This document shows positions 1 to 64,000 of a stretch of DNA of 64,000 nucleotides, piece after piece. The notes below the pieces were generated by a model. The model ran no database searches. It was not told where the DNA came from and saw only the letters and a list, made by a program, of their open reading frames with translations. Position 1 is the first letter of the stretch; every line of letters starts with the position of its first letter. The stretch comes from Roseivirga thermotolerans (GTDB lineage Bacteria; Bacteroidota; Bacteroidia; Cytophagales; Cyclobacteriaceae): the NCBI RefSeq assembly GCF_014653175.1, contig NZ_BNAG01000003.1, forward strand, positions 1 to 64,000, in the 5' to 3' direction. Made by a program: the position numbers and the translations under genes.

Positions 1-42
1 TGGTACTGCCCTTACAGGTGGGAGAGTAGGTCGCTGCCGATC
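1..42 (+). rRNA. 5S ribosomal RNA, 3' end (partial)
   Basis: The first bases contain the 3' part of 5S rRNA, recognisable from GGTACTGC, then GGTGGGAGAGTAGGTCGCTG and the closing GCC. The gene begins before the window, and the exact 3' end is uncertain by a few bases. A hairpin with a T run follows at once, as expected at the end of an rRNA operon. Confidence 0.85.
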
Positions 43-49
43 TTATTAT

Positions 50-79
50 AGGGATCCTTATCAAAGGGTCCCTTTTTTT
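50..79 (+). terminator. rRNA operon terminator
   Basis: Stem AGGGATCC pairs with GGGTCCCT (one G-T wobble) around an 8-nt loop and is followed by seven T residues. It lies directly after the 5S rRNA and would end the rRNA transcript. Confidence 0.85.
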
Positions 80-238
80 ATGCCCTTATTTTTTAAACAT
101 ACCCTATCTCAACTCCATATCCCACTCACACTATATAAACCCGCTTATACTTCTTGTCAGGCTACTTAAAAGACTAGTGTAGTAAGCATAAATTATTTCG
201 CTAGTTTGCGTTCACTACTAGTAATAGAAAAGTAGCAT

Positions 239-2221
239 ATGAATGCTCAGCTTATATTTTTGGCTCCAAATGTGTTGTTTGGGTTGTTTGCCATATTGAT
301 ACCTGTCATAATTCACCTTTTTAATCTTAGGAGAACGAAGAGACAGTACTTTCCAAATGTTTCCTTTTTAAAGAAAGTGAAGGAGGAGAGTTCGGCTAAG
401 AGAAAGCCGGTAGAGTTGCTGATATTGGTGTGTAGAATATTAGCTGTTTCACTATTAGTGCTTGCCTTTGCCAGGCCAACACTGAAGGATGGAGATGATG
501 ATTTGGCCCTTCAAGAGAGGGTTATACTATACTTAGATAATTCTTTGAGCCTGTCCGGTACGGATAGTGAATATGACTTTAACCGGCTGGTTAGGGAGGC
601 ATCGGATGTTATTTTGGCCTATCCGGATGGCACCTCCTTTCATCTCCTGGAAAATGGCTATGGAAACTCTCTGGGTCTAGAATATTCCAAGGAGTCTGTT
701 TCTGAACAGCTGACTGAGTTGGAGCAGATTGAAGCCGATAGAACCTTGTCAGAAGTTGGGACACGAATTAGTGCAGCAGGGTTAAGAGGGGATATTTATC
801 TCTTTTCTGATTTTCAGAATAAGTTTGATTTTGAAGCTATCCGTATGGACACAAGTAATAACTATTATATAGTGCCCATAATACCTGAAGAAGTCTCTAA
901 TGTATATATAGATACCGCTTATTTGGAGAACACCTTTCTTTCAGGTTCTTTTTCTAATTTGTTAAAACTTAAGGTTAGAAGAAACTACAGGGATGAGCAG
1001 GTAGTTAACCTGAAGCTAAATATTGATGGACAGCTTTTTGGGACTGCCGAAATAGATTTTGGTAATCAGTTAATTCAAGATCATGAGTTTCAGATTCCAC
1101 AAGGAACGGCAGGTCTTGAGCGTGTTCTGGTAGAGATTGATGATTCAGGTCTACTCTTCGATAATTCTTTTTATCTATCGATTAATGCTCTAGATAAGAT
1201 CAAAGTAATTGAGATTTTTGACTCATCTTCTCCTTCGTTTATACAGGCACTTTATAGCGAGAACGAAATGTTTGACTTTGTTAGAATGGACTCACGCTTT
1301 CTGGATAACGAAGTTTTATCTTCTGCTAACCTAATTGTTGTTAATCAGCTGACTGAATTTTCAAATCAGTTGGTGAACGCTCTAGAAAATCGATTGAATG
1401 AAGGGGGCAGCGTAATAGTTGTGCCTGATAGGAATACCAGGTCTAGTGATCTTTCACGCTTAGGAATACAAGTTGTTTCAGATATTGCCGAAAGAGTTGA
1501 ACTGAATCAGCCGGATTTTGAGAACCCGATATTTGATGGAGTGTTCGAGGAGCCCGATGAGCGTATTGAGATGCCAGAAGCTTCTGTGTCATGGCGGTTA
1601 CTTAATAGCGAGCTGGACTATCTAACGTTTAAGAACGGAAGAAGCTTTTTGGCCAAGGTGAGCCGAACGGGCAATTTGTTTTTCTATACTTCTCCTTTTA
1701 ACGAAAGTTATACCTCTTATACTAACCATGCTCTTTTTGTACCGGTGATGTATAAGCTGGCACTTGGTAGCCAGGCCAGCCTGTCGAAGGTTTACTATTA
1801 TTCCGACCAGGAGACCATCTTTTATCCAAACCAGGATGAGCTTATTGGCAAGGTGGTGACTTTTGAGGGGCAAGATGGTGCAATTACTCCTGACCAGAGG
1901 ATGCTTGGTGGACAAATTATTTTTGAGATTCCGAAAGGTGTTGTTCGGTCGGGGCACTATTCGATTACGGTTGAAGGGGAATCTTATGGTACCATAGCCT
2001 TTAATGTGCCTAAATCGGAATCGAATATCTCTCCAATTGACAGACAAGTTTTGACTGAACTAAATCGTTACGACCATATAACGGTAATCGACCTCAATGA
2101 GGAGAACTCAGCCTCACGCTTTTTAGAGGCTGGAGTGGTGGGCAAGTCTTTATGGGCTCAACTCTTAATTGCCGCACTGTTTTTTCTTTTTGCAGAAATA
2201 ATTTTAATCCGATATTTGTAG
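239..2221 (+). CDS. BatA-type membrane protein with vWA-like region
   Basis: 660 residues. The N-terminus has the double-transmembrane BatA domain: a hydrophobic span at about 10-29, the IHLFNLRR stretch, and a second span at about 60-78 ending in FARP. A vWA-like periplasmic region follows, with a Ser-rich stretch (LDNSLSLSGTDS) where a MIDAS would lie. A last hydrophobic segment ends the protein at 643-660. Such proteins are common in Bacteroidota but their function is poorly known. The ATG at 239 puts the first membrane span in the expected place. The stop is one base before the next start, so this heads an operon with the dihydroorotase homologue and a DUF4199 protein. Confidence 0.8.
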   Translation: MNAQLIFLAPNVLFGLFAILIPVIIHLFNLRRTKRQYFPNVSFLKKVKEESSAKRKPVELLILVCRILAVSLLVLAFARPTLKDGDDDLALQERVILYLDNSLSLSGTDSEYDFNRLVREASDVILAYPDGTSFHLLENGYGNSLGLEYSKESVSEQLTELEQIEADRTLSEVGTRISAAGLRGDIYLFSDFQNKFDFEAIRMDTSNNYYIVPIIPEEVSNVYIDTAYLENTFLSGSFSNLLKLKVRRNYRDEQVVNLKLNIDGQLFGTAEIDFGNQLIQDHEFQIPQGTAGLERVLVEIDDSGLLFDNSFYLSINALDKIKVIEIFDSSSPSFIQALYSENEMFDFVRMDSRFLDNEVLSSANLIVVNQLTEFSNQLVNALENRLNEGGSVIVVPDRNTRSSDLSRLGIQVVSDIAERVELNQPDFENPIFDGVFEEPDERIEMPEASVSWRLLNSELDYLTFKNGRSFLAKVSRTGNLFFYTSPFNESYTSYTNHALFVPVMYKLALGSQASLSKVYYYSDQETIFYPNQDELIGKVVTFEGQDGAITPDQRMLGGQIIFEIPKGVVRSGHYSITVEGESYGTIAFNVPKSESNISPIDRQVLTELNRYDHITVIDLNEENSASRFLEAGVVGKSLWAQLLIAALFFLFAEIILIRYL

Positions 2222-2222
2222 C

Positions 2223-3482
2223 ATGGAGTTTCTAATCCGTTCCGCTCAAATAATCGACAAATCTTCTTCTTTTCACCTTCAGCATAAAGACCTTCTCATT
2301 AGCAATGGCATCATTAAAACAATTGCCGATAATATTGAGTATGAAGGCCAAATTATTGAAGCTGATGGTCTTTGTGTTTCTATTGGCTGGATGGACATGC
2401 GAGCGCACTATCAAGATCCGGGAAATGAACACAAAGAAGACCTGGAATCAGGAGCTGCGGTATCAGCTTCAGGAGGCTTTACTGACGTGCTTCTTTTGCC
2501 AAATACCTCACCTGTGATTAGCTCAAAAAATGCTGTTTCATATTATCATAAGTGGAATAAGAGTTCGGCTGTGCAACTGCACCCAATGGCCGCTCTTACA
2601 TTGGGTTGTGAAGGCAAGGAATTGACTGAAATGATCGATTTGCACACTGCAGGAGCCCAAGCTTTTAGTGATGGGTTGCGTCCTGTATGGCATTCGGACA
2701 TCATGCTCAAAGGCTTACAATATCTTCAGAAGTTTAACGGTTTGCTGATTAACAAAGCAGAAGATGAAATGCTTTCTTCCTTTGGACATATGAATGAAGG
2801 TAAAGTGAGCACATTGATGGGCCTTAAAGGTATACCTGTTCTTGCTGAAACGCTTATGATTCAAAGAGATTTGAATCTGTTGGAGTATACAGGGGGGAGA
2901 CTACACATTAGTTTGGTTTCTTCGGGTGAAGGCCTGGAGTTGATTAGAGTGGCTAAGAAAAAAGGGTTGAACGTGACTTGTGATGTAGGGGTAAACTACC
3001 TGAAGTTTACGGATGAAGACTTGCAAGACTATGACACCTCTCTTAAAGTGAGCCCTCCATACAGGACAGAAACAGACCGTATGGCCTTGTTAGACGGAAT
3101 ATTGGATGGAACGGTAGACTGTTTGGTGTCTGACCACATTCCTCATGATGAGGAGAGTAAAAAACTGGAGTTTGACTTGGCCGATTTCGGATCGAGCAAT
3201 CAACAAACCTTTTTTGGGGTTGTAAGTGAGGCTTTGGGAGATTCTTTATTTGACTCCATAGAACTCTTTACGTCAAAGCCTAGAAAGTTACTACAACTGA
3301 GAGTGCCCCAGATCAAAGAAGGGGAGAGTGCCTGTCTTACTCTTTTCAACAATGACGAATGGACAATGAATGACCATACAAATAAGTCAAAATCGGTTGC
3401 TTCACCTTTATTTGGCCAGACTATCAAAGGCAAAGTGCTCGGGATTATCAATAATGGTCAACTTGTTTTGAACGACATATGA
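2223..3482 (+). CDS. dihydroorotase-like protein, probably not catalytic
   Basis: 419 residues with the amidohydrolase layout of class I dihydroorotases: an N-terminal beta part, the GWMDM..H..DPG motif at 56-67, LLPNTSP at 91-97, and VSDHIPHDEE near 302-311. In active enzymes the first metal motif is HxH; here it reads R60-A61-H62. The usual HCED is NKAED, and the usual CEVTPHHL is CDVGVNYL. Several zinc ligands are therefore missing. By analogy with inactive PyrC-like partners of aspartate transcarbamoylase it may be structural, or act on something else. It is packed between a BatA-type gene and a DUF4199 gene; its stop overlaps the next start (ATGA). Confidence 0.8.
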   Translation: MEFLIRSAQIIDKSSSFHLQHKDLLISNGIIKTIADNIEYEGQIIEADGLCVSIGWMDMRAHYQDPGNEHKEDLESGAAVSASGGFTDVLLLPNTSPVISSKNAVSYYHKWNKSSAVQLHPMAALTLGCEGKELTEMIDLHTAGAQAFSDGLRPVWHSDIMLKGLQYLQKFNGLLINKAEDEMLSSFGHMNEGKVSTLMGLKGIPVLAETLMIQRDLNLLEYTGGRLHISLVSSGEGLELIRVAKKKGLNVTCDVGVNYLKFTDEDLQDYDTSLKVSPPYRTETDRMALLDGILDGTVDCLVSDHIPHDEESKKLEFDLADFGSSNQQTFFGVVSEALGDSLFDSIELFTSKPRKLLQLRVPQIKEGESACLTLFNNDEWTMNDHTNKSKSVASPLFGQTIKGKVLGIINNGQLVLNDI

Positions 3483-4021
3483 AAGTAAGGCCCATTATTC
3501 CCAAGCTTGGTATTCGCTACGGTATTGCCGGAGGCTTGTTGGCGGTATTGTCTTTCGTAGTCTTCTATTACTTGGACCAACAGCCCTGGAGAAACCTTGT
3601 TTCGTTCTTATTGGATATAGTAATTGTTGGTTTTTTCTGTGTGCTTCCTATACGCGAGTTCAAGGTTCGTTACAATCGAGGAGAGCTTCGGTTTTATCAT
3701 GGCATGTCCATTGGTTTTTTAAGTTATGTGTTTATAGGGATTATTTATTCCCTGTTTATTATGCTGTTTGTGTTGTGGATAGAGCCCGGCTACTTTGAAC
3801 TTTACAAATCTGTGCAGTTGGAGGAGATTGAAGGAATGAAAGAACTAATAATGAGTCGTGTAAAGGAAAACCCGGAGCAGTTTTATCAACAACAATTAGA
3901 TGGCATTAAGGAGATAACCAAAGGTTCGCTGATTTTCGATGCCTTCGTTAAAAAGGTGATCATTGGTTTATTTTTAACACCTATTTTTTCAATTGTACTT
4001 AGAACCCAACGGCCGAAATAA
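3479..4021 (+). CDS. DUF4199 membrane protein
   Basis: 180 residues with about four hydrophobic spans (roughly 14-30, 38-54, 78-100 and 160-172) and an acidic helical region between the last two. This matches the DUF4199 family, widespread in Bacteroidota and of unknown function. The start codon overlaps the stop of the dihydroorotase homologue, so the two are translationally coupled. The gene ends an operon; about 115 bases separate it from a second DUF4199 gene. Confidence 0.75.
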   Translation: MKVRPIIPKLGIRYGIAGGLLAVLSFVVFYYLDQQPWRNLVSFLLDIVIVGFFCVLPIREFKVRYNRGELRFYHGMSIGFLSYVFIGIIYSLFIMLFVLWIEPGYFELYKSVQLEEIEGMKELIMSRVKENPEQFYQQQLDGIKEITKGSLIFDAFVKKVIIGLFLTPIFSIVLRTQRPK

Positions 4022-4136
4022 TTCGCTAATCCGGTTTATCTGTCGCTCAAGTAAAAACCTATGCAGTTTTATCATTTGTAGGTAAACTTGAGATAAATAA
4101 GTATTTTTCTAGATATCAACCTTATAATCAAAAATT

Positions 4137-4640
4137 ATGGAAGAGCAAATAACAACAGGTGCTGTTGGTCGTAAATACGGTCTCATATTTGGGCTAATTA
4201 GCGCTATGATTTTTATTGGTAGTGCGGCAGCCCGGTTAGATTTAGGCTTTGCCGGTATACCAATTAGCTGGGGTGTTGTAATTACAGCATTGGTATTGGC
4301 CTGTAAGAACTTTAAGGCCGAAAATGGAGGATTCATGTCTTTTGGGCAAGGATTTTCTGTTTCCATGTGGGTTACTTTTATTGGTGGAATTGTGAGATCC
4401 GTGCTTCAGTATGTATATGTAATGATCGACCCGGATTATATGGATTTCTTGAAAGAACAGAGAGCTAATCAGTCGTTTGGTCCAGCTCCTGATCCAAATC
4501 AACCGGTGCCCGATTGGGTTGAGTTCTTTAATACGGCTGAGTTTTTGGTAATAGCCAGCATAATTTCGGCTATCTTTGCAGGCCTAATCTTTGGGGCAAT
4601 TGTTGCTGCAGTTACAAAGAATGAAGCCGAAGAATTCTAG
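4137..4640 (+). CDS. DUF4199 membrane protein, second copy
   Basis: 167 residues with four hydrophobic spans (about 13-32, 37-53, 75-95 and 135-160) and a Pro-rich loop (GPAPDPNQPVPDW) before the last one. It is a divergent relative of the preceding DUF4199 gene and has the same topology. It lies just upstream of, and overlaps by 20 bases, a glycosyltransferase gene, so the two are probably co-transcribed. The function is unknown. Confidence 0.7.
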   Translation: MEEQITTGAVGRKYGLIFGLISAMIFIGSAAARLDLGFAGIPISWGVVITALVLACKNFKAENGGFMSFGQGFSVSMWVTFIGGIVRSVLQYVYVMIDPDYMDFLKEQRANQSFGPAPDPNQPVPDWVEFFNTAEFLVIASIISAIFAGLIFGAIVAAVTKNEAEEF

Positions 4641-5601
4641 CTTGATAGATATTTCGATAGTTATACCACTCTTTAATGAAGAGGAGTCAATTCCCGAATT
4701 GATTCAATGGATAAGCCGTGTGATGGACTCACATGGCTTTTCTTATGAGGTGATTTTGGTCGATGATGGTAGTCGTGATGGGTCGTGGAAGGTGATTGAA
4801 GAGTTGAAAGGTACATACCCTATCAAGGGCATTCGATTTAACCGAAACTATGGTAAATCGGCCGCCTTAAATACGGGGTTTAGATTTGTTTCGGGCGAGG
4901 TTGTAATTACCATGGATGCCGATTTGCAAGATAGTCCGGACGAGATTCCAGAACTTTATCGTATGATTAAGGATGGGAATCATTTGGTGTCGGGCTGGAA
5001 AAGGAAGCGTCATGACCCCATCAGCAAAACAGTGCCATCTAAGTTTTTCAACTGGGTTACTCGCATACTCTCAGGTATTCGTCTTCACGATTTTAACTGT
5101 GGGCTTAAGGCCTATGATTATCGATTGGTCAAAACACTGGAGATATACGGAGAAATGCACCGCTATATTCCGGTAATAGCCAAGCGTAATGGCTTTGAAA
5201 AGATAACCGAGAAAGAAGTAGTGCACAGAGCGCGTAAATATGGAAAGACCAAGTTTGGTTTGGAAAGGTTTATTTACGGGTTTCTCGATTTGCTCTCCAT
5301 TTCATTTGTAAGCAAGTATAAGAAACGCCCAATGCATTTCTTTGGTACCCTTGGTACATTGTCTTTTCTAGCCGGTTTTTTCATGGTGCTATGGATTATA
5401 TGGGAGAAGCTTAGGGCAATTTATATTATCCATACAACAGACTACAGAGATGTAGTTGAACAACCGTTGTTCTTTTTATCGCTGGCGGCCATTATAATTG
5501 GTGTACAGCTTTTTTTGGCCGGGTTTATTGGAGAAATGATGGTTATGAACAACCATCGTAAAAACGACTACATCATAGACCAAACCATAGGGGTTGAGTA
5601 A
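4621..5601 (+). CDS. family 2 glycosyltransferase, DPM1/GtrB-like
   Basis: 326 residues from ATG 4621. The GT-A fold starts at VVIPLFNEEES-type residues (ISIVIPLFNEEES), with the nucleotide-binding DDGSRDGS, the metal motif in MDADLQDSPDE, and the acceptor region HDFNCGLKAY. Two C-terminal membrane spans (about 240-262 and 290-318) fit enzymes that load a sugar onto a polyprenyl phosphate at the inner membrane. ATG 4591 is also in frame, but the motif spacing favours 4621. The stop overlaps the next glycosyltransferase start (TAATG). Confidence 0.85.
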   Translation: MKPKNSSLIDISIVIPLFNEEESIPELIQWISRVMDSHGFSYEVILVDDGSRDGSWKVIEELKGTYPIKGIRFNRNYGKSAALNTGFRFVSGEVVITMDADLQDSPDEIPELYRMIKDGNHLVSGWKRKRHDPISKTVPSKFFNWVTRILSGIRLHDFNCGLKAYDYRLVKTLEIYGEMHRYIPVIAKRNGFEKITEKEVVHRARKYGKTKFGLERFIYGFLDLLSISFVSKYKKRPMHFFGTLGTLSFLAGFFMVLWIIWEKLRAIYIIHTTDYRDVVEQPLFFLSLAAIIIGVQLFLAGFIGEMMVMNNHRKNDYIIDQTIGVE

Positions 5602-6581
5602 TGCACTATTATTCTGTGATCGTTCCGGTATATAACCGTCCGGATGAGGTTAAAGAGCTTTTAGACTCGCTCGTTCAACAAACCTATAAGAACTTTGAAG
5701 TAATCCTTGTAGAAGACGGTTCAACTAAGACTTGTAAATCCGTGGCGGACTCTTTTTCGGATACGCTCAGGGTACGGTATTATTTTAAAGAGAACAGCGG
5801 GCAAGGCTTTAGTCGAAACTTTGGTTTTGATAAGGCTGTGGGCGATTACCTTATTGTTTTTGACTCTGACTGCATTGTGCCACCACACTATTTTGATGCG
5901 GTTAATCGCTTTTTAGAAAAACAGCCGGCAGATGCTTTTGGAGGACCGGATAAAACCCACACCTCGTTCAGTAGTTTACAGAAAGCAATTAGCTATTCCA
6001 TGACCTCCGTTCTAACTACAGGAGGAATTCGAGGGAATAAGAAACATGTAGGAACATTTCATCCTCGCAGTTTCAACATGGGTATTTCCCGTAAGGTTTA
6101 CGATACCACGGGTGGCTATAAAATAACCCGGATGGGCGAAGATATTGAGTTTAGTATAAGAATACTCCAGTCAGGCTTTAAGGCGTCACTTATTCCAGAG
6201 GCCTATGTATATCATAAAAGAAGAACAAGCCTAAGCCAATTTTACAAGCAGTTACATTTTTTTGGAAGAGCCAGAGTCAATGTAAACCGCTTTTGGCCCG
6301 GAGAAATGAAGTTAATTCACCTGTTGCCACTCTTTTTTGTGCTTATAATTTATGGATGGTTCTCCACGCTGTTCTACTCACAGAGCCTGTTTAAACTTGG
6401 GGCATTTGTTCTGATGTTTTACTATCTGGCCATATTCTTACATAGTGTTGTAAAGAACAAAAGTCTTAGAGTGGGGGTGCTTAGTATTGTTACCTCATTC
6501 ATTCAGCTATATGCTTATGGAATGGGGATAGTTGCAGAAGTGATAAGGCCTAGAGGAAATCAGTTTTTTGCACAGAAATAA
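5601..6581 (+). CDS. family 2 glycosyltransferase
   Basis: 326 residues. GT-A motifs are visible: SVIVPVYNRPDEV at the N-terminus, EDGST at about 38-42, the metal-binding FDSDC near 90, and MGEDIEFSIR as the acceptor/base motif. C-terminal hydrophobic segments (about 233-275 and 290-312) anchor it to the inner membrane. It probably extends a surface polysaccharide or glycan; the acceptor cannot be told. It overlaps the previous glycosyltransferase by one base. Its 3' end overlaps the convergent methyltransferase by 22 bases. Confidence 0.85.
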   Translation: MHYYSVIVPVYNRPDEVKELLDSLVQQTYKNFEVILVEDGSTKTCKSVADSFSDTLRVRYYFKENSGQGFSRNFGFDKAVGDYLIVFDSDCIVPPHYFDAVNRFLEKQPADAFGGPDKTHTSFSSLQKAISYSMTSVLTTGGIRGNKKHVGTFHPRSFNMGISRKVYDTTGGYKITRMGEDIEFSIRILQSGFKASLIPEAYVYHKRRTSLSQFYKQLHFFGRARVNVNRFWPGEMKLIHLLPLFFVLIIYGWFSTLFYSQSLFKLGAFVLMFYYLAIFLHSVVKNKSLRVGVLSIVTSFIQLYAYGMGIVAEVIRPRGNQFFAQK

Positions 6582-7327
6582 ATAATCTCATTAGCTGGGA
6601 GCGCATAGCGCCTTACCATTTCATTTGGCAGTTCCATTACAAAACGATCTTCTTTTACCGTAAACCCTGCCTTTTGGAGGCGTTGGCCGTAGTCAAGGCC
6701 ATAGAGTCTTACGTGGTCGGCCTGCCAATATACCTTTTCACGTTCTTTGGGGTCGGTAATGTTGGGATCTTCGAGCGTTGTAGAGCGGCTATAATCTTGT
6801 GGAGATTGAATGATGGCCCAGCCTCCCTTTTTTAATACACGATGAATCTCAGACATGGCCTTGATGTCATCTTCTACGTGTTCCATTACATGATTACAAA
6901 AAACCACATCGAAGGTATTGTCTTCAAAGGGAATATCATGAACGTCCATCTTTACATCGGCCAGTGGAGATTCCAGGTCGGCAGTGGTGTATTCCAGGTT
7001 CTCCATTGATTTAAAGCGATCTATAAAGCAAAGCTCCGGAGCTATATGAAGCAACTTATGAGGAGCGTTAAAAAAACTGGTTCTTTCTTTAAGATAGAGC
7101 CACATGAGTCTGTGCCGTTCCAGCGAAAGAGAGTCCGGGCACAAGGCATTGGGTCTTGGGTTTAGCCGGCCATAAGGAAGAAACTTTCGGTATTTTATTT
7201 CGCAAATAGGGCACTCCACATTATTGCCGCGCATAAAGAGACTCACAAATCGGAGAATATAATGGCTGAAGTATTGCAGATACCTGCGTGGTACAAACCT
7301 TAGGGTTAAACTTATGAGCTTCTTCAT
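6560..7327 (-). CDS. class I SAM-dependent methyltransferase
   Basis: 255 residues. A CxxC pair (CPICEIKY) near residue 40 suggests a small zinc-binding knuckle. A Rossmann methyltransferase core follows: LLHIAPE in the position of motif I, DVHDIPFEDNTFDVVFCNHV with the HVMEHV signature, and VLKKGGWAIIQ. The substrate is unknown. The position beside two glycosyltransferases suggests a glycan or lipid-linked target, which is inference. It is transcribed towards the glycosyltransferases and has its own promoter region at 7328-7663. Confidence 0.75.
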   Translation of the reverse strand: MKKLISLTLRFVPRRYLQYFSHYILRFVSLFMRGNNVECPICEIKYRKFLPYGRLNPRPNALCPDSLSLERHRLMWLYLKERTSFFNAPHKLLHIAPELCFIDRFKSMENLEYTTADLESPLADVKMDVHDIPFEDNTFDVVFCNHVMEHVEDDIKAMSEIHRVLKKGGWAIIQSPQDYSRSTTLEDPNITDPKEREKVYWQADHVRLYGLDYGQRLQKAGFTVKEDRFVMELPNEMVRRYALPANEIIYFCAKN

Positions 7328-7663
7328 GGTCTAAGTTTCGTCAAAGATAGAAATCAATACTTTTTGGCCTAAGTCCATCCAAACATTGATGCTTCAAATA
7401 ATGAGGCTTATTTACCGCTCCTATAAATGGGTAAATTTTTATTAAACCATTAAACCCTTTAAAACATCTAAAAATATGAGCCTTTGGCAATCTGTGGTGT
7501 TGAACAAATAAAAAAGGAGGCAGTTTACACCATAGCTTGTTAAAAGCTGTAAAAGGCGCACTTTCTAATTATTTTAGAGGTGCTAAAGTTTTTTAGGTGG
7601 ATGAAAATCCAGCAAGAATAAACATAATTTCGCCAACATATTTTAAGTAGAGACAAAAGAGTC
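7328..7663. other. divergent intergenic region
   Basis: 336 bases between the minus-strand methyltransferase and the efflux operon, so it must hold two divergent promoters. It is AT-rich. A stretch close to a -7 box (ATAATTTCG, 7624-7632) lies about 30 nt before the adaptor ATG. No clear hairpin, RNA gene or reading frame was recognised. Confidence 0.4.
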
Positions 7664-9142
7664 ATGAAAAAGAAACTCACCATTTTCGCCTTAGTTGTAG
7701 TAACAGCCATTATTGTTGCTGCCACAGTGTTCAATCCCTCTTCGGCAGAAGAAGGTCCTGCGCTGTTCGCAACAGCAGAAAAAGGCTCCTTTACTGTAGA
7801 GGTTACGACAACCGGTGAATTATCCGCTGAAAGGTCGACCAAAATCATGGGACCAATAAATGCCAGAGAGTATGGTATTCGCCAAATTACAGTTCAGCGA
7901 TTAGTAGAAGAAGGCACCCAGGTTCAAGAAGGCGACTTTGTGGCCCAATTAGACCCTAGTGAGCTATATGATAAAATCCAGCAAGAGAAAGAACAGCTGG
8001 ATGCTCAAATTGCCGAGTTCGATAACGCCAAAATCGATACTGCACTAACTCTTAGAAGTGAGCGCGATAAACTTATTAATCTGGACTATCAGATTGAAGA
8101 GAAGCAATTGCAACTTGAGCAATCGCAGTATGAACCACCGGCCACCATCAAGAAATATGAGAATGAGTTAGAAAAGCTTAAGCGCGATAAAGACCGGGCG
8201 CTGGAAGAATATCAACTCAAAATTCAGCAGGCCAAAGCAAAGATGATTGAAGAGACGGCCGATTTGAGAAGACGTCAGTCGCGCTATGATAATATGCAAA
8301 AGGTATTGGAAGATTTCCGAATACTGGCTCCTCAGGCCGGAATGGTTATCTATACCAAAATGGGAAGCGAACGAATTGTTGAGGGCTCACAAATAAATGT
8401 TTGGAACCCAGAAGTAGCCGAGTTGCCCGACCTTTCCAGCATGATTTCTACAACATACATCAACGAGGTAGATATCAGAAAAGTAAAAGTGGGACAAGAA
8501 GTTCAAATTGGTTTGGACGCTTTTCCTGAAAAGAAATTAACCGGACGTGTAATCAGAGTTGCCCGAGTTGGACAACAAAATCCTAACTCTGACGCCAAGG
8601 TATTTGAAGTTGTGGTAAGGGTAAACGAAAGAGACAGCGACCTCAGACCAGCCATGACAACCAGCAATGTTATTATCACTCAGAAGCTCACAGATGTGGT
8701 ATACGTACCATTGGAATGTCTTAATACCTACAATGACTCCATTAACTACGTGATCAAAAAGAATGGCACCTTGCAAGAAGTGCTAGTGGGGCTAACCAAT
8801 AGCAACGAAGCTGTTATTGAGAAGGGTGTTGAGCCGGGCGAGGTATTATACCTAAGTCGTCCTGACAACATTGAGGGTAAAGAACCTAAGTTATTGCCTG
8901 AGTTGAATGGCAAGAGAAATCAGAAATACGAGACTACAGATCCTGAAAACTCTTTGGACGATGCCTCTAAATGGGTGTTGCCTAATGGAGAGCCAATGTC
9001 TCCCGAAATGATTCAACGATTGAAAGACCGGGGAATAACAGACCCATCTCAACTGCAAAACATGATGAGAGGTGGTCAGCGCCCTCAAGGCGGTTCTTCA
9101 GGTAGAGAAGGTGCCGCCCGATCAGGACAGCCTAACCGATAA
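7664..9142 (+). CDS. HlyD-family periplasmic adaptor of an efflux pump
   Basis: 492 residues. An N-terminal membrane anchor (about 5-22) is followed by a lipoyl/barrel-sandwich half, a long coiled-coil hairpin (about 105-215, rich in E, K and Q), the second barrel half (FRILAPQAGMVIY) and a beta-barrel (DIRKVKVGQEVQIGLDAFP). The C-terminal 60 residues are Pro/Gly/Arg-rich and probably disordered. Adaptors of this type join an inner-membrane ABC permease to TolC. It heads an operon with a MacB-like permease and a TolC-family protein, with gaps of only 20 and 13 bases. Confidence 0.9.
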   Translation: MKKKLTIFALVVVTAIIVAATVFNPSSAEEGPALFATAEKGSFTVEVTTTGELSAERSTKIMGPINAREYGIRQITVQRLVEEGTQVQEGDFVAQLDPSELYDKIQQEKEQLDAQIAEFDNAKIDTALTLRSERDKLINLDYQIEEKQLQLEQSQYEPPATIKKYENELEKLKRDKDRALEEYQLKIQQAKAKMIEETADLRRRQSRYDNMQKVLEDFRILAPQAGMVIYTKMGSERIVEGSQINVWNPEVAELPDLSSMISTTYINEVDIRKVKVGQEVQIGLDAFPEKKLTGRVIRVARVGQQNPNSDAKVFEVVVRVNERDSDLRPAMTTSNVIITQKLTDVVYVPLECLNTYNDSINYVIKKNGTLQEVLVGLTNSNEAVIEKGVEPGEVLYLSRPDNIEGKEPKLLPELNGKRNQKYETTDPENSLDDASKWVLPNGEPMSPEMIQRLKDRGITDPSQLQNMMRGGQRPQGGSSGREGAARSGQPNR

Positions 9143-9162
9143 GCCCCAAAACTCTAAATCGC

Positions 9163-10542
9163 ATGAATAAAAAGAGTTTACTTTCCAATTTCTACATTGC
9201 CTTAGAAGCAGTGTTGGCCAATCAGGTGCGATCGCTTCTGACAGCGTTGGGTATCATTTTCGGGGTAGCAGCAGTTATTGCCATGCTAGCGATTGGAAAT
9301 GGTGCGCAGAACGAAATCCTGGAGCAGATCGAATTGGTGGGAGTCAATAATATTATTGTACAACCCAACATAGAGCAGGTAGAACAAAAGTTGGGCGAGT
9401 CGGACGATGAAGACAAAAAGAAGTTTTCTCCCGGACTTAAATTACTCGATGTAGAGAGCATTGAAAATACCATTCCCGGTGTTAAGAAACTCAGCCCTGA
9501 GATTCTTTTAGAGACTTATATTATTAAAAACGGGATCAGAAGAAGCTCTAAGTTGGTAGGTGTTGAACCTGCTTATTTTGAGGTGGCCAATTTTGAGTTG
9601 CTCGATGGCGAAATGTTCAACGAGAAACAGCTTAGGCTCGGAATGCCTGTTTGCATTATTGGAAAAGGCATTGCTTCCAAGTTTTTTCCTCGCGAAAACC
9701 CCATCGGACAGCAAATCAAAGTGGGGAACCAATGGTTAAAAGTGATTGGTGTACTCAAGGAGCGTTTTATTTCTGAAAAGGCCATTAACAACCTCGGAAT
9801 TCGAGATTATAACATGGATGTTTATACACCTATTCAAACGGTGCTCATTCGTTACATCAACCGCGACTTGGTAACCGGCTCCGGTTTAAAGAAAAGCTTT
9901 GGATCAAGCATTCAAATTTTTGGCGGCTTCCGAGGTATGATTTCTATTTCAGGTGGGGGAAACGATTCGTCTAATGACAAACCAAAGAATTATCATCAGA
10001 TTGACCGTTTGGTAGTGCAGGTAGAAGAGTCTGCTAAACTCAACCCTACAGCCGATGTTCTGGCGCGTATGTTAGAGCGTAGGCACTATGGTGTGGTAGA
10101 CTTTGAAATCACTATTCCGGAATTACTACTTAAGCAACAACAGCGAACTCAAAATATATTCAATATTGTATTGGCGGCTATTGCAGCTATATCATTGCTA
10201 GTTGGTGGTATCGGTATTATGAATATTATGTTAGCTTCTGTAATGGAACGTATAAAAGAGATTGGGCTAAGGCTTGCCATTGGTGCAAAGTCTTCAGACA
10301 TTGTTATGCAGTTCTTGTTCGAAGCCGTTATGATTTCTATTACTGGTGGTATTGTTGGCGTTATTCTCGGAATAGGTTTGGCCTATGCTGTATCTAATTT
10401 GGCCGATTTCCCTACCGCTATAAGTTTTACTTCAATTGTGATTTCATTCGGTGTAGCAGCAACAGTTGGTCTAATCTTCGGAATTACTCCTGCGCGCAGA
10501 GCTGCAAGTCAAGATCCTATTACTTCGTTAAGACACGAATAA
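9163..10542 (+). CDS. MacB-like ABC transporter permease, no ATPase domain
   Basis: 459 residues. An N-terminal membrane span (RSLLTALGIIFGVAAVIAML) is followed by a large periplasmic MacB_PCD domain (about 45-320) and an FtsX domain with three spans at the C-terminus. The GGIGIMNIMLASVMERIKE stretch (19 residues) and the R-IGA motif are typical of MacB. E. coli MacB carries an N-terminal ATPase; here it is absent and no ATPase gene is adjacent, so the nucleotide-binding subunit must be encoded elsewhere. The pump would act across inner membrane and periplasm with the adaptor and TolC protein on either side. Confidence 0.9.
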   Translation: MNKKSLLSNFYIALEAVLANQVRSLLTALGIIFGVAAVIAMLAIGNGAQNEILEQIELVGVNNIIVQPNIEQVEQKLGESDDEDKKKFSPGLKLLDVESIENTIPGVKKLSPEILLETYIIKNGIRRSSKLVGVEPAYFEVANFELLDGEMFNEKQLRLGMPVCIIGKGIASKFFPRENPIGQQIKVGNQWLKVIGVLKERFISEKAINNLGIRDYNMDVYTPIQTVLIRYINRDLVTGSGLKKSFGSSIQIFGGFRGMISISGGGNDSSNDKPKNYHQIDRLVVQVEESAKLNPTADVLARMLERRHYGVVDFEITIPELLLKQQQRTQNIFNIVLAAIAAISLLVGGIGIMNIMLASVMERIKEIGLRLAIGAKSSDIVMQFLFEAVMISITGGIVGVILGIGLAYAVSNLADFPTAISFTSIVISFGVAATVGLIFGITPARRAASQDPITSLRHE

Positions 10543-10555
10543 CCACATTAACACT

Positions 10556-12082
10556 ATGAAAAAGGTCATTTATTTACTTCTATCATTTTTTTGCCTGACG
10601 GGAATAGCATTATCTCAAGAGGTAAAAGTACTAACCCTTGAGGAAACGATTCGTTTGGCAAGGGAAAACTCAAGAAATGCCAAACAAGCAGAGACATCTA
10701 GAACTTTAGGGTACTGGAGTTATCAGGTTTATAAGTCTCAGCTTAGGCCACAGCTGCTACTTACAGGAAACTTGCCCAACTATGTAAATAGAGCCACACC
10801 TATTGTTCAAGAGGATGGTTCGGTGCAATACAGAACGGTTAACCAGAATACTTCCGATCTGTCGTTGGGTTTACAGCAGGTATTACCCTGGACCAATACC
10901 ACGGTCTCGTTCGAAACCAATTTAGCTAGGTTTGATAATTATGCACTATTGGGCCCCAATGACCCGAAAACACTGTATCAAGGTGACCCAGTGGGCCTGA
11001 CCATCAGACAACCGCTCTTTAATGTAAACCCATTCAAGTGGGACAGGTTGACTCAGCCTTTAGAGTACGAACAATCCAAGAAAAGCTATGTGCAGGACAT
11101 GGAAGAGACTTCGAGAATTGCTGCACAATTCTTTTTTAGATTGCTGGTTGAGCAGAAAAACCTGGAAATTGCCATTCAGAATGAGCAATCGAACGACACT
11201 ATTTATAGAATTGAACAAGGTAGATATAACATTGGTACATCTACGGAAGACCAACTGCTTCAAACAGAATTGAACCTGTTGACTGCTCAGGCTGAAGCTC
11301 AGCAGGCAAGGCTGGATGTTCAATCTTTTTCCTTGGAGTTAAGAAACTTTATAGGATTAAGAGATGATGTAAGACTAGAGCTGGTTCCTCCCTCAGATGT
11401 TCCGGAGTTTAGCATCGATTATGAAGAGGCACTGCAATATGCCAAAGACAATAGGGCTGAATGGATTGAGTTTCAATTGCAAAGACTGGAGGCCGAGCGG
11501 CAGGTGGCCGATGCCAGAGCCAGACGCTTTTCAGCCGATTTAATAGCGCAGTTTGGTTATAACAGTGCCCAGGTAAATTCATTGAGTGGTGTTTATGATG
11601 GTGCCAATGTGGCTACCGGTTCAAGGGTTTCTTTAACGTTCTCGCTGCCTATTTTAGATGGAGGTAGAAATAAGGCTAGAATGAATCAGGCTCGAGCCAG
11701 ACAGGCAAATACTGAGTTTACCGTAGAGCAAAATGAGATTAACTTTGAGCAGGAGATTGCCAACGCGGTAAGAAACTTTGACCAAATTAGAAGTCAAATC
11801 GATATTGCAGAAAAAAGGCAAGAAATAGCTCTTAAAGGATTTGAAATTACTAATGGTCGTTACTTGGCCGGTAAAGTAGGCATTCTGGAACTCAACAATG
11901 CTCGTGAAACTAAAGACGCTGCCGTAAGAAATTACATTAGTGCCCTTCAGCAATATTGGGTAGCCTATTATGAATTGAGATCACTTACCCTATATGATTT
12001 CAGAAACAGGGAGATACTCTATAACCCACTTTTGGAGTATGATCCTAAAACGGATTCTGTGATTGAAATATCAAGAGACTAA
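10556..12082 (+). CDS. TolC-family outer-membrane efflux protein
   Basis: 508 residues with a signal peptide (KKVIYLLLSFFCLTGIALSQ) and the duplicated outer-membrane efflux protein pattern: long helical segments starting LTLEETIRLARENSRNAKQAE and again near residue 285 (EALQYAKDNRAE), with repeated R/Q/A-rich helices. It would form the trimeric outer-membrane duct of the pump. It is the last gene of the operon and is closed by the hairpin at 12106-12131. Confidence 0.9.
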   Translation: MKKVIYLLLSFFCLTGIALSQEVKVLTLEETIRLARENSRNAKQAETSRTLGYWSYQVYKSQLRPQLLLTGNLPNYVNRATPIVQEDGSVQYRTVNQNTSDLSLGLQQVLPWTNTTVSFETNLARFDNYALLGPNDPKTLYQGDPVGLTIRQPLFNVNPFKWDRLTQPLEYEQSKKSYVQDMEETSRIAAQFFFRLLVEQKNLEIAIQNEQSNDTIYRIEQGRYNIGTSTEDQLLQTELNLLTAQAEAQQARLDVQSFSLELRNFIGLRDDVRLELVPPSDVPEFSIDYEEALQYAKDNRAEWIEFQLQRLEAERQVADARARRFSADLIAQFGYNSAQVNSLSGVYDGANVATGSRVSLTFSLPILDGGRNKARMNQARARQANTEFTVEQNEINFEQEIANAVRNFDQIRSQIDIAEKRQEIALKGFEITNGRYLAGKVGILELNNARETKDAAVRNYISALQQYWVAYYELRSLTLYDFRNREILYNPLLEYDPKTDSVIEISRD

Positions 12083-12105
12083 AAAAATCGTGTACTAGGT
12101 TTTTG

Positions 12106-12136
12106 AACCCCGGAGCAATTGCTCCGGGGTTTCTTA
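12106..12136. terminator. bidirectional terminator between efflux operon and purB
   Basis: A perfect 11-bp stem AACCCCGGAGC/GCTCCGGGGTT with an AATT loop. A-rich and T-rich flanks on both sides let it serve both the plus-strand TolC gene and the minus-strand purB. Confidence 0.85.
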
Positions 12137-12138
12137 TT

Positions 12139-13482
12139 TTAAAGGCCCGTGTAGTTAAATGGGCTTATAGACAGGAGCTCTTGCTTAACTGCCTCATTAA
12201 CCTCCAGCGTTCCTATAAACTCTTTGATTGTTACTTCAGTAATCTTAGAGTTAGTTCGTGTAAGGCCTTTCAGTGCCTCGTATGGTTTGGGGTAGCCCTC
12301 TCTTCTAAGAATGGTCTGAATGGCCTCAGCTACAACGGCCCAATTTTCTTCTAAATCGGCATCAATAGCAGCCTGATTCAGTTCTAGTTTATTAATTCCT
12401 TTTACCAGCGATTTAAGCCCTATGAGCATATGTCCTAAAGGCACACCAATATTCCTTAGTACCGTTGAGTCCGTCAGGTCTCTTTGCAGTCTTGATATAG
12501 GCAACTTGGCCGAAAGATGCTCGAACAAGGCATTGGCAATACCAAAATTACCTTCCGCATTCTCAAAGTCAATCGGGTTTACCTTATGAGGCATGGCCGA
12601 AGACCCCACCTCCCCTGCTTTTATTTTCTGCTTAAAGTAGTTCATTGAAACGTATTGCCACACATCCCTCGAAAAGTCTATCAGGATTGTGTTGATTCGC
12701 TTCAGGGCATCAAAGAGTGCAGCCAGGTGGTCGTAATGTTCAATTTGAGTGGTGGGATGGCTTCTTTGCAACCCCAGGTATTCCTTCACAAAATGGTCGC
12801 CAAATGCAATCCAGTCAGTTTGCGGATAAGCCACATGGTGTGCATTGAAGTTGCCTGTAGCCCCGCCAAACTTAGCTGCAAAAGGAATATCTCCCAAATA
12901 CACCAGCTGCTCATCTACTCGAGTGGAGAATACCGCCATTTCTTTGCCCAAGCGTGTGGGTGATGCCGGCTGCCCATGAGTTTTGGCCAACATGGATACA
13001 TGCTTCCATTGGTCGGCCATTTGTTTAATAAGCTCGTTTACCTCCACAATGGCTGGTTCAAGTACTTCATGTAGCCCTCTTTTCAAAGAAAGTGGAATGG
13101 AGGTGTTGTTAATGTCTTGAGAGGTAAGTCCAAAGTGAATGAACTCTTTCACATCGTTCAGCCCTAATTTGTCGAACTCTTCTTTCAGAAAGTACTCAAC
13201 CGCTTTTACGTCATGGTTGGTCGTTTTCTCAATTTCTTTTATTCTACCCGCATCCTCCAAACTAAACGATCGGTAAATATCTCTGAGGTTTTCAAAAACA
13301 GACTCATCTACTGAACTTAGCTGAGGAAGAGGTATTTCGCAGAGCGCAATAAAGTACTCAACTTCAACCTCCACTCTGTATTTAATGAGCGCATACTCCG
13401 AATAATAGTTGGCAAACTCGCTGGTCACTCTTCGGTATCTACCGTCAACTGGTGCTATGGCCGTTAGGCTACTTAATTCCAT
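12139..13482 (-). CDS. purB: adenylosuccinate lyase
   Basis: 447 residues. The fumarase/aspartase superfamily signature GSSAMPHKVNPIDFENAEGN lies near 286-305, with HGQPASPTRLGKE around 165 and TSQDINN around 120. The sequence resembles the E. coli-type enzyme and has its usual length. It cleaves adenylosuccinate to AMP and SAICAR to AICAR in purine synthesis. It is a single gene transcribed towards the efflux operon, with which it shares a terminator. Confidence 0.95.
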   Translation of the reverse strand: MELSSLTAIAPVDGRYRRVTSEFANYYSEYALIKYRVEVEVEYFIALCEIPLPQLSSVDESVFENLRDIYRSFSLEDAGRIKEIEKTTNHDVKAVEYFLKEEFDKLGLNDVKEFIHFGLTSQDINNTSIPLSLKRGLHEVLEPAIVEVNELIKQMADQWKHVSMLAKTHGQPASPTRLGKEMAVFSTRVDEQLVYLGDIPFAAKFGGATGNFNAHHVAYPQTDWIAFGDHFVKEYLGLQRSHPTTQIEHYDHLAALFDALKRINTILIDFSRDVWQYVSMNYFKQKIKAGEVGSSAMPHKVNPIDFENAEGNFGIANALFEHLSAKLPISRLQRDLTDSTVLRNIGVPLGHMLIGLKSLVKGINKLELNQAAIDADLEENWAVVAEAIQTILRREGYPKPYEALKGLTRTNSKITEVTIKEFIGTLEVNEAVKQELLSISPFNYTGL

Positions 13483-13612
13483 GAAAGACTATGGTTTTTT
13501 TAGGAAAGCGCAAAGATACGAAATCCCATCACTGAGGCCTCAAAATTGAAGGGCAATGTCATCGATTTGCTTCATTTCTAGTTTATTAGTCAGTACTTTT
13601 GCCCAGAAAATT

Positions 13613-13640
13613 AAACCCTTACGCTTACTTTGGGTTTTTT
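13613..13640 (+). terminator. possible leader hairpin with T run upstream of paaE
   Basis: AAACCC pairs with GGGTTT around a 13-nt loop and is followed by a T run, 41 nt before the paaE start. No plus-strand gene lies upstream to be terminated, so it could be an attenuator in a paaE leader. With only six base pairs it may also be chance. Confidence 0.3.
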
Positions 13641-13680
13641 AGTAAACTAAGCATCCTATAAGCGGAAATAAATTAACGAT

Positions 13681-14769
13681 ATGGCATTTGGCTTATTTAA
13701 GAAGACAAAAGAGAAAGTAGAAAAGCAAGACACCGGTATTATACAGTTAACGGTAAAAGAAGTGGTTAGAGAAACCAAAGAGGCTGTCTCTATTCACTTT
13801 GAGCATCCGGCTGGCGGACCTATTGAATATAAAGCAGGACAGTTCTTTACCATTATTGTAGAGGTAGATGGTAAGGAAGAGCGAAGGGCATATTCGGTTT
13901 GTTCGTCTCCATTTGTAGATGAATATCCCGCAGTGGCGGTAAAAAGGGTAGAAGGGGGTAAGGTATCGAATTATCTCAATGAGAAAGTCAAAGCGGGAGA
14001 TACCCTTAAAGTGATGAAGCCACTAGGTAATTTCACCACAGATTTTTCTTCCACCAACCAGCGTAATATCGTACTCATAGGCGGTGGTAGTGGAATTACT
14101 CCGCTCATGTCTTTGGCTAAGTCTACTCTCAGCCAGGAGCCAGCTTCAAGGGTTACACTACTTTATGCCAATAGGGATGAAGAGAACATAATCTTTAAGA
14201 AAGAAATTGAAGAGCTGGCCAAAGAAGATCAGTTTGAGGTTGTACATGTACTTGAAAATAATGGTTCAGGCTATGGACAACATGAAGGTTACCTGAGTGA
14301 GCCTATCATAGAGCAGGTAAAAAATGAACTCAAAGATGAGAGTGCAGAGTACTTTATTTGCGGGCCAACACCCATGATGGATATAGCCGTATCGGCACTG
14401 AGCAACCTTGGGGTTCCGCAAGATTTGATAAGGAAAGAAAGTTTTACATCCGATAGTAAAAGTGAAGCCACAGAAAGCTCTTCCGATGAAGTAATAGCCA
14501 GAGAGGTAACCATTATTTACGATGGAGAGGAGTATAAGTACACTGTTCAGCCCAACGAAACAATTCTAGAAAAAGGGCTAGATGAAGATATAGATCTGCC
14601 ATTTTCTTGTCAAAGTGGACTTTGTACTGCCTGTAGAGGAAAGTGTCTGTCTGGTAAAGTGAAGATGGATGAGGACGAAGGGCTTTCTCAGGCCGAGTTG
14701 GACGAAGGCTACGTGCTGCCATGTGTGAGTCATCCGCTTACAGACGGTGTAGTCATTGAAATTGGGTAG
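13681..14769 (+). CDS. paaE: phenylacetyl-CoA epoxidase reductase subunit PaaE
   Basis: 362 residues. The N-terminal FAD-binding domain has RRAYSVCSSP (RxYS motif, residue about 70). An NAD(P)-binding domain has GGGSGITPLMS and ends in CGPTPMM. A C-terminal plant-type ferredoxin domain has the [2Fe-2S] cysteines in CQSGLCTACRGKC plus a later CVSHP cysteine. This order is that of PaaE, which feeds electrons to the PaaABC oxygenase. The paaABCD genes lie nearby on the other strand, which supports the call. A stand-alone ferredoxin reductase is the alternative. It is separated from paaABCD by egtB-egtD. Confidence 0.85.
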   Translation: MAFGLFKKTKEKVEKQDTGIIQLTVKEVVRETKEAVSIHFEHPAGGPIEYKAGQFFTIIVEVDGKEERRAYSVCSSPFVDEYPAVAVKRVEGGKVSNYLNEKVKAGDTLKVMKPLGNFTTDFSSTNQRNIVLIGGGSGITPLMSLAKSTLSQEPASRVTLLYANRDEENIIFKKEIEELAKEDQFEVVHVLENNGSGYGQHEGYLSEPIIEQVKNELKDESAEYFICGPTPMMDIAVSALSNLGVPQDLIRKESFTSDSKSEATESSSDEVIAREVTIIYDGEEYKYTVQPNETILEKGLDEDIDLPFSCQSGLCTACRGKCLSGKVKMDEDEGLSQAELDEGYVLPCVSHPLTDGVVIEIG

Positions 14770-14804
14770 AAGTATGCTATAACTTGCCCATGAGCTTCTG
14801 TTAG

Positions 14805-14853
14805 AAAAAACCGATTGGAGTAGTACATTTCTTTGCTTCAATCGGTTTTTTTT
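14805..14853 (+). terminator. terminator after paaE
   Basis: AAAAAACCGATTG pairs with CAATCGGTTTTTT around a 21-nt loop, followed by further T residues. It closes the paaE transcript before egtB. Confidence 0.85.
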
Positions 14854-14921
14854 GTCCTCCGGCCGGCCAAGTGGAAAACCTTAGTCGTTGCCTTTCTGTT
14901 CAATATTCAGTAACTCTGAAT

Positions 14922-16187
14922 ATGGATACGGTATTAACTCCCCCTACGCCTCAAACTCTAGCGAAACAATTTAAGGAGGTTCGCGACTTAAGCTTAGAAA
15001 TTTGCGAACCATTGCAGCCGGAAGATTTTGTGGTTCAGCCTGTAGTCGATGTAAGTCCGCCTAAGTGGCATCTGGCTCATACTACCTGGTTTTTCGAGGT
15101 GTTTCTACTCAATAAGTTCCTGCCTGGCTATAAACTATTCAATAAAGACTACCCATTCCTTTTCAATAGCTATTATGAAAACGAGGGAGAGCGTTGGATT
15201 AGGTCTGAGCGAGGAGCACTATCGAGACCTGCTGTCAACGAAATTAAAGCCTACAGAGCCTATGTGGACGAGCACATGGAAAAGCTTCTTCAGGAACCAC
15301 TTACGCCAGAACAAACACATATTTTTGAAATAGGGCTTAACCACGAACAACAGCATCAGGAACTTCTGGTGTATGACATTAAGCACATATTGGGCATAAA
15401 TCCGCTATTTCCTGTATACAAGGAAAAAGTAAAGCCCCGCTATCAGCCTAATTTGAGTAGCAAATGGCTCACCGTGGAGGAAGGGGTTTATAAAATGGGT
15501 TATGCAGGCCAGCAGTTCCATTTCGACAACGAAGAGGGCGAGCATCAGGTCTTTCTTCATGCCTATGAAATACAAGACAGGCTCATAACCAACGGAGAGT
15601 TTATGGAATTCATAAATGCGGGGGCTTATCAGGACTTCAATCTTTGGCTCATGGAGGGGCACGAATGGGTGAAAAAGGAAAATATACGTGCGCCCTTTTA
15701 CTGGATGAAGGAAGGCAAGGAGTGGTATCACTTTACTCTTTCTGGCAAAGAGCGGGTAAACCCTGAAGAACCCGTTACTCACATAAGTTTCTATGAAGCT
15801 GATGCATTTGCCAAGTGGAAAGGCATGCGATTGCCAACTGAGCAGGAGTGGGAAGTGGCTTGCAGAATGTATTCCCCCCAAATTCCGGAAGAGGCCAACC
15901 TTATGGATTGCCGCAACTTTAGAACTATGCCTCGAAAAGGGAATAATCCTCAATTTTATGGAGATGTCTGGGAATGGACCAATTCGTCATATTTGCCTTA
16001 TCCATACTACAAAAAGGTAGAAGGAGCCCTGGGAGAGTATAATGGCAAGTTTATGGTCAATCAAATGGTGTTGAGAGGAGGTTCTTTTGCCACTATGAAG
16101 AACCACATTAGGCCATCATACCGAAACTTCTTTCACCCCAATTTACGTTGGCACTTCACAGGCTTTAGACTAGCACAACACATATAA
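14922..16187 (+). CDS. egtB: ergothioneine biosynthesis protein EgtB-like sulfoxide synthase
   Basis: 421 residues from ATG 14922. The N-terminal DinB-like domain carries iron-ligand histidines in KWHLAHTTWFFE and NHEQQHQE. The C-terminal formylglycine-generating-enzyme-like domain has RLPTEQEWEVA, GDVWEWTNSS, VLRGGSF and the end HFTGFRLA. EgtB joins a thiol to hercynine using O2 and non-haem iron. The next gene encodes EgtD, which makes hercynine, so the pair covers the two core steps; no egtC is adjacent and the thiol donor cannot be told. A GTG at 14871 is also in frame but would place the start against the paaE terminator. Confidence 0.9.
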   Translation: MDTVLTPPTPQTLAKQFKEVRDLSLEICEPLQPEDFVVQPVVDVSPPKWHLAHTTWFFEVFLLNKFLPGYKLFNKDYPFLFNSYYENEGERWIRSERGALSRPAVNEIKAYRAYVDEHMEKLLQEPLTPEQTHIFEIGLNHEQQHQELLVYDIKHILGINPLFPVYKEKVKPRYQPNLSSKWLTVEEGVYKMGYAGQQFHFDNEEGEHQVFLHAYEIQDRLITNGEFMEFINAGAYQDFNLWLMEGHEWVKKENIRAPFYWMKEGKEWYHFTLSGKERVNPEEPVTHISFYEADAFAKWKGMRLPTEQEWEVACRMYSPQIPEEANLMDCRNFRTMPRKGNNPQFYGDVWEWTNSSYLPYPYYKKVEGALGEYNGKFMVNQMVLRGGSFATMKNHIRPSYRNFFHPNLRWHFTGFRLAQHI

Positions 16188-16188
16188 A

Positions 16189-17154
16189 ATGACACAAACC
16201 ACCGAAGCACTACAAGGCTTTGCCAAAGATATTGTAACAGGCCTCCGACAGACACCCAAAAGGTTGCCCTCCAAGTATTTTTACAATGCGGAGGGAGATA
16301 GGCTTTTTCAGGAAATAATGAAACTGGATGAGTACTACTTAACTCGGTCGGAAGAGCAGATCATCGATACATTCAAAGACGAAATTCTAAAAGAATTTTT
16401 GGGTGAAGATGAGAGCTTTAGATTGGTTGAATTAGGGGCAGGCGATGGTTCTAAAACCAAAATACTGCTCGAGTACTTTTCTAACCAACAAGTAAGTTTT
16501 ATTTATAGCCCCATCGACATCTCAGCCAATGTGCTGGTGCAATTGAAGGAATCTGTCAACCGCGAACTGCCCAAAGTGAATGTACAGCCTATAGAGGGCG
16601 ATTATTTCGAAGCTCTGGCTGCGCTCAAGGAGAATCATCTGCAAAAAGAGGTGGTTATGTTTTTAGGGTCCACCATAGGCAATTTCAGTCGGTCGGCCGG
16701 AGAAGTATTTCTTAGCAAGTTGTCAGAGAACATGTCTTCCGGTGATTTACTCTTTATAGGGTTTGACCTCATGAAGGACCCCAGGAAAATACTCTCTGCC
16801 TATGACGACAGCCAGGGAGTAACCCGAGACTTTAACCTTAATCTGCTGCAGCGCATTAATGATGAGCTTGGAGCCGACTTCGACCTCTCTAAATTTGTGC
16901 ATTACCCAACGTACGATCCTATAACAGGAGAGACCAAAAGCTTTTTGGTGAGTACAGAGGAGCAGGAAGTAAGGCTAGCCGATGTAGATATGGTTTTCCG
17001 CTTTAAGGCCTGGGAGCCAATTCACACCGAAATTTCTCAGAAATATTCGTGCGAAATGATTAGTGCTACGGCCAAAGCCACGGGCTTCAAGGTGGTGAGG
17101 CACTTCAATCATGCTGAAGGCCTTTTTGTAGATAGTTTGTGGGAAAAAGTATAG
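16189..17154 (+). CDS. egtD: L-histidine N-alpha-methyltransferase EgtD
   Basis: 321 residues. Family motifs: LPSKYFYNAEGDRLFQEIM (19 residues) near the start, LVELGAGDGSKTKILLEY as SAM motif I, FLGSTIGNFSR, and FIGFDLMKDP. EgtD trimethylates histidine to hercynine. It begins one base after the egtB stop, so the two are coupled. Its end is two bases from the convergent paaD stop; no hairpin separates them. Confidence 0.92.
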   Translation: MTQTTEALQGFAKDIVTGLRQTPKRLPSKYFYNAEGDRLFQEIMKLDEYYLTRSEEQIIDTFKDEILKEFLGEDESFRLVELGAGDGSKTKILLEYFSNQQVSFIYSPIDISANVLVQLKESVNRELPKVNVQPIEGDYFEALAALKENHLQKEVVMFLGSTIGNFSRSAGEVFLSKLSENMSSGDLLFIGFDLMKDPRKILSAYDDSQGVTRDFNLNLLQRINDELGADFDLSKFVHYPTYDPITGETKSFLVSTEEQEVRLADVDMVFRFKAWEPIHTEISQKYSCEMISATAKATGFKVVRHFNHAEGLFVDSLWEKV

Positions 17155-17156
17155 CC

Positions 17157-17663
17157 TTACAACGGTTTAAACTGCTCAAAGGCATTGAGGCAATTGTGGC
17201 AGTAGTGTATAGAGCGGCACAGTGTTGGGCCAAAAGGTGTTTTCATTTCGGTATTATCACTTCCACAGTTCGGACACTTAGCGTGTTCAATAATATCTAT
17301 ATCTACAATCAGGTTGTGCTTAGGGGGAGGAGCTAAACCAAACTCGGCCAGTGCTTTTCTACCCTTTTCACTGATCATATTGGAGTTCCACTGTGTGTCG
17401 AAAGAAACACGAACCTCATAGTTGGCAATGCCATTTTCTTGCAGTACCTGTTCAACATCCTGTTGCATAACATCCATGGCAGGGCAGCCGGCAAAAGTTG
17501 GGGTCATGTTCACCGTTACTTTGCCATCATTGCCTATGTCAATGCCCGTAATTACTCCAAGGTCATTCAGCGAAAGCACCGGGATTTCCGGATCTTTCAC
17601 TGAATCGAGCCATTGTTTTATTTGTTCTGCTGAAATTTCTTTCTCCATGCCCATGCGTTTCAT
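17157..17663 (-). CDS. paaD: PaaD, MIP18-family Fe-S assembly factor of phenylacetyl-CoA epoxidase
   Basis: 168 residues from ATG 17663, preceded by GAGGA. The MIP18/DUF59 domain shows DPEIPVLSLNDLGVI and TPTFAGCPAM with its conserved cysteine. The C-terminus has two zinc-type pairs, CPNCGS and CHNC, as in PaaD. It is thought to help mature the Paa reductase or oxygenase metal sites. A longer form from TTG 17690 is possible. It is last in the paaABCD operon, 40 bases after paaC. Confidence 0.88.
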   Translation of the reverse strand: MKRMGMEKEISAEQIKQWLDSVKDPEIPVLSLNDLGVITGIDIGNDGKVTVNMTPTFAGCPAMDVMQQDVEQVLQENGIANYEVRVSFDTQWNSNMISEKGRKALAEFGLAPPPKHNLIVDIDIIEHAKCPNCGSDNTEMKTPFGPTLCRSIHYCHNCLNAFEQFKPL

Positions 17664-17703
17664 TCGTTCCTCTACACTTTTCCCCTCCAATCAATGGTCG
17701 GTT

Positions 17704-18459
17704 TTACCAGTCGGCTGTCGGATCAACTTTAAATACTTCCGACATTTCATCAAGCAGCGGCTGCAGGTGTTTTGTGTGAACCCCTTTTCGTCCGCCATAA
17801 ACAGGCGCTATAGTAGACCAGTCAGGTAGTATCAGTTTGGTGTCAGAAATGATTTTTTCTACCTCCGCTTTCCAGGCTTCCATCAATACCTCTTCTCCCC
17901 CAAACAATCCCTCATCGATGATCTCCTTTTCATATGGCGATTTTTCAAACATGCCCAGTGCATAGGGTAGGGCTACATCCAACGACTGCTGCAGACGCTC
18001 AATACTTTCTGGTGTGGCCGAACCCAATTGCTTAATCCATATTTTGGCATGCATAGAATGATACTTTGCCTCACCTTTTACCTTTTTAGCCAGGTTGGCC
18101 AGATCAGTATAAGATGAATTGGCCAGCATCTGATATTTGAGCAGCTCGGCAGTATCGAAAAGAAAATGCCTGATGAGGCTGAAGTCGTACTCTCCGTTTG
18201 GTAGTTCGCAGAGCTGCGCATTATGAAACTGATCGGCATTGCGCATAAAAGCAACCGTATCCGGATCGTTTTCTCCCAGCGTATGCAGTATTTTATAGAG
18301 TTGCCAGCTCTGGCCAACTTTGTCTTGGGCCATAGAAGAAAAAGCAATGTCTTCTTCCAAAAGAGGTCCCATGCCTGTCCATTCCGAGTTTCGGTGCCCT
18401 AGAATTAACAGGTCATCGGCCATTTTATAGATCAACTCTTTAAGTGCTTCCGTATTCAT
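17704..18459 (-). CDS. paaC: phenylacetyl-CoA epoxidase subunit PaaC
   Basis: 251 residues, all-helical ferritin-like. It has the PaaC features LGHRNSEWTG near the N-terminus, DIAFSSMAQDKVGQS, and LLKYQMLANSS. PaaC is the structural partner of catalytic PaaA in the multicomponent oxygenase. Its start overlaps the paaB stop by one base. The length matches the family. Confidence 0.9.
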   Translation of the reverse strand: MNTEALKELIYKMADDLLILGHRNSEWTGMGPLLEEDIAFSSMAQDKVGQSWQLYKILHTLGENDPDTVAFMRNADQFHNAQLCELPNGEYDFSLIRHFLFDTAELLKYQMLANSSYTDLANLAKKVKGEAKYHSMHAKIWIKQLGSATPESIERLQQSLDVALPYALGMFEKSPYEKEIIDEGLFGGEEVLMEAWKAEVEKIISDTKLILPDWSTIAPVYGGRKGVHTKHLQPLLDEMSEVFKVDPTADW

Positions 18460-19073
18460 TAGGCTTGTTCTTCTTTAAATGCTTTAATTTTATCCGATGC
18501 TTTGTAGTCAATGGCGTCCCTGTATTTTTTCTCCTTCAGGGTGTCCCATATATCCCTGTCTTCCTCGTCAGAAACATAGATGTCTTCCGATTTTACTATC
18601 CACACATTCATAATGGCCTTGTCTCGCGGAAAACTCTCTTTGGCGGCCAGTATTGCATCGTCATAATCTTTGGCAAGCACATTTCCTTCATATTTGTGTT
18701 GCTTGCCTCGCTTTGTGAGGTGAAACACCTCGAAAGATTCGCTGGTGCTACCCGAATATTTTCCTGAAAATGAATCGTAGATATCGATATCGTTTTCTGA
18801 ATAAGGGCTCACTTTTATGTTTTCCGTTTTTACAACACACAACGAGTTGCAGAACATGCCTCTACGACTATACTGCTCTTTGGCAAAGAGAAAAGCCATT
18901 TCTTCATTGGGGGCATGTACAATACCCACATGTTCGAAAGGCTTGCCTTCTTTTACCTGCACAAAGGCCTCATAAGTTTCAAACTGGTCCAAGGCCTCTT
19001 TACTGGGCATTGGCGTGTCGAATTCATTGGGTAAGCCTAAACGGTTTACTCTGGGGTCTAATGATTGAAGCAT
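18459..19073 (-). CDS. paaB: phenylacetyl-CoA epoxidase subunit PaaB, two-domain form
   Basis: 204 residues, about twice the usual length of roughly 95. Two PaaB-type units are visible: one from FETYEAFVQVKEGKPFEHVG to VVKTENIKVS (about 31-92), the other from FEVFHLTKRGKQHKYEG to IVKSEDIYVSD (about 113-172). The unit is thus duplicated within one chain. PaaB bridges PaaAC units in the epoxidase. It sits four bases downstream of paaA and overlaps paaC. Confidence 0.88.
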   Translation of the reverse strand: MLQSLDPRVNRLGLPNEFDTPMPSKEALDQFETYEAFVQVKEGKPFEHVGIVHAPNEEMAFLFAKEQYSRRGMFCNSLCVVKTENIKVSPYSENDIDIYDSFSGKYSGSTSESFEVFHLTKRGKQHKYEGNVLAKDYDDAILAAKESFPRDKAIMNVWIVKSEDIYVSDEEDRDIWDTLKEKKYRDAIDYKASDKIKAFKEEQA

Positions 19074-19076
19074 GGT

Positions 19077-20063
19077 TTAAGCTAGTGGTGTTACATATTT
19101 TGCTTTGGGGGCCAGCAAAGCTTCTCGCACCCATTTACCGCGCTCTTCCGCTATTCTTCTTACCGCCAGCCGCTCTTTGTTGCAAGGGCCATCGCCATTG
19201 ATCACACGTTTAAACTCGTCCCAATCAGGTTCGGTGTATTCCCATAGGCCGGTTTCGGTATTTTTACGCAGTTTATCATCCGGAATAGTTAATCCCAGTT
19301 CCCAAATTTTGGGCACATACATGTCTAAAAACTGCTGTCGGCATTCATCGTTCGAGGCCATTTTCACTTTCCACTTCATTAAGATTTCGGAGTGAACGGA
19401 AATCTTATCAGAAGGGCCAAAGAAGTGCATCATGGGAGCCCACCATCTGTTTACCGCAGCTTGCATCATTTCTCGCTGCTTTTTGGTGCCGGTAGCCAAG
19501 TGTATCACACAGTGGTGACCGTATTTTAGGTGGAATGATTCTTCTGCGCAGATACGCTCCAATGCGCGGCAGTAAGGACCATAACTTCCTTTGGAGTTTG
19601 CCAGTTGGTTCACAATAGCTCCTGCATCAACCAGCCAGCTGATGAAGCAAGAGTCGGCCCATGTAAAAGCCGGGTAATTGAATATGTTAGAGTATTTAGA
19701 CTTACCTGAAATAAGGTCGTCTATCATTTGCTCTCTAGGCTTGCCAAGGGTTTCTGCCGCAGCATAAAGCAATTGGGCATGGCCCACCTCGTCCTGAACC
19801 TTGGCCATAAGGGCCAGCTTCCTTTTAAAGCCGGGAGCTCTGGTTATCCAGGTGCCTTCCGGCAAAGCACCAATAATTTCCGAATGAGCGTGTTGTTCAA
19901 TCATTCGAATAAGCTGTTTTCTGTAGAGCTGAGGCATCCAGTCAGTCGGTTCAATTTTCTCACCTCTGTCTATTCGTGCTTCAAACTCTGCCAATTTTTT
20001 TGGATCTTCATCAGCCAGGGCAGTAGCCTTCATGGCCTCAAAAACGTTTCCACCTCCGTACAT
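19077..20063 (-). CDS. paaA: phenylacetyl-CoA epoxidase catalytic subunit PaaA
   Basis: 328 residues. Di-iron carboxylate ligands of the PaaA type are visible: E in [16 protein letters not shown], and the later [11 protein letters not shown]. PaaA epoxidises the ring of phenylacetyl-CoA with O2 and electrons from PaaE. It is the first structural gene after the TetR-family regulator, with a four-base gap, so regulator and oxygenase form one operon. Confidence 0.93.
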
Positions 20064-20067
20064 AGTT

Positions 20068-20649
20068 TTATTTCTTTAATCCGTTCAATATCAGGTTTGC
20101 GAGTTGTTTGCCAATTTCTTCCGGGCGCAAACTACCGGTAGGTTTGTACCAGTTGTACGTCCAGTTGAGCGATGAAAGTATGGTAAGCATCATAAACTTT
20201 TCATCTACCTTCTCAAACTCCCCATTTTCTATACCATTTCTTATAATGGTTTTAAAGCGGCCCTCGTAGTCTTCTCTCATCATCAGAAACTCAGAGAGGT
20301 GCGGCTCGCTCAAATGCCTCCATTCATGGAAGAATACAGCCGAGGCATCGGTGTCTTTCGTAATTACTTTTACATGGGCAATGGCCGCTTTTTCCATTTT
20401 TGCCGAAAAGCTGCCTTGCTCTTTTTCCACTTCCTTCCAGGCCGCAAAAAACTGGTCGGCCATGCGAAAACATATCTTTTGAAGAATTTCTTCTTTAGAT
20501 TTGATGTGTGAATAAAGGCTGGCGGCCTCAATGCCCAGCACTTGAGCCAGGTCGCGCATAGAAGTGGCAGCATAACCTTTCTCCCTAAAAAGCTTGGTTG
20601 CTTTCTCTTCTATTTGTTGCTTGCGTGATTTCTTAACCAGTATTTCCAT
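20068..20649 (-). CDS. TetR-family regulator of the paa operon, PaaR-like
   Basis: 193 residues. The N-terminal TetR helix-turn-helix reads [20 protein letters not shown] followed by [20 protein letters not shown]; the C-terminal ligand domain is of the FadR/PaaR sort. It starts the paa operon and its own promoter contains the palindrome CTAACGTTCGTTAG, which fits the published Thermus PaaR operator pattern CNAACGNNCGTTNG. It probably represses itself and paaABCD and is released by phenylacetyl-CoA; the ligand is inference. Confidence 0.85.
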
Positions 20650-20654
20650 TCACT

Positions 20655-20686
20655 CAAAGATATACATACTAACGTTCGTTAGCAAA
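20655..20686 (-). promoter_or_regulatory. promoter of the paa operon with PaaR-type operator
   Basis: Read on the minus strand there is TTTG (-33 box, 20686-20683), exactly 20 nt, then TATCTTTG (-7 box, TAnnTTTG, 20662-20655). The palindrome CTAACGTTCGTTAG (20669-20682) fills most of the gap. The regulator ATG begins only five bases after the -7 box, so the transcript would be almost leaderless. This is a textbook Bacteroidota promoter and gives a ruler for the phage elements in this window. Confidence 0.85.
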
Positions 20687-20715
20687 TAATTGTTGAGAGC
20701 TAATTTCTTGATTTT

Positions 20716-21210
20716 ATGAATTTAAGCGACCCTGAATTTGATAAGCAAGCCTACTTTAAACGGCTGGAATCACTGATTTACCTGCTTTTGATGTTGCCCT
20801 TGCTGGCCTTTGGGTGGGTTTTTCTAGAAAAGAACAAGGCAGGGGATTTGCGTTCGGTGTTTTTCGATAACCCCGATCTCATGTTTCATGGGGTAATGGG
20901 GATTGGTGTAGGGTACATTATTATGCGTACAACAGCGACATGGAACAGGGATATGCGCAAGGCTACGGAGCCATTTAAGGAGTTGGATGTAAAACTGAAG
21001 ATGTTGCGCAAGCCGATATTGTATCGGAATGTGCTATGGGCTTTTGGTGCAGCCATAGGTGCTTATGGTCTTTATGAAAAAGGAGATATGGTTTACGCAA
21101 TGGTATTTACCGTGTTTCTTGTTCTTATGACTGCCAACCGCCCAACAGGACGTTATTTTGCTAAGTTACTTAAGCTAAAGGGAGAAGAACGCCAGTGGAT
21201 GGAGAGGTAG
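20716..21210 (+). CDS. hypothetical membrane protein
   Basis: 164 residues with four hydrophobic segments (about 16-34, 55-72, 98-116 and 120-138) and charged ends. No family was recognised. It diverges from the paa operon, and its promoter may share the operator region at 20669-20682, which would place it under the same regulator. Confidence 0.6.
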   Translation: MNLSDPEFDKQAYFKRLESLIYLLLMLPLLAFGWVFLEKNKAGDLRSVFFDNPDLMFHGVMGIGVGYIIMRTTATWNRDMRKATEPFKELDVKLKMLRKPILYRNVLWAFGAAIGAYGLYEKGDMVYAMVFTVFLVLMTANRPTGRYFAKLLKLKGEERQWMER

Positions 21211-21219
21211 GAGCTGAAT

Positions 21220-21280
21220 AAAAAACGGTCTCAAAAGTAGCTCAGTGGCCTAAAAGCCTGGCTCTCTTAAGACCGTTTTG
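21220..21280 (+). terminator. long-stem hairpin after the membrane protein gene
   Basis: AAAACGGTCT pairs with AGACCGTTTT around a loop of about 38 nt, followed by a short GT-rich tail. A second small hairpin (AGCCAAA...TTTGGCT, about 21289-21309) lies between it and the convergent gene. Together they separate the two convergent units. Confidence 0.6.
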
Positions 21281-21318
21281 TGCAGGGTCAGCCAAAGTTT
21301 TGGTTTGGCTGTCTGATT

Positions 21319-22269
21319 TTAGAAGGTAATGCCTATAGTGACGGGGTTTAACTGGGGCCCTTTGCCTTCTTCAAAAAGCTCGTTGAAGTCGTAGGTCATA
21401 AACATATCGAAGCCGTTAATTCCGATTTGAGCTCTTAGACCATAGCGGAAGTCGTTTACAAAGAACCCGCCTTTCTCTTTGTCTTTCTGACGTCCGTCAT
21501 CGTTGCGGTAAATGTATTTGGCTTTGTTATTTAGTCGCAAGCCCACGTAGGGGCCAACTCCAAAACGGAAGCCTCTGCGTTCGCTAAACGCTACTCGTAC
21601 GTCATCTTCCATAAACCTTCTAACTATTCTTTTGCCATGGCCAAGATCTATCATGGGAATGGCCTGAAAAGTGAGGTAGGTTACCTTGAGTTTGCTTTTA
21701 AGTGCACTGTTAATATTGTTGGCCTCAGTGAAATTGAGTTGCCCACCGTTAGGGTCGAGTCGCGTAGAAGCGTTCTCAAATTTGAAGTTGTACCAGCTAA
21801 ATCCACCACCCCATTCAATAAAGAGGGGGCTGGAAATGTAGGAGGTGTGATTCCAGGTGAGCCCAGTATATATGGAACTGATGGGTTTGAGTTGATAAAG
21901 ATCTGAAGAAGAGGGGAAATCTCCGTCAGAAAGATAATTGTTCAAACCAATGTCAAAATTCAGTCCGCGCAGTGTGCCATGATCATGTTGTTCGAAATAC
22001 TCTATGGTAGAGGCATTGCTTCCTCTCCAGTCTCTGTAGTCCCACTCCCAGCGATCTTCCACTTCCAGTTCAAGTCCAAGAAAGCCAATGCGGAGGTAGA
22101 AATCATCGTCAGATATGTAGAGCTTGTTCTTTTCTGCCCGAGGAATACTTACTACCGTGTCGAGTCGTTCAAAGTCGCCATATTTTGCCCATCGTACCTG
22201 GGCATGTGCCTGAGAAGCTGACATGACCAGTGCCAGTCCAAGCAGTATGGGTAGTATTACTTTTTTCAT
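21319..22269 (-). CDS. outer-membrane beta-barrel-like protein, paralogue A
   Basis: 316 residues with a signal peptide (KKVILPILLGLALVMSASQAHA). Alternating hydrophobic/aromatic strands follow, and the C-terminus ends in ...NPVTIGITF with a terminal Phe, typical of outer-membrane barrels. It shares layout and ending with the neighbouring gene (paralogue B). Both lie downstream of an ECF sigma factor and a membrane partner, and the four genes run in one direction with short gaps. The function is unknown. Confidence 0.6.
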   Translation of the reverse strand: MKKVILPILLGLALVMSASQAHAQVRWAKYGDFERLDTVVSIPRAEKNKLYISDDDFYLRIGFLGLELEVEDRWEWDYRDWRGSNASTIEYFEQHDHGTLRGLNFDIGLNNYLSDGDFPSSSDLYQLKPISSIYTGLTWNHTSYISSPLFIEWGGGFSWYNFKFENASTRLDPNGGQLNFTEANNINSALKSKLKVTYLTFQAIPMIDLGHGKRIVRRFMEDDVRVAFSERRGFRFGVGPYVGLRLNNKAKYIYRNDDGRQKDKEKGGFFVNDFRYGLRAQIGINGFDMFMTYDFNELFEEGKGPQLNPVTIGITF

Positions 22270-22290
22270 GTTGTTTAACTTTTGAGTTGT

Positions 22291-23163
22291 TTAAAAGATT
22301 ATACCAAAGGTTACCGGAGTTAAGCGCGGGGCGGTTTTGTCTTCATCGAAGAACTCCGTGAGATCGTAGTTGAAGAACAAGTCCATAAAGTCCCACCCTA
22401 TCTGGCCTCTGAATCCATACTTGAATGGATTGATATGGAAGCTGTCAGACATTTTGTCTTTCTGCTTGTCGCCAGAGGCGTCATCGTACTTCATTTTTGT
22501 GTTGCTGCTAATGCGGTAGCCTCCATAAACCCCAAAGCCTACTCTGAAATCTCGGTATCGGCCAAAGGAAATGGTTGGTACAAAGTGCACATTCAGGTAG
22601 CCTACATTGATTTTACTTTTGCGGCCGGTGATGTCATTTCTTTCTGAAAACACTACGGCATCATCTACCTTGTCTACACTCACACGGGTGTTCTCGAAGG
22701 CGTAGTCGAGAAAACTGGCTCCAATTCCCCAGTCGAGATAGAGCGGACCGAGTAGGTGCGAAATGTTGTCGAAGTTGAGTCCTACATACCATGAGTTAAT
22801 GGGTAGAAGGCTGTAGAGCTTATCGCTGTTGGGTAGGTCGCCATCTTCTAACCAGTTGTTGAGTCCCAGGTACACATTAAAGAAGTTTTCCGTGCCCCTG
22901 CGTGGATAATACTTGTCTACATCGAAGGGGCTTCTTCTCAGGCTGTTTGCTATGGAATGCGTGTTCACCTGACCCGGACTCTCTACTTTCAGGGTGTTTG
23001 TTGGTTCAAAATCGGTAAGGTTAGTGGAGGGAGAAAGTCCCTTTTTCCATACATTGGAGGTAACTGTCAGTCGATCGGAAAGATCGGTTTGTGCCTGGAG
23101 TGCCGGGCTCACCAAGGCCGTGATCAGCACAACTAGTGCTGCCATTCGTAAGGTAGTTTTCAT
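22291..23163 (-). CDS. outer-membrane beta-barrel-like protein, paralogue B
   Basis: 290 residues with a signal peptide (MAALVVLITALVSPALQAQ). Motifs shared with paralogue A include GLNNWLEDGDLPNSDKLY (against GLNNYLSDGDFPSSSDLY), GVYGGYRI, FKYGFRGQIG, and an ending ...TPVTFGIIF. A tandem duplication is likely. It probably forms a barrel in the outer membrane; no substrate or role can be assigned. Confidence 0.6.
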   Translation of the reverse strand: MKTTLRMAALVVLITALVSPALQAQTDLSDRLTVTSNVWKKGLSPSTNLTDFEPTNTLKVESPGQVNTHSIANSLRRSPFDVDKYYPRRGTENFFNVYLGLNNWLEDGDLPNSDKLYSLLPINSWYVGLNFDNISHLLGPLYLDWGIGASFLDYAFENTRVSVDKVDDAVVFSERNDITGRKSKINVGYLNVHFVPTISFGRYRDFRVGFGVYGGYRISSNTKMKYDDASGDKQKDKMSDSFHINPFKYGFRGQIGWDFMDLFFNYDLTEFFDEDKTAPRLTPVTFGIIF

Positions 23164-23187
23164 CTGATATTTATTTTGAGTTGTTGA

Positions 23188-23967
23188 CTATTGTTTCAAT
23201 GGAGGGTGTTCGTCAATGTCTTCGTCTTCGCCTTCTGTTTTGAGGCCGTACTTGAGTTCATTGGAAACAAACTCGTTTTTGGATTTTCTTATTTCCGAAA
23301 TGGCCTTCTTGCCATTGTTTACGCTGCGGGCTACGCTAACAATACTGTTTAAAAACCCGGGCTTTTTCTTGCTTTCGTTTTCAACAGCTTCCATTTCGGC
23401 AGGGCTAATGATTAGTTGCTCTAATAGAGCGTCTTCGTTTATGCTTAGGCTTCTTGCCCTACGGTTGCTAACAAAAAGCACCGGAGTTTGTAGTGTGGTA
23501 GGGCTTATGGGTTCTATAGAGAGTTCTGCCAGGTTTACATCGGCAAGGTTTACAGGCAGGGTTGCCTGAGTCTCGGCCAGGGCTGTTTGGTCGAGTTGTT
23601 TAGCATTTACCAATGTGGGTATTTTAACCGGAGGATTCGTTGCATCCGGCAGCTTATCTCTCTTGGCCAGGGTTTGTGGCTGTGTAGCCTGAGTTTTTGG
23701 TGGCATGTTATTGGCCGGGCCCGTTTGTTCTGTAGCTTGTTGAGCTAGCTCCTGGCCGGAAGGTTCTTTGCCGGTGTTGGTTAGGGCCAGCCAACCCATT
23801 GCGGCCAAAAGCATGGTGGAGGCTGCAATGCTCATCCAAAAGTATACTCCTCTCTTCTTTTTTTGAGGAAGCTGGTTTTCTAGTTTGGCCCAGATGTCTG
23901 CCGGAGGTGGCATTTTGTGCGATGCCAGTCCTTTAAGGAATAGTTCATCAATTGGGTTACCCTTCAT
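23188..23967 (-). CDS. single-span membrane protein, probable sigma-factor partner
   Basis: 259 residues. A short cytoplasmic part (about 1-40, with MPPPADIWAKLENQL) is followed by one membrane span (about 43-61), then a Pro/Thr/Gln-rich low-complexity region and an acidic C-terminus (EGEDEDIDEH). This form is often found beside ECF sigma factors in Bacteroidota, where the N-terminal tail acts as anti-sigma. Here its start overlaps the sigma-factor stop by 11 bases. The anti-sigma role is inferred from position and topology. Confidence 0.6.
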   Translation of the reverse strand: MKGNPIDELFLKGLASHKMPPPADIWAKLENQLPQKKKRGVYFWMSIAASTMLLAAMGWLALTNTGKEPSGQELAQQATEQTGPANNMPPKTQATQPQTLAKRDKLPDATNPPVKIPTLVNAKQLDQTALAETQATLPVNLADVNLAELSIEPISPTTLQTPVLFVSNRRARSLSINEDALLEQLIISPAEMEAVENESKKKPGFLNSIVSVARSVNNGKKAISEIRKSKNEFVSNELKYGLKTEGEDEDIDEHPPLKQ

Positions 23968-24538
23968 GGCTCAATAATTTATCATTCAAATAATGCTCTG
24001 CTTCGACCAAAAGCTTTTGTAAATGGGCTCTTGCTCTACTCAACTGCGACTTCGAAGTGTTTTCACTTATGCCCAGTTGTTCGGCAATTTCCTTGTGCGA
24101 AAAGCCTTCGATGGCGTAGAGGTTGAAAACCGTTTTGTAGCCGGTAGGCAATCGGTTGATCATTTTCATTAGATCTTCCACTTCCAGGTGATCCTGGAGT
24201 TGATTGTAGTCTGGCTCGCGTTCGGCATTTTCAATCTCTACCTGCATGTACAGGCTCTTGTTTTTTCGAATATATGTTAGTGATTCGTTGACCATTATTC
24301 TTCGAATCCAGCCTTCAAAGCTTCCTTCACTCTTGAACTGGTCGATTTTACTGAACACTTTCATAAATCCGCATACCAAAACATCTTCAGCAGCTTCTTC
24401 TTCGCTGATGTACCGTCTGCACACAGAGAACATCAGGCCAGCGTACTTTTCGTACAACTCGCGCTGAGCTTTTCTGTCGCCTTTACGGCAAGCTTCTAAA
24501 AGCCTCTCTTCAGTTTTTGACCTTTTGATTTGAAGCAT
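23957..24538 (-). CDS. ECF-type RNA polymerase sigma factor
   Basis: 193 residues from ATG 24538. Region 2 reads LYEKYAGLMFSVCRRYI...AEDVL..GFMKVF, with GSFEGWIRRIMVNESLTYIR after it. Region 4 reads LPTGYKTVFNLYAIEGFSHK followed by EIAEQLGISENTSKSQLSRA. It is followed by an overlapping membrane partner and two outer-membrane-type paralogues that may be its regulon. An in-frame ATG at 24589 would add 17 residues with no similarity to the family. Confidence 0.9.
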   Translation of the reverse strand: MLQIKRSKTEERLLEACRKGDRKAQRELYEKYAGLMFSVCRRYISEEEAAEDVLVCGFMKVFSKIDQFKSEGSFEGWIRRIMVNESLTYIRKNKSLYMQVEIENAEREPDYNQLQDHLEVEDLMKMINRLPTGYKTVFNLYAIEGFSHKEIAEQLGISENTSKSQLSRARAHLQKLLVEAEHYLNDKLLSHEG

Positions 24539-24716
24539 GTTTTGGTTGACTACACAAGGTAGATGTATGAATGATAAATTACGTTGCATCTCGTTTGCGA
24601 AAAAAAAATCGTTCGTTTAACGTGATGCTCTGTAAAGGTAATAAAGGTTCTCTTTATCAGTGAGTTATGTTCTGTTGTTTCTTTTGTTGTTTCTGTTCTT
24701 TTGAGAAATTGATTGG

Positions 24717-27164
24717 TTAGTATTGACTTACAATAGCCGAGTTGGCTTTGTCTTGAATGTCTAGTCGGGGGGAGCCCTTGTAGCGAATAGAAGAAAAACC
24801 TCCTGCTTCAACGGTAAGGTATTCTGTAACGGTTAGTCTGGCTCGTGCTTCACCATTGGTGCTTATGTCGCACTCTTCTATACGGCCGTCATAGGCATAT
24901 AAGCGTGCGTTGTCCGACACCGCAATATTAGCTCGCTGAATTTTTGCCTGTGAGTCTACTCGTGCCTCGTCTTTAAGAATTAAGGAGAGGGTATTTAGCT
25001 CACCGGAAAGATTGAGTCGTGCTTGTTGGCTGAGCACAATGGCTAAATCTTCAAAATTTTGAAGTCCCAGATTCACATTAGCTTCTCCTGACAATGTCAG
25101 GTTGTTTATTTCCGGAGTCTGAATGATGAGTCGGGTAGTGCCCCAGTTTGAGGTGGTTCGGACTTCGCTCACCTCCAGACGGCTGCCATTGACACGAAGG
25201 GCTAACTGGTCGAAGTGCGCCTCGTTGCCTTCTATCCTTACTCCGTGTGTATTGCTATACTCCAGTGAAAGGGCAATACTGCTGGAAATGCTAATGTCTG
25301 AAAAAGAGCTAAGGTCGAAGTTTTTGGTGTCGTTGTAGCCTGCTCTTGAATTGACCTCTGTATTGTCTTCATTGCAGGTAACACACTGCAATGTGCCGTC
25401 TTCATCGAATATCCAGGTATTGCGGTATATCTCCCACCAGTTATAACGGAAGCTGAAATAGTGTAGGAGCTTGCTCATGCCCTGGTCTACTTTGAACGGC
25501 TGATTGGTTGGTATGTAGAGGGTAAGGTCAATGTCTTGAAACCTGAACTGGGCATTTTCGGGCAGACTCAGTTGGCTATCGAAGACTATGCGACCGTCTG
25601 TCAGAGAGTAATTGTAATTGATCTGTTCCGCATTTCTGTCGGCCTCTTCAGTATTTCTTCCGCGAGCGGTTGCTCTTTTTTCCAAACGCCAGGTATTGTC
25701 TCTGCTGGCGCGCAGGTCTAAATCAGTAAACTCTCCCTCCCAGGAATTATTTCGGTATTCTCGGTTACGCCTTCTTTCCATTCGTTCTACGGTTTTCAGG
25801 CTAAGGGTTATGGTGTCGCCTTTGACTTCCAGCACTTCGGTACTGTCGGCATAGCCTTCTTCTCTGAAGTCTTTTACAATCGTAGATACGGTAGCAAAAG
25901 CGGCTATTACGGAGATCATCCAGATACCTAATATGCTCCAGCCTACCGAGCTGCTCATTACCTTGCGTTTGGCAATAATGGTAATGCCGGCAATGAATAC
26001 ATAGAGGAATGGGATGAACACTGCTGCAAAAGTGAAGAGTATTCCGGCTTCTGAAACAGTATTGTTGAATAGATAAAAAGGAATGTCTGAGTCGGGCCAA
26101 AGGAACCAGTCGCCCTCGTGCAGGCCTAGTAATACTCCTGTTACCACGAGTATGGAAAACATTATGGCCAAACCGGTAAAAGAAATTATAGCACCTATGA
26201 AGATGCGGAAGGCTGCGGCAATAAAGAGCAGAAGTGGGGCCAATGCACTTCCTAATGCGCGAAATATTCGGCCGATGAGTCGGAAAGGGAAAAGGATTAC
26301 CTTGGTAAACAGGCCCTCTCCTTTCGGGTTTAGATCTTCTTCCTTGTTTTTCTTTATGTTGTTGTCAATGTTGGAGAGAGTTACTTTTTCTCCCTTCATT
26401 TGCATTTTGTCTGTAAGCGATTTAGCCTGTGGAGCAATGATCCACAGGACTATGTAAGCTAACAGGCCGGTGCCGAAACCAAAGAACAGGACTATAAATA
26501 TTATCCGGAATATGATGGTGTCGGTTTTGAAATAGTTGGCCAAACCGGCTGCCACACCTCCTAACACCCGATCGTCAGGGTCTCGATAAAACTTTTTGAT
26601 GGAGTCATCATCTTTAAGTTCTGTACTACCGGGAATCACTATCCACATAATGATGTAAACTATGAGGCCAAAGCCTGCAAAGAAACTCAGCACAAAGGCG
26701 ATGCGAATCCACAGGGGATCTATGTTAAAGTATTTGGCTACTCCGGATGATACTCCACCTACAATCTGATCGTTTAAGTCGCGATATAGCTTGCGGGCTT
26801 TATAGGTGTTTTCGTAAGTATAGCCGGTGGTTTTCTTTGGGTCTTCCGAGTTGTTGTCAGAGCTTCCGGCAGAAAAATCTGCTTCTTCTTCCATGGCCTC
26901 AAAATCAGAGACTTTTCCCATGGTGCTAATGAGTTGGTCAATGTCATCATTAGAGATAACCTGTTTGCCTTCTTCATCGAGTTTTTCCAGAAAGATTTCT
27001 GCAATCCGACTCTCTATGTCGGCAATAATCTCTTCGCTACCATCGTAGCTGCTAAAGTACTTGTTGATAGAATCGAGATAGTCTTTGAGTTTTTTATAGC
27101 CATCTTCTTCTATGTGGAATATGATACCACTAATATTTATACTGATATTCTTCTTCATGACCAT
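24717..27164 (-). CDS. PspC-domain membrane protein with C-terminal beta-helix-like (DUF2807) region
   Basis: 815 residues. An N-terminal segment (about 1-95) resembles small Bacteroidota PspC-associated helical domains. Two PspC domains follow in tandem: YRDLNDQIVGGVSSGVAKYF then FYRDPDDRVLGGVAAGLANYF, each with a membrane span. Further spans lie around 290-430. The last 200 residues carry a DUF2807/GIN-type right-handed repeat (NNLTLSGEANVNLG, LNLSGELNTLSL). It is probably an envelope-stress protein. It overlaps the upstream PadR-family regulator (ATGA), an arrangement common in Bacteroidota. Confidence 0.85.
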   Translation of the reverse strand: MVMKKNISINISGIIFHIEEDGYKKLKDYLDSINKYFSSYDGSEEIIADIESRIAEIFLEKLDEEGKQVISNDDIDQLISTMGKVSDFEAMEEEADFSAGSSDNNSEDPKKTTGYTYENTYKARKLYRDLNDQIVGGVSSGVAKYFNIDPLWIRIAFVLSFFAGFGLIVYIIMWIVIPGSTELKDDDSIKKFYRDPDDRVLGGVAAGLANYFKTDTIIFRIIFIVLFFGFGTGLLAYIVLWIIAPQAKSLTDKMQMKGEKVTLSNIDNNIKKNKEEDLNPKGEGLFTKVILFPFRLIGRIFRALGSALAPLLLFIAAAFRIFIGAIISFTGLAIMFSILVVTGVLLGLHEGDWFLWPDSDIPFYLFNNTVSEAGILFTFAAVFIPFLYVFIAGITIIAKRKVMSSSVGWSILGIWMISVIAAFATVSTIVKDFREEGYADSTEVLEVKGDTITLSLKTVERMERRRNREYRNNSWEGEFTDLDLRASRDNTWRLEKRATARGRNTEEADRNAEQINYNYSLTDGRIVFDSQLSLPENAQFRFQDIDLTLYIPTNQPFKVDQGMSKLLHYFSFRYNWWEIYRNTWIFDEDGTLQCVTCNEDNTEVNSRAGYNDTKNFDLSSFSDISISSSIALSLEYSNTHGVRIEGNEAHFDQLALRVNGSRLEVSEVRTTSNWGTTRLIIQTPEINNLTLSGEANVNLGLQNFEDLAIVLSQQARLNLSGELNTLSLILKDEARVDSQAKIQRANIAVSDNARLYAYDGRIEECDISTNGEARARLTVTEYLTVEAGGFSSIRYKGSPRLDIQDKANSAIVSQY

Positions 27165-27499
27165 TACTTAGATGTTTTTGTGATGATTTGTGTGGTTGAA
27201 CCGACCAGTTCTTGCCAGGTATTGACAAGTTGATTCAAGAAATCCTGGCCTTTTGGAGTGATGGTGTAGTACTTTCGGGGTGGTCCCGAGTTAGATTCAA
27301 CCCACTTGTACTCTACCAAACCTGCTTTGCGCAGGCGAGTGAGCAAGGGGTAGAGGGTGCCTTCAACTACCATTATTTTTGCTGAGGTAAGCTCCTCTAG
27401 CATGTCGGAGGCGTAGACTTCTCCCCTCGAGATTATGTGCAGAATGCAGAATTCGAGAATTCCCTTCCGCATTTGCACTTGTGTATTTTCCAAATTCAT
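27164..27499 (-). CDS. PadR-family transcriptional regulator
   Basis: 111 residues forming a winged helix of PadR type: MRKGILEFCILHIISRGEVY then ASDMLEEL, VEGTLYPLLTRLRKAGLVEY, and the RKYYTITPKG wing. It is translationally coupled to the PspC gene. A perfect palindrome in its promoter (27540-27560) suggests that it represses its own operon. Confidence 0.9.
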   Translation of the reverse strand: MNLENTQVQMRKGILEFCILHIISRGEVYASDMLEELTSAKIMVVEGTLYPLLTRLRKAGLVEYKWVESNSGPPRKYYTITPKGQDFLNQLVNTWQELVGSTTQIITKTSK

Positions 27500-27522
27500 C
27501 TATTCAAGTTTTAGACCTCATG

Positions 27523-27560
27523 CAAATATACGAAAGAAGGTACTATGTGTTGCATAGTAC
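27523..27560 (-). promoter_or_regulatory. padR-pspC promoter with palindromic operator
   Basis: On the minus strand the -7 element is TATATTTG (27530-27523). Upstream, over the -33 region, lies the perfect inverted repeat GTACTATG-TGTTG-CATAGTAC (27540-27560). The position suits repression by the PadR-family protein encoded immediately downstream. Confidence 0.65.
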
Positions 27561-27695
27561 TATATAAAAAATATTACCTTGTGGTGAAGGGGTAGCTAAA
27601 AATGGCTTTTTTAACCGGTGTCGGTGGTTTTTGGGTAATAAAAAATCTTTATTGCAGTTGAATGTTAAAAATGACGCAAATCCAGTAGGTATATT

Positions 27696-27703
27696 TAATT
27701 TTG
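27696..27703 (+). promoter_or_regulatory. candidate -7 element for the PorV-like gene
   Basis: TAATTTTG matches TAnnTTTG and ends 17 bases before the ATG at 27721. No good -33 box is seen at the usual distance, so the call rests on the -7 box alone. Confidence 0.35.
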
Positions 27704-27720
27704 GATTGTAGTAGTTACAA

Positions 27721-28920
27721 ATGCGCGTGAAACAGTTAGCTGTTTTCTTACTGAAAGGGGTGCTTCTCATCCCTATATTTTTGTCCTCTCCTAAGGTCCT
27801 TGCTCAGAGTTCTCCAAAATACAGCAATGAGTTTTTGTCTATTGGGGTGGGGGCCAGGGCTTTGGCCATGTCTAATGCCATGACTTCTGTTTCGGACGAT
27901 GTAACCGCGGTGTACTGGAACCCTGCTGCTCTAACAGATATTGAATATCGTTATCAGTTTTCTTTTCAGCATGCAGCCTATTTTGCAGGAGTGGCCAACT
28001 ACGACTACCTGGGTGCAGCTATGGCCATTGATACCGACAGCCATATGGGTATGGCTATAATACGCCTTGGGATTGATGATATTCCTGATACCCGCTTGTT
28101 ATTTGATGATCAGGGAAGAATTGATTACAGTCGAATTAATTTCTTTTCTGCAGCCGATCTGGCTTTTGTTTTTTCTTATGCCAGAGGGGTAAGCTTTATT
28201 TCCGGGGAAAACTTTGTGGAAGGCGGAGGACTCACGTTTGGTATTAATGCCAAGATTGTTCGAAGGAGAATCGGAGATTTTGCCACAGCCTGGGGTTTTG
28301 GTCTTGATGCATCGGCTAAATACAGGGTAGACGACTGGAACTTTGGTTTAATGCTGCGCGATATTTCTACTACATTCAATACCTGGACAATCAATAAAGA
28401 GGCCTTACGGCCGGTGTTCAACCAAACCAATAATGATATCCCAGGTAATTCAACAGAAATTACACTCCCTAAGGCGATTGTTGGAGCATCACGCTCGTTT
28501 AGAATCAACGACAAGATAGATGTGTTAACCTCTGCCGATATGGTTTTTACTTTTGATGGCCGCAGAAACGTGTTGGTCAAGTCTAGGTTGGCCTCTATTG
28601 ACCCGCAGGTAGGGGCAGAGTTCGACTATGAGAACAAGTTCTTTTTGCGCATGGGTATTGGCAATTTTCAGCGTGTCAAAGATTTTAGCAGGGGAGACCA
28701 GCCCAGCGAGTCTACCTTTTGGTCTTTTCAGCCCAATATGGGTATAGGAGTGGTGTTGGAGGAATTTACTATAGATTACGCGTTAACGGATATTGGTAAT
28801 GTAGCAGAGTCTCCATATTCTCATGTGTTTTCCATATTGTATTCGTTAGAAAAGCTGCCGGGGAGCTACTCAAGAAATAAGCGAAGAATAAGAAAGAAGG
28901 AGGGTAAGAGTGAAAAATAG
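27721..28920 (+). CDS. PorV/PorQ-family outer-membrane protein of type IX secretion
   Basis: 399 residues with a signal peptide (about 1-29, ending in VLAQ). The family start SIGVGARALAMSNAMTSVSD and DDVTAVYWNPAAL are clear, followed by barrel strands. PorV is a lipid-exposed barrel that carries T9SS cargo to the sortase. The gene overlaps the following C25-type sortase by 11 bases, so the two are expected to act together. The C-terminal basic tail (RNKRRIRKKEGKSEK) is unusual. Confidence 0.85.
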   Translation: MRVKQLAVFLLKGVLLIPIFLSSPKVLAQSSPKYSNEFLSIGVGARALAMSNAMTSVSDDVTAVYWNPAALTDIEYRYQFSFQHAAYFAGVANYDYLGAAMAIDTDSHMGMAIIRLGIDDIPDTRLLFDDQGRIDYSRINFFSAADLAFVFSYARGVSFISGENFVEGGGLTFGINAKIVRRRIGDFATAWGFGLDASAKYRVDDWNFGLMLRDISTTFNTWTINKEALRPVFNQTNNDIPGNSTEITLPKAIVGASRSFRINDKIDVLTSADMVFTFDGRRNVLVKSRLASIDPQVGAEFDYENKFFLRMGIGNFQRVKDFSRGDQPSESTFWSFQPNMGIGVVLEEFTIDYALTDIGNVAESPYSHVFSILYSLEKLPGSYSRNKRRIRKKEGKSEK

Positions 28921-31900
28921 TTGTTTGCTTCTTTTAATTCTGTTCTATGGCCCTTTGGCTTTTGGTCAGCAATTGGGCAATGAGTGGATTAACTATAGCC
29001 AGGAGTATTACAAAATAAAGACGGGTAAAGACGATGTTCACCGCATTACCTATGAGAAACTTGTGACTGCCGGGTTTGATCCTGCCGGTATAAGTCCAGA
29101 CAATATTCAGTTGTATCATAGAGGGCAAGAGGTGGCCATACGTACCGTGGGAATGGAGGATGCTTCTTTTGATCCCGGAGATTATGTGGAGTTTTGGGGA
29201 AGAAGAAATGATGGTACTCAGGACACCGAGTTGTACTATAGGGCGCAAGATCAAATTCATACATTTTATAATCTTTTCTCTGATACCACGGCTTTCTTTT
29301 TAACCGTTGGAGAAAATGCAGGTAAGCGCATGACTGTACGGAATGTTTCGCCCACCGGATTGCCAGCCGTAACTTATCACAGAGAAGATGACTTGCAGGT
29401 TAGAACTGATGTTTTTGGCTTTGGTCAATACTACCCCATTGGCAACCCGGCCGGAGAAGTAAAACGTTCGCTCTACGATCGTGGCCAAATGTTTATGAGT
29501 AACGTAATCACTAAATCGAGTGCTACGGTAAGCAAGGGAACCAACTTCAGAGACTTTATATTTCAGGGTATTTCTGGTCAAATCCCAAGTATTTCAAAAC
29601 TTGAGCTCACCTTTCAGCTCATAGGGTTCAATAACATTGCTTTACACCGAGCCAATGTTTATGTGGGGCCTGACAGAGACAATCTGCGCCCATTGGTACA
29701 AGACATCACACTCTCATTTAACAATTTTGGCACACGAACACTTCAAATCAACTGGGACGATATAAGTGCAGAGGGGCAACTTGTTTTCAGAGTTGAAGTA
29801 GTGGGGTATGATGAATACCCGGTAGATCAAATGTCGGTTGGTTATCTTAGAATCCGATATCCCAGAGAGCTTAATGCCTTTGGTTCTGATAAGTACTTGT
29901 TCATACCACCAGCTAATCAGGAGCGAGTGCTTACTGTAGCCAATCCTCCTGCCAATGCGGTCCTTTTCGATGTGACAGACTACCGAAATCCTGTGGTAAT
30001 ACAAGGTCAGGCAAGTGGTAGTTTTACGGCCGGGTTGCCCGCCACAACAGCCGAGCAAAAGCTGTACTTAAAAAATATGCAGCAGAGCATAGAACCCAAG
30101 GTAGAGAAAGTGAATTTCCACTACAACGACCTTTCGGCTTACAATTACCTGATGATTTCGCACCCCTACCTAAGTCAGCCGGTGGAAGGGGCTTATGATG
30201 ATCCTGTACAGGCCTATGTAGACTACAGAAGTTCTGTGGAGGGAGGCAGTTGGCAGGTGCTGAATGCCAACGTGACGGAATTGTATGATGAGTTTGGCTA
30301 TGGAGAATATACCCCATTAGCCATTAGGCGATTTGTGCGAAGTGCCTACCTGCAAGGTAATCCTCAATACCTCTTTCTAATTGGTAAATCAAGAAGGGTA
30401 GATATTCGAACCCAACGCTTGCCCGACCCTCTGATTATTTCTTCCCGGGAACTTGTGCCTACCATGGGCGCGCCCGGTTCGGACATCATGTATGTAGAGG
30501 CTTTGGATGGAAGAGCGCACTATCCAGCTTTTCCTGTGGGTAGACTCTCTGTAACTACACCACAAGGGGTGGCCAATTACCTGGACAAGGTAAAAGAAAA
30601 AGAGGCTGCTTTGAAAGATTCTCCATGGACCAAGAATTTTCTTCAGTTGAGTGGTGGGCTTACTACAGATGAGCTTTTTCGGTTCCGTGAGTTCATTGAC
30701 GGTTTTAAGAATATTGTTTCACAAGATTACCTGGGTGCAGCGGTAACCAACATTTCTAAAACCAATAACAATGCGGTTCAGAACATCAACATTTCAGAAG
30801 AGATTAATAAAGGCACCGGCTTTGTGACTTTCTTTGGGCACTCCTCTACAACCTATACCGATATTGATGTGGGGTATGTAACTGACCCGGCCTACGGTTA
30901 TAACAATCAGGGGCGTTATCCGGTCATGTTTGTCAATGGCTGCAGGGGTGGTGAAATATTTTACTATAACTCTTTTGGCGAAAACTGGATGGCCGCAAAA
31001 GACAAGGGGGCAATCAACTTTTTGGCTCATAGCGATGTGGGTATTCCCAATGTACTTAGAGAATATACAGAGCAGTACTACAGAATTATGTCTGATACTC
31101 TCTGGATGACCCGTTCCATTGGGCACATTCAACAAGAAGCCATCATTCGGCAATTGAATACATTTTCGCCCGATGAGATAGACTTTGCTGTAGTAGAGCA
31201 AACGGTATTGCAGGGAGACCCGGCCATTCCGGTGTTTGGTCACGATAAGGTAGATTACATCGTTCGTTCTGAAGATATTTTCCGGGAGTCTATCAATGGC
31301 TTACCAGTTACGGCTTCCACACCATTTTTTAACCTTGGCGTGGTGGTGAACAACGCGGGGCGAACCACCGATAAGCCGGTAAAAGTTTTTGTAAGGAGAA
31401 CATTGCTCGATGGTACAGTAATAGAACTTCCAGAAATAGAAGTGCCCCCTGTGAGAAACAGAGATACTATATATTATGAGATTAGTAACCAGGGACTCGA
31501 TGCTTTTGGAGAAAACAAATTTGAAGTACACCTCGACAGGAATAATGAAGTAGACGAAGGAAGTGAATTCAACAATATAGCCGAGACCTCTATTTTTTTA
31601 GGTGCTTCAGGCACGTTTAATACAGCACCCACCCACTTTGCAACTCTTTCGCAGTCCACCGTTAACCTGGTGGCTCAGTCGGCCAACCTGAAAGCCAACG
31701 ATGAGAGTTTTGTAATTCAGATTGACACCACCATTAATTTTAACAGCCCGTGGAGAAAAACCAATACGCTCAGCGGAAAAGGATTGGTTAATTGGGAGGT
31801 AGAACTTCTGCCCTTTACCGTAAACGATACCATTCAGTATTATTGGAGGTCTATCTTTGAAGACGAACTTCTGGATAACCCTCAGCCCTGGGCCATCTCT

Positions 31901-33976
31901 TCCTTTACCAATATTGAAAATGGGGTAGAAGGTTGGGCTCAGACAGAATTCGATCAGTTTAGAGACCTTGGTCTAAGTTCTATTGCCAAAGAACCTAACA
32001 CCAAAACCTGGATTTTTGAAGGCAACGAAACCACCATCAACGTGGTTACCTATGGCGAAAACCACCCTTTAGGGGGGCAGCCGCTTAAGATGACCATTGA
32101 GGTAGACGGGCGCTCTCTGTTCGGAGAAGGAGCCAATAGAAGCTGCCTGCCCGAATCGCTCAATGCCATAGCCTTCGACAAAGACAGTGGACGGCCCTAT
32201 GTGATTCTAAAAACTCCCGGGGCAGAATTTGAAGATCAGGATCCACTCAACTGTGGTACTACACCGCAAGTAATTAACCGCTTTGCCGATGAAGACCTCA
32301 GAAACCAGATTGATAATAGTGCCTTAATTAGCCAGTATATGGACGGAGTGGGCAATGGAGATTTTGTGCTGATGTTTTCTATAGGCGAATTGCTTTATGA
32401 AAACTGGGCCGATATTACCCGCAGTTCGCTCGGCCGAATTGGAGTAGCTCCAACACAGCTTTCTAATTATACGAATGGAGAGCCCATTATAATCTATGGT
32501 AGAAAAGGGGCGCAGCAAGGTACGGCTACTTTAATTGAGGGAGTATCGTCCGGAGCTCAGCCAGACGATACCCGCACCGAGATTTCTTTTCAGACCTCCA
32601 TTTTTGCCAGCACAGACTCAGGGAGTGTGTTTTCTCCTCTCATAGGTCCTGTGAGCTCCTGGGGCAGGCTCACCAAGCGAATAGATGAAGAGCCTTCTGA
32701 AGACGATGTGATTTTTGAAGTGAGAGGGCGTCAGAGTAACGGCACAGAAGTAGTCTTGGCTACCCTCAACGATATTGATGAGTTAGATATGAGCGCCATT
32801 GATGCAGAGCAATACCCCTTTGTTCGGTTGTTTGTGAGTGCCAGAGACCGCGTGTCGGCAACTCCCCCTCAATTTAAAAATTGGTTTGTTTCCTATCAGG
32901 GAGTTCCTGAAGGGGTACTTACCCTCCAAAACGATAAAAACGAGCGAATAGAGCTACAAGATGGGGAGCCCTTTGAGGCAGCTTTTCGTTTTAGCAATAT
33001 TTCGTCTTACGACTTTAAAGGAGCACTGAATGTACGGTATAAGCTCACCAATCAAACCACAGGAGAAGAGTCTTTCGCCACCTCTCAAATTGCTGCAGTA
33101 GCAGCCGGTCAGTCGGTAGACTTTACGGTGCCTATAGAAACTCAGGGTAAATTGGGGTTGAATGATTTTGAAATATTCGTGAACCCGGGCGATGAAATTG
33201 AACAGTATTACAGCAACAACGTCATTCGTTTAGAGGACTTTATCAATGTGAAGCGCGATGAGGTAAATCCGGCTATGGATGTGACCTTCGATGGTATCTA
33301 CATCGTAGATGGCGACATAGTGTCTCCTAAGCCTATGGTCGAAATAGAGTTACGCGATAACAATCCGTACCTTTTTAAGACCGATACAACAGGAGTTGAG
33401 ATTTTTCTTGGTCAGATTTGCGAAGGTTGCGCGTTGAGGCGGATTAACTTTTCCGATCCCGAAGTTACCTATGTGCCGGCAGCCGAAGGTCAGAATTTTA
33501 AAGTACAGTTTCAGCCAGAGACCCTGCCCGATGGTGAATACATGTTGCAGGTCAACGCCTCCGATGCCTCTGGTAATTATGCCGGAGTAGGCCCCTACGA
33601 AATTACCTTCGAAGTGGTGAGCGAGTCTACTATCACTCATTTTTATCCATACCCCAATCCTTTCTCCACCAGCACACGTTTTGTGTTTACACTCACGGGA
33701 AGTGAGATACCCGATCAGATTAAAATTCAGATTTTTACTGTATCGGGCAAACTGGTGCGTGAGATTACGCAAGATGAAATTGGACCAATCCGTATTGGAA
33801 ACAACATTACTGAGTATGCCTGGGATGGGCGCGATGAATTTGGCGATATTCTGGCCAATGGCACCTACATTTATCGGGTGCAGGTAAAGGCCAACGGGCA
33901 GGATCTTGGCCACCGGGGTACAGGTAAAGACAAGGCCTTCAACAAAGACTTTGGTAAAGTTGTGATTATTAGGTAG
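28910..33976 (+). CDS. type IX secretion C25-family sortase, PorU2-like
   Basis: 1688 residues with a signal peptide (LLLLILFYGPLAFGQ). An N-terminal beta region is followed by a gingipain-type C25 peptidase with the dyad His644 (FFGHSS) and Cys678 (NGCRGG). Several Ig/CARDB-like repeats follow (for example VNNAGRTTDKPVKVFVRR and ISSYDFKGALNVRYK). The C-terminus is a FlgD/T9SS-type sorting module (YPYPNPFSTSTRFVFTL, then NGTYIYRVQV). PorU removes the sorting domain of T9SS cargo and attaches cargo to the cell surface. The protein is longer than PorU (about 1100 residues) and matches the PorU2 form. It overlaps the PorV-like gene. Confidence 0.85.
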   Translation: MKNSCLLLLILFYGPLAFGQQLGNEWINYSQEYYKIKTGKDDVHRITYEKLVTAGFDPAGISPDNIQLYHRGQEVAIRTVGMEDASFDPGDYVEFWGRRNDGTQDTELYYRAQDQIHTFYNLFSDTTAFFLTVGENAGKRMTVRNVSPTGLPAVTYHREDDLQVRTDVFGFGQYYPIGNPAGEVKRSLYDRGQMFMSNVITKSSATVSKGTNFRDFIFQGISGQIPSISKLELTFQLIGFNNIALHRANVYVGPDRDNLRPLVQDITLSFNNFGTRTLQINWDDISAEGQLVFRVEVVGYDEYPVDQMSVGYLRIRYPRELNAFGSDKYLFIPPANQERVLTVANPPANAVLFDVTDYRNPVVIQGQASGSFTAGLPATTAEQKLYLKNMQQSIEPKVEKVNFHYNDLSAYNYLMISHPYLSQPVEGAYDDPVQAYVDYRSSVEGGSWQVLNANVTELYDEFGYGEYTPLAIRRFVRSAYLQGNPQYLFLIGKSRRVDIRTQRLPDPLIISSRELVPTMGAPGSDIMYVEALDGRAHYPAFPVGRLSVTTPQGVANYLDKVKEKEAALKDSPWTKNFLQLSGGLTTDELFRFREFIDGFKNIVSQDYLGAAVTNISKTNNNAVQNINISEEINKGTGFVTFFGHSSTTYTDIDVGYVTDPAYGYNNQGRYPVMFVNGCRGGEIFYYNSFGENWMAAKDKGAINFLAHSDVGIPNVLREYTEQYYRIMSDTLWMTRSIGHIQQEAIIRQLNTFSPDEIDFAVVEQTVLQGDPAIPVFGHDKVDYIVRSEDIFRESINGLPVTASTPFFNLGVVVNNAGRTTDKPVKVFVRRTLLDGTVIELPEIEVPPVRNRDTIYYEISNQGLDAFGENKFEVHLDRNNEVDEGSEFNNIAETSIFLGASGTFNTAPTHFATLSQSTVNLVAQSANLKANDESFVIQIDTTINFNSPWRKTNTLSGKGLVNWEVELLPFTVNDTIQYYWRSIFEDELLDNPQPWAISSFTNIENGVEGWAQTEFDQFRDLGLSSIAKEPNTKTWIFEGNETTINVVTYGENHPLGGQPLKMTIEVDGRSLFGEGANRSCLPESLNAIAFDKDSGRPYVILKTPGAEFEDQDPLNCGTTPQVINRFADEDLRNQIDNSALISQYMDGVGNGDFVLMFSIGELLYENWADITRSSLGRIGVAPTQLSNYTNGEPIIIYGRKGAQQGTATLIEGVSSGAQPDDTRTEISFQTSIFASTDSGSVFSPLIGPVSSWGRLTKRIDEEPSEDDVIFEVRGRQSNGTEVVLATLNDIDELDMSAIDAEQYPFVRLFVSARDRVSATPPQFKNWFVSYQGVPEGVLTLQNDKNERIELQDGEPFEAAFRFSNISSYDFKGALNVRYKLTNQTTGEESFATSQIAAVAAGQSVDFTVPIETQGKLGLNDFEIFVNPGDEIEQYYSNNVIRLEDFINVKRDEVNPAMDVTFDGIYIVDGDIVSPKPMVEIELRDNNPYLFKTDTTGVEIFLGQICEGCALRRINFSDPEVTYVPAAEGQNFKVQFQPETLPDGEYMLQVNASDASGNYAGVGPYEITFEVVSESTITHFYPYPNPFSTSTRFVFTLTGSEIPDQIKIQIFTVSGKLVREITQDEIGPIRIGNNITEYAWDGRDEFGDILANGTYIYRVQVKANGQDLGHRGTGKDKAFNKDFGKVVIIR

Positions 33977-34094
33977 CAATCAATTTGTGACATTCCTAAT
34001 CTACTGCTATCTCCGAGGAGGAAGCATTCAAATGAAATAATGCCAGTGTGCAAATAGGGTAGAGCGATCCTTCGCCAAGCTCAGGATATAAAAG

Positions 34095-34123
34095 AAAAAG
34101 CCCCGACAGAGTCGAGGCTTTTG
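34095..34123 (+). terminator. terminator after the PorU2-like gene
   Basis: AAAAGCCCCGAC pairs with GTCGAGGCTTTT with one mismatch and an AGA loop. It lies about 120 bases after the sortase stop. Confidence 0.7.
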
Positions 34124-34232
34124 TACCCTGTACCGGAGAATTGTCGAACCAGTTTATTGAAGATATAGAACTGTTTTACAGGCTCTGGTTACTGAAGAAA
34201 GCCTCTTAGTAGCACCACCCTCCCGGATACTC

Positions 34233-34264
34233 AAAAAGCCTGGCCATAAGCCGGGCTTTTTGTT
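34233..34264 (+). terminator. second terminator-like hairpin
   Basis: AAAAAGCCTGGC pairs with GCCGGGCTTTTT with one mismatch around CATAA and runs into T residues. It may back up the first terminator or insulate the host genes from the prophage. Confidence 0.6.
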
Positions 34265-34427
34265 TGGTAACAATCGCACGAGGGTGCGATTGCATCCTTA
34301 TTGTCTGATCCGGACTTTCGATAATTGTATTTACGCTAGAGTGATTGGAGGACATACTTCAAAACCAGTCGGATTTTGCGTCCACTGTTTTCTCTTTACT
34401 CTTTCTTGGTTATTAATCTTAAATAAT

Positions 34428-34652
34428 TCTGTAATTCTGTAATTGCTAAGGTAAACTGTTAAACCTCAGTTGGTTATATATTACAGTTTCAATATTTATT
34501 AATCTCATTATTACAGAATAAGTGTAATAAGTAATCTAGCTAGGTTGGGCTTCTGGCTTATTACAAACTGGTTGAAAGGGCTTTTTGAATGAGTAGAGAG
34601 TGTTTTCTCTACTGACTGTTAGGGAGTTATCTGCTCATTACACTATTACAGA
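34428..34652. repeat. cluster of ATTACAGA-like octamers in both orientations
   Basis: Eight octamers occur in 225 bases. The pair TCTGTAAT-TCTGTAAT is at 34428-34443. ATTACAGT is at 34480, ATTACAGA at 34510, AGTGTAAT at 34521, ATTACAAA at 34560, and the pair ATTACACT-ATTACAGA at 34637-34652. The outer tandem pairs face each other and the two central sites form an inverted repeat. The spacing is that of binding sites for a dimeric or cooperative protein, such as an integrase, excisionase, transposase or repressor. Confidence 0.6.
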
Positions 34653-34762
34653 AAAATTGTGTATTTCAGAGGTTTCCTGAATGAGTTGAGATTGGTACAA
34701 TACCGGATAAAAATGCTTGAAATTTACTTCTTCGAGTACTGGAAAATGTACTATATTAAGAT

Positions 34763-35230
34763 GTGGATTGGCAGATAAGTTACGACAAAGAGGTAGAAAT
34801 CAAACTACTTCCTCACCTAAAAAAATTCATTCCGAAATTCTACAAACAATCGGAACCTATAAAGGTGGACTTTAACACCAGCTTAGGGACTGCTTTTCAT
34901 AGTGTGCTCAGGAAGAAGTTCAATTACAAAAAGGACCGTGAACGATACACTTCGTCACTGAGGTTTCTACTAAACCAGGATCTGAGTAAACTTTCACTGG
35001 AGCATCAGTTTCTGGTTCAATTCAATGTTGAGTATGATAGAATATTCAAAGAGAATCTATATAGTTGGGTGCTCGGCCAATCTTATCTATGTACGAGCGA
35101 CTCGCAGGCGGTAAGGAACTTTCTGAACTACTACAACATCACCGAAGATGACTTGAAATTTGAATCTGCCAGAACAATGTATCTCAGATATAAAACAGAT
35201 TACTTCAAAAAAAATAGGTCAGTTCTGTAA
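34763..35230 (+). CDS. hypothetical protein at the prophage left end
   Basis: 155 residues, mostly helical and basic, with no recognised family. Residues 118-150 (SQAVRNFLNYYNITEDDLKF) may be a small helical DNA-binding part, but no clear helix-turn-helix was found. It lies alone between the octamer cluster and a 17-bp direct repeat, without the phage promoter box, so it may belong to a different regulatory class from the late genes. Confidence 0.6.
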   Translation: MDWQISYDKEVEIKLLPHLKKFIPKFYKQSEPIKVDFNTSLGTAFHSVLRKKFNYKKDRERYTSSLRFLLNQDLSKLSLEHQFLVQFNVEYDRIFKENLYSWVLGQSYLCTSDSQAVRNFLNYYNITEDDLKFESARTMYLRYKTDYFKKNRSVL

Positions 35231-35255
35231 CAATTTAGGGTCAGTTTTGTACCAA
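35217..35255 (+). repeat. 17-bp direct repeat after the first prophage gene
   Basis: GGTCAGTTCTGTAACAA (35217-35233) is repeated as GGTCAGTTTTGTACCAA (35239-35255), two differences in 17 and 22 bases apart. The first copy contains TCTGTAAC, close to the octamer of the cluster upstream. The first copy includes the stop codon of the gene before it. Confidence 0.5.
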
Positions 35256-35285
35256 CCTCTTTTTTGGTGTTGTTTTGATCAAAAA

Positions 35286-35325
35286 CCCACGTCCTAGATA
35301 GGCTCTGAAATGCTTTCTTACTTTG
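35286..35325 (+). promoter_or_regulatory. phage promoter-like element P1
   Basis: Box CCCACGTCCTA (35286-35296), 21 nt, then TTACTTTG (35318-35325); the ATG follows at 35329. First of eight such elements. Confidence 0.7.
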
Positions 35326-35328
35326 GGT

Positions 35329-35979
35329 ATGAGTTACCTTAGTGAAATAGCCAGACTTACCTCTCAGAACATAGGTGGTGTTAATCCATCATTGAAACTT
35401 GTTAGATCTAATGATGTAGCTGTATATCCATCTATTATTGATGGAAAGGTTACCGATGAAATAGCGCTTAAACCTGGTGTTGGTTGGGTAGAGTGGTTCT
35501 GCACTTCCCAAACTGCAGGAATAAGGTCTAGACATGTCGATGGATCAGAAGGAAATGCCAGGGCTCTCGACCTTGGCTTTGTGATTAGTAAGGATACCGC
35601 TGTGAAAGCTAATCAATTAGAACGAGCTTCTGATGACTCCTTTATAGTGCTGTTTAGGGATGCTAATGGACAGTTAAAAGTATTCGGCACAAAGGAAAAG
35701 CCTGTTAGATTTAAGTTTGATCTAGCCACAGGTAATAACATTAGGGCGCTAAATGGCTTCTCTTGCTCCTTTTATTATAGTGGCCCCGACAATAGTGCTT
35801 TCTACTTGGCTGAAGATCCTGAGGTATTAGATCCGGATGTTCCTGCTCCGGTAATTATTCAATGGAATGACGGGGTAACTATTCAGACCATTGCTGTAGC
35901 CTCTCCAGGGGACGTGGTAAGAATTAACAGTGACTTCGATTATACTTCGTTCGACATTAACCCTGTGATAAATCCATGA
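35329..35979 (+). CDS. putative phage tail/fibre-associated protein
   Basis: 216 residues from ATG 35329; an in-frame TTG at 35323 overlaps the -7 element and is less likely. It is beta-rich and has no recognised domain. It opens the first phage unit and is followed by two fibre-like genes with one- to four-base overlaps, so a fibre or baseplate role is inferred from context. Its C-terminal part (PVIIQWNDGVTIQTIAVASP) looks like a small beta-sandwich. Confidence 0.55.
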   Translation: MSYLSEIARLTSQNIGGVNPSLKLVRSNDVAVYPSIIDGKVTDEIALKPGVGWVEWFCTSQTAGIRSRHVDGSEGNARALDLGFVISKDTAVKANQLERASDDSFIVLFRDANGQLKVFGTKEKPVRFKFDLATGNNIRALNGFSCSFYYSGPDNSAFYLAEDPEVLDPDVPAPVIIQWNDGVTIQTIAVASPGDVVRINSDFDYTSFDINPVINP

Positions 35980-36995
35980 GCACTGTAGCGGGACTAAGAG
36001 TTTTGATTGAAGCGCTGGAAAGCGGGAGGGTAACTAAAGCTCAATTACTGACTATTCTATACTATTTAGCTAACCTTATTGAGCAGAATGATATTTCATC
36101 GGTGATCAATGAATACGATGAAGCAGGAACTTACGATACTCCGGGTGCCGGGAATGGAAATCCGGCCTATGCCCTGCTGAATAACAGGCTTTGGAAATCT
36201 AAGGTCGATGCTAATACCGGCAATACTCCACCCACAGATACTGAGATTACTGAGAACGACTATTGGATAGAGGTATCTAAAGGAACGAGCAATCTTTTCC
36301 AGGAATGGCAACCAGGCGTATATGGTGAGGGATTGATTATTGTATTCTATAATGATGTGTTCTACAAACTCACGGTTGCAGAGCGCCCTTTTGAGAGTAC
36401 TAATATTGAAACAGAGTACAACTCTGATCCAGAGCTTTCGAGTTGGAAAAAATTAGCAGGTGATGGTGTTGTAACCGGTGAGGAGTTTACCACTGCTTAT
36501 AAAGCAATGCTAGATCTCATTACCATAACTCAAGAGGTTGACCTGGATCAGGTGGAGGTAGACGTTAATACCAATGCTACAGATATAGGATTGCTGGAAG
36601 CTAGGGCAGATAATATTGAAAATGAGTTACCTGGTAAAAAACCACTAGCCGATGAAGCTGCCAATTTAGACTTTGCTGCTGGTACCGCTTACAACTTTTC
36701 AGATAAACAGACAGCTTACTTTGATGCCGCGCCTATTGGCAATCTAACACCCGTATTTTCAGGGGTTGGGAATCTAAGGTCGGCTATTGGAGAAATATCT
36801 TTTTCTGGACTATTAACAACCAACTGTGAGATAACACTAAGTTCTTCTTGGTTTGCCGGCACGTTGCCAGATGAGGTAACATTCGAAAGCAATGTGCTCA
36901 CTTTTACTGCACCTACCAGTACCTCTCTGTACGTGTGGTATATAATGAAAAAGGGCAGCGAGTATAAGTTCAACATTCAAAAGTTTAAAGACTGA
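35976..36995 (+). CDS. putative tail fibre protein
   Basis: 339 residues. An N-terminal helical stretch (VLIEALESGRVTKAQLLTIL) is followed by a domain with W/Y-rich ends (NRLWKSKVDAN, NDYWIEV) like small carbohydrate-binding modules of phage fibres. A short coiled coil (about 185-215, DVNTNATDIGLLEARADNIE) and a beta-rich C-terminus (TFTAPTSTSLYVWYI) complete the fibre-like order. Overlaps of four and one bases tie it to its neighbours. No family name can be given. Confidence 0.6.
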   Translation: MSTVAGLRVLIEALESGRVTKAQLLTILYYLANLIEQNDISSVINEYDEAGTYDTPGAGNGNPAYALLNNRLWKSKVDANTGNTPPTDTEITENDYWIEVSKGTSNLFQEWQPGVYGEGLIIVFYNDVFYKLTVAERPFESTNIETEYNSDPELSSWKKLAGDGVVTGEEFTTAYKAMLDLITITQEVDLDQVEVDVNTNATDIGLLEARADNIENELPGKKPLADEAANLDFAAGTAYNFSDKQTAYFDAAPIGNLTPVFSGVGNLRSAIGEISFSGLLTTNCEITLSSSWFAGTLPDEVTFESNVLTFTAPTSTSLYVWYIMKKGSEYKFNIQKFKD

Positions 36996-37903
36996 TGAGC
37001 CAGCAGGGGTTAATAGGAAGTAGTGTGGTGACAGGCCAAGTGAAGTATTTGAATGGCTTTTTAGGTGTAGAGCGGGCTTGGCACATTGGCTTTGTACGAA
37101 GATTCAAAGATTATGTAGGTATAGTGGCCACCCTTAGAAGGTACTCAGACGGCGCTACTCATAATCTTTATTATGACAACGGTGATTTTGTTAATTGGGC
37201 CAATACAGATTTATTGAATTTTGTCAACGGTCAAACGGTTGAGATATTGTTCTACAACCAAGTGCCAGAAGCAAATAGTGCATTCGACCAGGCCACTTCT
37301 GCCGCTGGTGAACGGCCAATTATATATACATCTAGTGCCTTTAATACAGCAACCGGCTATCCAGATTTTAAAGCATGGAAATTTAATGGCACCACCCAGT
37401 ATCTGTTCGGGAACACGTTTAATTGGACGACATCTCAAGAGCCATTATACCAAATAGTTGCAGGTGAGCATATTAGTGGTACATACGCCCAGTCATTTGC
37501 TCATACCTCTGTATCAGCTTCTTGGCAAGCAGCTATATTAGGAGGGGCGAGTATTGGTGGCTCATTGCGTACGGGTACAGCAACAACAACTGTCACGACC
37601 CCCTTTACAGGCTCTAATCCTTCTATAATAGGATATCAAGAAAGATCCTCGTCACGTACATTTTCAATTAATGGAAATGAGGTACTGACAGAAAACACTT
37701 CTAATCCATTAAATGGCACAAACACATCTTCCGGTATATATTTCGGGAGATTGCGAGGTCGTGACTTGATTATGTGGGGTGGTAAGATGTTTGAGTCTCT
37801 TGGTTTTTTTTCAATCAAAGATACGCTAGTAAACTATGAAGGTGTTGAAATACCAGAAAGGTTGGCGATTGAGCGAGTGATGAACAAAACATATCAATTT
37901 TAA
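36995..37903 (+). CDS. putative distal tail fibre protein, lectin-like
   Basis: 302 residues, beta-rich, with many Ser, Thr, Gly and aromatic residues. The N-terminal region (GFVRRFKDYVGIVATLRRYS, then VNGQTVEILFYNQ) resembles the start of concanavalin-like sandwich domains in phage fibres. The second half (QYLFGNTFNWTTSQEP, GIYFGRLRGRDLIMWGGKM) fits the rest of that fold. It could bind the host receptor. The assignment is by fold impression and position only. Confidence 0.5.
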   Translation: MSQQGLIGSSVVTGQVKYLNGFLGVERAWHIGFVRRFKDYVGIVATLRRYSDGATHNLYYDNGDFVNWANTDLLNFVNGQTVEILFYNQVPEANSAFDQATSAAGERPIIYTSSAFNTATGYPDFKAWKFNGTTQYLFGNTFNWTTSQEPLYQIVAGEHISGTYAQSFAHTSVSASWQAAILGGASIGGSLRTGTATTTVTTPFTGSNPSIIGYQERSSSRTFSINGNEVLTENTSNPLNGTNTSSGIYFGRLRGRDLIMWGGKMFESLGFFSIKDTLVNYEGVEIPERLAIERVMNKTYQF

Positions 37904-37907
37904 GTCC

Positions 37908-38402
37908 ATGAAAAAACTATCAGACAACCAAATTAACATGCTTTTTGAAAGTCGAGAGCTTACAAAAATGGTTAAGGCGGCACTTGTTAAAATGCGACAA
38001 GATGTTAGGCATCGCTATAGCAAGGCATTTTATCTTATTCCCAAAATAGAAGGTAAGCCAGATGCTCAGCATGTAGATTACCCTGACCTACTAGCCTTGA
38101 GAAAAGAAAGAGATACTACCCTTCCTTTCTGTGATCACTATTACAAAGAGATCGAAAAGGACATAGCCAAGCATGAGCTTGCGATGAGCTTTGCTCAGTT
38201 TGAATATGAAGATGAGATTGAAGGGAAAACCAATTCTACCGAACTCCTGAATTTTGTATTGCAGGCAACATACCAGGGAGAGGGCATGGCTGAGCCGGAG
38301 AATATTTTTGCCCGCATTTTGAGGCAGGCATACTATGAATTCCAGATTAAAGAAATAAGTCTGCAACCAATAGCTGAAGCCCAACCCCAACCCCCTGAAT
38401 AA
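37908..38402 (+). CDS. hypothetical phage protein
   Basis: 164 residues, mainly helical and charged, with a Pro/Gln-rich end (AEAQPQPPE). It follows the fibre genes by four bases and is last in the first unit. A position after fibre genes could fit a fibre chaperone, but no family was recognised. Confidence 0.5.
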   Translation: MKKLSDNQINMLFESRELTKMVKAALVKMRQDVRHRYSKAFYLIPKIEGKPDAQHVDYPDLLALRKERDTTLPFCDHYYKEIEKDIAKHELAMSFAQFEYEDEIEGKTNSTELLNFVLQATYQGEGMAEPENIFARILRQAYYEFQIKEISLQPIAEAQPQPPE

Positions 38403-38413
38403 CAGCCCTATTC

Positions 38414-38452
38414 CCCACGTCCTAATTATGCCCATTACGATGCTCTAGTTTA
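38414..38452 (+). promoter_or_regulatory. phage promoter-like element P2
   Basis: Box CCCACGTCCTA (38414-38424), 20 nt, then CTAGTTTA (38445-38452); the ATG follows at 38462. It drives the protease-capsid unit. No terminator precedes it. Confidence 0.7.
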
Positions 38453-38461
38453 GATATCGTA

Positions 38462-39781
38462 ATGTTTGAACGATTACTTTCTATACGCCACTGGTACCTA
38501 TCAGAAGCCTTTCTGGATAGAGTTGTACCTATCGTTATCAAGCGACTTGAGAACGGAAAAGATCTTAGCGTTGTAGAACAACCTCACACTTTTAATGTCC
38601 TTTCTGGCGGTGTTTATTCCGAATTTTCAAAGAAATATGGAATGCAAATTCTCTTCAATGAGAAGGGAGAAATGGCCGCGCACATTCCGTTGTGGGGCAC
38701 CATGTTCAAGCATTCTGGAATGTGCAACATTGGTACGGCTGAACTAGCCAGCCAGATTCAAACTGCCAACCAGAATAAGGAGGTATTCAAGTCTATAGTA
38801 ATAGATATTGATACACCGGGAGGAGCTGCTAATTCTGTGGAAGTACTCGATAGAGCCATCAGAACGAGTGGATTACCAGTTACCGGTTGGGTAGACACCA
38901 TGGCTTGTAGTGCCGGCCAGTGGACAGCTTCATCTATTGCCGCCTCTGGAGGCAAGGTGATTGTTGACAGCCTGGTGAATAGCGAAATGGGAAGTATTGG
39001 CGCACTAATGCTTTACCAGAACATTGCTGCCAAACTGGAGAAGGAAGGTATTAAGGCAGAAATTATCCGTGCTCCTCAGTCGGTAGATAAAGCCAGGTTC
39101 AACAGTCTGGAAGAACTTACCAAAGAACAAAGGAATGAATTGCTTTCGGAGCTTAAAGACTTAACCGATTCATTCATTTCTGAAGTAAGCGGAAACTATG
39201 GAGGTACACTGAAAGAAGACACACCAAAGCTATGGACCGGTGGCACTTTTAACGGTGCCGAATGTCTGGAGATTGGGCTGGCCCACGAACAGGGAGATCT
39301 ATCTCACGCCTTCAATCTTTCCATAGACATGGCCAACACACGCAAAAAGAAGACTATCAATTTTAATTCAAATATGAGTTTGTTTAAAAGGCTCGGCCTC
39401 TCTTTATCGTTGGCACAAAAGCTGACAGCCGAGGAACTAGAAAACGTAGGTAAAGCTGAAGAGAGGCTGGCCAACGCGGAATCTGAGAACACAAGACTCT
39501 CAGAAGAAAACGGTAATCTGACTACTCAGGTAGCAGATTTGACAGCACAGTTGGAAACTGCCAACAGCACTATTAGCACACACGTGGCAACCATAGCCGA
39601 GCGTGATGCAAGAATTGAGGAGCTTGAAGAGAAGCCTGCAGCAACTACTACTATAGTAGTGGCCGATGGTGACCCAGAAGCTGTAGCAAAGAACCAGGCT
39701 ATCATTGATGCCCTACCACACAACATAGCTGCAGATGCTAACCCAATGTTTAACGGATCATCTAAACCAGAAGAAAAATAA
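38462..39781 (+). CDS. phage prohead protease (S49) fused to scaffold-like domain
   Basis: 439 residues. Residues about 60-285 form an S49/SppA-type serine peptidase: VIDIDTPGGAANS, MACSAGQWTAS with nucleophile Ser150, and the probable catalytic Lys210 (SVDKARF). From about 305 there is a helical coiled-coil region (EELENVGKAEERLANAESEN, then more heptads to 385), as in capsid scaffolds. This order recalls phage lambda C/Nu3, where the scaffold is also made from an internal start. An in-frame ATG at 39374 (MSLFKRLG) is at just the right place. The major capsid gene overlaps the stop (TAATG). Confidence 0.85.
   Translation: MFERLLSIRHWYLSEAFLDRVVPIVIKRLENGKDLSVVEQPHTFNVLSGGVYSEFSKKYGMQILFNEKGEMAAHIPLWGTMFKHSGMCNIGTAELASQIQTANQNKEVFKSIVIDIDTPGGAANSVEVLDRAIRTSGLPVTGWVDTMACSAGQWTASSIAASGGKVIVDSLVNSEMGSIGALMLYQNIAAKLEKEGIKAEIIRAPQSVDKARFNSLEELTKEQRNELLSELKDLTDSFISEVSGNYGGTLKEDTPKLWTGGTFNGAECLEIGLAHEQGDLSHAFNLSIDMANTRKKKTINFNSNMSLFKRLGLSLSLAQKLTAEELENVGKAEERLANAESENTRLSEENGNLTTQVADLTAQLETANSTISTHVATIAERDARIEELEEKPAATTTIVVADGDPEAVAKNQAIIDALPHNIAADANPMFNGSSKPEEK
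39374..39781 (+). CDS. possible internally started scaffold protein
   Basis: In-frame ATG at codon 305 of the protease gene, giving 135 residues: MSLFKRLG, then the full coiled coil to the common stop. It is proposed by analogy with lambda Nu3. No strong ribosome-binding site is visible; the upstream sequence is AT-rich (TTTTAATTCAAAT), as is usual at Bacteroidota starts. Confidence 0.4.
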   Translation: MSLFKRLGLSLSLAQKLTAEELENVGKAEERLANAESENTRLSEENGNLTTQVADLTAQLETANSTISTHVATIAERDARIEELEEKPAATTTIVVADGDPEAVAKNQAIIDALPHNIAADANPMFNGSSKPEEK

Positions 39782-40980
39782 TGACCATTACCGACATTTT
39801 AGCAGAGTTCGGAGCCTATTATATTAATCAGGGTCAGAACATGGCGAGGCTCTACACATTGCTTCACGCAAAGAGCGCTACCGATGCTTTGTTGGCTACA
39901 ACGCCAACTGATGACACTGTATGGAGAGCCGCAAAGGCATCTATTGGCAGTGTAATGCAACCTTTTCAGAAAGGTTGGACACCAAAGGGAGATCCTACAA
40001 TGGAACCCCTGGCTATATCTCAATATAGAATGAAGGTTGATTGTGAACAATATCCCGATGAGCTGAAGGTTAGCTGGCTTGGTTTCCTTGCCGATGGTAA
40101 CCTGGATAGAAAGACATGGCCTTTCATTCGCTGGTTCGTAGAGGTGCTTTTGTTACCTAAAGCGAAAGAAGAGTATGAGCTTGAGGCTGTTTGGGGAGGT
40201 AAGAGAAAAGAGCCTACTGCCGGAACTGCTGGGGAGGCTTATCAGGTGATGGATGGTCTTCATATTGCCAGAAACAGAGCTGTGCTCGATGGTAAAACCG
40301 ACCCTATTTCTCTTGGTGCCTGGGATACAGACGACAAAGTTCTTGTTCAGCAGTTCGAAGAATTTGTTGATGGAATTCCTCACAAGTACAAAGGCGCTCA
40401 AATGCTCATTGGAGTGAATGAGACTATTCAAACAAGGTACTTGAGAGGTAAGCGCGCTTTGTATGGTAAAGACACTGATTTCGCAGGGTCAAATCTTAAA
40501 ATAGATTATAGCAACCTGACCATCGTTGGCTTGCCATCTATGAAAGATTCTCCGGCAATCTGGGCAACTCCAATGGGTAATGCCAGAAAGCTCATGAAGG
40601 AAACTGCCAACATGAGCCAGATTAGAATAGAGAGTGTAGACCGTTTGGTGAAATTGTTCACTGATTGGTTCTCAGGTGTAGGTTTTGTTTTGGGTGAATA
40701 CATTTTTACAAATGACCTTGACCTTGGTAAGCCGGTGATTGATTCTATTTCTCCTTTGGCTGCAGTTACAGCTGGAGGTACTGCCATTACCATTGAAGGG
40801 CGTGAGTTTACTGGAACCACCGCTGTAACACTTGGTGGTACTGCTTGTACTTCTGTAGTAGTAGTGAATGACAGAAAGATAACTTGCGTGACTCCTGCTA
40901 AGTCTGCAGGCGATTATACCATTAACATCGTTAACGGGTTCGGAAACACTACCAGCGTGGATGAAATCACTGTTTCATAA
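39781..40980 (+). CDS. major capsid protein with C-terminal IPT/TIG domain
   Basis: 399 residues, directly after the protease-scaffold gene. Residues 1-315 have no obvious motif but have the size and mixed alpha/beta character of an HK97-fold capsid protein (for example VDRLVKLFTDWFSGVGFVLG near its end). Residues about 318-399 form an IPT/TIG immunoglobulin-like domain: PVIDSISPLAAVTAGGTAIT, IEGREFTG, TVTLGGTAC-like strands and VTPAKSAGDYTINIVNG. Such domains decorate some phage capsids and tails. The capsid call rests on position; the TIG domain is clear. Confidence 0.7.
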   Translation: MTITDILAEFGAYYINQGQNMARLYTLLHAKSATDALLATTPTDDTVWRAAKASIGSVMQPFQKGWTPKGDPTMEPLAISQYRMKVDCEQYPDELKVSWLGFLADGNLDRKTWPFIRWFVEVLLLPKAKEEYELEAVWGGKRKEPTAGTAGEAYQVMDGLHIARNRAVLDGKTDPISLGAWDTDDKVLVQQFEEFVDGIPHKYKGAQMLIGVNETIQTRYLRGKRALYGKDTDFAGSNLKIDYSNLTIVGLPSMKDSPAIWATPMGNARKLMKETANMSQIRIESVDRLVKLFTDWFSGVGFVLGEYIFTNDLDLGKPVIDSISPLAAVTAGGTAITIEGREFTGTTAVTLGGTACTSVVVVNDRKITCVTPAKSAGDYTINIVNGFGNTTSVDEITVS

Positions 40981-40996
40981 GTAAATCTGACTGAAA

Positions 40997-41500
40997 ATGG
41001 ATAGACCTAAAAAAGGAGCTTCTGCAAAGGAGCTCCAAAAATACATAGACCACGTTGAGGCGGAGAATCTCCGTTTGAAAAATGGTGGCGCCAACCAGGA
41101 GAAAATGAACCTGGGCAAGGTAATTACGGTGCAGGAAACTGACGAAAAAGGGAATATTCTCTTTGAAGTAGACTACCAGTTCACCCGGCCTAATTTTATC
41201 TGGCCTAAATTTGGTAAAGTAACGGCCGCCCAAGTTGTTGCGGATCAGGCAAGGTACGCAACATACATTCAGCGAATGATCCAATCTAAAAGTGATCTGA
41301 TCACTGAAGTGGCGAGACGCAAGGTTGAAGAACAATCTGACGATGTTGATTATAGCATCTATGAAGGTGTTACTATTCCTAAGATGAAGGAAGCTTTGGA
41401 TAAGGCCGGAGTTGAATACGATGGTACCCAGCGCGAGCGAATGGATTACCTTCCGCTTTACCATCAGGTAATTGAGAGCCAAAAAGAAGGAGGTGAATAA
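40997..41500 (+). CDS. hypothetical phage head protein
   Basis: 167 residues. The N-terminus is basic and helical (RPKKGASAKELQKYIDHVEA) and the C-terminal part is rich in charged residues (IPKMKEALDKAGVEYDGTQR). It lies between the capsid gene and a beta-rich gene with a one-base overlap. The position suggests a head-tail joining role; no family was recognised. Confidence 0.55.
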   Translation: MDRPKKGASAKELQKYIDHVEAENLRLKNGGANQEKMNLGKVITVQETDEKGNILFEVDYQFTRPNFIWPKFGKVTAAQVVADQARYATYIQRMIQSKSDLITEVARRKVEEQSDDVDYSIYEGVTIPKMKEALDKAGVEYDGTQRERMDYLPLYHQVIESQKEGGE

Positions 41501-42060
41501 TGGGAGCGTTTAACGACATTCTCGCTACTACAGGGCCTAATATGGGTGGTTTAAGTGACCACCTGTATATAGTGCCTATTGCAGATATTGATGTAACTGC
41601 TCTGGCGGCTCTTGATGATCCTACTGATGAAAAAACAGTTGCGCAAGCTATTCCATTGCTTACTGACAAGAAGTGGTTTAAATGGTATTTCACCAAAGGG
41701 CTGGATGCGAAGCTCTCTTATCCGTTGGTTGGTGAAAGAGACGGAAGAAGTCGAGATGTGATGGTTGATATGAAGCAACCTAGAATGATAGCCGCTAATG
41801 AGCGTGTATACGACATTGTGATGAACGTGCCTGTAGCTATAGCGGTGAAGGATGCTGAAGGTAGTATGAGGCTTTGCGGAATCAACCGTAGAGAAGATGG
41901 TACCCTGGCAGTTGATTTCCCTATGTATATGGAAACTGACGATGCCAATACTGGCGGTAACGCCACTGAGAAGAAAGGGCATACCATTCAGTTTAAAGGT
42001 GAGTGCCCTCACACGCCATTGTTCCACACTGCAGCACTAGACGTAACCGGAGCAGCCTAA
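41500..42060 (+). CDS. putative tail tube or neck protein
   Basis: 186 residues, beta-rich and soluble (DHLYIVPIADIDVTALAALD, IQFKGECPHTPLFHTAA). Size and composition suit a tail tube or neck subunit, but the call is by context only. It overlaps the genes on both sides by one base (TAATG at both ends). Confidence 0.5.
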   Translation: MGAFNDILATTGPNMGGLSDHLYIVPIADIDVTALAALDDPTDEKTVAQAIPLLTDKKWFKWYFTKGLDAKLSYPLVGERDGRSRDVMVDMKQPRMIAANERVYDIVMNVPVAIAVKDAEGSMRLCGINRREDGTLAVDFPMYMETDDANTGGNATEKKGHTIQFKGECPHTPLFHTAALDVTGAA

Positions 42061-42275
42061 TGGAAAAGAAGCAATTGAAACTGGCTCCGGATCTGGCAGG
42101 TAAGTTCAAGATTGTTGGCAACCCTGTTGGGCAACGCTTTGAACACCCACGCTTTGGTAGAATTGATTTTGAGAAGCTCACCCTACAGCAAGCGGAAGCG
42201 CTGGCAAAGAGCAAACACTTCCCTTACCTGGAGAAGGTAGAGAGCACGGCTCCAGCCATCACTAAGAAAAGTTAG
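42060..42275 (+). CDS. small phage protein
   Basis: 71 residues from ATG 42060, overlapping the previous stop. The core HPRFGRIDFEKLTLQQAEAL is followed by a basic end. No family recognised. It closes the capsid unit, followed by a strong terminator. Confidence 0.6.
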   Translation: MEKKQLKLAPDLAGKFKIVGNPVGQRFEHPRFGRIDFEKLTLQQAEALAKSKHFPYLEKVESTAPAITKKS

Positions 42276-42310
42276 TAGTCTGATTATAGTTGAGGTTAAT
42301 TGAGTAAATG

Positions 42311-42335
42311 CCCCGGCAGATTGTCGGGGTTTTTT
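42311..42335 (+). terminator. terminator of the capsid unit
   Basis: CCCCGGCA pairs with TGTCGGGG (one wobble) around GAT and is followed by six T residues. Confidence 0.85.
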
Positions 42336-42398
42336 CGTAACCATCGACCCCTCCGGATAGAACCACCCCTAGTCGCTCCTTTGAAATGAGGGGTGTTA

Positions 42399-42437
42399 AC
42401 CACGTCTTAATTACTGCCAGATGATAGAAGTAGATTG
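42399..42437 (+). promoter_or_regulatory. phage promoter-like element P3 (degenerate box)
   Basis: Box ACCACGTCTTA (42399-42409; 9 of 11 match), 20 nt, then GTAGATTG (42430-42437). Unlike most others the ATG is 44 nt further on (42481). Confidence 0.5.
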
Positions 42438-42480
42438 AAACTCAATAGTAAACCAAGCTGAATTTTACAGTGAAGCTTCA

Positions 42481-42939
42481 ATGTTTATGAGAAAACTATT
42501 TACCCTTTTGTCGTTGTTTTTGGTAGCCATTACAGCGACACCACAAGAACCGGTGGTAATCGATGATGTGGGCTATGATTATGTAGTCGATATTGGTTCA
42601 GGCTCTGTAGAGCATGCTGTCTATGTGATGGCTCCAGCAGTTGATTTTGAGTTTGTAGACATGGACAACCGAGTAGGTTCTGCCTTTGGTGGAAGCGAAA
42701 ATGAATGGTTGGCGGTAGATTCTAGGCTGAAGATTGATTTGCATTGTAATAGTCCGGGAGGAGTAGAAGGTCCGGTACCCATCAACTTACAAACCTTTAT
42801 TAATCGATCGGACATTAGCAGAGACAGATCTCACAGAGAACAGATATTTAGTGAACAGACGAAGGGAGATTATTCTCCGGACCATCTACCAGACTTAAAG
42901 GTTCCCTGGCAAAGCACTTCATATTCACTTAAAAGTTAA
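42481..42939 (+). CDS. small exported protein of unknown function
   Basis: 152 residues with a signal-peptide-like start (MRKLFTLLSLFLVAITATPQ from the ATG at 42487; the ATG at 42481 adds two residues). The mature part is acidic and polar. No family recognised. It is flanked by its own promoter-like element and by a terminator (42946-42971), so it is a stand-alone insert between structural units, like a moron gene. Confidence 0.6.
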   Translation: MFMRKLFTLLSLFLVAITATPQEPVVIDDVGYDYVVDIGSGSVEHAVYVMAPAVDFEFVDMDNRVGSAFGGSENEWLAVDSRLKIDLHCNSPGGVEGPVPINLQTFINRSDISRDRSHREQIFSEQTKGDYSPDHLPDLKVPWQSTSYSLKS

Positions 42940-42945
42940 TCGATT

Positions 42946-42971
42946 AAAAGCTCTCATACTGAGGGCTTTTT
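42946..42971 (+). terminator. terminator after the exported protein gene
   Basis: AAAAGCTCTCA pairs with TGAGGGCTTTTT (one wobble) around TAC. Confidence 0.8.
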
Positions 42972-42986
42972 GTTTAAAGTGGATGT

Positions 42987-43352
42987 ATGAAAAACTGGAG
43001 AGTTAGATTTTTGAATTGGCTGGCAAAGCTGTTGAAGGTTGATTTAACAGCTTATAATCCAAAAGATTTACTTCAGATCAATAATGCTGTTTACAGAGTA
43101 GAAACACTAGAGACGGATCCGTTGTTGGTAGACGAAAGGATTCGACAATCTTGGATACAGTATATGGCTGAAACAGGTAAAAGAGATCCGTTTATCGATT
43201 ACTACAAAACGCAATATCTGAAATATGCTGCCCATGATATTGGAGAAAAAATTGTGAAACATAATGCTTATCAACTTTTTGGCTACCAGGAACCAAACCA
43301 AAGGGGTGAGACAATAAAAGCAAGGTTTAGAATGGTATTGCCTGTTAACTAA
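42987..43352 (+). CDS. hypothetical phage protein
   Basis: 121 residues, helical and basic (KNWRVRFLNWLAKLLKVDLT at the start, an amphipathic helix). No promoter box precedes it and a terminator lies just upstream, so its expression is unclear; readthrough or a weak host promoter is possible. No family recognised. Confidence 0.55.
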   Translation: MKNWRVRFLNWLAKLLKVDLTAYNPKDLLQINNAVYRVETLETDPLLVDERIRQSWIQYMAETGKRDPFIDYYKTQYLKYAAHDIGEKIVKHNAYQLFGYQEPNQRGETIKARFRMVLPVN

Positions 43353-43353
43353 T

Positions 43354-43379
43354 TTCCCAATCACCCAATTCCCTAGAAA
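43354..43379 (+). repeat. TTCCC/AATCACC-type intergenic repeat
   Basis: A pyrimidine-rich stretch (TTTCCCAATCACCCAATTCC) precedes promoter element P4. Closely related stretches lie before P6 (51334-51358) and P7 (57618-57647), each just upstream of a promoter box. Confidence 0.55.
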
Positions 43380-43381
43380 TC

Positions 43382-43420
43382 CCCACATCCTAATTATGGC
43401 GATCGCCATGGGATAATTTC
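43382..43420 (+). promoter_or_regulatory. phage promoter-like element P4
   Basis: Box CCCACATCCTA (43382-43392; 10 of 11), 20 nt, then ATAATTTC (43413-43420); the ATG follows at 43426. Confidence 0.65.
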
Positions 43421-43425
43421 GGTAC

Positions 43426-44436
43426 ATGCTAAGAATTCAGGTAAAGCATGTAGCCAAAGAGAAGAAGGAGGAGAAGATAAGGGTGGTAGTACCCCTCCGG
43501 TCTGCGACCACCTCCCCTAGATTAGGGGAGGAAAGTTCGAAGATATCTCCAGCTCCTGTACAAGCTTCACGTCATTCCCGCGAAGGCGGGAATCTCCCAA
43601 CTGAGAGCACTCCAGATCAGGTGAATGCTGCTTCCCTAATTCAGCACTTTGAGAATAAGCAGGCTGACCTGAAGAAGCAAAGGTCCATTCTTAGCAGCTC
43701 AATCTTTGAGATGGTTTTCGGCCATCAGGAAGCACCAACCATAGACATCGGATCGGTGCTCAAGCAATTCGACAATACTTATGATGAAGACACTCAGGAG
43801 GTGTTCGAATATGAGATCATGTTTCTGGCCATGAACCAAAGCAGTGGCAATGCTTATGTGCGGGAAATGAGAGCTCGAAAGAATGTGAAGAGCCCCAAAC
43901 GCCAAATGGTTGAAAAGAACAAGCGAGGCAAGCAGATGTATAACCTGAAATACCAGGGAACGATGCTACTCCACGATTGCCATTCAAAGGGAACAAGGTC
44001 AGTTAAAACCAGAATGATCTTCGCATTCCGCAAGCCAGGGGAAAAGCTGTGGTGTAGAGTGGCGGATAGATCAGGCGGATGGAACGGTAAGCCTGGTATG
44101 CTGAAGCAAGTGTACAAACAAGAGCAGCTCAATGATCTGTACCATAGAATTGATGCCTTTCAGCCAGAAATTCAGGGGGTGTTCAATAAGATCAGAAGCT
44201 TGGAGAATACTGGTAAGCTTCCGGAACAGAGAAGGGTTGGCACCGCAAGAGAACTCGATAGTCTGAAACTGGAGAAGAAAAGGCTCAATGATAAGATATG
44301 CAAAACCAAAAAGAAGCTACGACCCAGCGCCAAGCCCCCTAAGGCTGACAAGGTGATTCAATGGCAACTGGAACTGGCAGAAGCGGAAGCTAGACGAATA
44401 GAGATTGATGAGAAGATTAAAGAACTGATGCCATGA
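43426..44436 (+). CDS. hypothetical phage protein preceding the terminase genes
   Basis: 336 residues, basic. Residues about 22-62 are encoded by two palindromic repeat elements (43511-43531, 43571-43597) read through in frame, giving RSATTSPRLGEE and RHSREGGN. The rest has a central region with CRVADRSGGWNGKPGMLKQV and C-terminal coiled coils (about 240-336). It overlaps the small-terminase-like gene (ATGA), so a DNA-packaging role is possible, but no family was recognised. Confidence 0.6.
   Translation: MLRIQVKHVAKEKKEEKIRVVVPLRSATTSPRLGEESSKISPAPVQASRHSREGGNLPTESTPDQVNAASLIQHFENKQADLKKQRSILSSSIFEMVFGHQEAPTIDIGSVLKQFDNTYDEDTQEVFEYEIMFLAMNQSSGNAYVREMRARKNVKSPKRQMVEKNKRGKQMYNLKYQGTMLLHDCHSKGTRSVKTRMIFAFRKPGEKLWCRVADRSGGWNGKPGMLKQVYKQEQLNDLYHRIDAFQPEIQGVFNKIRSLENTGKLPEQRRVGTARELDSLKLEKKRLNDKICKTKKKLRPSAKPPKADKVIQWQLELAEAEARRIEIDEKIKELMP
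43511..43531. repeat. palindromic repeat inside a coding region (CCTCCCCTA type)
   Basis: Perfect stem CCTCCCCTA/TAGGGGAGG around GAT. This type is common in Bacteroidota intergenic regions; here it is read in frame within the gene at 43426-44436. Confidence 0.65.
43571..43597. repeat. palindromic repeat inside a coding region (GTCATTCCCGCG type)
   Basis: Perfect stem ATTCCCGC/GCGGGAAT around GAAG, preceded by GTC. This is a widespread intergenic palindrome of bacterial genomes. It is translated here as RHSREGGN. Confidence 0.75.
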
Positions 44437-45011
44437 GTGAGTTAATGAGAAAGGCTGATCGTAGGGAGGATACCAACTTCGATAAGATATGGCGCTGGTA
44501 TTATGAACCAGCAGAAATTGAATTGAATGGTGAACAAGAGAAGCTTCGACTTCGCTGGGATCATATATGGAAGTTGATGGGGAATTTTATTTCACCTACT
44601 CAGATCATAAAGAAGCAGGTGAAGGAATATCCGGACATCACCGAACGAACGGCATGGATGGATTTGAGAAATGCAAAAGCGCTGTTCGGAGATCCTACAA
44701 ATCAAAACCGAATGGCTGAACGCCTTCGACTGAATGAATGGATAATCAAAGGGCTAGAGACTGCCTTCCTCGGTGGTGATCTGAAATCCTATGCCAGGTT
44801 AATTGACCAATACAGAAGAAACAATCTCCTGGATAAAGATGATTCAGACAGTCTAGCAGATCTGCTCAAGTATTTTCAGCCACATACCTTTGTGTTGTCA
44901 GATAAAGATCCTGAGGAACTTAAGAAGGAGGCGGACGAATTAATGAACGATGTGCCGGCAGTTGATGCGGACTTTACTTTGGTAAGTGACGATGAATCTG
45001 AAGCCGGTTAA
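44433..45011 (+). CDS. putative phage small terminase subunit
   Basis: 192 residues. An N-terminal helical region includes a helix-turn-helix-like stretch (ITERTAWMDLRNAKALFG), then a helical oligomerisation-like middle and an acidic C-terminus (MNDVPAVDADFTLVSDDES). It lies directly before, and overlaps, the large terminase gene. The call rests on position, size and domain order. Confidence 0.65.
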   Translation: MSELMRKADRREDTNFDKIWRWYYEPAEIELNGEQEKLRLRWDHIWKLMGNFISPTQIIKKQVKEYPDITERTAWMDLRNAKALFGDPTNQNRMAERLRLNEWIIKGLETAFLGGDLKSYARLIDQYRRNNLLDKDDSDSLADLLKYFQPHTFVLSDKDPEELKKEADELMNDVPAVDADFTLVSDDESEAG

Positions 45012-46476
45012 AAAGAATTTCTATCTCAACCCCATAGCGAGAATGTACCTGGCAGCACTGCAGCTGGTAAAGGTGCTTATCGCAGGCAGGGGCTTTGGTA
45101 AATCATTCGTGAATGGTATTTCCATTCTCACCAAGGTTTGGCAGATGCCAAAGTCTAAAGGGCTTTTTCTTGGTGCTACTTATACCCAGATTTTTACTAA
45201 CACACTACTACCGATAAAATCGGCATGGGCTTTCTTCGGGTATATTGAAGGAATTCATTACGTGGTGGGTATTCGCCCTCCAAAGCATTTTGATTCACCT
45301 TTCATGAAGCCTGGGAACTATCAGAATGTAATCACCTGGTGGAACGGAACCACTGTCGTTCTAGCCTCAATGGATAGACCCGCACTTAATAGAGGTGGAA
45401 ATAATGATTGGGTAATTTCCGATGAGGCACTACTCATTAAAAAGGATGAGTATGACAGAAACATTGCTCCTTCTGTTCGTGGATCTCATACGAGTCTAAA
45501 AGGAAAGCCAGGGCACTTGTCTGAGGAGTTCACTAGCTCGATGCCGTTCGGATCCTTCGGTCAATGGCTGTTCGACAAAAAGACAGCTGCCAATAATCCG
45601 GAGAATGATACTTTCTACATCGAGGGAACCAGCTGGCATAATCGTAAGATTCTTGGTGATGAAGTGCTGAAGAAATGGCACCGAGAAATGAATCCGATGA
45701 TCTACCTCATAGAGGTGATGAACTACCGGATCAGACAGTTTGGAGATGTTTTCTACCCGGCCCTGAAGGAAAAGCATTGGTACACTGATTCAGATAACTT
45801 CGATTATGTTGATACACTCGGAGCCAACCTCAATGAGTTCACACGCGACTGCAGATGGGATAAGGATTACAGCCGTAATATGCCGCTAACCATCAGTCAT
45901 GACTGGGGTAAGTTCAATTGCATCACTATTGATCAGGACCACACCGATGAAATCCGCTTCATCAATGCCATGCATGTGCATGTAGAAGACTCAAAAATCA
46001 TAGATGACCTGGCCAATGACTTCTGCGACTACTACCATTACCACCACGAGAATCACAAGTATGTCTATCAGTTTGGCGATAAGTCCGGGAACAATGCAGA
46101 GGGTAACGCCAAGCTGAACAACTTCGAGCAGTTCGCAACTGTTCTCCGGAAGCGTGGCTGGACAGTCACCAGAATGAAGACTGGAGATGTTAATCACCTG
46201 GACCGGCACACGTTCATCAGTAAGCTTCACAGAGAAGAAGATCCACGGCTTCCAAAGCTTAGGTACAATGCGCTCCAGTGTAAAGATCTCAGAATATCTC
46301 TAGAGTCTGCTCGTATGAAAGACACTCAAAAAGACAAGAGCAGTGAGAAACCAAAGTCGGGCGTTAAGCCAGAACACGCCACTCACTACTCAGATGCCCA
46401 CGACTATAGGCTATGGCACGGTGTCCATGACAGGATTGAGGAGCCAGACTATACTGGGCACGTAGATTTCGGCTAA
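44992..46476 (+). CDS. phage large terminase subunit
   Basis: 494 residues from ATG 44992. The ATPase has Walker A AGRGFGKS (31-38) and Walker B DWVISDEA with Asp144-Glu145. The nuclease domain shows SHDWGKFN, FGDKSGNN and HYSDAHDYRLWH, which give the acidic metal ligands. It cuts and packages phage DNA through the portal. It overlaps the small subunit by 20 bases; a GTG at 44986 would add two residues. Confidence 0.92.
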   Translation: MNLKPVKKNFYLNPIARMYLAALQLVKVLIAGRGFGKSFVNGISILTKVWQMPKSKGLFLGATYTQIFTNTLLPIKSAWAFFGYIEGIHYVVGIRPPKHFDSPFMKPGNYQNVITWWNGTTVVLASMDRPALNRGGNNDWVISDEALLIKKDEYDRNIAPSVRGSHTSLKGKPGHLSEEFTSSMPFGSFGQWLFDKKTAANNPENDTFYIEGTSWHNRKILGDEVLKKWHREMNPMIYLIEVMNYRIRQFGDVFYPALKEKHWYTDSDNFDYVDTLGANLNEFTRDCRWDKDYSRNMPLTISHDWGKFNCITIDQDHTDEIRFINAMHVHVEDSKIIDDLANDFCDYYHYHHENHKYVYQFGDKSGNNAEGNAKLNNFEQFATVLRKRGWTVTRMKTGDVNHLDRHTFISKLHREEDPRLPKLRYNALQCKDLRISLESARMKDTQKDKSSEKPKSGVKPEHATHYSDAHDYRLWHGVHDRIEEPDYTGHVDFG

Positions 46477-46637
46477 AATCCCACTGAAATATAAATTTCT
46501 GTTTCAAACTGATACAGAGTCATTCGGCTGGCTCATTTTGCTTTTAGACCTGCAGTTTCTCACGCCCGTCCCCCGTGCGCTATATCGGATTGGCGATCGC
46601 TTGGATTGAATATCTCTTGAAATATGAATGAGGCCTG
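46477..46637. other. intergenic gap before the portal gene
   Basis: About 160 bases after the terminase gene with no clear hairpin terminator. The middle is GC-rich (CACGCCCGTCCCCCGTGCGC), followed by GGCGATCGC. Element P5 follows. Nothing else recognised. Confidence 0.4.
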
Positions 46638-46677
46638 CCCACGTCCTAATTAAGCTCTTGGTACTCGAATAGATTTG
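46638..46677 (+). promoter_or_regulatory. phage promoter-like element P5 (best match)
   Basis: Perfect box CCCACGTCCTA (46638-46648), 21 nt, then a perfect TAGATTTG (46670-46677, TAnnTTTG). The portal ATG follows at 46685. Confidence 0.75.
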
Positions 46678-46684
46678 GTATCAA

Positions 46685-48007
46685 ATGAGCGAGCTTAAGA
46701 AGATCGGAGAAGGTATTCACTACTCAGCTGCCAGCCAGTCGGTGCTAGAGGTAACCAGGACAAAGGTTGAACCGGATGCTATCAATAACTATGGCGGTGG
46801 TTCTAATGAGTGGGCTAATTGGGGTGCAGATAATGACTACCCGCAACAACTGGTTGACTTAGTAACCAAGGACCCTACCTCTATGGGTAACATGGAGTTT
46901 AAGATCAAAGCTCATTATGGTGGTGGCCCAATGCTTTATAAGGCAGTGCCTGATGGAAAGAACATGGTCATCGAGCCATTGCTTAGAGAGCAGTATACTG
47001 AGATCGATGACTTCTTTTGGGAGATTGATGTTGAGAACTTAATGCAGGGCACCATCACTGATTTTGAATGGTGGGGGCGCTGCCATGTTGAGTACATTCC
47101 TAATAAGGGAAGGAACGACATTGTCTCAATAGCCAGGCAGAAAACACTAGATATCCGTAAGGCTAAGCTTAACCCTAAGACTGGGCAATTGCCCGGTTAC
47201 TATCTATCTGGTAATTGGCCACAACCAAAGTCACATGAGCGCGTGCTCATCCCTGCTTTTGATAGAAGGAACCCTTTCCAATATCAAAAGGCTATTTATG
47301 AGCACACTGTACCATCAGTAGATAAACTCTACTATACTACCCCTAGCTGGCATAGCAAAACGTCATGGCTAGAAGTAGCCATCAGAATTCCGAAGTGGAT
47401 TCTGAGCAATATGGAAAATGCGGTAAACATTAAGTACCACATTGAAATTCCAGATAAGTACTTCAAAGATCTATACCCTAGAACTCGCTACAAAACAGAT
47501 GAAGAGATGTATGCTGCCAGAGAAGCAGCTGAAGAAGAATTAAAGGGTAAAATAATCGATGCCCTCTCAGGTGTCGAGAATGTTTCAAAAACCTTCTTCA
47601 CCAAATTTGCTACAGACGAAAATGGCAATGTTTTACCAGGCTGGAAAATCAATGTCATTGATAATAAACTCAATGACGAAGCCTGGTTAAAAGCTGACCA
47701 AATAGCCGCCTCCAGAGTAACCACTGCAGATGGTGTGCCTCCTTCATTGACTGGTTTGGTGATAGCAAACACAGCCTCAGGATCTGCATCAGATGTGCGC
47801 GAGCAATTCAACTACTATATGCAGTTGAAATCTGTGATTCCGCGCCAAACCACTTTAGAATGGTTCTACTTTATTAAGCGATTCAAAAAATGGCCGAAAG
47901 ATATCCATCTAGGTCATAAGCAGATCATTCTCCAGACGCTCGATCAGAATAAATCCGGTACAACTTCTTCCGGAGATCCTACACCCACAACCGACAAAAA
48001 GCCTTAG
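46685..48007 (+). CDS. phage portal protein
   Basis: 440 residues. Typical portal features: an N-terminal region leading into EWANWGADNDYPQQLVDLV, a middle with FDRRNPFQYQKAIYEHTVPS, and helical stem segments (KTDEEMYAAREAAEEELKG) before the tail, ending Thr/Pro/Lys-rich. It forms the ring through which DNA enters. It heads a unit with a head-completion-like gene and the lysis genes, and is placed after the terminase as usual. Confidence 0.75.
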   Translation: MSELKKIGEGIHYSAASQSVLEVTRTKVEPDAINNYGGGSNEWANWGADNDYPQQLVDLVTKDPTSMGNMEFKIKAHYGGGPMLYKAVPDGKNMVIEPLLREQYTEIDDFFWEIDVENLMQGTITDFEWWGRCHVEYIPNKGRNDIVSIARQKTLDIRKAKLNPKTGQLPGYYLSGNWPQPKSHERVLIPAFDRRNPFQYQKAIYEHTVPSVDKLYYTTPSWHSKTSWLEVAIRIPKWILSNMENAVNIKYHIEIPDKYFKDLYPRTRYKTDEEMYAAREAAEEELKGKIIDALSGVENVSKTFFTKFATDENGNVLPGWKINVIDNKLNDEAWLKADQIAASRVTTADGVPPSLTGLVIANTASGSASDVREQFNYYMQLKSVIPRQTTLEWFYFIKRFKKWPKDIHLGHKQIILQTLDQNKSGTTSSGDPTPTTDKKP

Positions 48008-48009
48008 AC

Positions 48010-49026
48010 ATGCTCTTTAAAACAACTGACGAAATCAAGGATTATATCTCTATCGATGTCAACACGGCTTTAGACTCTCTTTCACCATTCATCCGGGAGG
48101 CAGAAATATTGTTCATTCTGCCTTTGCTGGGTGATGCCATGTACACCACGCTCGATGAAGATTATAACGACTCGGAAAACCCTCTTTCCACAGAGGATAA
48201 TGCCGCTCTGATGCCTTACGTTCAGAGGTGCTTGGCCTATTATGCCGGGTTCCTCAGCATCGATGAACTGGGTGTGAATATGGGCGATGCCGGTATTATG
48301 CAAACCCGTGCCGACAACTCAGAGCCTGCTCCCAAATGGAAAGTCGATAATCTCAAAGCCAACCGAATCAACCAAGCGGACATTCATGCTGAAAAGCTTC
48401 TGTCCTACCTGGAAAAAACTGCATCGGTAAGCGTTCTTAATGATTGGTACTCCAGCACCGCCAACACTATTGCTGAGGGACGAATTCTTAGAACTGCAGA
48501 ACAAGCTTCTCAGTATATCGACATCAACAACAGCAGAAGGTTCTTCCTTCGCATGAAATCGCGAATCAAGGAGGTTGAAGAAAGCTTCATTATGCAGCTT
48601 ATTGGCGAAGATCAGTACAGTGAGCTAGTCACTCAGATTAAGGCTGATTCACTCAAAAACGATGCTGAAAACAAAGCCCTGGTTAAGAAACTAGAGCCAA
48701 TTGTGGCGAAAATGGCATTGTACGAAACTCTACCCTTCATCCGGGTGCAGATCACCGATCAGGGCATCACCATTATTACCACCAACGATAGCACCATCAC
48801 CAAAATGGCGGCTTCAGATTCTCAGGTAGATAAACTGAGATGGCAATTGAAGCAATCTCCACTTTCAGGCTTTCAGGCTGATATTGATAAGCTCAAAAAG
48901 TTCATTGAAGACAATATCGATGACTACCCACTTATCGAGGCATCAACGGCCTATACATCCAAGCCAGATCCGGGACCAAACAGACCACCGGTGATAGATC
49001 CAACAAAAAAACATGTGAGCGTATGA
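48010..49026 (+). CDS. DUF6712-like phage protein
   Basis: 338 residues. The N-terminus (LFKTTDEIKDYISIDVNTAL) and the EAEILFILPLLGDAMY stretch match what I recall of a family (DUF6712) found next to portals in Bacteroidota phages. A head-completion or connector role is likely but unproven. It starts two bases after the portal stop and overlaps the holin gene by four. Confidence 0.6.
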   Translation: MLFKTTDEIKDYISIDVNTALDSLSPFIREAEILFILPLLGDAMYTTLDEDYNDSENPLSTEDNAALMPYVQRCLAYYAGFLSIDELGVNMGDAGIMQTRADNSEPAPKWKVDNLKANRINQADIHAEKLLSYLEKTASVSVLNDWYSSTANTIAEGRILRTAEQASQYIDINNSRRFFLRMKSRIKEVEESFIMQLIGEDQYSELVTQIKADSLKNDAENKALVKKLEPIVAKMALYETLPFIRVQITDQGITIITTNDSTITKMAASDSQVDKLRWQLKQSPLSGFQADIDKLKKFIEDNIDDYPLIEASTAYTSKPDPGPNRPPVIDPTKKHVSV

Positions 49027-49571
49027 TTAGCCGGATTCTCAGTCGATTATTAGAACAGGTTGGCTTCGATAGTCTCACAGATCTATTGTACAGTGTTTTT
49101 GGAGTCAAACTCAAGCTTTATGGAATCTATTTGTATGGAATGACAGCCTCAGCTGTTGTTCTGGGGCTTGAAGAAATCACCGAAACATACATCTACGATC
49201 CGCCTCTTGGCATTCTCATTCTAGTGATTCTGACTTTCGGAGACATGGTGCTAGGTGTGAGCTTCGCTATTGAAAGCAAGAATGGAATTGAACCAAAGAA
49301 ACTATCGAGGGCAATGATCAGGCTTCTCGTTCAGTGCTTTTTCATCAGCATGGGCTTTCAAATGACAAAGGCATTCCCTGAGTTCATTTACATCTACATG
49401 GTAACCATGCTCTTGTTAGTGTTCATCCTCACAGTTTTCATTTCAGGTTTTAAAAATGCCCGTGCGCTCAACCTGATCACTGCTGATCAATACGCTGTAT
49501 TCGAGTCTGTTTTCAATCTCAAAAAGCTTATCGAAAAATTTAAAAGCAAGAACAATGAAAGTAATCATTGA
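49023..49571 (+). CDS. phage holin
   Basis: 182 residues with several membrane spans (about 40-56, 58-78, 98-112, 122-142) and a basic C-terminus (LIEKFKSKNNESNH). The segment VILTFGDMVLGVSFAIESKN resembles the phage_holin_4 (toxin-secretion/lysis) family. It makes the membrane hole for lysis. It overlaps the amidase gene by 17 bases. Confidence 0.75.
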   Translation: MISRILSRLLEQVGFDSLTDLLYSVFGVKLKLYGIYLYGMTASAVVLGLEEITETYIYDPPLGILILVILTFGDMVLGVSFAIESKNGIEPKKLSRAMIRLLVQCFFISMGFQMTKAFPEFIYIYMVTMLLLVFILTVFISGFKNARALNLITADQYAVFESVFNLKKLIEKFKSKNNESNH

Positions 49572-50142
49572 CAATGGTCACGGCATCAACACGTCTGGCA
49601 AAAGAAGCCCCGTCAGGAAAGATGGTTCTCAACTCTTCGAATATGAGTTCAATAGAAGTATTGCCGCAATGGTAATGATGGAATTGCAAAAGCAATGTAT
49701 TCCATTTGTTCAGTTGGTGCCTGAAATTGAAGACATCTCTCTCCAGGAGCGATGTAATAGGGCAAACCAAATTCACAAATCAGACCCTGGCTCCTTTCTA
49801 GTTTCAATCCATGCCAATGCTGGAGGCGGTACAGGTTGGGAGGTTTTTACATATACAGGGCAATCTGAGAGCGATGTAATAGCTAACATTTTTGGAAATG
49901 AAGCCATCAAAGCTTTCCCTGAATTTAGAATGAGGTTCGATTACTCAGATGGTGACCTAGACAAAGAATCTCAATTCTACATTCTGAAACACACAGCCTG
50001 CCCTGCTATTCTCACCGAGAATTTCTTCATGGATACTGCAAAGGATCTCGATTTTATCTGTTCTTACGCAGGTAGAAGTCGAATTGCAGCGATGCATGTA
50101 CGGGCTATCAAGACTTATTTAAAATCAAAGAATCAGCTATGA
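49555..50142 (+). CDS. N-acetylmuramoyl-L-alanine amidase (endolysin)
   Basis: 195 residues forming an Amidase_3 domain. Zinc ligands: His9 (DNGHG), Glu29 (FEYEFN), His in VSIHANAGGG (about 85), and catalytic Glu in LTENFFMD (about 161). It cleaves peptidoglycan and serves as the phage lysin. No signal peptide is seen, so it depends on the holin encoded just upstream. It overlaps genes on both sides. Confidence 0.9.
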   Translation: MKVIIDNGHGINTSGKRSPVRKDGSQLFEYEFNRSIAAMVMMELQKQCIPFVQLVPEIEDISLQERCNRANQIHKSDPGSFLVSIHANAGGGTGWEVFTYTGQSESDVIANIFGNEAIKAFPEFRMRFDYSDGDLDKESQFYILKHTACPAILTENFFMDTAKDLDFICSYAGRSRIAAMHVRAIKTYLKSKNQL

Positions 50143-50843
50143 AAGCCAAAATCAACTTTATAATCATTGTGGTATTACTGGCAGTCTCAATTGTTTTTGG
50201 TAGAGCTACTTATCATTTAGGTAACCGGCTAGAAAGCCAAACCTCCATCATCTCCGAGAAAAATGCACAGATCGATTCCATCCAGCTCAAGAATGGAACA
50301 CTGGCTTATGAGAAGCTCACTGCCGTTGCCGATCGCAAATCACTAGAAGAAGGCTACAGCTTTCTAAAGGACAGCCTCAAGCAGATGGGAGTCAAAATCA
50401 AAACCCTTCAAAACGCTGTTTTCCTAGCCAGACAAACTAGCAACTCAGGATCTGGCCAGATCGATACCGTTCGAATAGTCCAAACACTTCCAGAATCTGT
50501 AGATACCGTACTGATCAGCCGCCAACTCAACATCAATGAGCGCTTTTTCTCTTTTAGAGCTGACCTGTTCCCAGATGATTCATTCGACTATCGATATACC
50601 TTCACCGACAGCCTGAGTATTCTAAACACCGCCACCAGGAGAAACTGGTTTGCCCCAATGGAATATAAAGTGAGGGTAGTTAGCGCCAACCATAGAACCA
50701 ATCTTACCGGTGCTACTTCGCTAACTGTTAGAGAAAAGGGTACTCGTTGGTCACTCGGGGCTTTTGGAGGTTACGGCTGGAACGGCCAGAAATTCACCTC
50801 TATAGTAGGTATAGGCATTACACGCGAAATCATTGCATTTTGA
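50139..50843 (+). CDS. membrane-anchored coiled-coil protein, possible spanin-like
   Basis: 234 residues. An N-terminal membrane span (about 6-24) is followed by a coiled coil (about 30-85, SQTSIISEKNAQIDSIQLKN) and a beta-rich C-terminal domain with GAFGGYGWNGQ at its end. It resembles DUF6808-type proteins of Bacteroidota phages. The position directly after the holin and amidase and the topology suit an inner-membrane spanin, but the C-terminal domain is larger than usual, so this is only a suggestion. Confidence 0.5.
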   Translation: MKAKINFIIIVVLLAVSIVFGRATYHLGNRLESQTSIISEKNAQIDSIQLKNGTLAYEKLTAVADRKSLEEGYSFLKDSLKQMGVKIKTLQNAVFLARQTSNSGSGQIDTVRIVQTLPESVDTVLISRQLNINERFFSFRADLFPDDSFDYRYTFTDSLSILNTATRRNWFAPMEYKVRVVSANHRTNLTGATSLTVREKGTRWSLGAFGGYGWNGQKFTSIVGIGITREIIAF

Positions 50844-51100
50844 CAAAGAAACAACTCATATACCGGGTATCAAAAAGCACCGGAATCACTTACAAAGACA
50901 CGGAGCTCGTTATTGAGGCATTCCTGCAGGAACTGCTAGACCAATGGCGTGCCCGTGTCAGAGTTGCTATTCGAGGCTTCGGCACCTTCACCTGGAAGAA
51001 ACAAGCCGCCAAAAAAGGCCGTGATATCAACAAGGGAAAAACCATCAACATTCCCGCGAGAATGAAACCAGTTTTCAAACCATCCAAACAGCTATTTTAA
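50840..51100 (+). CDS. HU/IHF-like DNA-binding protein
   Basis: 86 residues from a TTG at 50840 that overlaps the previous stop (TTGA). The HU fold shows VSKSTGITYKDTELVIEAFL, the arm start VAIRGFGTFTWKK, and the end INIPARMKPVFKPSKQL. Phage-encoded HU proteins bend DNA in recombination, replication or packaging. An in-frame ATG at 50747 would overlap the upstream gene by about 100 bases and carries no HU-type residues. Confidence 0.85.
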   Translation: MTKKQLIYRVSKSTGITYKDTELVIEAFLQELLDQWRARVRVAIRGFGTFTWKKQAAKKGRDINKGKTINIPARMKPVFKPSKQLF

Positions 51101-51330
51101 TGAATATCGAAAAAGTCAATGTCGGTGAAGAAGTGTTCTATGCTGGTTCATTCTTCGAGGTTGCCGAAATCAAAGATTTTCCGCATGGTAAAATGATTGG
51201 TATTTACGATGAACCTGGTACCGGTCATATTGACTATCTGAATCCAGGAAGTGTAAGTGAAGTTGTTCCCTGTCATAACTGCCAGAATGGATGTACTACC
51301 TGTAATGGGTTTGGGAAACTAGTTCACTGA
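51100..51330 (+). CDS. small protein with DnaJ-like zinc-knuckle end
   Basis: 76 residues. The N-terminal half is beta-rich. The C-terminus reads CHNCQNGCTTCNGFG, two CxxC pairs in the CxxCxGxG style of DnaJ zinc fingers. It starts on the last base of the HU gene and ends the portal-lysis unit. Function unknown. Confidence 0.6.
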   Translation: MNIEKVNVGEEVFYAGSFFEVAEIKDFPHGKMIGIYDEPGTGHIDYLNPGSVSEVVPCHNCQNGCTTCNGFGKLVH

Positions 51331-51333
51331 TCA

Positions 51334-51387
51334 ACTGATTCCCTAATTCCCAATTCCCCGCGCTTCGCGCTACCCACGTCCTATTTT
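51334..51387 (+). repeat. repeat copy before element P6
   Basis: A TTCCC/AATTCCC-type stretch (51334-51358), then the palindrome GCGCTTCGCGC (51360-51370), then the promoter box. The 28 bases 51360-51387 are identical to 57649-57676. Confidence 0.75.
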
Positions 51388-51412
51388 CTCCCTCTCTATC
51401 AGTACATATTTG
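51373..51412 (+). promoter_or_regulatory. phage promoter-like element P6
   Basis: Perfect box CCCACGTCCTA (51373-51383), 21 nt, then CATATTTG (51405-51412); the ATG follows at 51417. Confidence 0.75.
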
Positions 51413-51416
51413 AACC

Positions 51417-52235
51417 ATGTACACAATGGAAAATCTCTTCCACACCTCCTGGCAGGCACTCACACCAAAGCAGTGCTATCGCATTGTATTCGGTGCCAGA
51501 ATGTACAAAGGCATCTATGCGCCCGGTCGCTTGCCAATGGATGCTGAAATGAAGGTCGCTTCCGATTATCTCTTAGATGTACTCCGTACTGCAGCACTTC
51601 CGGGTAAGTGGAAAATGATCTATACCCAAACCAGTGAAGAGCAGAAGATAGATCTATTTCACGATCTGCCACTGCTCAAGCCGGAAAACGCCTTCAGGCA
51701 ATTCCCGGTAAAGGCAATCAAGTCTCTCCGGAGAAACCTGCATCTGGTAGCGCCAGACGAATCGATGGCCAATAGCACATTCGGGCAATTCAAGTTTGCG
51801 GATAATGAGTTCACGCGCCTGGCATACTTCCAACAAACAGGTGATGCCTACAAAGTCAATGAACAGCTCAACCGTTTAGTGGCCACACTCTATTTACCTA
51901 GTGGTGAGAATTTCGACAAAAGTATGGTAAGCGAATATGCCGATTTGGTTGAACAAATTGTCTTCATATGGCAAAAGGCCCTGATCTTGGAAGCCTATGC
52001 CAACACGCGAGAATTCGTGATCGGCCGTTGCCCAACCTTCTGGCCGAAACCAGAACATAAGGAAGGTGAAGCATCTCCTGCCGTTCCCACCGGGCCAATC
52101 TGGCACGAGCTCCATTACGACCTTGCCGAAAGCGAAGCATTCAAAGGCTTCGATACTGTCGAAAACGCCAACATGTACAACGTATTCGATTACCTAGAAA
52201 ACCTCGCAAAACGTAAACCCAATGCCAATGCTTAA
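51417..52235 (+). CDS. hypothetical phage protein, first tail-unit gene
   Basis: 272 residues, helical, with CYRIVFGARMYKGIYAPGRL near the start and a Pro-rich region around 205-225. No family recognised. It opens the third large structural unit and overlaps the next gene. A second in-frame ATG lies at 51426. Confidence 0.6.
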   Translation: MYTMENLFHTSWQALTPKQCYRIVFGARMYKGIYAPGRLPMDAEMKVASDYLLDVLRTAALPGKWKMIYTQTSEEQKIDLFHDLPLLKPENAFRQFPVKAIKSLRRNLHLVAPDESMANSTFGQFKFADNEFTRLAYFQQTGDAYKVNEQLNRLVATLYLPSGENFDKSMVSEYADLVEQIVFIWQKALILEAYANTREFVIGRCPTFWPKPEHKEGEASPAVPTGPIWHELHYDLAESEAFKGFDTVENANMYNVFDYLENLAKRKPNANA

Positions 52236-52476
52236 GAATCAATTTTTAAAGATGATTTGCTTTTTTAAAGGTCATGTACCTAAGGCAATATTGGTAGAGA
52301 CAGACATTGCTATTTATACCAGGGGTTGTTCTCGATGCAAGGCTGGAATGGGGGTGCCTCATATTAAGAACATTCCGCCACCTCCTGGTTCTAGCGCTGA
52401 AGAAACCATCAGTTGGGAAATGTATAAGCAAAGAAAGATAGATGCCCTGCGAGCCCAATCAACCAATTCACTATGA
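52222..52476 (+). CDS. small phage protein
   Basis: 84 residues with one CxxC (RGCSRCKAGMG) and a Pro run (NIPPPPGSS). It overlaps its neighbours by 14 and 4 bases. The short overlaps support a real gene; no family recognised. Confidence 0.5.
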   Translation: MPMLKNQFLKMICFFKGHVPKAILVETDIAIYTRGCSRCKAGMGVPHIKNIPPPPGSSAEETISWEMYKQRKIDALRAQSTNSL

Positions 52477-52943
52477 TAAGCTTCACCAACGAAACCACAT
52501 ACCGAGATTATTGGCAAACCGTTGCCGAAAGTATTGAGGCTATTACCTCCTTCAGATATGGCGACCAGGAGCAAAAGAACTTCGCAGCCAGAACAGCAAT
52601 GGGCACCGGTATCATTCTCTGGGTAGATCCGCTACCGGTGATTTCCGGAGAAGGCGAAATGGATGGCTTATGCGGTAGGGCTGTAGTAAACTTTGCGGTA
52701 ATGCAGGTTTCAGGCAAAAACGATACGCATCTCGAAAAGGAGTCTAAGCGAGCTGCCTGCAGCGGCTTGGTAATGGATGTGTTCAAAAAGCTTAAGGCCG
52801 ATTTTCTTTCTGGCACCACTTACGGAAATCAACCAGATTTCAGTAAGCTAAAATTCGGTTCGGCCGATGACGAAATCATAGGTAGCACTCCTTTCGTTGG
52901 TAGTGCTGCAGAAATCCCTTTCATCTTACCCCTAGAATTATAA
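52473..52943 (+). CDS. putative tail completion/neck protein
   Basis: 156 residues, mixed alpha/beta (GRAVVNFAVMQVSGKNDTHL, then a helix and FGSADDEIIGSTPFVGSAAE). Size and place before the large tail gene suit a tail terminator or neck protein. Assigned by context. Confidence 0.45.
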   Translation: MISFTNETTYRDYWQTVAESIEAITSFRYGDQEQKNFAARTAMGTGIILWVDPLPVISGEGEMDGLCGRAVVNFAVMQVSGKNDTHLEKESKRAACSGLVMDVFKKLKADFLSGTTYGNQPDFSKLKFGSADDEIIGSTPFVGSAAEIPFILPLEL

Positions 52944-52946
52944 GCT

Positions 52947-55148
52947 ATGGCCATCACACTTGTTAGCGGCAATCTCAATACCCTCGGAAACAACGGAAAT
53001 TTCGAAACCGATCCATCAACCTGGGGGTTTACGCCATTCGATGGAAACGTTACCCGTTCCCTTACAGTGGCAAAAAAGAACCTCTACAGCTGCAAATTCG
53101 AGTGCCTTTCAGAAACTTTTTTTCCTCAGTTCTTTATTGCTCAGGGAAGAGCCACTGTTTCTGTGGGTAAAAAATACATTATCAAAGCATGGGTTTATGT
53201 GCCTACCGGAAACAAGCTGGCCGCATCAGATTCAGATGCGTTTATCATCTCCTCGCAGGCATTGGCCGGATCTACAACATATACAGTAATAAACTCAACC
53301 GCTAAAACACAAACGAATGCACTCAATACCTGGGCTGAGGTAACTCTCCAGGTGCAGATCACAGGTGGTTCCACTACATTCTACCCATACCTTACGCTCG
53401 ACTTGGAAGATGAGGACCCAGTAAACCAAACAGGGTTATGTTATGTAGATAAGTTCGAAATCTTTGAGTATGAAGACGATGTGGAAGTCTGCACCGTGGC
53501 CATCAATGCAGGTGCCTCGGTCATCACTCATGAAACTGTAGAAGATGCCAATGACGGAACCATCACCGTTTCCGCTTCTGTGGCCTCCGGCACTTTGGAG
53601 TATTCAATCACATCAGGTAGCTCCTGGCAGCCTTCCAACTACTTCAGTGGCCTGGCGCCTGGTACCTATATTATTCTGGTTCGAGAAGCTGCTAAAACCG
53701 AGTGTACAGCCAACACTGCATTCACGATTCAGGAGGCAGCCGCGGCATTCACCGTTTCCGCATCGGCATCTAACGAAACAGTATTGGGCAATAACGATGG
53801 ATCCATCACCATTACCCCTTCCGGTGGTACCGGGCCTTACCAATATTCTATTAATGGAGGCAGCAGCTTTCAGTCGGGTAATACTTTCACCGGTTTGGCT
53901 CCCGGCAATTACGCAATTGTGGTCACTGATTCCACGCCCAACACGGCCTATTCCAATGCACTCATTCTAGCCGGTAGTTCAGAAATAGCAGGTATAGCTT
54001 TCAGCAAAAATCCTATTCCTTTTAGTATTCCTAAAGGAGCCAATTTTGCTGAAGACAATTATAGACTGTATGCCGATGTATTGGTAGAAGATATTCCCGG
54101 TACCGGAACTTTCAACAAGAAACTGGCCATGGCACTTGAGCCAGAAAGCAATGGTATTGCCACTTTCTATTTGCAGGAAGCTTTCGCAGGCTTGTTCACA
54201 GCAACACCTCCGGCCAAAAATGCTACAACCATCAAAGAGGCCACCGGCAGGGCATTGCTCTATAAGGTAGGTAAGGGCGAATTGTTCGATGACCATACCA
54301 CCCCACAGAACTATACACTGAGCAATATTTACCGTGCTGTTTTGGGTGGAATAAGCAAACGCCAATACCCTATCCTCAATTACCTGAATAGCTACCTTCC
54401 GGAACAAAAGAAATTTCTCAGCTGGAAACCGACTGAAAGGCTCATTGATGCCGCTCAGGAAGATTATCTCACCTTCTTCAACTATAGTGCTACTATCACC
54501 CAGATCAAGCTATTTGCTCAGGCATGGTATACCGATGGTACCGAAGGCGCTGAATTCGACACTGGTCTTTCCATTGCCACTACATACGGCAAACATTATG
54601 AAGTACCTGCAGGCGCTGCCTTCAACAATGTTGCCTTGGAAGAACCATCTAAAACATTGCTCAAGTATCAATTGTGGCTGGAAAACAACTCCGGTACCGA
54701 AGTCAGTGAGCGTATCACTTTCAACCTATCAAAATTCAGAAAGGAGAATACCAGGTATTTCATGTACCTCAATAGCCTTGGAGCCTTTGAAGTGGTAGCC
54801 CTTAGCGGTCTGGCTACTGAAGAAACTCAATTTGAGAAAGATACTATGCAAACCTATTTGGGGCATTCATATACCGGTCCCGAGTTGGAGAGCTTCAGAG
54901 GCTCTTTCCAGAACTCATGGAAAATGAGTACCGGCTATTATGAAGGTCCTCAGGGTTATGCTTATATCAAATCTTTGACAGATCTATTGCTAAGCACCAA
55001 GGTCTACGACATCACAGACGGAGCCAGGTTGCCACGCTTAGTGCTACCCGGCAGCGTACAAATGAAACAAGATAAAGACACTCGCTACTTCCTTCGCTTC
55101 ACTTGTGCCGAACCGTTCATAGAACAAAACTTTACGCCAAATATTTAA
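52947..55148 (+). CDS. large tail protein with carbohydrate-binding-like domain and two SprB repeats
   Basis: 733 residues. Residues about 1-177 look like a CBM4/9-type beta-sandwich (LGNNGNFETDPSTWGFTPFD ... CYVDKFEIFEYED). Two SprB-type repeats follow at about 185-262 and 268-342, with the second reading ITITPSGGTGPYQYSINGGS then FTGLAPGNYAIVV. The rest (about 345-733) is a tail domain with repeated structural motifs. SprB repeats are known from gliding adhesins of Bacteroidota. The order suggests a tip or side fibre that binds sugars or the surface of the host. Confidence 0.7.
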   Translation: MAITLVSGNLNTLGNNGNFETDPSTWGFTPFDGNVTRSLTVAKKNLYSCKFECLSETFFPQFFIAQGRATVSVGKKYIIKAWVYVPTGNKLAASDSDAFIISSQALAGSTTYTVINSTAKTQTNALNTWAEVTLQVQITGGSTTFYPYLTLDLEDEDPVNQTGLCYVDKFEIFEYEDDVEVCTVAINAGASVITHETVEDANDGTITVSASVASGTLEYSITSGSSWQPSNYFSGLAPGTYIILVREAAKTECTANTAFTIQEAAAAFTVSASASNETVLGNNDGSITITPSGGTGPYQYSINGGSSFQSGNTFTGLAPGNYAIVVTDSTPNTAYSNALILAGSSEIAGIAFSKNPIPFSIPKGANFAEDNYRLYADVLVEDIPGTGTFNKKLAMALEPESNGIATFYLQEAFAGLFTATPPAKNATTIKEATGRALLYKVGKGELFDDHTTPQNYTLSNIYRAVLGGISKRQYPILNYLNSYLPEQKKFLSWKPTERLIDAAQEDYLTFFNYSATITQIKLFAQAWYTDGTEGAEFDTGLSIATTYGKHYEVPAGAAFNNVALEEPSKTLLKYQLWLENNSGTEVSERITFNLSKFRKENTRYFMYLNSLGAFEVVALSGLATEETQFEKDTMQTYLGHSYTGPELESFRGSFQNSWKMSTGYYEGPQGYAYIKSLTDLLLSTKVYDITDGARLPRLVLPGSVQMKQDKDTRYFLRFTCAEPFIEQNFTPNI

Positions 55149-55150
55149 TT

Positions 55151-55354
55151 ATGAAAACAGAAATATCGCTTGTTTGTAATAAGTGTAGAAACGCATCTTC
55201 TGCAGAGTTAGGAATCAATGAAATACCAGAAGGAGCTGCTCGATTAGTGACAAACTTTTGTCCTAGATGTTCTGAAGGTGACTTCGGTGAAGAATGGTTT
55301 GAAGATTCTAATGGTAATGAGATATCTTTTTCAGAAACATCTGTAAAGGCTTAG
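55151..55354 (+). CDS. small zinc-ribbon-like protein
   Basis: 67 residues from ATG 55151. Two pairs, CNKC (9-12) and CPRC (37-40), form a zinc ribbon; the C-terminus is acidic. It lies between two large tail genes. Function unknown. Confidence 0.55.
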   Translation: MKTEISLVCNKCRNASSAELGINEIPEGAARLVTNFCPRCSEGDFGEEWFEDSNGNEISFSETSVKA

Positions 55355-55384
55355 AGCCCAATACTCTCTACTCAATACTAAAAA

Positions 55385-57289
55385 ATGATAGGCATCAAAC
55401 TAACCACCGGCTTCCTCAAACTCTACCCATCAACTTCCATAGAGCTGATCAGGAATAATCCGCTTATGGCAGAAGACGGAAAGATCCCAGGCACCTACAC
55501 CATCACCATCAAAGTACCTAACGATGCCGATGGCTACAATGCCCGTCTGTTGGGCGCTGTCAATATGGTAGAGAATTATGAGGCTGTCATCAACTCAGAG
55601 CAGGAAGCTACCCTCATGTTCAAAGGCGTGCCCATCGAGCGCGGACTCATCATCATCAAGCCTGGAGACGAGGACACCAACTTCAATATAGATTTCGTAG
55701 GAGGTCTCAGGGCAATCAGCCGCGACATCAAGGATAAGAAAATCAGCGAAATGAGTTGGTCCGATGTAGCTCTTCATGCTATTGGTTTCGGTACCGGTTC
55801 CTCTGCAGAGGTGGCCACTACTGAACTCATGCAAACCGCCCAGACTGCTGCGGTATCCGCTGTCAATGCTGCCAGGGCTGCAGGGCACTTCTACCTACAT
55901 CGATATGAAAATAGGGGTTTTACCGAAGAGCCCGATTTCGAAGGTTTTGTGAACCATGTTAACCCAACGGGTCAGGGAGTTTTGCAGAATGGTTTTTTCA
56001 TCAGCAAGCAGTTTAAATTCATCACCGGAGTAACCGAGAGCGCCAATGGTGGTTTGGAACTTCTTAGCTCCGGGCATATATCAATTACGGTCAATTCTAC
56101 CACATACAGCTCCACAACTGCCAATACCAGCCTAATGGAGAAATATAAAGAGTTGGCCACTATAGTCAATGCTGCTGAATTGGCTACCGGCATAAAACTC
56201 ACAGCCGTGGTAGATCGCGCCAACTACTATATAGACGGTGGTGGCAACCTGGCACAGAATGGAGAAAATGGCCATCTACTCATAGAGGTAAAGAATGGGA
56301 TAGATGAAGATGTAGATCTTTCAGCGTTTACCACGGCAGAGTCAGACTCCAATTGGCAAGAGGTAGAAAACTCAGAAGTAACCAGGTATTCAAATCCATA
56401 TCATTATTGCCCGAGCTTCAGGTTTAGCCAGGTGTTTAGCAAAATTGAGGAAGACTATAACGTAAAATTCACCGGTGCCATTTTTGACAATGCCGACCTG
56501 ATCACCGCGGCCTTCCATACCAACACCTCTATGATGGTGCCGGTAAAAATTGGTGATAGCCCGGTTGATGGCGAATTCTACGCCTTCCGACAAACCTTCA
56601 ATACCGGTGATTACCTGCCCAACTGGACTATCGGCCAGTGGATCCGAGAGGTAGCGCTCCTTTTCTGCTGTGGTGTTATCTACGATCAGTATTCCCGTGT
56701 AATCAAATTCACCTACCTGAGCGATGTCATCGAGAATACCAACTACTACGATGCAAAAGCTCAGGGCATCAAGTTTGCGAAGGGTGTGCCAGATCTCAGC
56801 GCCTATAGCGGCATCACCTTCAAATACAAAGGCACCAAAACCACCGTTCAAAATCAATGGACAACCAACATCATTACCATTGGCACTGGAGAAAAGGAAT
56901 ACCTCATTTCCTTTCAGGTGCTTAGCCCATACTTCAGCACCGATGAAGATGTGAAAGAAGAACCCGTAATCTTCTTCGATAGAGGTATCAATGGCAGTGG
57001 ACAGTTCTTTGGGTGGCAAGAAACAGCCAGTTTTAATTATAATCTAGAAATAGGAGCATGGGGTGGAAATGGCATTTACGAGAAATTCCATAAAGCTTGG
57101 TTCCGCTTTCTCACTACCAGAAAAACCCTACCCGTAACCGCTCTGATGGAGCTCCGGCACATCAACCAACTCAACTTTACAGAAAAGCAGATGTACGATC
57201 GGGTGAAGTACCTGGTAGCCTCTGCCAAAATCCGCCTCACCATGCGCGGCATAGACCGCACAGATCTCACTCTTTACAGCACCCTGTAA
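55385..57289 (+). CDS. phage tail/baseplate protein
   Basis: 634 residues. The N-terminus (FLKLYPSTSIELIRNNPLMA) with TYTITIKVPNDADGYN is typical of a large tail protein found before or after tape-measure genes in Bacteroidota phages. It could be a baseplate hub; this is recognition by pattern, not by a named family. The protein is beta-rich with many aromatic residues. It ends the structural part of this unit, followed by about 100 bases of spacer. Confidence 0.6.
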   Translation: MIGIKLTTGFLKLYPSTSIELIRNNPLMAEDGKIPGTYTITIKVPNDADGYNARLLGAVNMVENYEAVINSEQEATLMFKGVPIERGLIIIKPGDEDTNFNIDFVGGLRAISRDIKDKKISEMSWSDVALHAIGFGTGSSAEVATTELMQTAQTAAVSAVNAARAAGHFYLHRYENRGFTEEPDFEGFVNHVNPTGQGVLQNGFFISKQFKFITGVTESANGGLELLSSGHISITVNSTTYSSTTANTSLMEKYKELATIVNAAELATGIKLTAVVDRANYYIDGGGNLAQNGENGHLLIEVKNGIDEDVDLSAFTTAESDSNWQEVENSEVTRYSNPYHYCPSFRFSQVFSKIEEDYNVKFTGAIFDNADLITAAFHTNTSMMVPVKIGDSPVDGEFYAFRQTFNTGDYLPNWTIGQWIREVALLFCCGVIYDQYSRVIKFTYLSDVIENTNYYDAKAQGIKFAKGVPDLSAYSGITFKYKGTKTTVQNQWTTNIITIGTGEKEYLISFQVLSPYFSTDEDVKEEPVIFFDRGINGSGQFFGWQETASFNYNLEIGAWGGNGIYEKFHKAWFRFLTTRKTLPVTALMELRHINQLNFTEKQMYDRVKYLVASAKIRLTMRGIDRTDLTLYSTL

Positions 57290-57390
57290 GAGTAATCGTC
57301 ATTCAGAGGGGGCACGACCTAAGAACCCCCAAAGTCTGCCATCTTATTCATCAAGTTCTCAGAAATCAGTAGTTTTGAGTATATTCAATC

Positions 57391-57618
57391 ATGCAACAGC
57401 CAGAAACCCCTAGAACTTATGAATTTTTACTATTCATTCTTTTCACATGTTCATTCGCAATGGCTTTATCTCTTGCATTTGATCAGAGTTGGTACTACGG
57501 ATTCATTTGGGCTGGCCTCATTTTACCAGGATTAATAACCAATGCCAGAAAGGTGCTTCCATTCTGTTTTTACACAATGACCAAAGTCATGATCAATTTC
57601 CTTGGCACAAACGCCTGA
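57391..57618 (+). CDS. small phage membrane protein
   Basis: 75 residues with two membrane spans (about 12-30 and 36-52) and a third hydrophobic stretch near the end. Function unknown; superinfection exclusion or lysis control are possible for such genes, but nothing supports a choice. Confidence 0.5.
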   Translation: MQQPETPRTYEFLLFILFTCSFAMALSLAFDQSWYYGFIWAGLILPGLITNARKVLPFCFYTMTKVMINFLGTNA

Positions 57619-57676
57619 TTTCCTAATTCCCCAATCACCTAATTCCCAGCGCTTCGCGCTACCCACGTCCTATTTT
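57618..57676 (+). repeat. repeat copy before element P7
   Basis: A TTCCTAATTCCCC-type stretch and GCGCTTCGCGC precede the promoter box. The 28 bases 57649-57676 are identical to 51360-51387. Confidence 0.75.
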
Positions 57677-57700
57677 ACCCTCCCGTTTCCACCCAATTTC
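57662..57700 (+). promoter_or_regulatory. phage promoter-like element P7
   Basis: Perfect box CCCACGTCCTA (57662-57672), 20 nt, then CCAATTTC (57693-57700); the ATG follows at 57706. Confidence 0.65.
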
Positions 57701-57705
57701 ATAGC

Positions 57706-58254
57706 ATGGAAGCGGTTATTATACCCGAAATTCAGAATGAGCTCAATGCTTTGGCTCAACGCTATGCAGGTCAGTTTCAGCGAAAGGTCAAAGAAGTATT
57801 AGGGCAGAATAAATTCAAAGGCTCAGGAGAACTGCAGCAATCAGTTAAGGTGCGTGTTGTGCCGGCCACGCCTCAAACGGCTCCCAGAATAGAGGTAGAC
57901 TATGCAGAACACGGTGAGCTCATTGGTAAGAGAAAACTGATCTACACCAAATTTGCCAATGTAGACGCCATGCTCAGGTTTGTTCAATCTGGAAAATTCA
58001 GGATGAAGTCCGTTCCTGGTTATGCGCCCGGAGTAGTACCGGCCATCAACGAAGAATCTAAACAAAGGAGAATAGCCTTTGCCATGGCCAAGAGCAGGTT
58101 CGGAGAACACCGCAACAAAGCCAAGCGATGGAAAAAGGAATCTCTTCCTGAACTGCTCAGGGAAATGAATAGAGAATTAGCAACCGTTTGGGCTAATAAA
58201 GCTGCTGAATTAGTCGCGCAAACGCTCACCACTAAACCATATAGTAATGGCTAA
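57706..58254 (+). CDS. putative head-tail joining/tail completion protein (HK97 gp10-like)
   Basis: 182 residues, basic. The pattern of N-terminal helix, FKGSGELQQSVKVRVVPATP beta part, and long C-terminal helices recalls HK97 gp10-like proteins. Placed directly before the tape measure, with an eight-base overlap. Low certainty as to function. Confidence 0.5.
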   Translation: MEAVIIPEIQNELNALAQRYAGQFQRKVKEVLGQNKFKGSGELQQSVKVRVVPATPQTAPRIEVDYAEHGELIGKRKLIYTKFANVDAMLRFVQSGKFRMKSVPGYAPGVVPAINEESKQRRIAFAMAKSRFGEHRNKAKRWKKESLPELLREMNRELATVWANKAAELVAQTLTTKPYSNG

Positions 58255-60499
58255 GGCAAATATTGAGATTGTTCTCTCTAATGGAGAAAAGGCTGGTAAT
58301 TCAATCAACAAACTCAGACAGCAGGCTAATGCTCTTACCAAAGAGATCAATAAGTGGGATGTAGGAACCAAGGAGTTTGAGAAAGCTCAGGCAGATCTTC
58401 AAAAGGTTGCACCAAAACTCAAGGCGCTTAGGCAAGAGGCATATGGGTTAAGTCAGGCTAATCAATCAGTAGTATCAACATTCTCCCAATACATTCCCTT
58501 TGGTGGTTCCCTCCGGAGCATGGCGGCCGGAGCTCGTACCGGTGTAGTAGCCTTTAAGTCACTCAGAGCAGCTATTGCCGCTACTGGTATTGGTCTCTTA
58601 GTATTGGCTATTGCCAGTGTGGTTTCCTGGTTCAAGCGAACCGAACAAGGCGCGCAAACCCTTCGGGTGATCATGGCGGGGCTTGGTCAGTTTGTAGACT
58701 CATTTATGGATATTATCACCGGTTTGGGCGAAGCAATCTTCAAGGCCTTCAGCAATCCTAAAGAGGCGGTTATTGGTTTGTGGGAAATCATCAAAAGTCA
58801 GGTCATCAATAGGGTTACCGGTATTATCGATACCTTCAGATTTTTGGGTAAAACCATCGAGTCTGCCTTTAACCTCGATTGGGAAGGAGTAAAGAAAAAC
58901 GCTGCTGCAGCAGGCGAAAGCATTGCTCAATCCATTACCGGGGTAGACGATGTGGGTAATAAGCTGGTAGCTACTTTCAACAAAGCCAAAGATGCCATTA
59001 GCGGCACCTTCTCAGAACTCAAAAACGATGCTCAGGCCGCAATGGCTCTGGCACGGGATGAGAATAACCTCCGGGTAAGGAATCGTGAATTTTTGGTAGA
59101 ACAGGCTAAATACGAAGCTGAAATAGCCAAGTTGAGAGAATACGCCACAGACGTAACTCGTACCGATCAGGAAAGGCAACAGGCTTTGGCTGAATCTGCC
59201 AGGCTACTCAATGAACTTTCAGATAAAAAGATAGCCCTCAAGGCTGAAGAGCTCAGAATACTCCAAGAGCAACAAGCCATTTCCATTACCGATGAAGAAG
59301 GCTATGAAAAAGAAGCTCAATTGCAGGCAGAGCTTATTCGCTTGCAGGAGGAACGTGCCGCCACCATGAGGCGAATCACCTCTCAGGAATCTGCCCTTAG
59401 AGATAAGATAAACCGCGAGACTGAAGCCGAAGCCAAAAAGACTGCAGAAACCGAGCTCAAAATTGTCCAGGAGCTGGAAGATCTCAAGATTGAGGCCATG
59501 CAGGAAGGCGAAGAAAAAGCTATTGCCGAAAAGGAACTCCAGTTCCAGCGTAAAATCGAAAACCTCATTGGCACCGAAGAGCAGATCAAGGAACAGGAAA
59601 AACTACTGCTCGAAATCAAAGAGCAGGAGCTGCAGGAGATTCGAGATAAGTATGCAGGTGAACGTAAGAAGAAGGAAGATGAGGAAAGAGACGCCCGGTT
59701 AAAAAAGGAGCAGGAAGATGCTGAAAAGCGCAAGAAAATTCAGGAGATATACAATACTGCGCTTGAAGATATCGAAAATGCTAAGCGGGAAACCTTCCAA
59801 ACCACCACAGCAGTTCTGGCCGATCTGCTTGAACAAGACGCCAAGAATGTAGAGATAGCCAAAGGCATTCGTAAAGCAGCTGCTTTAGTAGATATTGCCC
59901 TCAATCTGCAGAATCAAATTTCAAACATAAATCTTACGGCAACTCAAATTGCGGCTACGATCCCCCCCCCTTTCGGAGTAGCTATTTCAAAGGCTTACTC
60001 AATTGCCTCTAAGACAGCAGCCATTGCCGGAGCAATCAGCCAGGCCAATGAGGTGCGAAAAATGGAAGATGGTGGTTTACTCGTTGGTCCCCGCCATTAT
60101 AATAGAGGTATTCCGGCCACCATCACATCAACCGGTGAACCAATAGAGCTGGAAGGTGGCGAATACGTTCTCAGAAGAACGGCAGTGCAAGCCTTAGGCA
60201 CTCCATACCTCGATTTCCTGAACAGCCGTAAATACGAAGCCGGTGGGCCAATCAATCCTTTTAGTAGGTCATCGGTAACCACTACTGCAGCACCAACTCA
60301 GGGAGCCTCCAGTTCCTCCGGAGCAGATAGCCAAACAGCCGCTGCAGCAGACAACTCCATGGCCATGCTTCAGGAATTCCGCGCCTTCCGCCAGGAGGTA
60401 AGCACCTGGCAGCGCAATCTCAAGGTCAACAATAACCTGCAGGAGGTAAAGGGCGGACTTACCCAACTCAATAATCTTCAAGATCAGAGTGAGGTCTGA
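58247..60499 (+). CDS. phage tail tape-measure protein
   Basis: 750 residues. An N-terminal helical region (LRQQANALTKEINKWDVGTK) is followed by hydrophobic segments (about 95-130, GIGLLVLAIASVVSW), a long coiled coil (about 250-520, E/K/Q-rich), further hydrophobic stretches (about 540-605), and a Gly/Ser/Ala-rich C-terminus. This is the usual tape-measure order and the length implies a tail of moderate length. A run of nine C at 59962-59970 lies inside the gene. Last structural gene before the cargo cassette. Confidence 0.85.
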   Translation: MAKANIEIVLSNGEKAGNSINKLRQQANALTKEINKWDVGTKEFEKAQADLQKVAPKLKALRQEAYGLSQANQSVVSTFSQYIPFGGSLRSMAAGARTGVVAFKSLRAAIAATGIGLLVLAIASVVSWFKRTEQGAQTLRVIMAGLGQFVDSFMDIITGLGEAIFKAFSNPKEAVIGLWEIIKSQVINRVTGIIDTFRFLGKTIESAFNLDWEGVKKNAAAAGESIAQSITGVDDVGNKLVATFNKAKDAISGTFSELKNDAQAAMALARDENNLRVRNREFLVEQAKYEAEIAKLREYATDVTRTDQERQQALAESARLLNELSDKKIALKAEELRILQEQQAISITDEEGYEKEAQLQAELIRLQEERAATMRRITSQESALRDKINRETEAEAKKTAETELKIVQELEDLKIEAMQEGEEKAIAEKELQFQRKIENLIGTEEQIKEQEKLLLEIKEQELQEIRDKYAGERKKKEDEERDARLKKEQEDAEKRKKIQEIYNTALEDIENAKRETFQTTTAVLADLLEQDAKNVEIAKGIRKAAALVDIALNLQNQISNINLTATQIAATIPPPFGVAISKAYSIASKTAAIAGAISQANEVRKMEDGGLLVGPRHYNRGIPATITSTGEPIELEGGEYVLRRTAVQALGTPYLDFLNSRKYEAGGPINPFSRSSVTTTAAPTQGASSSSGADSQTAAAADNSMAMLQEFRAFRQEVSTWQRNLKVNNNLQEVKGGLTQLNNLQDQSEV

Positions 60500-60520
60500 C
60501 TCCTCCTGCTTCGCCACAAT

Positions 60521-60596
60521 GCCTTTGCCGGTAGGCAGGCTTGCCCTCCTTTACGGGAGGTGTCCCGATAAATCGGGACGGAGGGGTACTGCCCCT
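60521..60596. repeat. cluster of four hairpin repeats after the tape-measure gene
   Basis: In order: GCCT...AGGC (60521-60537), CCTCC...GGAGG (60545-60560), the perfect GTCCCGATAAATCGGGAC (60562-60579), and AGGGG...CCCCT (60582-60596). The third and fourth types resemble intergenic repeats seen in other Bacteroidota. They may help end transcription from the tail unit. Confidence 0.6.
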
Positions 60597-60611
60597 GTTT
60601 GGTACGATTTT

Positions 60612-60651
60612 AGCACGTACTAAACCATAACCAATCAGTTAACTATCTTTA
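60612..60651 (+). promoter_or_regulatory. phage promoter-like element P8 (degenerate box)
   Basis: Box AGCACGTACTA (60612-60622; 8 of 11), 21 nt, then TATCTTTA (60644-60651). The ATG is 35 nt further on (60686), so this one has a leader, as at P3. Confidence 0.5.
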
Positions 60652-60685
60652 GATTCAAACATTTTAAACCTAAAGAACAGTTAAC

Positions 60686-60874
60686 ATGAAAAAGATTTTC
60701 AACCTTGTTTTGGTGGCCATGGTAATTGGCTGCATGTTTTTAGCCTGTGATGACTCAACCGACACTGATGCATTTATCGATATTCAGTCTATTACTGCAG
60801 ATACCACTTCAGTTCAACTCAAAGATCTTCGTAATGATGGAGGTGAGCGGAAAGATTCTACCATTTGGGATTAA
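60686..60874 (+). CDS. small lipoprotein
   Basis: 62 residues with a signal peptide ending in the lipobox FLAC (cysteine at 21), followed by DDSTDTDAF and a polar tail. Small phage-encoded lipoproteins sometimes block superinfection, but nothing here proves it. It has its own promoter-like element and is followed by a terminator, so it is a separate unit. Confidence 0.6.
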   Translation: MKKIFNLVLVAMVIGCMFLACDDSTDTDAFIDIQSITADTTSVQLKDLRNDGGERKDSTIWD

Positions 60875-60901
60875 GCTTCAAGGTTTTACAGAAAGACAAT
60901 T

Positions 60902-60934
60902 AAGGTGTGGCTATTGTGGCTTACACCTTTTTTT
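60902..60934 (+). terminator. terminator after the lipoprotein gene
   Basis: AAGGTGT pairs with ACACCTT around a 14-nt loop and runs into eight T residues. Confidence 0.8.
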
Positions 60935-60976
60935 GTTTAATTACATCGCCCAATTCTACAATAAACCATCAGACGC

Positions 60977-62137
60977 ATGAAAAAACTTCTCACCATTGTA
61001 GCCATTTCTCTTTTAATATTAAGCTGTTCAAAAACTTCTGAGAAAGACCTGGCCATAGATTTAAGGGTAAAGGAAATAGTTAAAGTCAGTGCCCGGCTAG
61101 ATGCTGCCGGAAAATACGATTCTGCCCTAATTAATACAGTAGATGCTATTGCCCTGCTCAAAACCATGGATGCTCCCGACAACAGGAGAATCTATCGGTA
61201 CTATCGCAATCAGGCTAAAATGGCGGAGATGATTAAAAAGCCACGGTTGGCTGTAATATGTGCCGACAGTGCTTTGGTATACCTAAACAAAACCAGAAAG
61301 AGCGAGATAGATGATTGGGAGTTGGAAGAGTTTGGTTTGTTAAAGTTCAAAGCAATGTATTTGAGGTTGGCCGGAGAGTACCAGAAAAGCACAGATATTA
61401 CTCTGGAGCTTCTCAAAAAGGCAGAGAATGAAGAAAAGTTTGCCCAGTATAGAATTCAGTTGGTCAACCAATTAGGGCTGGCTTATTACGAATTGGGAGA
61501 TCAGGATAAAGCCCAAACTTATTTTCTGGATTTACTGAAAAACCCTACCATACCAAACTTAGACATGGCCTTTTATTATAAAAACCTAGCTAGGTCATAC
61601 GCAAGGCAGGGCAATGAGATTTCAGCCAGAGATATGCTCAACCACGCTATGGCCACCATGCCGAAAGATGAGAAAAATGCAATCTACTATTTCGATCTTC
61701 TGAATGAAGCTACCGCTATGTATGTGGCGTGGGAACTACCAGCTGAAGCATTGAGGGTGGCGAATGAAGCACTAGAGCATTATCAGCTCATTGAATCTTC
61801 CCCTCAGCTCTATTCACTATACCGGCACAAGGCCAATGCACATTTTGCATTAGGTCAACTTCAGGCCGGCAATGAGAGTAATCGTATTTTCGATAGTCTT
61901 GAGCAGCAGCATAAATTTAAAAGTGCCCTGGTAGATGAGAAGTTTGAACTCTCTATGCTGATGGCCAAAACCGAAAACTATAAGCTTCAGAAACAGATGA
62001 CTAGCGTGGTAACAACCCGTAACTTCTGGTTTAAATGGGGTCTTATAGCCATAGTAGTTGTGCTCAGTGCCCTCCTGATTAGAGAAGTGGTGAGTAACTT
62101 CCGCGCATCTCAAATTCAACAGAAAGCCAGAATGTAA
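60977..62137 (+). CDS. TPR-type lipoprotein with C-terminal membrane span
   Basis: 386 residues. The lipobox LILSC (cysteine at 17) is followed by helical repeats of the tetratricopeptide type (DLAIDLRVKEIVKVSARLDA, LGQLQAGNESNRIFD), a C-terminal span (about 353-372, WGLIAIVVVLSALLIREVV) and a short basic tail. The layout is like the sensor part of Bacteroidota TPR histidine kinases without the kinase. It is one base upstream of the next exported gene, so the two are probably co-transcribed. Confidence 0.65.
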   Translation: MKKLLTIVAISLLILSCSKTSEKDLAIDLRVKEIVKVSARLDAAGKYDSALINTVDAIALLKTMDAPDNRRIYRYYRNQAKMAEMIKKPRLAVICADSALVYLNKTRKSEIDDWELEEFGLLKFKAMYLRLAGEYQKSTDITLELLKKAENEEKFAQYRIQLVNQLGLAYYELGDQDKAQTYFLDLLKNPTIPNLDMAFYYKNLARSYARQGNEISARDMLNHAMATMPKDEKNAIYYFDLLNEATAMYVAWELPAEALRVANEALEHYQLIESSPQLYSLYRHKANAHFALGQLQAGNESNRIFDSLEQQHKFKSALVDEKFELSMLMAKTENYKLQKQMTSVVTTRNFWFKWGLIAIVVVLSALLIREVVSNFRASQIQQKARM

Positions 62138-62138
62138 A

Positions 62139-62918
62139 ATGAAAAAGCTATTATTAATACTATTGACATTGCCATTCACAGCGTTTGCGCAGGAGAGAAT
62201 ATCTAGAGATAAGCCTCAGGTGAGTTTCGAAAATATCGGAGAATTAAAGGAGGCCACTGGATGGATGCTTAATCCAGAAGGAGATTGGGTATCTCTGCAA
62301 AACACAATTCCTGTTTACCTATCAGGGGAATACAAGAGTTTACTCACTTACGAGCAATACGGTTTAGGCACTGATAATTTCATTAGCTACGAGCTGAGAG
62401 AAGGTTCTTTTGGAAATCAAGAATTCTATGTGCTATTGAAAAAATTTAGAAGTGGCTATTACAACTACCCTACAATAAAAGAAGAATGGAGATCTAATGA
62501 GAGTATTTATGCCTATGTCTTTGCTAAGTCTGAATTGAATAAAATCTCCACTGTTAAATTCGATCAGATAAACATGGTTGAGATTAATCTACTCGATATG
62601 GTTGAGCTCAGATATGTTAGTAGAGATGAAAACCCTATTGAGTTGATCGAATCTAAGATGGACATACCAGGTAATTCAAAGCTCATGGATAAGTTTAGCC
62701 TTGTGCTACATTTTGCACCATACCCTGACAAAGGTATTATTCAGTTTCAGATATATGCCAAATATGGGAAGTCAGGGAGTATTGTAAGTGGAATAGTCAG
62801 TGAGCACAAACCTGGAAACGCAAAAATCTATTTGAAAGAGAAGCTCTTTGAGCATTGCTACTACGAAACTGACTATGCTAATTTTCTGAATTTCCTTCCT
62901 TTGAACAAGCGTGATTAG
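62139..62918 (+). CDS. exported protein of unknown function
   Basis: 259 residues with a signal peptide (KKLLLILLTLPFTAFAQ). The mature part is beta-rich with many aromatic and charged residues; no family recognised. It starts two bases after the TPR gene stop and ends before a GC-rich spacer. It may be a secreted or outer-membrane-associated cargo protein. Confidence 0.6.
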   Translation: MKKLLLILLTLPFTAFAQERISRDKPQVSFENIGELKEATGWMLNPEGDWVSLQNTIPVYLSGEYKSLLTYEQYGLGTDNFISYELREGSFGNQEFYVLLKKFRSGYYNYPTIKEEWRSNESIYAYVFAKSELNKISTVKFDQINMVEINLLDMVELRYVSRDENPIELIESKMDIPGNSKLMDKFSLVLHFAPYPDKGIIQFQIYAKYGKSGSIVSGIVSEHKPGNAKIYLKEKLFEHCYYETDYANFLNFLPLNKRD

Positions 62919-62957
62919 AGAGTCCTCACCCTTACCAAGGGGAGGAGTGGCGAAGCC
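62919..62957. repeat. GC-rich intergenic repeat
   Basis: CCTCACCCTTACCAAGGGGAGG forms a hairpin, followed by AGTGGCGAAGCCGGGG. It belongs to the same general kind as the repeats at 43511 and 60582, and lies between the cargo genes and the convergent repressor gene. Confidence 0.5.
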
Positions 62958-62962
62958 GGGGA

Positions 62963-63421
62963 TCATTTCCCTTTAATCAACTCCTTCATGGTATCCAACC
63001 AACCGCGCTGGTTAATCTCCTGAATATCCATTAGGGCCTGTTCAGTTTCTGCCAGGCGCTCTAGCAAAAGTTCAATCTGCTCATCCTTATCTAGTGTGCT
63101 GGTTCGGCTCTTTATCTTTATTAACTCAGCTTTCTTCCAGGCTTTGGATTGATATACTGTTTCCGGATCCTGAATATTTCTTTCAGCCACTTTCAGCATT
63201 TCACCCTCTCCGGAAACAACCCAGTCCCAATTGATATGTGGGAATTTTTTTCGCAACTGTATTAGCTCAAGGTTATCGAGTTTGGGACCTCCTTCCTTCA
63301 AAACACTTCTAACGCGCTCATGCTTAACCTGCATGATGTGCATTAAATCCTTCTTGTACTTAAGTTCTCCGGATTCTTGAAGGTGTTCTACAGCTTCTTT
63401 AAATCGCTGATTCTCGGTCAT
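62963..63421 (-). CDS. CI-like phage repressor (helix-turn-helix, no protease domain)
   Basis: 152 residues. An N-terminal helical domain of Bacteroidota CI-like form includes LELIQLRKKFPHINWDWVVS then GEGEML, followed by a charged linker and a C-terminal coiled coil (about 115-145). No S24 peptidase part is present, so RecA-driven self-cleavage as in lambda is not expected. The direction opposes the late genes, and a nested palindrome lies just upstream of its start. Confidence 0.7.
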   Translation of the reverse strand: MTENQRFKEAVEHLQESGELKYKKDLMHIMQVKHERVRSVLKEGGPKLDNLELIQLRKKFPHINWDWVVSGEGEMLKVAERNIQDPETVYQSKAWKKAELIKIKSRTSTLDKDEQIELLLERLAETEQALMDIQEINQRGWLDTMKELIKGK

Positions 63422-63447
63422 TGACGGTGATTATTGTAAAAAGTGTA

Positions 63448-63488
63448 AAAATATTTCCCAATCATGGTTGATTTGTGGGAAATATTTT
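63448..63488. promoter_or_regulatory. operator region of the repressor switch
   Basis: Inverted repeat AAAATATTTCCCA (63448-63460) and TGGGAAATATTTT (63476-63488), 13 bp each, around 15 nt that hold a second small inverted repeat (AATCA...TGATT). A third half-site, AATATTTTCCCA, overlaps the right arm at 63481-63492. It sits between divergent genes at the repressor start and is the probable repressor binding site. A nearby tandem TTGTAAAA-AGTGTAAA (63435-63450) recalls the octamers of the left end. Confidence 0.65.
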
Positions 63489-63519
63489 CCCACATTTGAT
63501 ACATCAATACAACAATACA

Positions 63520-63705
63520 ATGATACAAAAAAGAGGCCAAAAGAGAGTAGTGTTAGAAAATGGCACTGAAATAAAAATTTGGGATACCGGCTTTTACATT
63601 CTGGGGCCAATGAACCTACCACCTTTTGAGGTGATGGTTGAAAACTTTATCAAGCACTTAGAGGCTTGCGATGCAGCAAAGGAGGGCTCAGACCATGCCG
63701 TGTAA
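63520..63705 (+). CDS. small early phage protein (Cro position)
   Basis: 61 residues from ATG 63520. Basic start (MIQKRGQKRVVLENGTEIKI), ending in DAAKEGSDHAV. No clear helix-turn-helix. Position opposite the repressor suggests an early regulator. It overlaps the convergent gene at 63688 by 18 bases. A GTG at 63475 lies inside the operator and is unlikely as a start. Confidence 0.55.
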   Translation: MIQKRGQKRVVLENGTEIKIWDTGFYILGPMNLPPFEVMVENFIKHLEACDAAKEGSDHAV

Positions 63706-63996
63706 TTCGCTCAGTATATGCTTCTCAATCAACGGATATGCAGGGTCATTGTTAAATGCTGCCCAAAAGCCAAGTGGTTCGCTTGCATGCTTCTTATTGG
63801 TTATTGAAAGCATTAGCCGGCTGTGGGTGAGGTCTTCATTTACGATAGTCTTAAACAAACATATAACCTCACTATCCAGCACTGTGCAGAAAGCAAAAGG
63901 TTGGTTTGTTGTATGCCTCTCCAGGTATTGTGCCACGGTAAGGTTCTCCAATTGGGGCATTGGTGGCCAGTTGGCCATTTCTTCAAACACCTCCAT
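63688..63996 (-). CDS. hypothetical protein near the right edge
   Basis: 102 residues from ATG 63996, with the window edge four bases beyond; a longer form cannot be excluded. The core includes PFAFCTVLDSEVICLFKTIV and a C-terminal amphipathic helix. It runs in the same direction as the repressor gene. Function unknown. Confidence 0.55.
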   Translation of the reverse strand: MEVFEEMANWPPMPQLENLTVAQYLERHTTNQPFAFCTVLDSEVICLFKTIVNEDLTHSRLMLSITNKKHASEPLGFWAAFNNDPAYPLIEKHILSELHGMV

Positions 63997-64000
63997 TTCA

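Follow-up and report, generated by a model that had tools for sequence, protein, structure and literature searches.

Putative late promoters in a Roseivirga thermotolerans prophage and related phages: a GTCCT box at fixed spacing from a host-type −7 box

Late genes of the prophage in the window (the whole 64,000-nucleotide stretch of DNA analysed here) are preceded by copies of a short box, each followed by an octamer resembling the −7 box of host promoters. The arrangement raises the question of what reads this box and where the resulting transcripts would begin; no description of late transcription control in Bacteroidota phages was found in the literature searched. The explanation that we consider probable as a whole is that the copies are late promoters of a temperate phage, at which a phage-encoded activator would work with host σA to produce mRNAs that are often leaderless, with a lock on translation at a minority of copies.

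The box in the prophage and in the host genome

Boxes were found at all eight positions proposed in an earlier note on this DNA (Table 1), five of them as exact copies of CCCACGTCCTA and three with one to three mismatches; the exact copies lie on a single strand, ahead of late genes. In the whole 4,208,140-base genome the exact box occurs five times on the forward strand and never on the reverse, and all five copies are inside the prophage, so the box is not equally common elsewhere in the host genome; the reversed pattern, used as a control, gave one forward and four reverse matches. A search that combined the box with the −7 box letters A and TT, at two mismatches or fewer, returned eight forward-strand matches, all in the prophage (seven of the eight proposed copies and a further one at 69663), and four reverse-strand matches outside it, each at two mismatches; the reversed-pattern control gave 17 matches on each strand. 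The copies at 42399 and 43382 fit the element, and that at 60612, which lies below the reach of the combined search, is weaker. When three mismatches are allowed, the number of boxes in the whole window (64) is below the shuffle mean of 98; the signal therefore resides in the strict form of the box and in where it lies.

With the G of GTCCT as reference point, an A at +28 and TT at +31/+32 are shared by seven of the eight window copies, and 24 alternative offsets (−12 to +12) hold 0 or 1 copy apiece. The gap of 20 or 21 nt given earlier is thus a question of register: a single spacing holds in seven copies, and the one at 35286 is alone in being a base longer. The host promoter quoted for comparison (20655–20686) exists, on the minus strand.

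Table 1. Coordinates of the eight elements and of the candidate activator gene, with predicted folding relative to shuffled sequences
Feature	Coordinates	Strand	Box	−7 box	Inverted repeat	ATG	Fold against shuffles; remarks
Candidate late activator	34763–35230	+					155 aa, GTG start; basis: homologs, position, AF2 model
Element 1	35286–35326	+	35286–35296, exact	35319–35326		35329	no better than shuffles; spacing one base longer
Element 2	38414–38464	+	38414–38424, exact	38446–38453	9 bp, 38433–38441/38456–38464, over ATG	38462	no better than shuffles
Element 3	42399–42438	+	variant ACCACGTCTTA, 2 mismatches	42431–42438		42481	no better than shuffles
Element 4	43382–43452	+	CCCACATCCTA, 1 mismatch	43414–43421	palindrome 43396–43409	43426 (= predicted start)	z −2.9
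Element 4, second repeat	43423–43430/43445–43452	+			in addition to palindrome
Element 5	46638–46698	+	46638–46648, exact	46670–46677	46650–46657/46691–46698	46685 (portal gene)	z −2.2
Element 6	51373–51422	+	51373–51383, exact	51405–51412	51402–51407/51417–51422	51417 (= predicted start)	z −2.4
Element 7	57662–57715	+	57662–57672, exact	57694–57701	57683–57691/57707–57715	57706 (= predicted start)	z −2.8
Element 8 (weak)	60612–60685	+	AGCACGTACTA, 3 mismatches	60644–60651	two-part, about 60636–60652/60670–60685, ends at ATG	60686	z −4.2; 0 of 200 shuffles equally stable

The left end of the prophage lies somewhere between 33976 and 34763, and a comparison of two prophage ends gave no direct repeat of more than 13 bp that might mark an attachment site. 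A scan of IMG/VR for CCCACGTCCTAWT followed by an ATG gave 96 stretches; 80 loci were checked (L042–L121 of L042–L137), and a second box (at most one mismatch) was present in just one, L091, on the opposite strand. These stretches therefore look like chance and were rejected as instances of the same system. In 19 genomes of the genus, the same 13-mer was present only in the genome analysed here.

Spacing, predicted start and inverted repeats in related phages

The element was compared across 988 upstream regions from 103 related phage and prophage loci, in which GTCCT is the most sense-biased pentamer (305 sense versus 83 antisense occurrences). GTCCT is the conserved core, and the second part, judged by its letters, is the −7 box of host σA, TAnnTTTG, which follows GTCCT by 22 nt irrespective of the distance to the gene. 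The pattern of A at +28 with TT at +31/+32 was present in 142 of 233 deduplicated elements; a shift of +1, at which a T run overlaps, gave 63, and eleven other shifts gave 0–5. Where the ATG has moved to 45–70 nt, the offset of the −7 box is kept (best offset 27 in 57 of 91). A hold-out of 50 further loci yielded 59 new elements, of which 30 share this offset; 10 were counted at +1 and 0–2 at the other eleven shifts. GTCCT was not found upstream in 17 of the 103 loci; variants of the box are GTCAC in laban6-1 and L298, and GTCTT in 6H. The host −33 element TTTG was likewise not found: the letters from +3 to +8 are C T T T T T, no G being conserved, and GTCCT is there instead. The constancy of this spacing in distant phages strongly supports promoter nature and late-gene control, both of which the earlier note had proposed, and the elements are very probably promoters by this comparison of sequences.

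In Flavobacterium psychrophilum the σA box TAnnTTTG is placed at −12 to −5 (excerpts of PMC9723704), and in this register the predicted start lies 39 nt downstream of the G that opens GTCCT, with the 142 of 233 elements described above carrying TAnnTTTG at predicted −12 to −5. Position +39 is the commonest ATG position (59 of 233 elements, with 7 at +38 and 6 at +40; 8 of 30 in the hold-out), and because the predicted start coincides with it, many late mRNAs should be leaderless. Such a leaderless class, its start predicted from register, is quite probable. Leaderless mRNA is rare in hosts of this kind, making up 5.5% in F. psychrophilum, and 5′ UTRs shorter than 10 nt about 3.7% in Bacteroides thetaiotaomicron (excerpts of PMC9723704 and PMC7366714). 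The coincidence of predicted start and ATG and the inverted repeats are additions to the earlier note.

Stem scores of at least 11 were reached by 29 of the 142 elements (4.0 expected), and most elements are without a strong stem (113 of 142 score below 11). In 17 of 142 elements the left arm lies upstream of the predicted start and the ATG at the right arm, against 0.5 expected, and the same placement was seen in 6 of 30 hold-out elements, against 0.25. Perfect stems of at least 8 bp numbered 11 of 130 in an arm-swap test (1.4 expected; maximum over 200 swaps, 5). In the unfiltered set there was no excess of left arms upstream of the start (30 of 52 versus 119 of 211 in shuffles). G·T mismatches outnumber A·C mismatches, a measure of RNA versus DNA pairing, by 19 to 5, a ratio to be read against 11 to 6 already in shuffles, and the position of the right arm tracks the ATG only weakly (at score 10, rho 0.44 and p 0.026; at score 11, rho 0.39 and p 0.095). 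The sequence of the arms is variable between copies of one phage, and because arms differ from copy to copy, a DNA operator for a repressor was rejected. From their placement, the repeats may act as a lock on translation, for which we see arguments in even balance.

A candidate activator and competing explanations

In the mechanism that we favour, host RNA polymerase with σA would read the ordinary −7 box TAnnTTTG, and a phage activator, probably the 155-aa protein of 34763–35230, would bind GTCCT at about −39 to −35 and substitute for the host −33 element. Transcription would start 39 nt past the GTCCT G, often with the A of the start codon as the first nucleotide, so that those late mRNAs would have no leader. 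At the minority of copies that carry it, the inverted repeat would pair sequence ahead of the start site with the start codon; read-through RNA arriving from upstream would fold and hide the start codon, and RNA born at the promoter would lack the left arm and keep its start codon free.

The candidate belongs to an uncharacterised protein family; a search of 146 loci gave homologs in 63, including all six named phages. Its gene ends 61 nt ahead of the first GTCCT; with this best candidate directly before the first box, the earlier placing of the activator gene outside the window is probably mistaken. A profile of the family gave at least five matches in 392 genomes of the phylum, a lower bound from a loose first pass with at most nine candidates scored per genome. 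The AF2 model (pLDDT 93.2) had no Foldseek match in the PDB at E ≤0.001 and resembles no solved DNA-binding protein; weak PDB matches, which include F-plasmid TraM chains (probability 0.10–0.23), were not used, and the sole significant match in a viral library was the Leef_1 relative. Covariation of box and activator was set aside as evidence, being inseparable from phage relatedness (partial Mantel p 0.10 after allowing for terminase divergence, in 30 of 35 groups; five were dropped for want of a clear box or for a truncated activator). We regard the identification of this product as the activator as an even bet. It is possible, at chances somewhat below even, that some other phage protein, such as a LuxR-like early protein, does the activating and that 34763 encodes a protein of the virion or of its assembly: the LuxR-like proteins of Leef_1, Ingeline_1, laban6-1 and 6H are annotated regulators and mutually related, and other late families are conserved as widely as that of 34763. 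These early regulators were, however, rejected as activators, having no BLAST relative among the ORFs of the window prophage, whereas each of the six named phages has a relative of the 34763 product, whose gene is located before the late region. A phage-encoded σ factor reading both GTCCT and the −7 box would also give the fixed two-part spacing, and the candidate, lacking a known family, could itself be a much-changed σ factor; yet the −7 box has the consensus of the host, the 21 prophage proteins scanned with Pfam (the prophage has more ORFs) gave no σ family match, and the Foldseek matches of the candidate's AF2 model include no solved σ domain. Of the two readers named earlier, phage σ factor or activator, an activator acting with host σ is preferred because the −7 box is host-like and those 21 proteins hold no σ match; it is highly probable, and a phage σ factor decidedly unlikely.

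Two further explanations concern the level at which the element acts. If the box worked in RNA, as a processing or translation signal before each gene with no promoter, its close and regular distance to the start codon would be accounted for, as would its frequent position directly after the terminator-like hairpin of the previous gene (L012 8427, L014 7342); but a −7 box of host type, whose distance from the box stays constant wherever the ATG lies, would have no role in RNA, and no Rfam family was found in window positions 28000–64000, which leaves this reading very improbable. The inverted repeats, for their part, might act as DNA, forming a cruciform or a hairpin in which the −7 box or the start site is offered to the polymerase, as at phage N4 hairpin promoters: TTTG is in the loop in several copies (L197 8325, L260 8574, L181 19380), and pairing is kept though arm sequence varies. 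With a longer leader, however, the −7 box falls inside the left arm (mean centre 26–28) and the right arm is still at the ATG, and 27 of 52 stems have the ATG at their right arm, versus 39 of 211 shuffled stems; a DNA-level role is unlikely.

Wider meaning and comparison with known systems

If activator-assisted σA promoters are the correct reading, a single box with a single spacing, together with one candidate family, would provide testable late promoters and a testable activator for many Bacteroidota phages of gut, soil and sea; the phages would be a natural source of leaderless mRNA in a phylum that, to our knowledge, is without Shine-Dalgarno sequences; and a single stretch of DNA would serve as both promoter and translation lock throughout entire late modules. 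A broader proposal, which we hold to be tentative, is that tailed Bacteroidota phages, including Duneviridae and Helgolandviridae, share one late programme, in which a new activator class, unrelated in sequence to known families, captures σA polymerase at GTCCT, the mRNAs are largely leaderless, and many promoters lie inside a hairpin or terminator that silences read-through, so that late proteins would come only from late promoters. What recurs in these many related viruses looks like a virus-specific promoter, half of it kept from the host and the other half replaced.

The SAS/ESAS of cluster K mycobacteriophages are short boxes before many phage genes, some with inverted repeats, and are tied to translation initiation; the box is likewise repeated here, but its constant distance from a −7 box suggests transcription. 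The hairpin promoters of the N4 virion RNA polymerase have an inverted repeat at the promoter; there the hairpin is conserved in sequence and its distance from the start is constant, whereas the arms here differ within one phage, are not sequence-conserved and follow the start codon.

With host σA promoters, as described in excerpts of PMC9723704 and PMC7366714, the elements share TAnnTTTG, here at predicted −12 to −5, and they differ in that the −33 element is missing and GTCCT is in its position. At T4 middle promoters, σ is appropriated by MotA/AsiA and the MotA box is centred near −30 (excerpts of PMC6755090); going by that description, the likeness is that a host core element (there of the −10 class) is kept and a phage box replaces the upstream element at fixed spacing, and the differences are the position of GTCCT (−39 to −35), the Bacteroidota −7 box and the late genes served. 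MotA/AsiA homologs were not named in Pfam, PHROG and NCBIfam scans of part of the prophage's ORFs; the elements would work like T4 σ appropriation and are not a member of it. The inverted repeats are like the translational hairpins of T4 I-TevI, I-TevII, I-TevIII and segB and of Aeh1 mobE, in which, according to excerpts of PMC2988022, RNA from an upstream promoter hides the start region and RNA from an internal promoter is without the left arm; the same placement, left arm before the start and right arm over the initiation region, is found here in a minority of elements only. In that partial account the I-TevI-type hairpins guard single homing-endonuclease genes and a Shine-Dalgarno sequence, whereas the repeats described here recur at structural genes in many phages, without Shine-Dalgarno sequences and often on mRNAs predicted to be leaderless.

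A probable two-part late promoter

Eight prophage genes are preceded by the box, whose exact form occurs five times in the whole genome, always in the prophage and on the same strand; box plus −7 box with at most two mismatches is found at eight sites in the prophage and four scattered sites on the other strand. The recurring two-part element of the earlier note stands. A ninth, weak copy (TCCAAGTCCTA) lies outside the window in the early region, before a small gene (contig 69663; L006:5663–5706, L006 being the next stretch of the same contig), with a poor −7 box and an ATG 40 nt past the G of GTCCT, from which all offsets here are counted. Directly 5′ of some boxes are repeats of the AATTCCC-AATTCCC kind (51350–51372, 57640–57661) or a small GCGC-TTC-GCGC hairpin (43350–43381), perhaps terminators of the preceding gene.

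Relatives were gathered by terminase and portal searches, and their noncoding DNA was then searched blind, phage by phage, for repeated words. The words share one core: TGTCCTTTT in Polaribacter phage Leef_1 and Bacteroides phage BT-TP2, CTGTCCTTA in Microcystis phage Mea-Yong924-1, TCATGTCCT in Cellulophaga phage Ingeline_1, and others likewise; where these have GTCCT, Flavobacterium phage 6H has GTCTT and laban6-1 has GTCAC, as does locus L298. Several scanned stretches yielded no word with such a core. Among 988 upstream regions of 103 phage or prophage loci (near-duplicate contigs included), GTCCT was the most sense-biased pentamer (305 sense versus 83 antisense), occurring upstream of a gene at least once in 86 loci and at least three times in 57, and upstream of no gene in 17. 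Mea-Yong924-1 (L217, MZ447863.1), recorded from Microcystis, carries the element in its Bacteroidota form, along with relatives of proteins from Bacteroidota phages; its host label may be wrong.

Removal of near-duplicates left 233 elements from 77 loci. When these are aligned on GTCCT, a T precedes the box and T or A, then a T run, follow. Where the ATG lies at 34–44 nt (91 copies), A is found at +28 in 81%, T at +31, +32, and +33 in 93, 98, and 57%, and G at +34 in 79%, conserved bases that spell TAnnTTTG, the host sigma-A −7 box. Where the ATG lies at 45–70 nt (91 copies), the leader is A-rich and the −7 box is unmoved (best offset 27 in 57 of 91). A at +28 and T at +31/+32 jointly occur at the expected offset in 142 of 233 elements, at shift +1, where the T run overlaps, in 63, and at each of the eleven remaining shifts in 0–5. 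Box and −7 box therefore keep their spacing independently of the gene, and by this sequence evidence the element is very probably a promoter, as the earlier note had read it. Fifty further loci from later scans, none used in building the motif (L299 and L303 being the same contig), were held out; there GTCCT ranked second in sense bias (101 sense versus 35 antisense, 409 regions), and the three bases stood at the expected offset in 30 of 59 new elements, at +1 in 10, and at each of eleven other shifts in 0–2.

The F. psychrophilum sigma-A box is placed at −12 to −5 (PMC9723704), so that transcripts are predicted to start 39 nt past the G. The first in-frame ATG at least 30 nt past the G falls at +39 in 59 of 233 elements, +38 in 7, and +40 in 6, and a further broad class spans about 48–60; among the 30 held-out elements at the expected offset it falls at +39 in 8 and at 38–40 in 13. 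In the window it is exactly +39 at elements 43382, 51373, and 57662 (named by box start), +38 at 35286, +42 at 46638, +43 at 38414, +69 at 60612, and +77 at 42399. Elements with the ATG at +39 would give leaderless mRNAs. Leaderless mRNAs make up 5.5% in F. psychrophilum (PMC9723704), and about 3.7% of 5′ UTRs are shorter than 10 nt in B. thetaiotaomicron (PMC7366714).

Inverted repeats at the promoter

More is present at the elements than the earlier note saw. Many copies hold a palindromic stretch whose sequence changes from copy to copy with pairing kept (window 38414, 51373, 57662; L260 8574, L197 8325, L181 19380). Against shuffles preserving −7 box and ATG, a stem score of at least 11 was reached by 29 of the 142 promoter-grade elements (GTCCT with A at +28 and TT at +31/+32), from 24 loci, versus 4.0 per shuffled set; stems whose left arm lay mostly before the start and whose right arm lay at the ATG numbered 17 versus 0.5, and those with both arms within the promoter's own RNA 4 versus 1.7. 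Hold-out stems numbered 8 of 30 versus 1.75 overall, and 6 versus 0.25 for the former kind. When real left and right parts were swapped between elements, perfect pairing of at least 8 bp was found in 11 of 130 (mean 1.4, maximum 5 in 200 swaps), versus 1 against 0.8 for a stretch deeper in the gene and 8 of 472 against 4.5 for box-less genes of the same loci. Of the 35 elements in the protease family, 23 reached a score of 9.5. In L224, L226, and L228 (terminase identity 47–51%), the element copy preceding the counterpart of gene 43426 has a hairpin right between box and −7 box, changed on both arms (AAATGGCGAC/GTCGCCATTT, AATTGGCGAC/GTCGCCAATT); the window copy carries ATGGCGATCGCCAT at the same place. 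Window folds gave z of −2.9 (43382), −2.2 (46638), −2.4 (51373), −2.8 (57662), and −4.2 (60612), and weaker values at 38414 (−1.4), 35286 (−0.8), and 42399 (+0.9).

The repeats have the same geometry as that of T4 I-TevI, where RNA from an upstream promoter folds over the ribosome binding site and late RNA begins inside the repeat, without the left arm (PMC2988022). By this analogy we favor a translational lock: read-through RNA would fold over the start, and promoter-born RNA, lacking the left arm, would be free. Counting against a lock, most elements are without a strong repeat, left arms upstream of the start are no commoner in the unfiltered set than in shuffles (30 of 52 versus 119 of 211), right-arm position tracks the ATG only weakly, and the mismatch test for RNA pairing was not decisive; the repeats may instead act at the DNA level.

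A candidate activator and its prophage

The temperate phage continues past the window end, and its plus-strand late genes begin at about 34.7 kb. The overlap of serine recombinase and tRNA-Leu genes (L006:10326–11947 for the pair) is likely the right end and attachment site. Downstream of the tape measure gene, 60612–62918 holds a small lipoprotein-like ORF, a TPR protein, and a 259-aa protein, which stand behind the weakest element and look like cargo genes.

Landmarks of the prophage
Feature	Position	Strand	Remark
S49-type protease gene	38462	+	
Capsid gene	39781	+	
Terminase gene	44986	+	
Portal gene	46685	+	
Endolysin gene	49555	+	
Tape measure gene	58247	+	
Gene after late region	62963	−	
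Primase-like early gene	contig 70003–72888		beyond window, same contig
Serine recombinase gene	contig 74326–75945		3′ end overlaps tRNA-Leu(caa), opposite strand
tRNA-Leu(caa) gene	contig 75865–75947		opposite to serine recombinase

The earlier note placed the activator gene outside the window, probably wrongly: 34763–35230 is the sole conserved ORF before the first box among the prophage's ORFs, and from this place and conservation we infer that its 155-aa product may be the late activator. Of 146 loci, 63 gave profile-search matches to its family at E ≤ 0.001 (61 at a stricter setting), all six named relatives among them; of other families in all six, the nameable ones are structural, and some small late ORFs are unnamed. 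In 36 of the 63 loci the candidate's stop is followed within 750 nt by a promoter-grade GTCCT, and 11 have none downstream on the sequence piece examined. Same-strand sites number 162 downstream and 23 upstream of it, on pieces that usually extend further downstream. The BT-TP2 copy (start called longer here) is annotated "transcriptional regulator." The candidate has no Pfam or NCBIfam match above cut-off, its sole strong PHROGs match is from the laban6-1 copy (phrog_21888, unknown function, E 1e-25), and sequence search found no solved relative (best E 0.063). An AF2 model from 42 sequences (pLDDT 93.2, pTM 0.85), with strands at 7–15 and 64–71, helices between, and three helices after, has no significant match to a solved fold. 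Four phages have related early LuxR-like regulators (L216 19714–20301, L219 15323–15928, L218 44905–45462, L220 41889–42461); a BLAST comparison with the ORFs of the window prophage found no relative of them there.

Relation to known systems

The box is undescribed in the literature searched, which took in few subscription journals. New are its sequence, the phylum, the predicted leaderless starts, and the repeated joining of promoter and putative lock. A phage box joined to a host core element is known in kind, from the middle promoters of T4 (PMC6755090).
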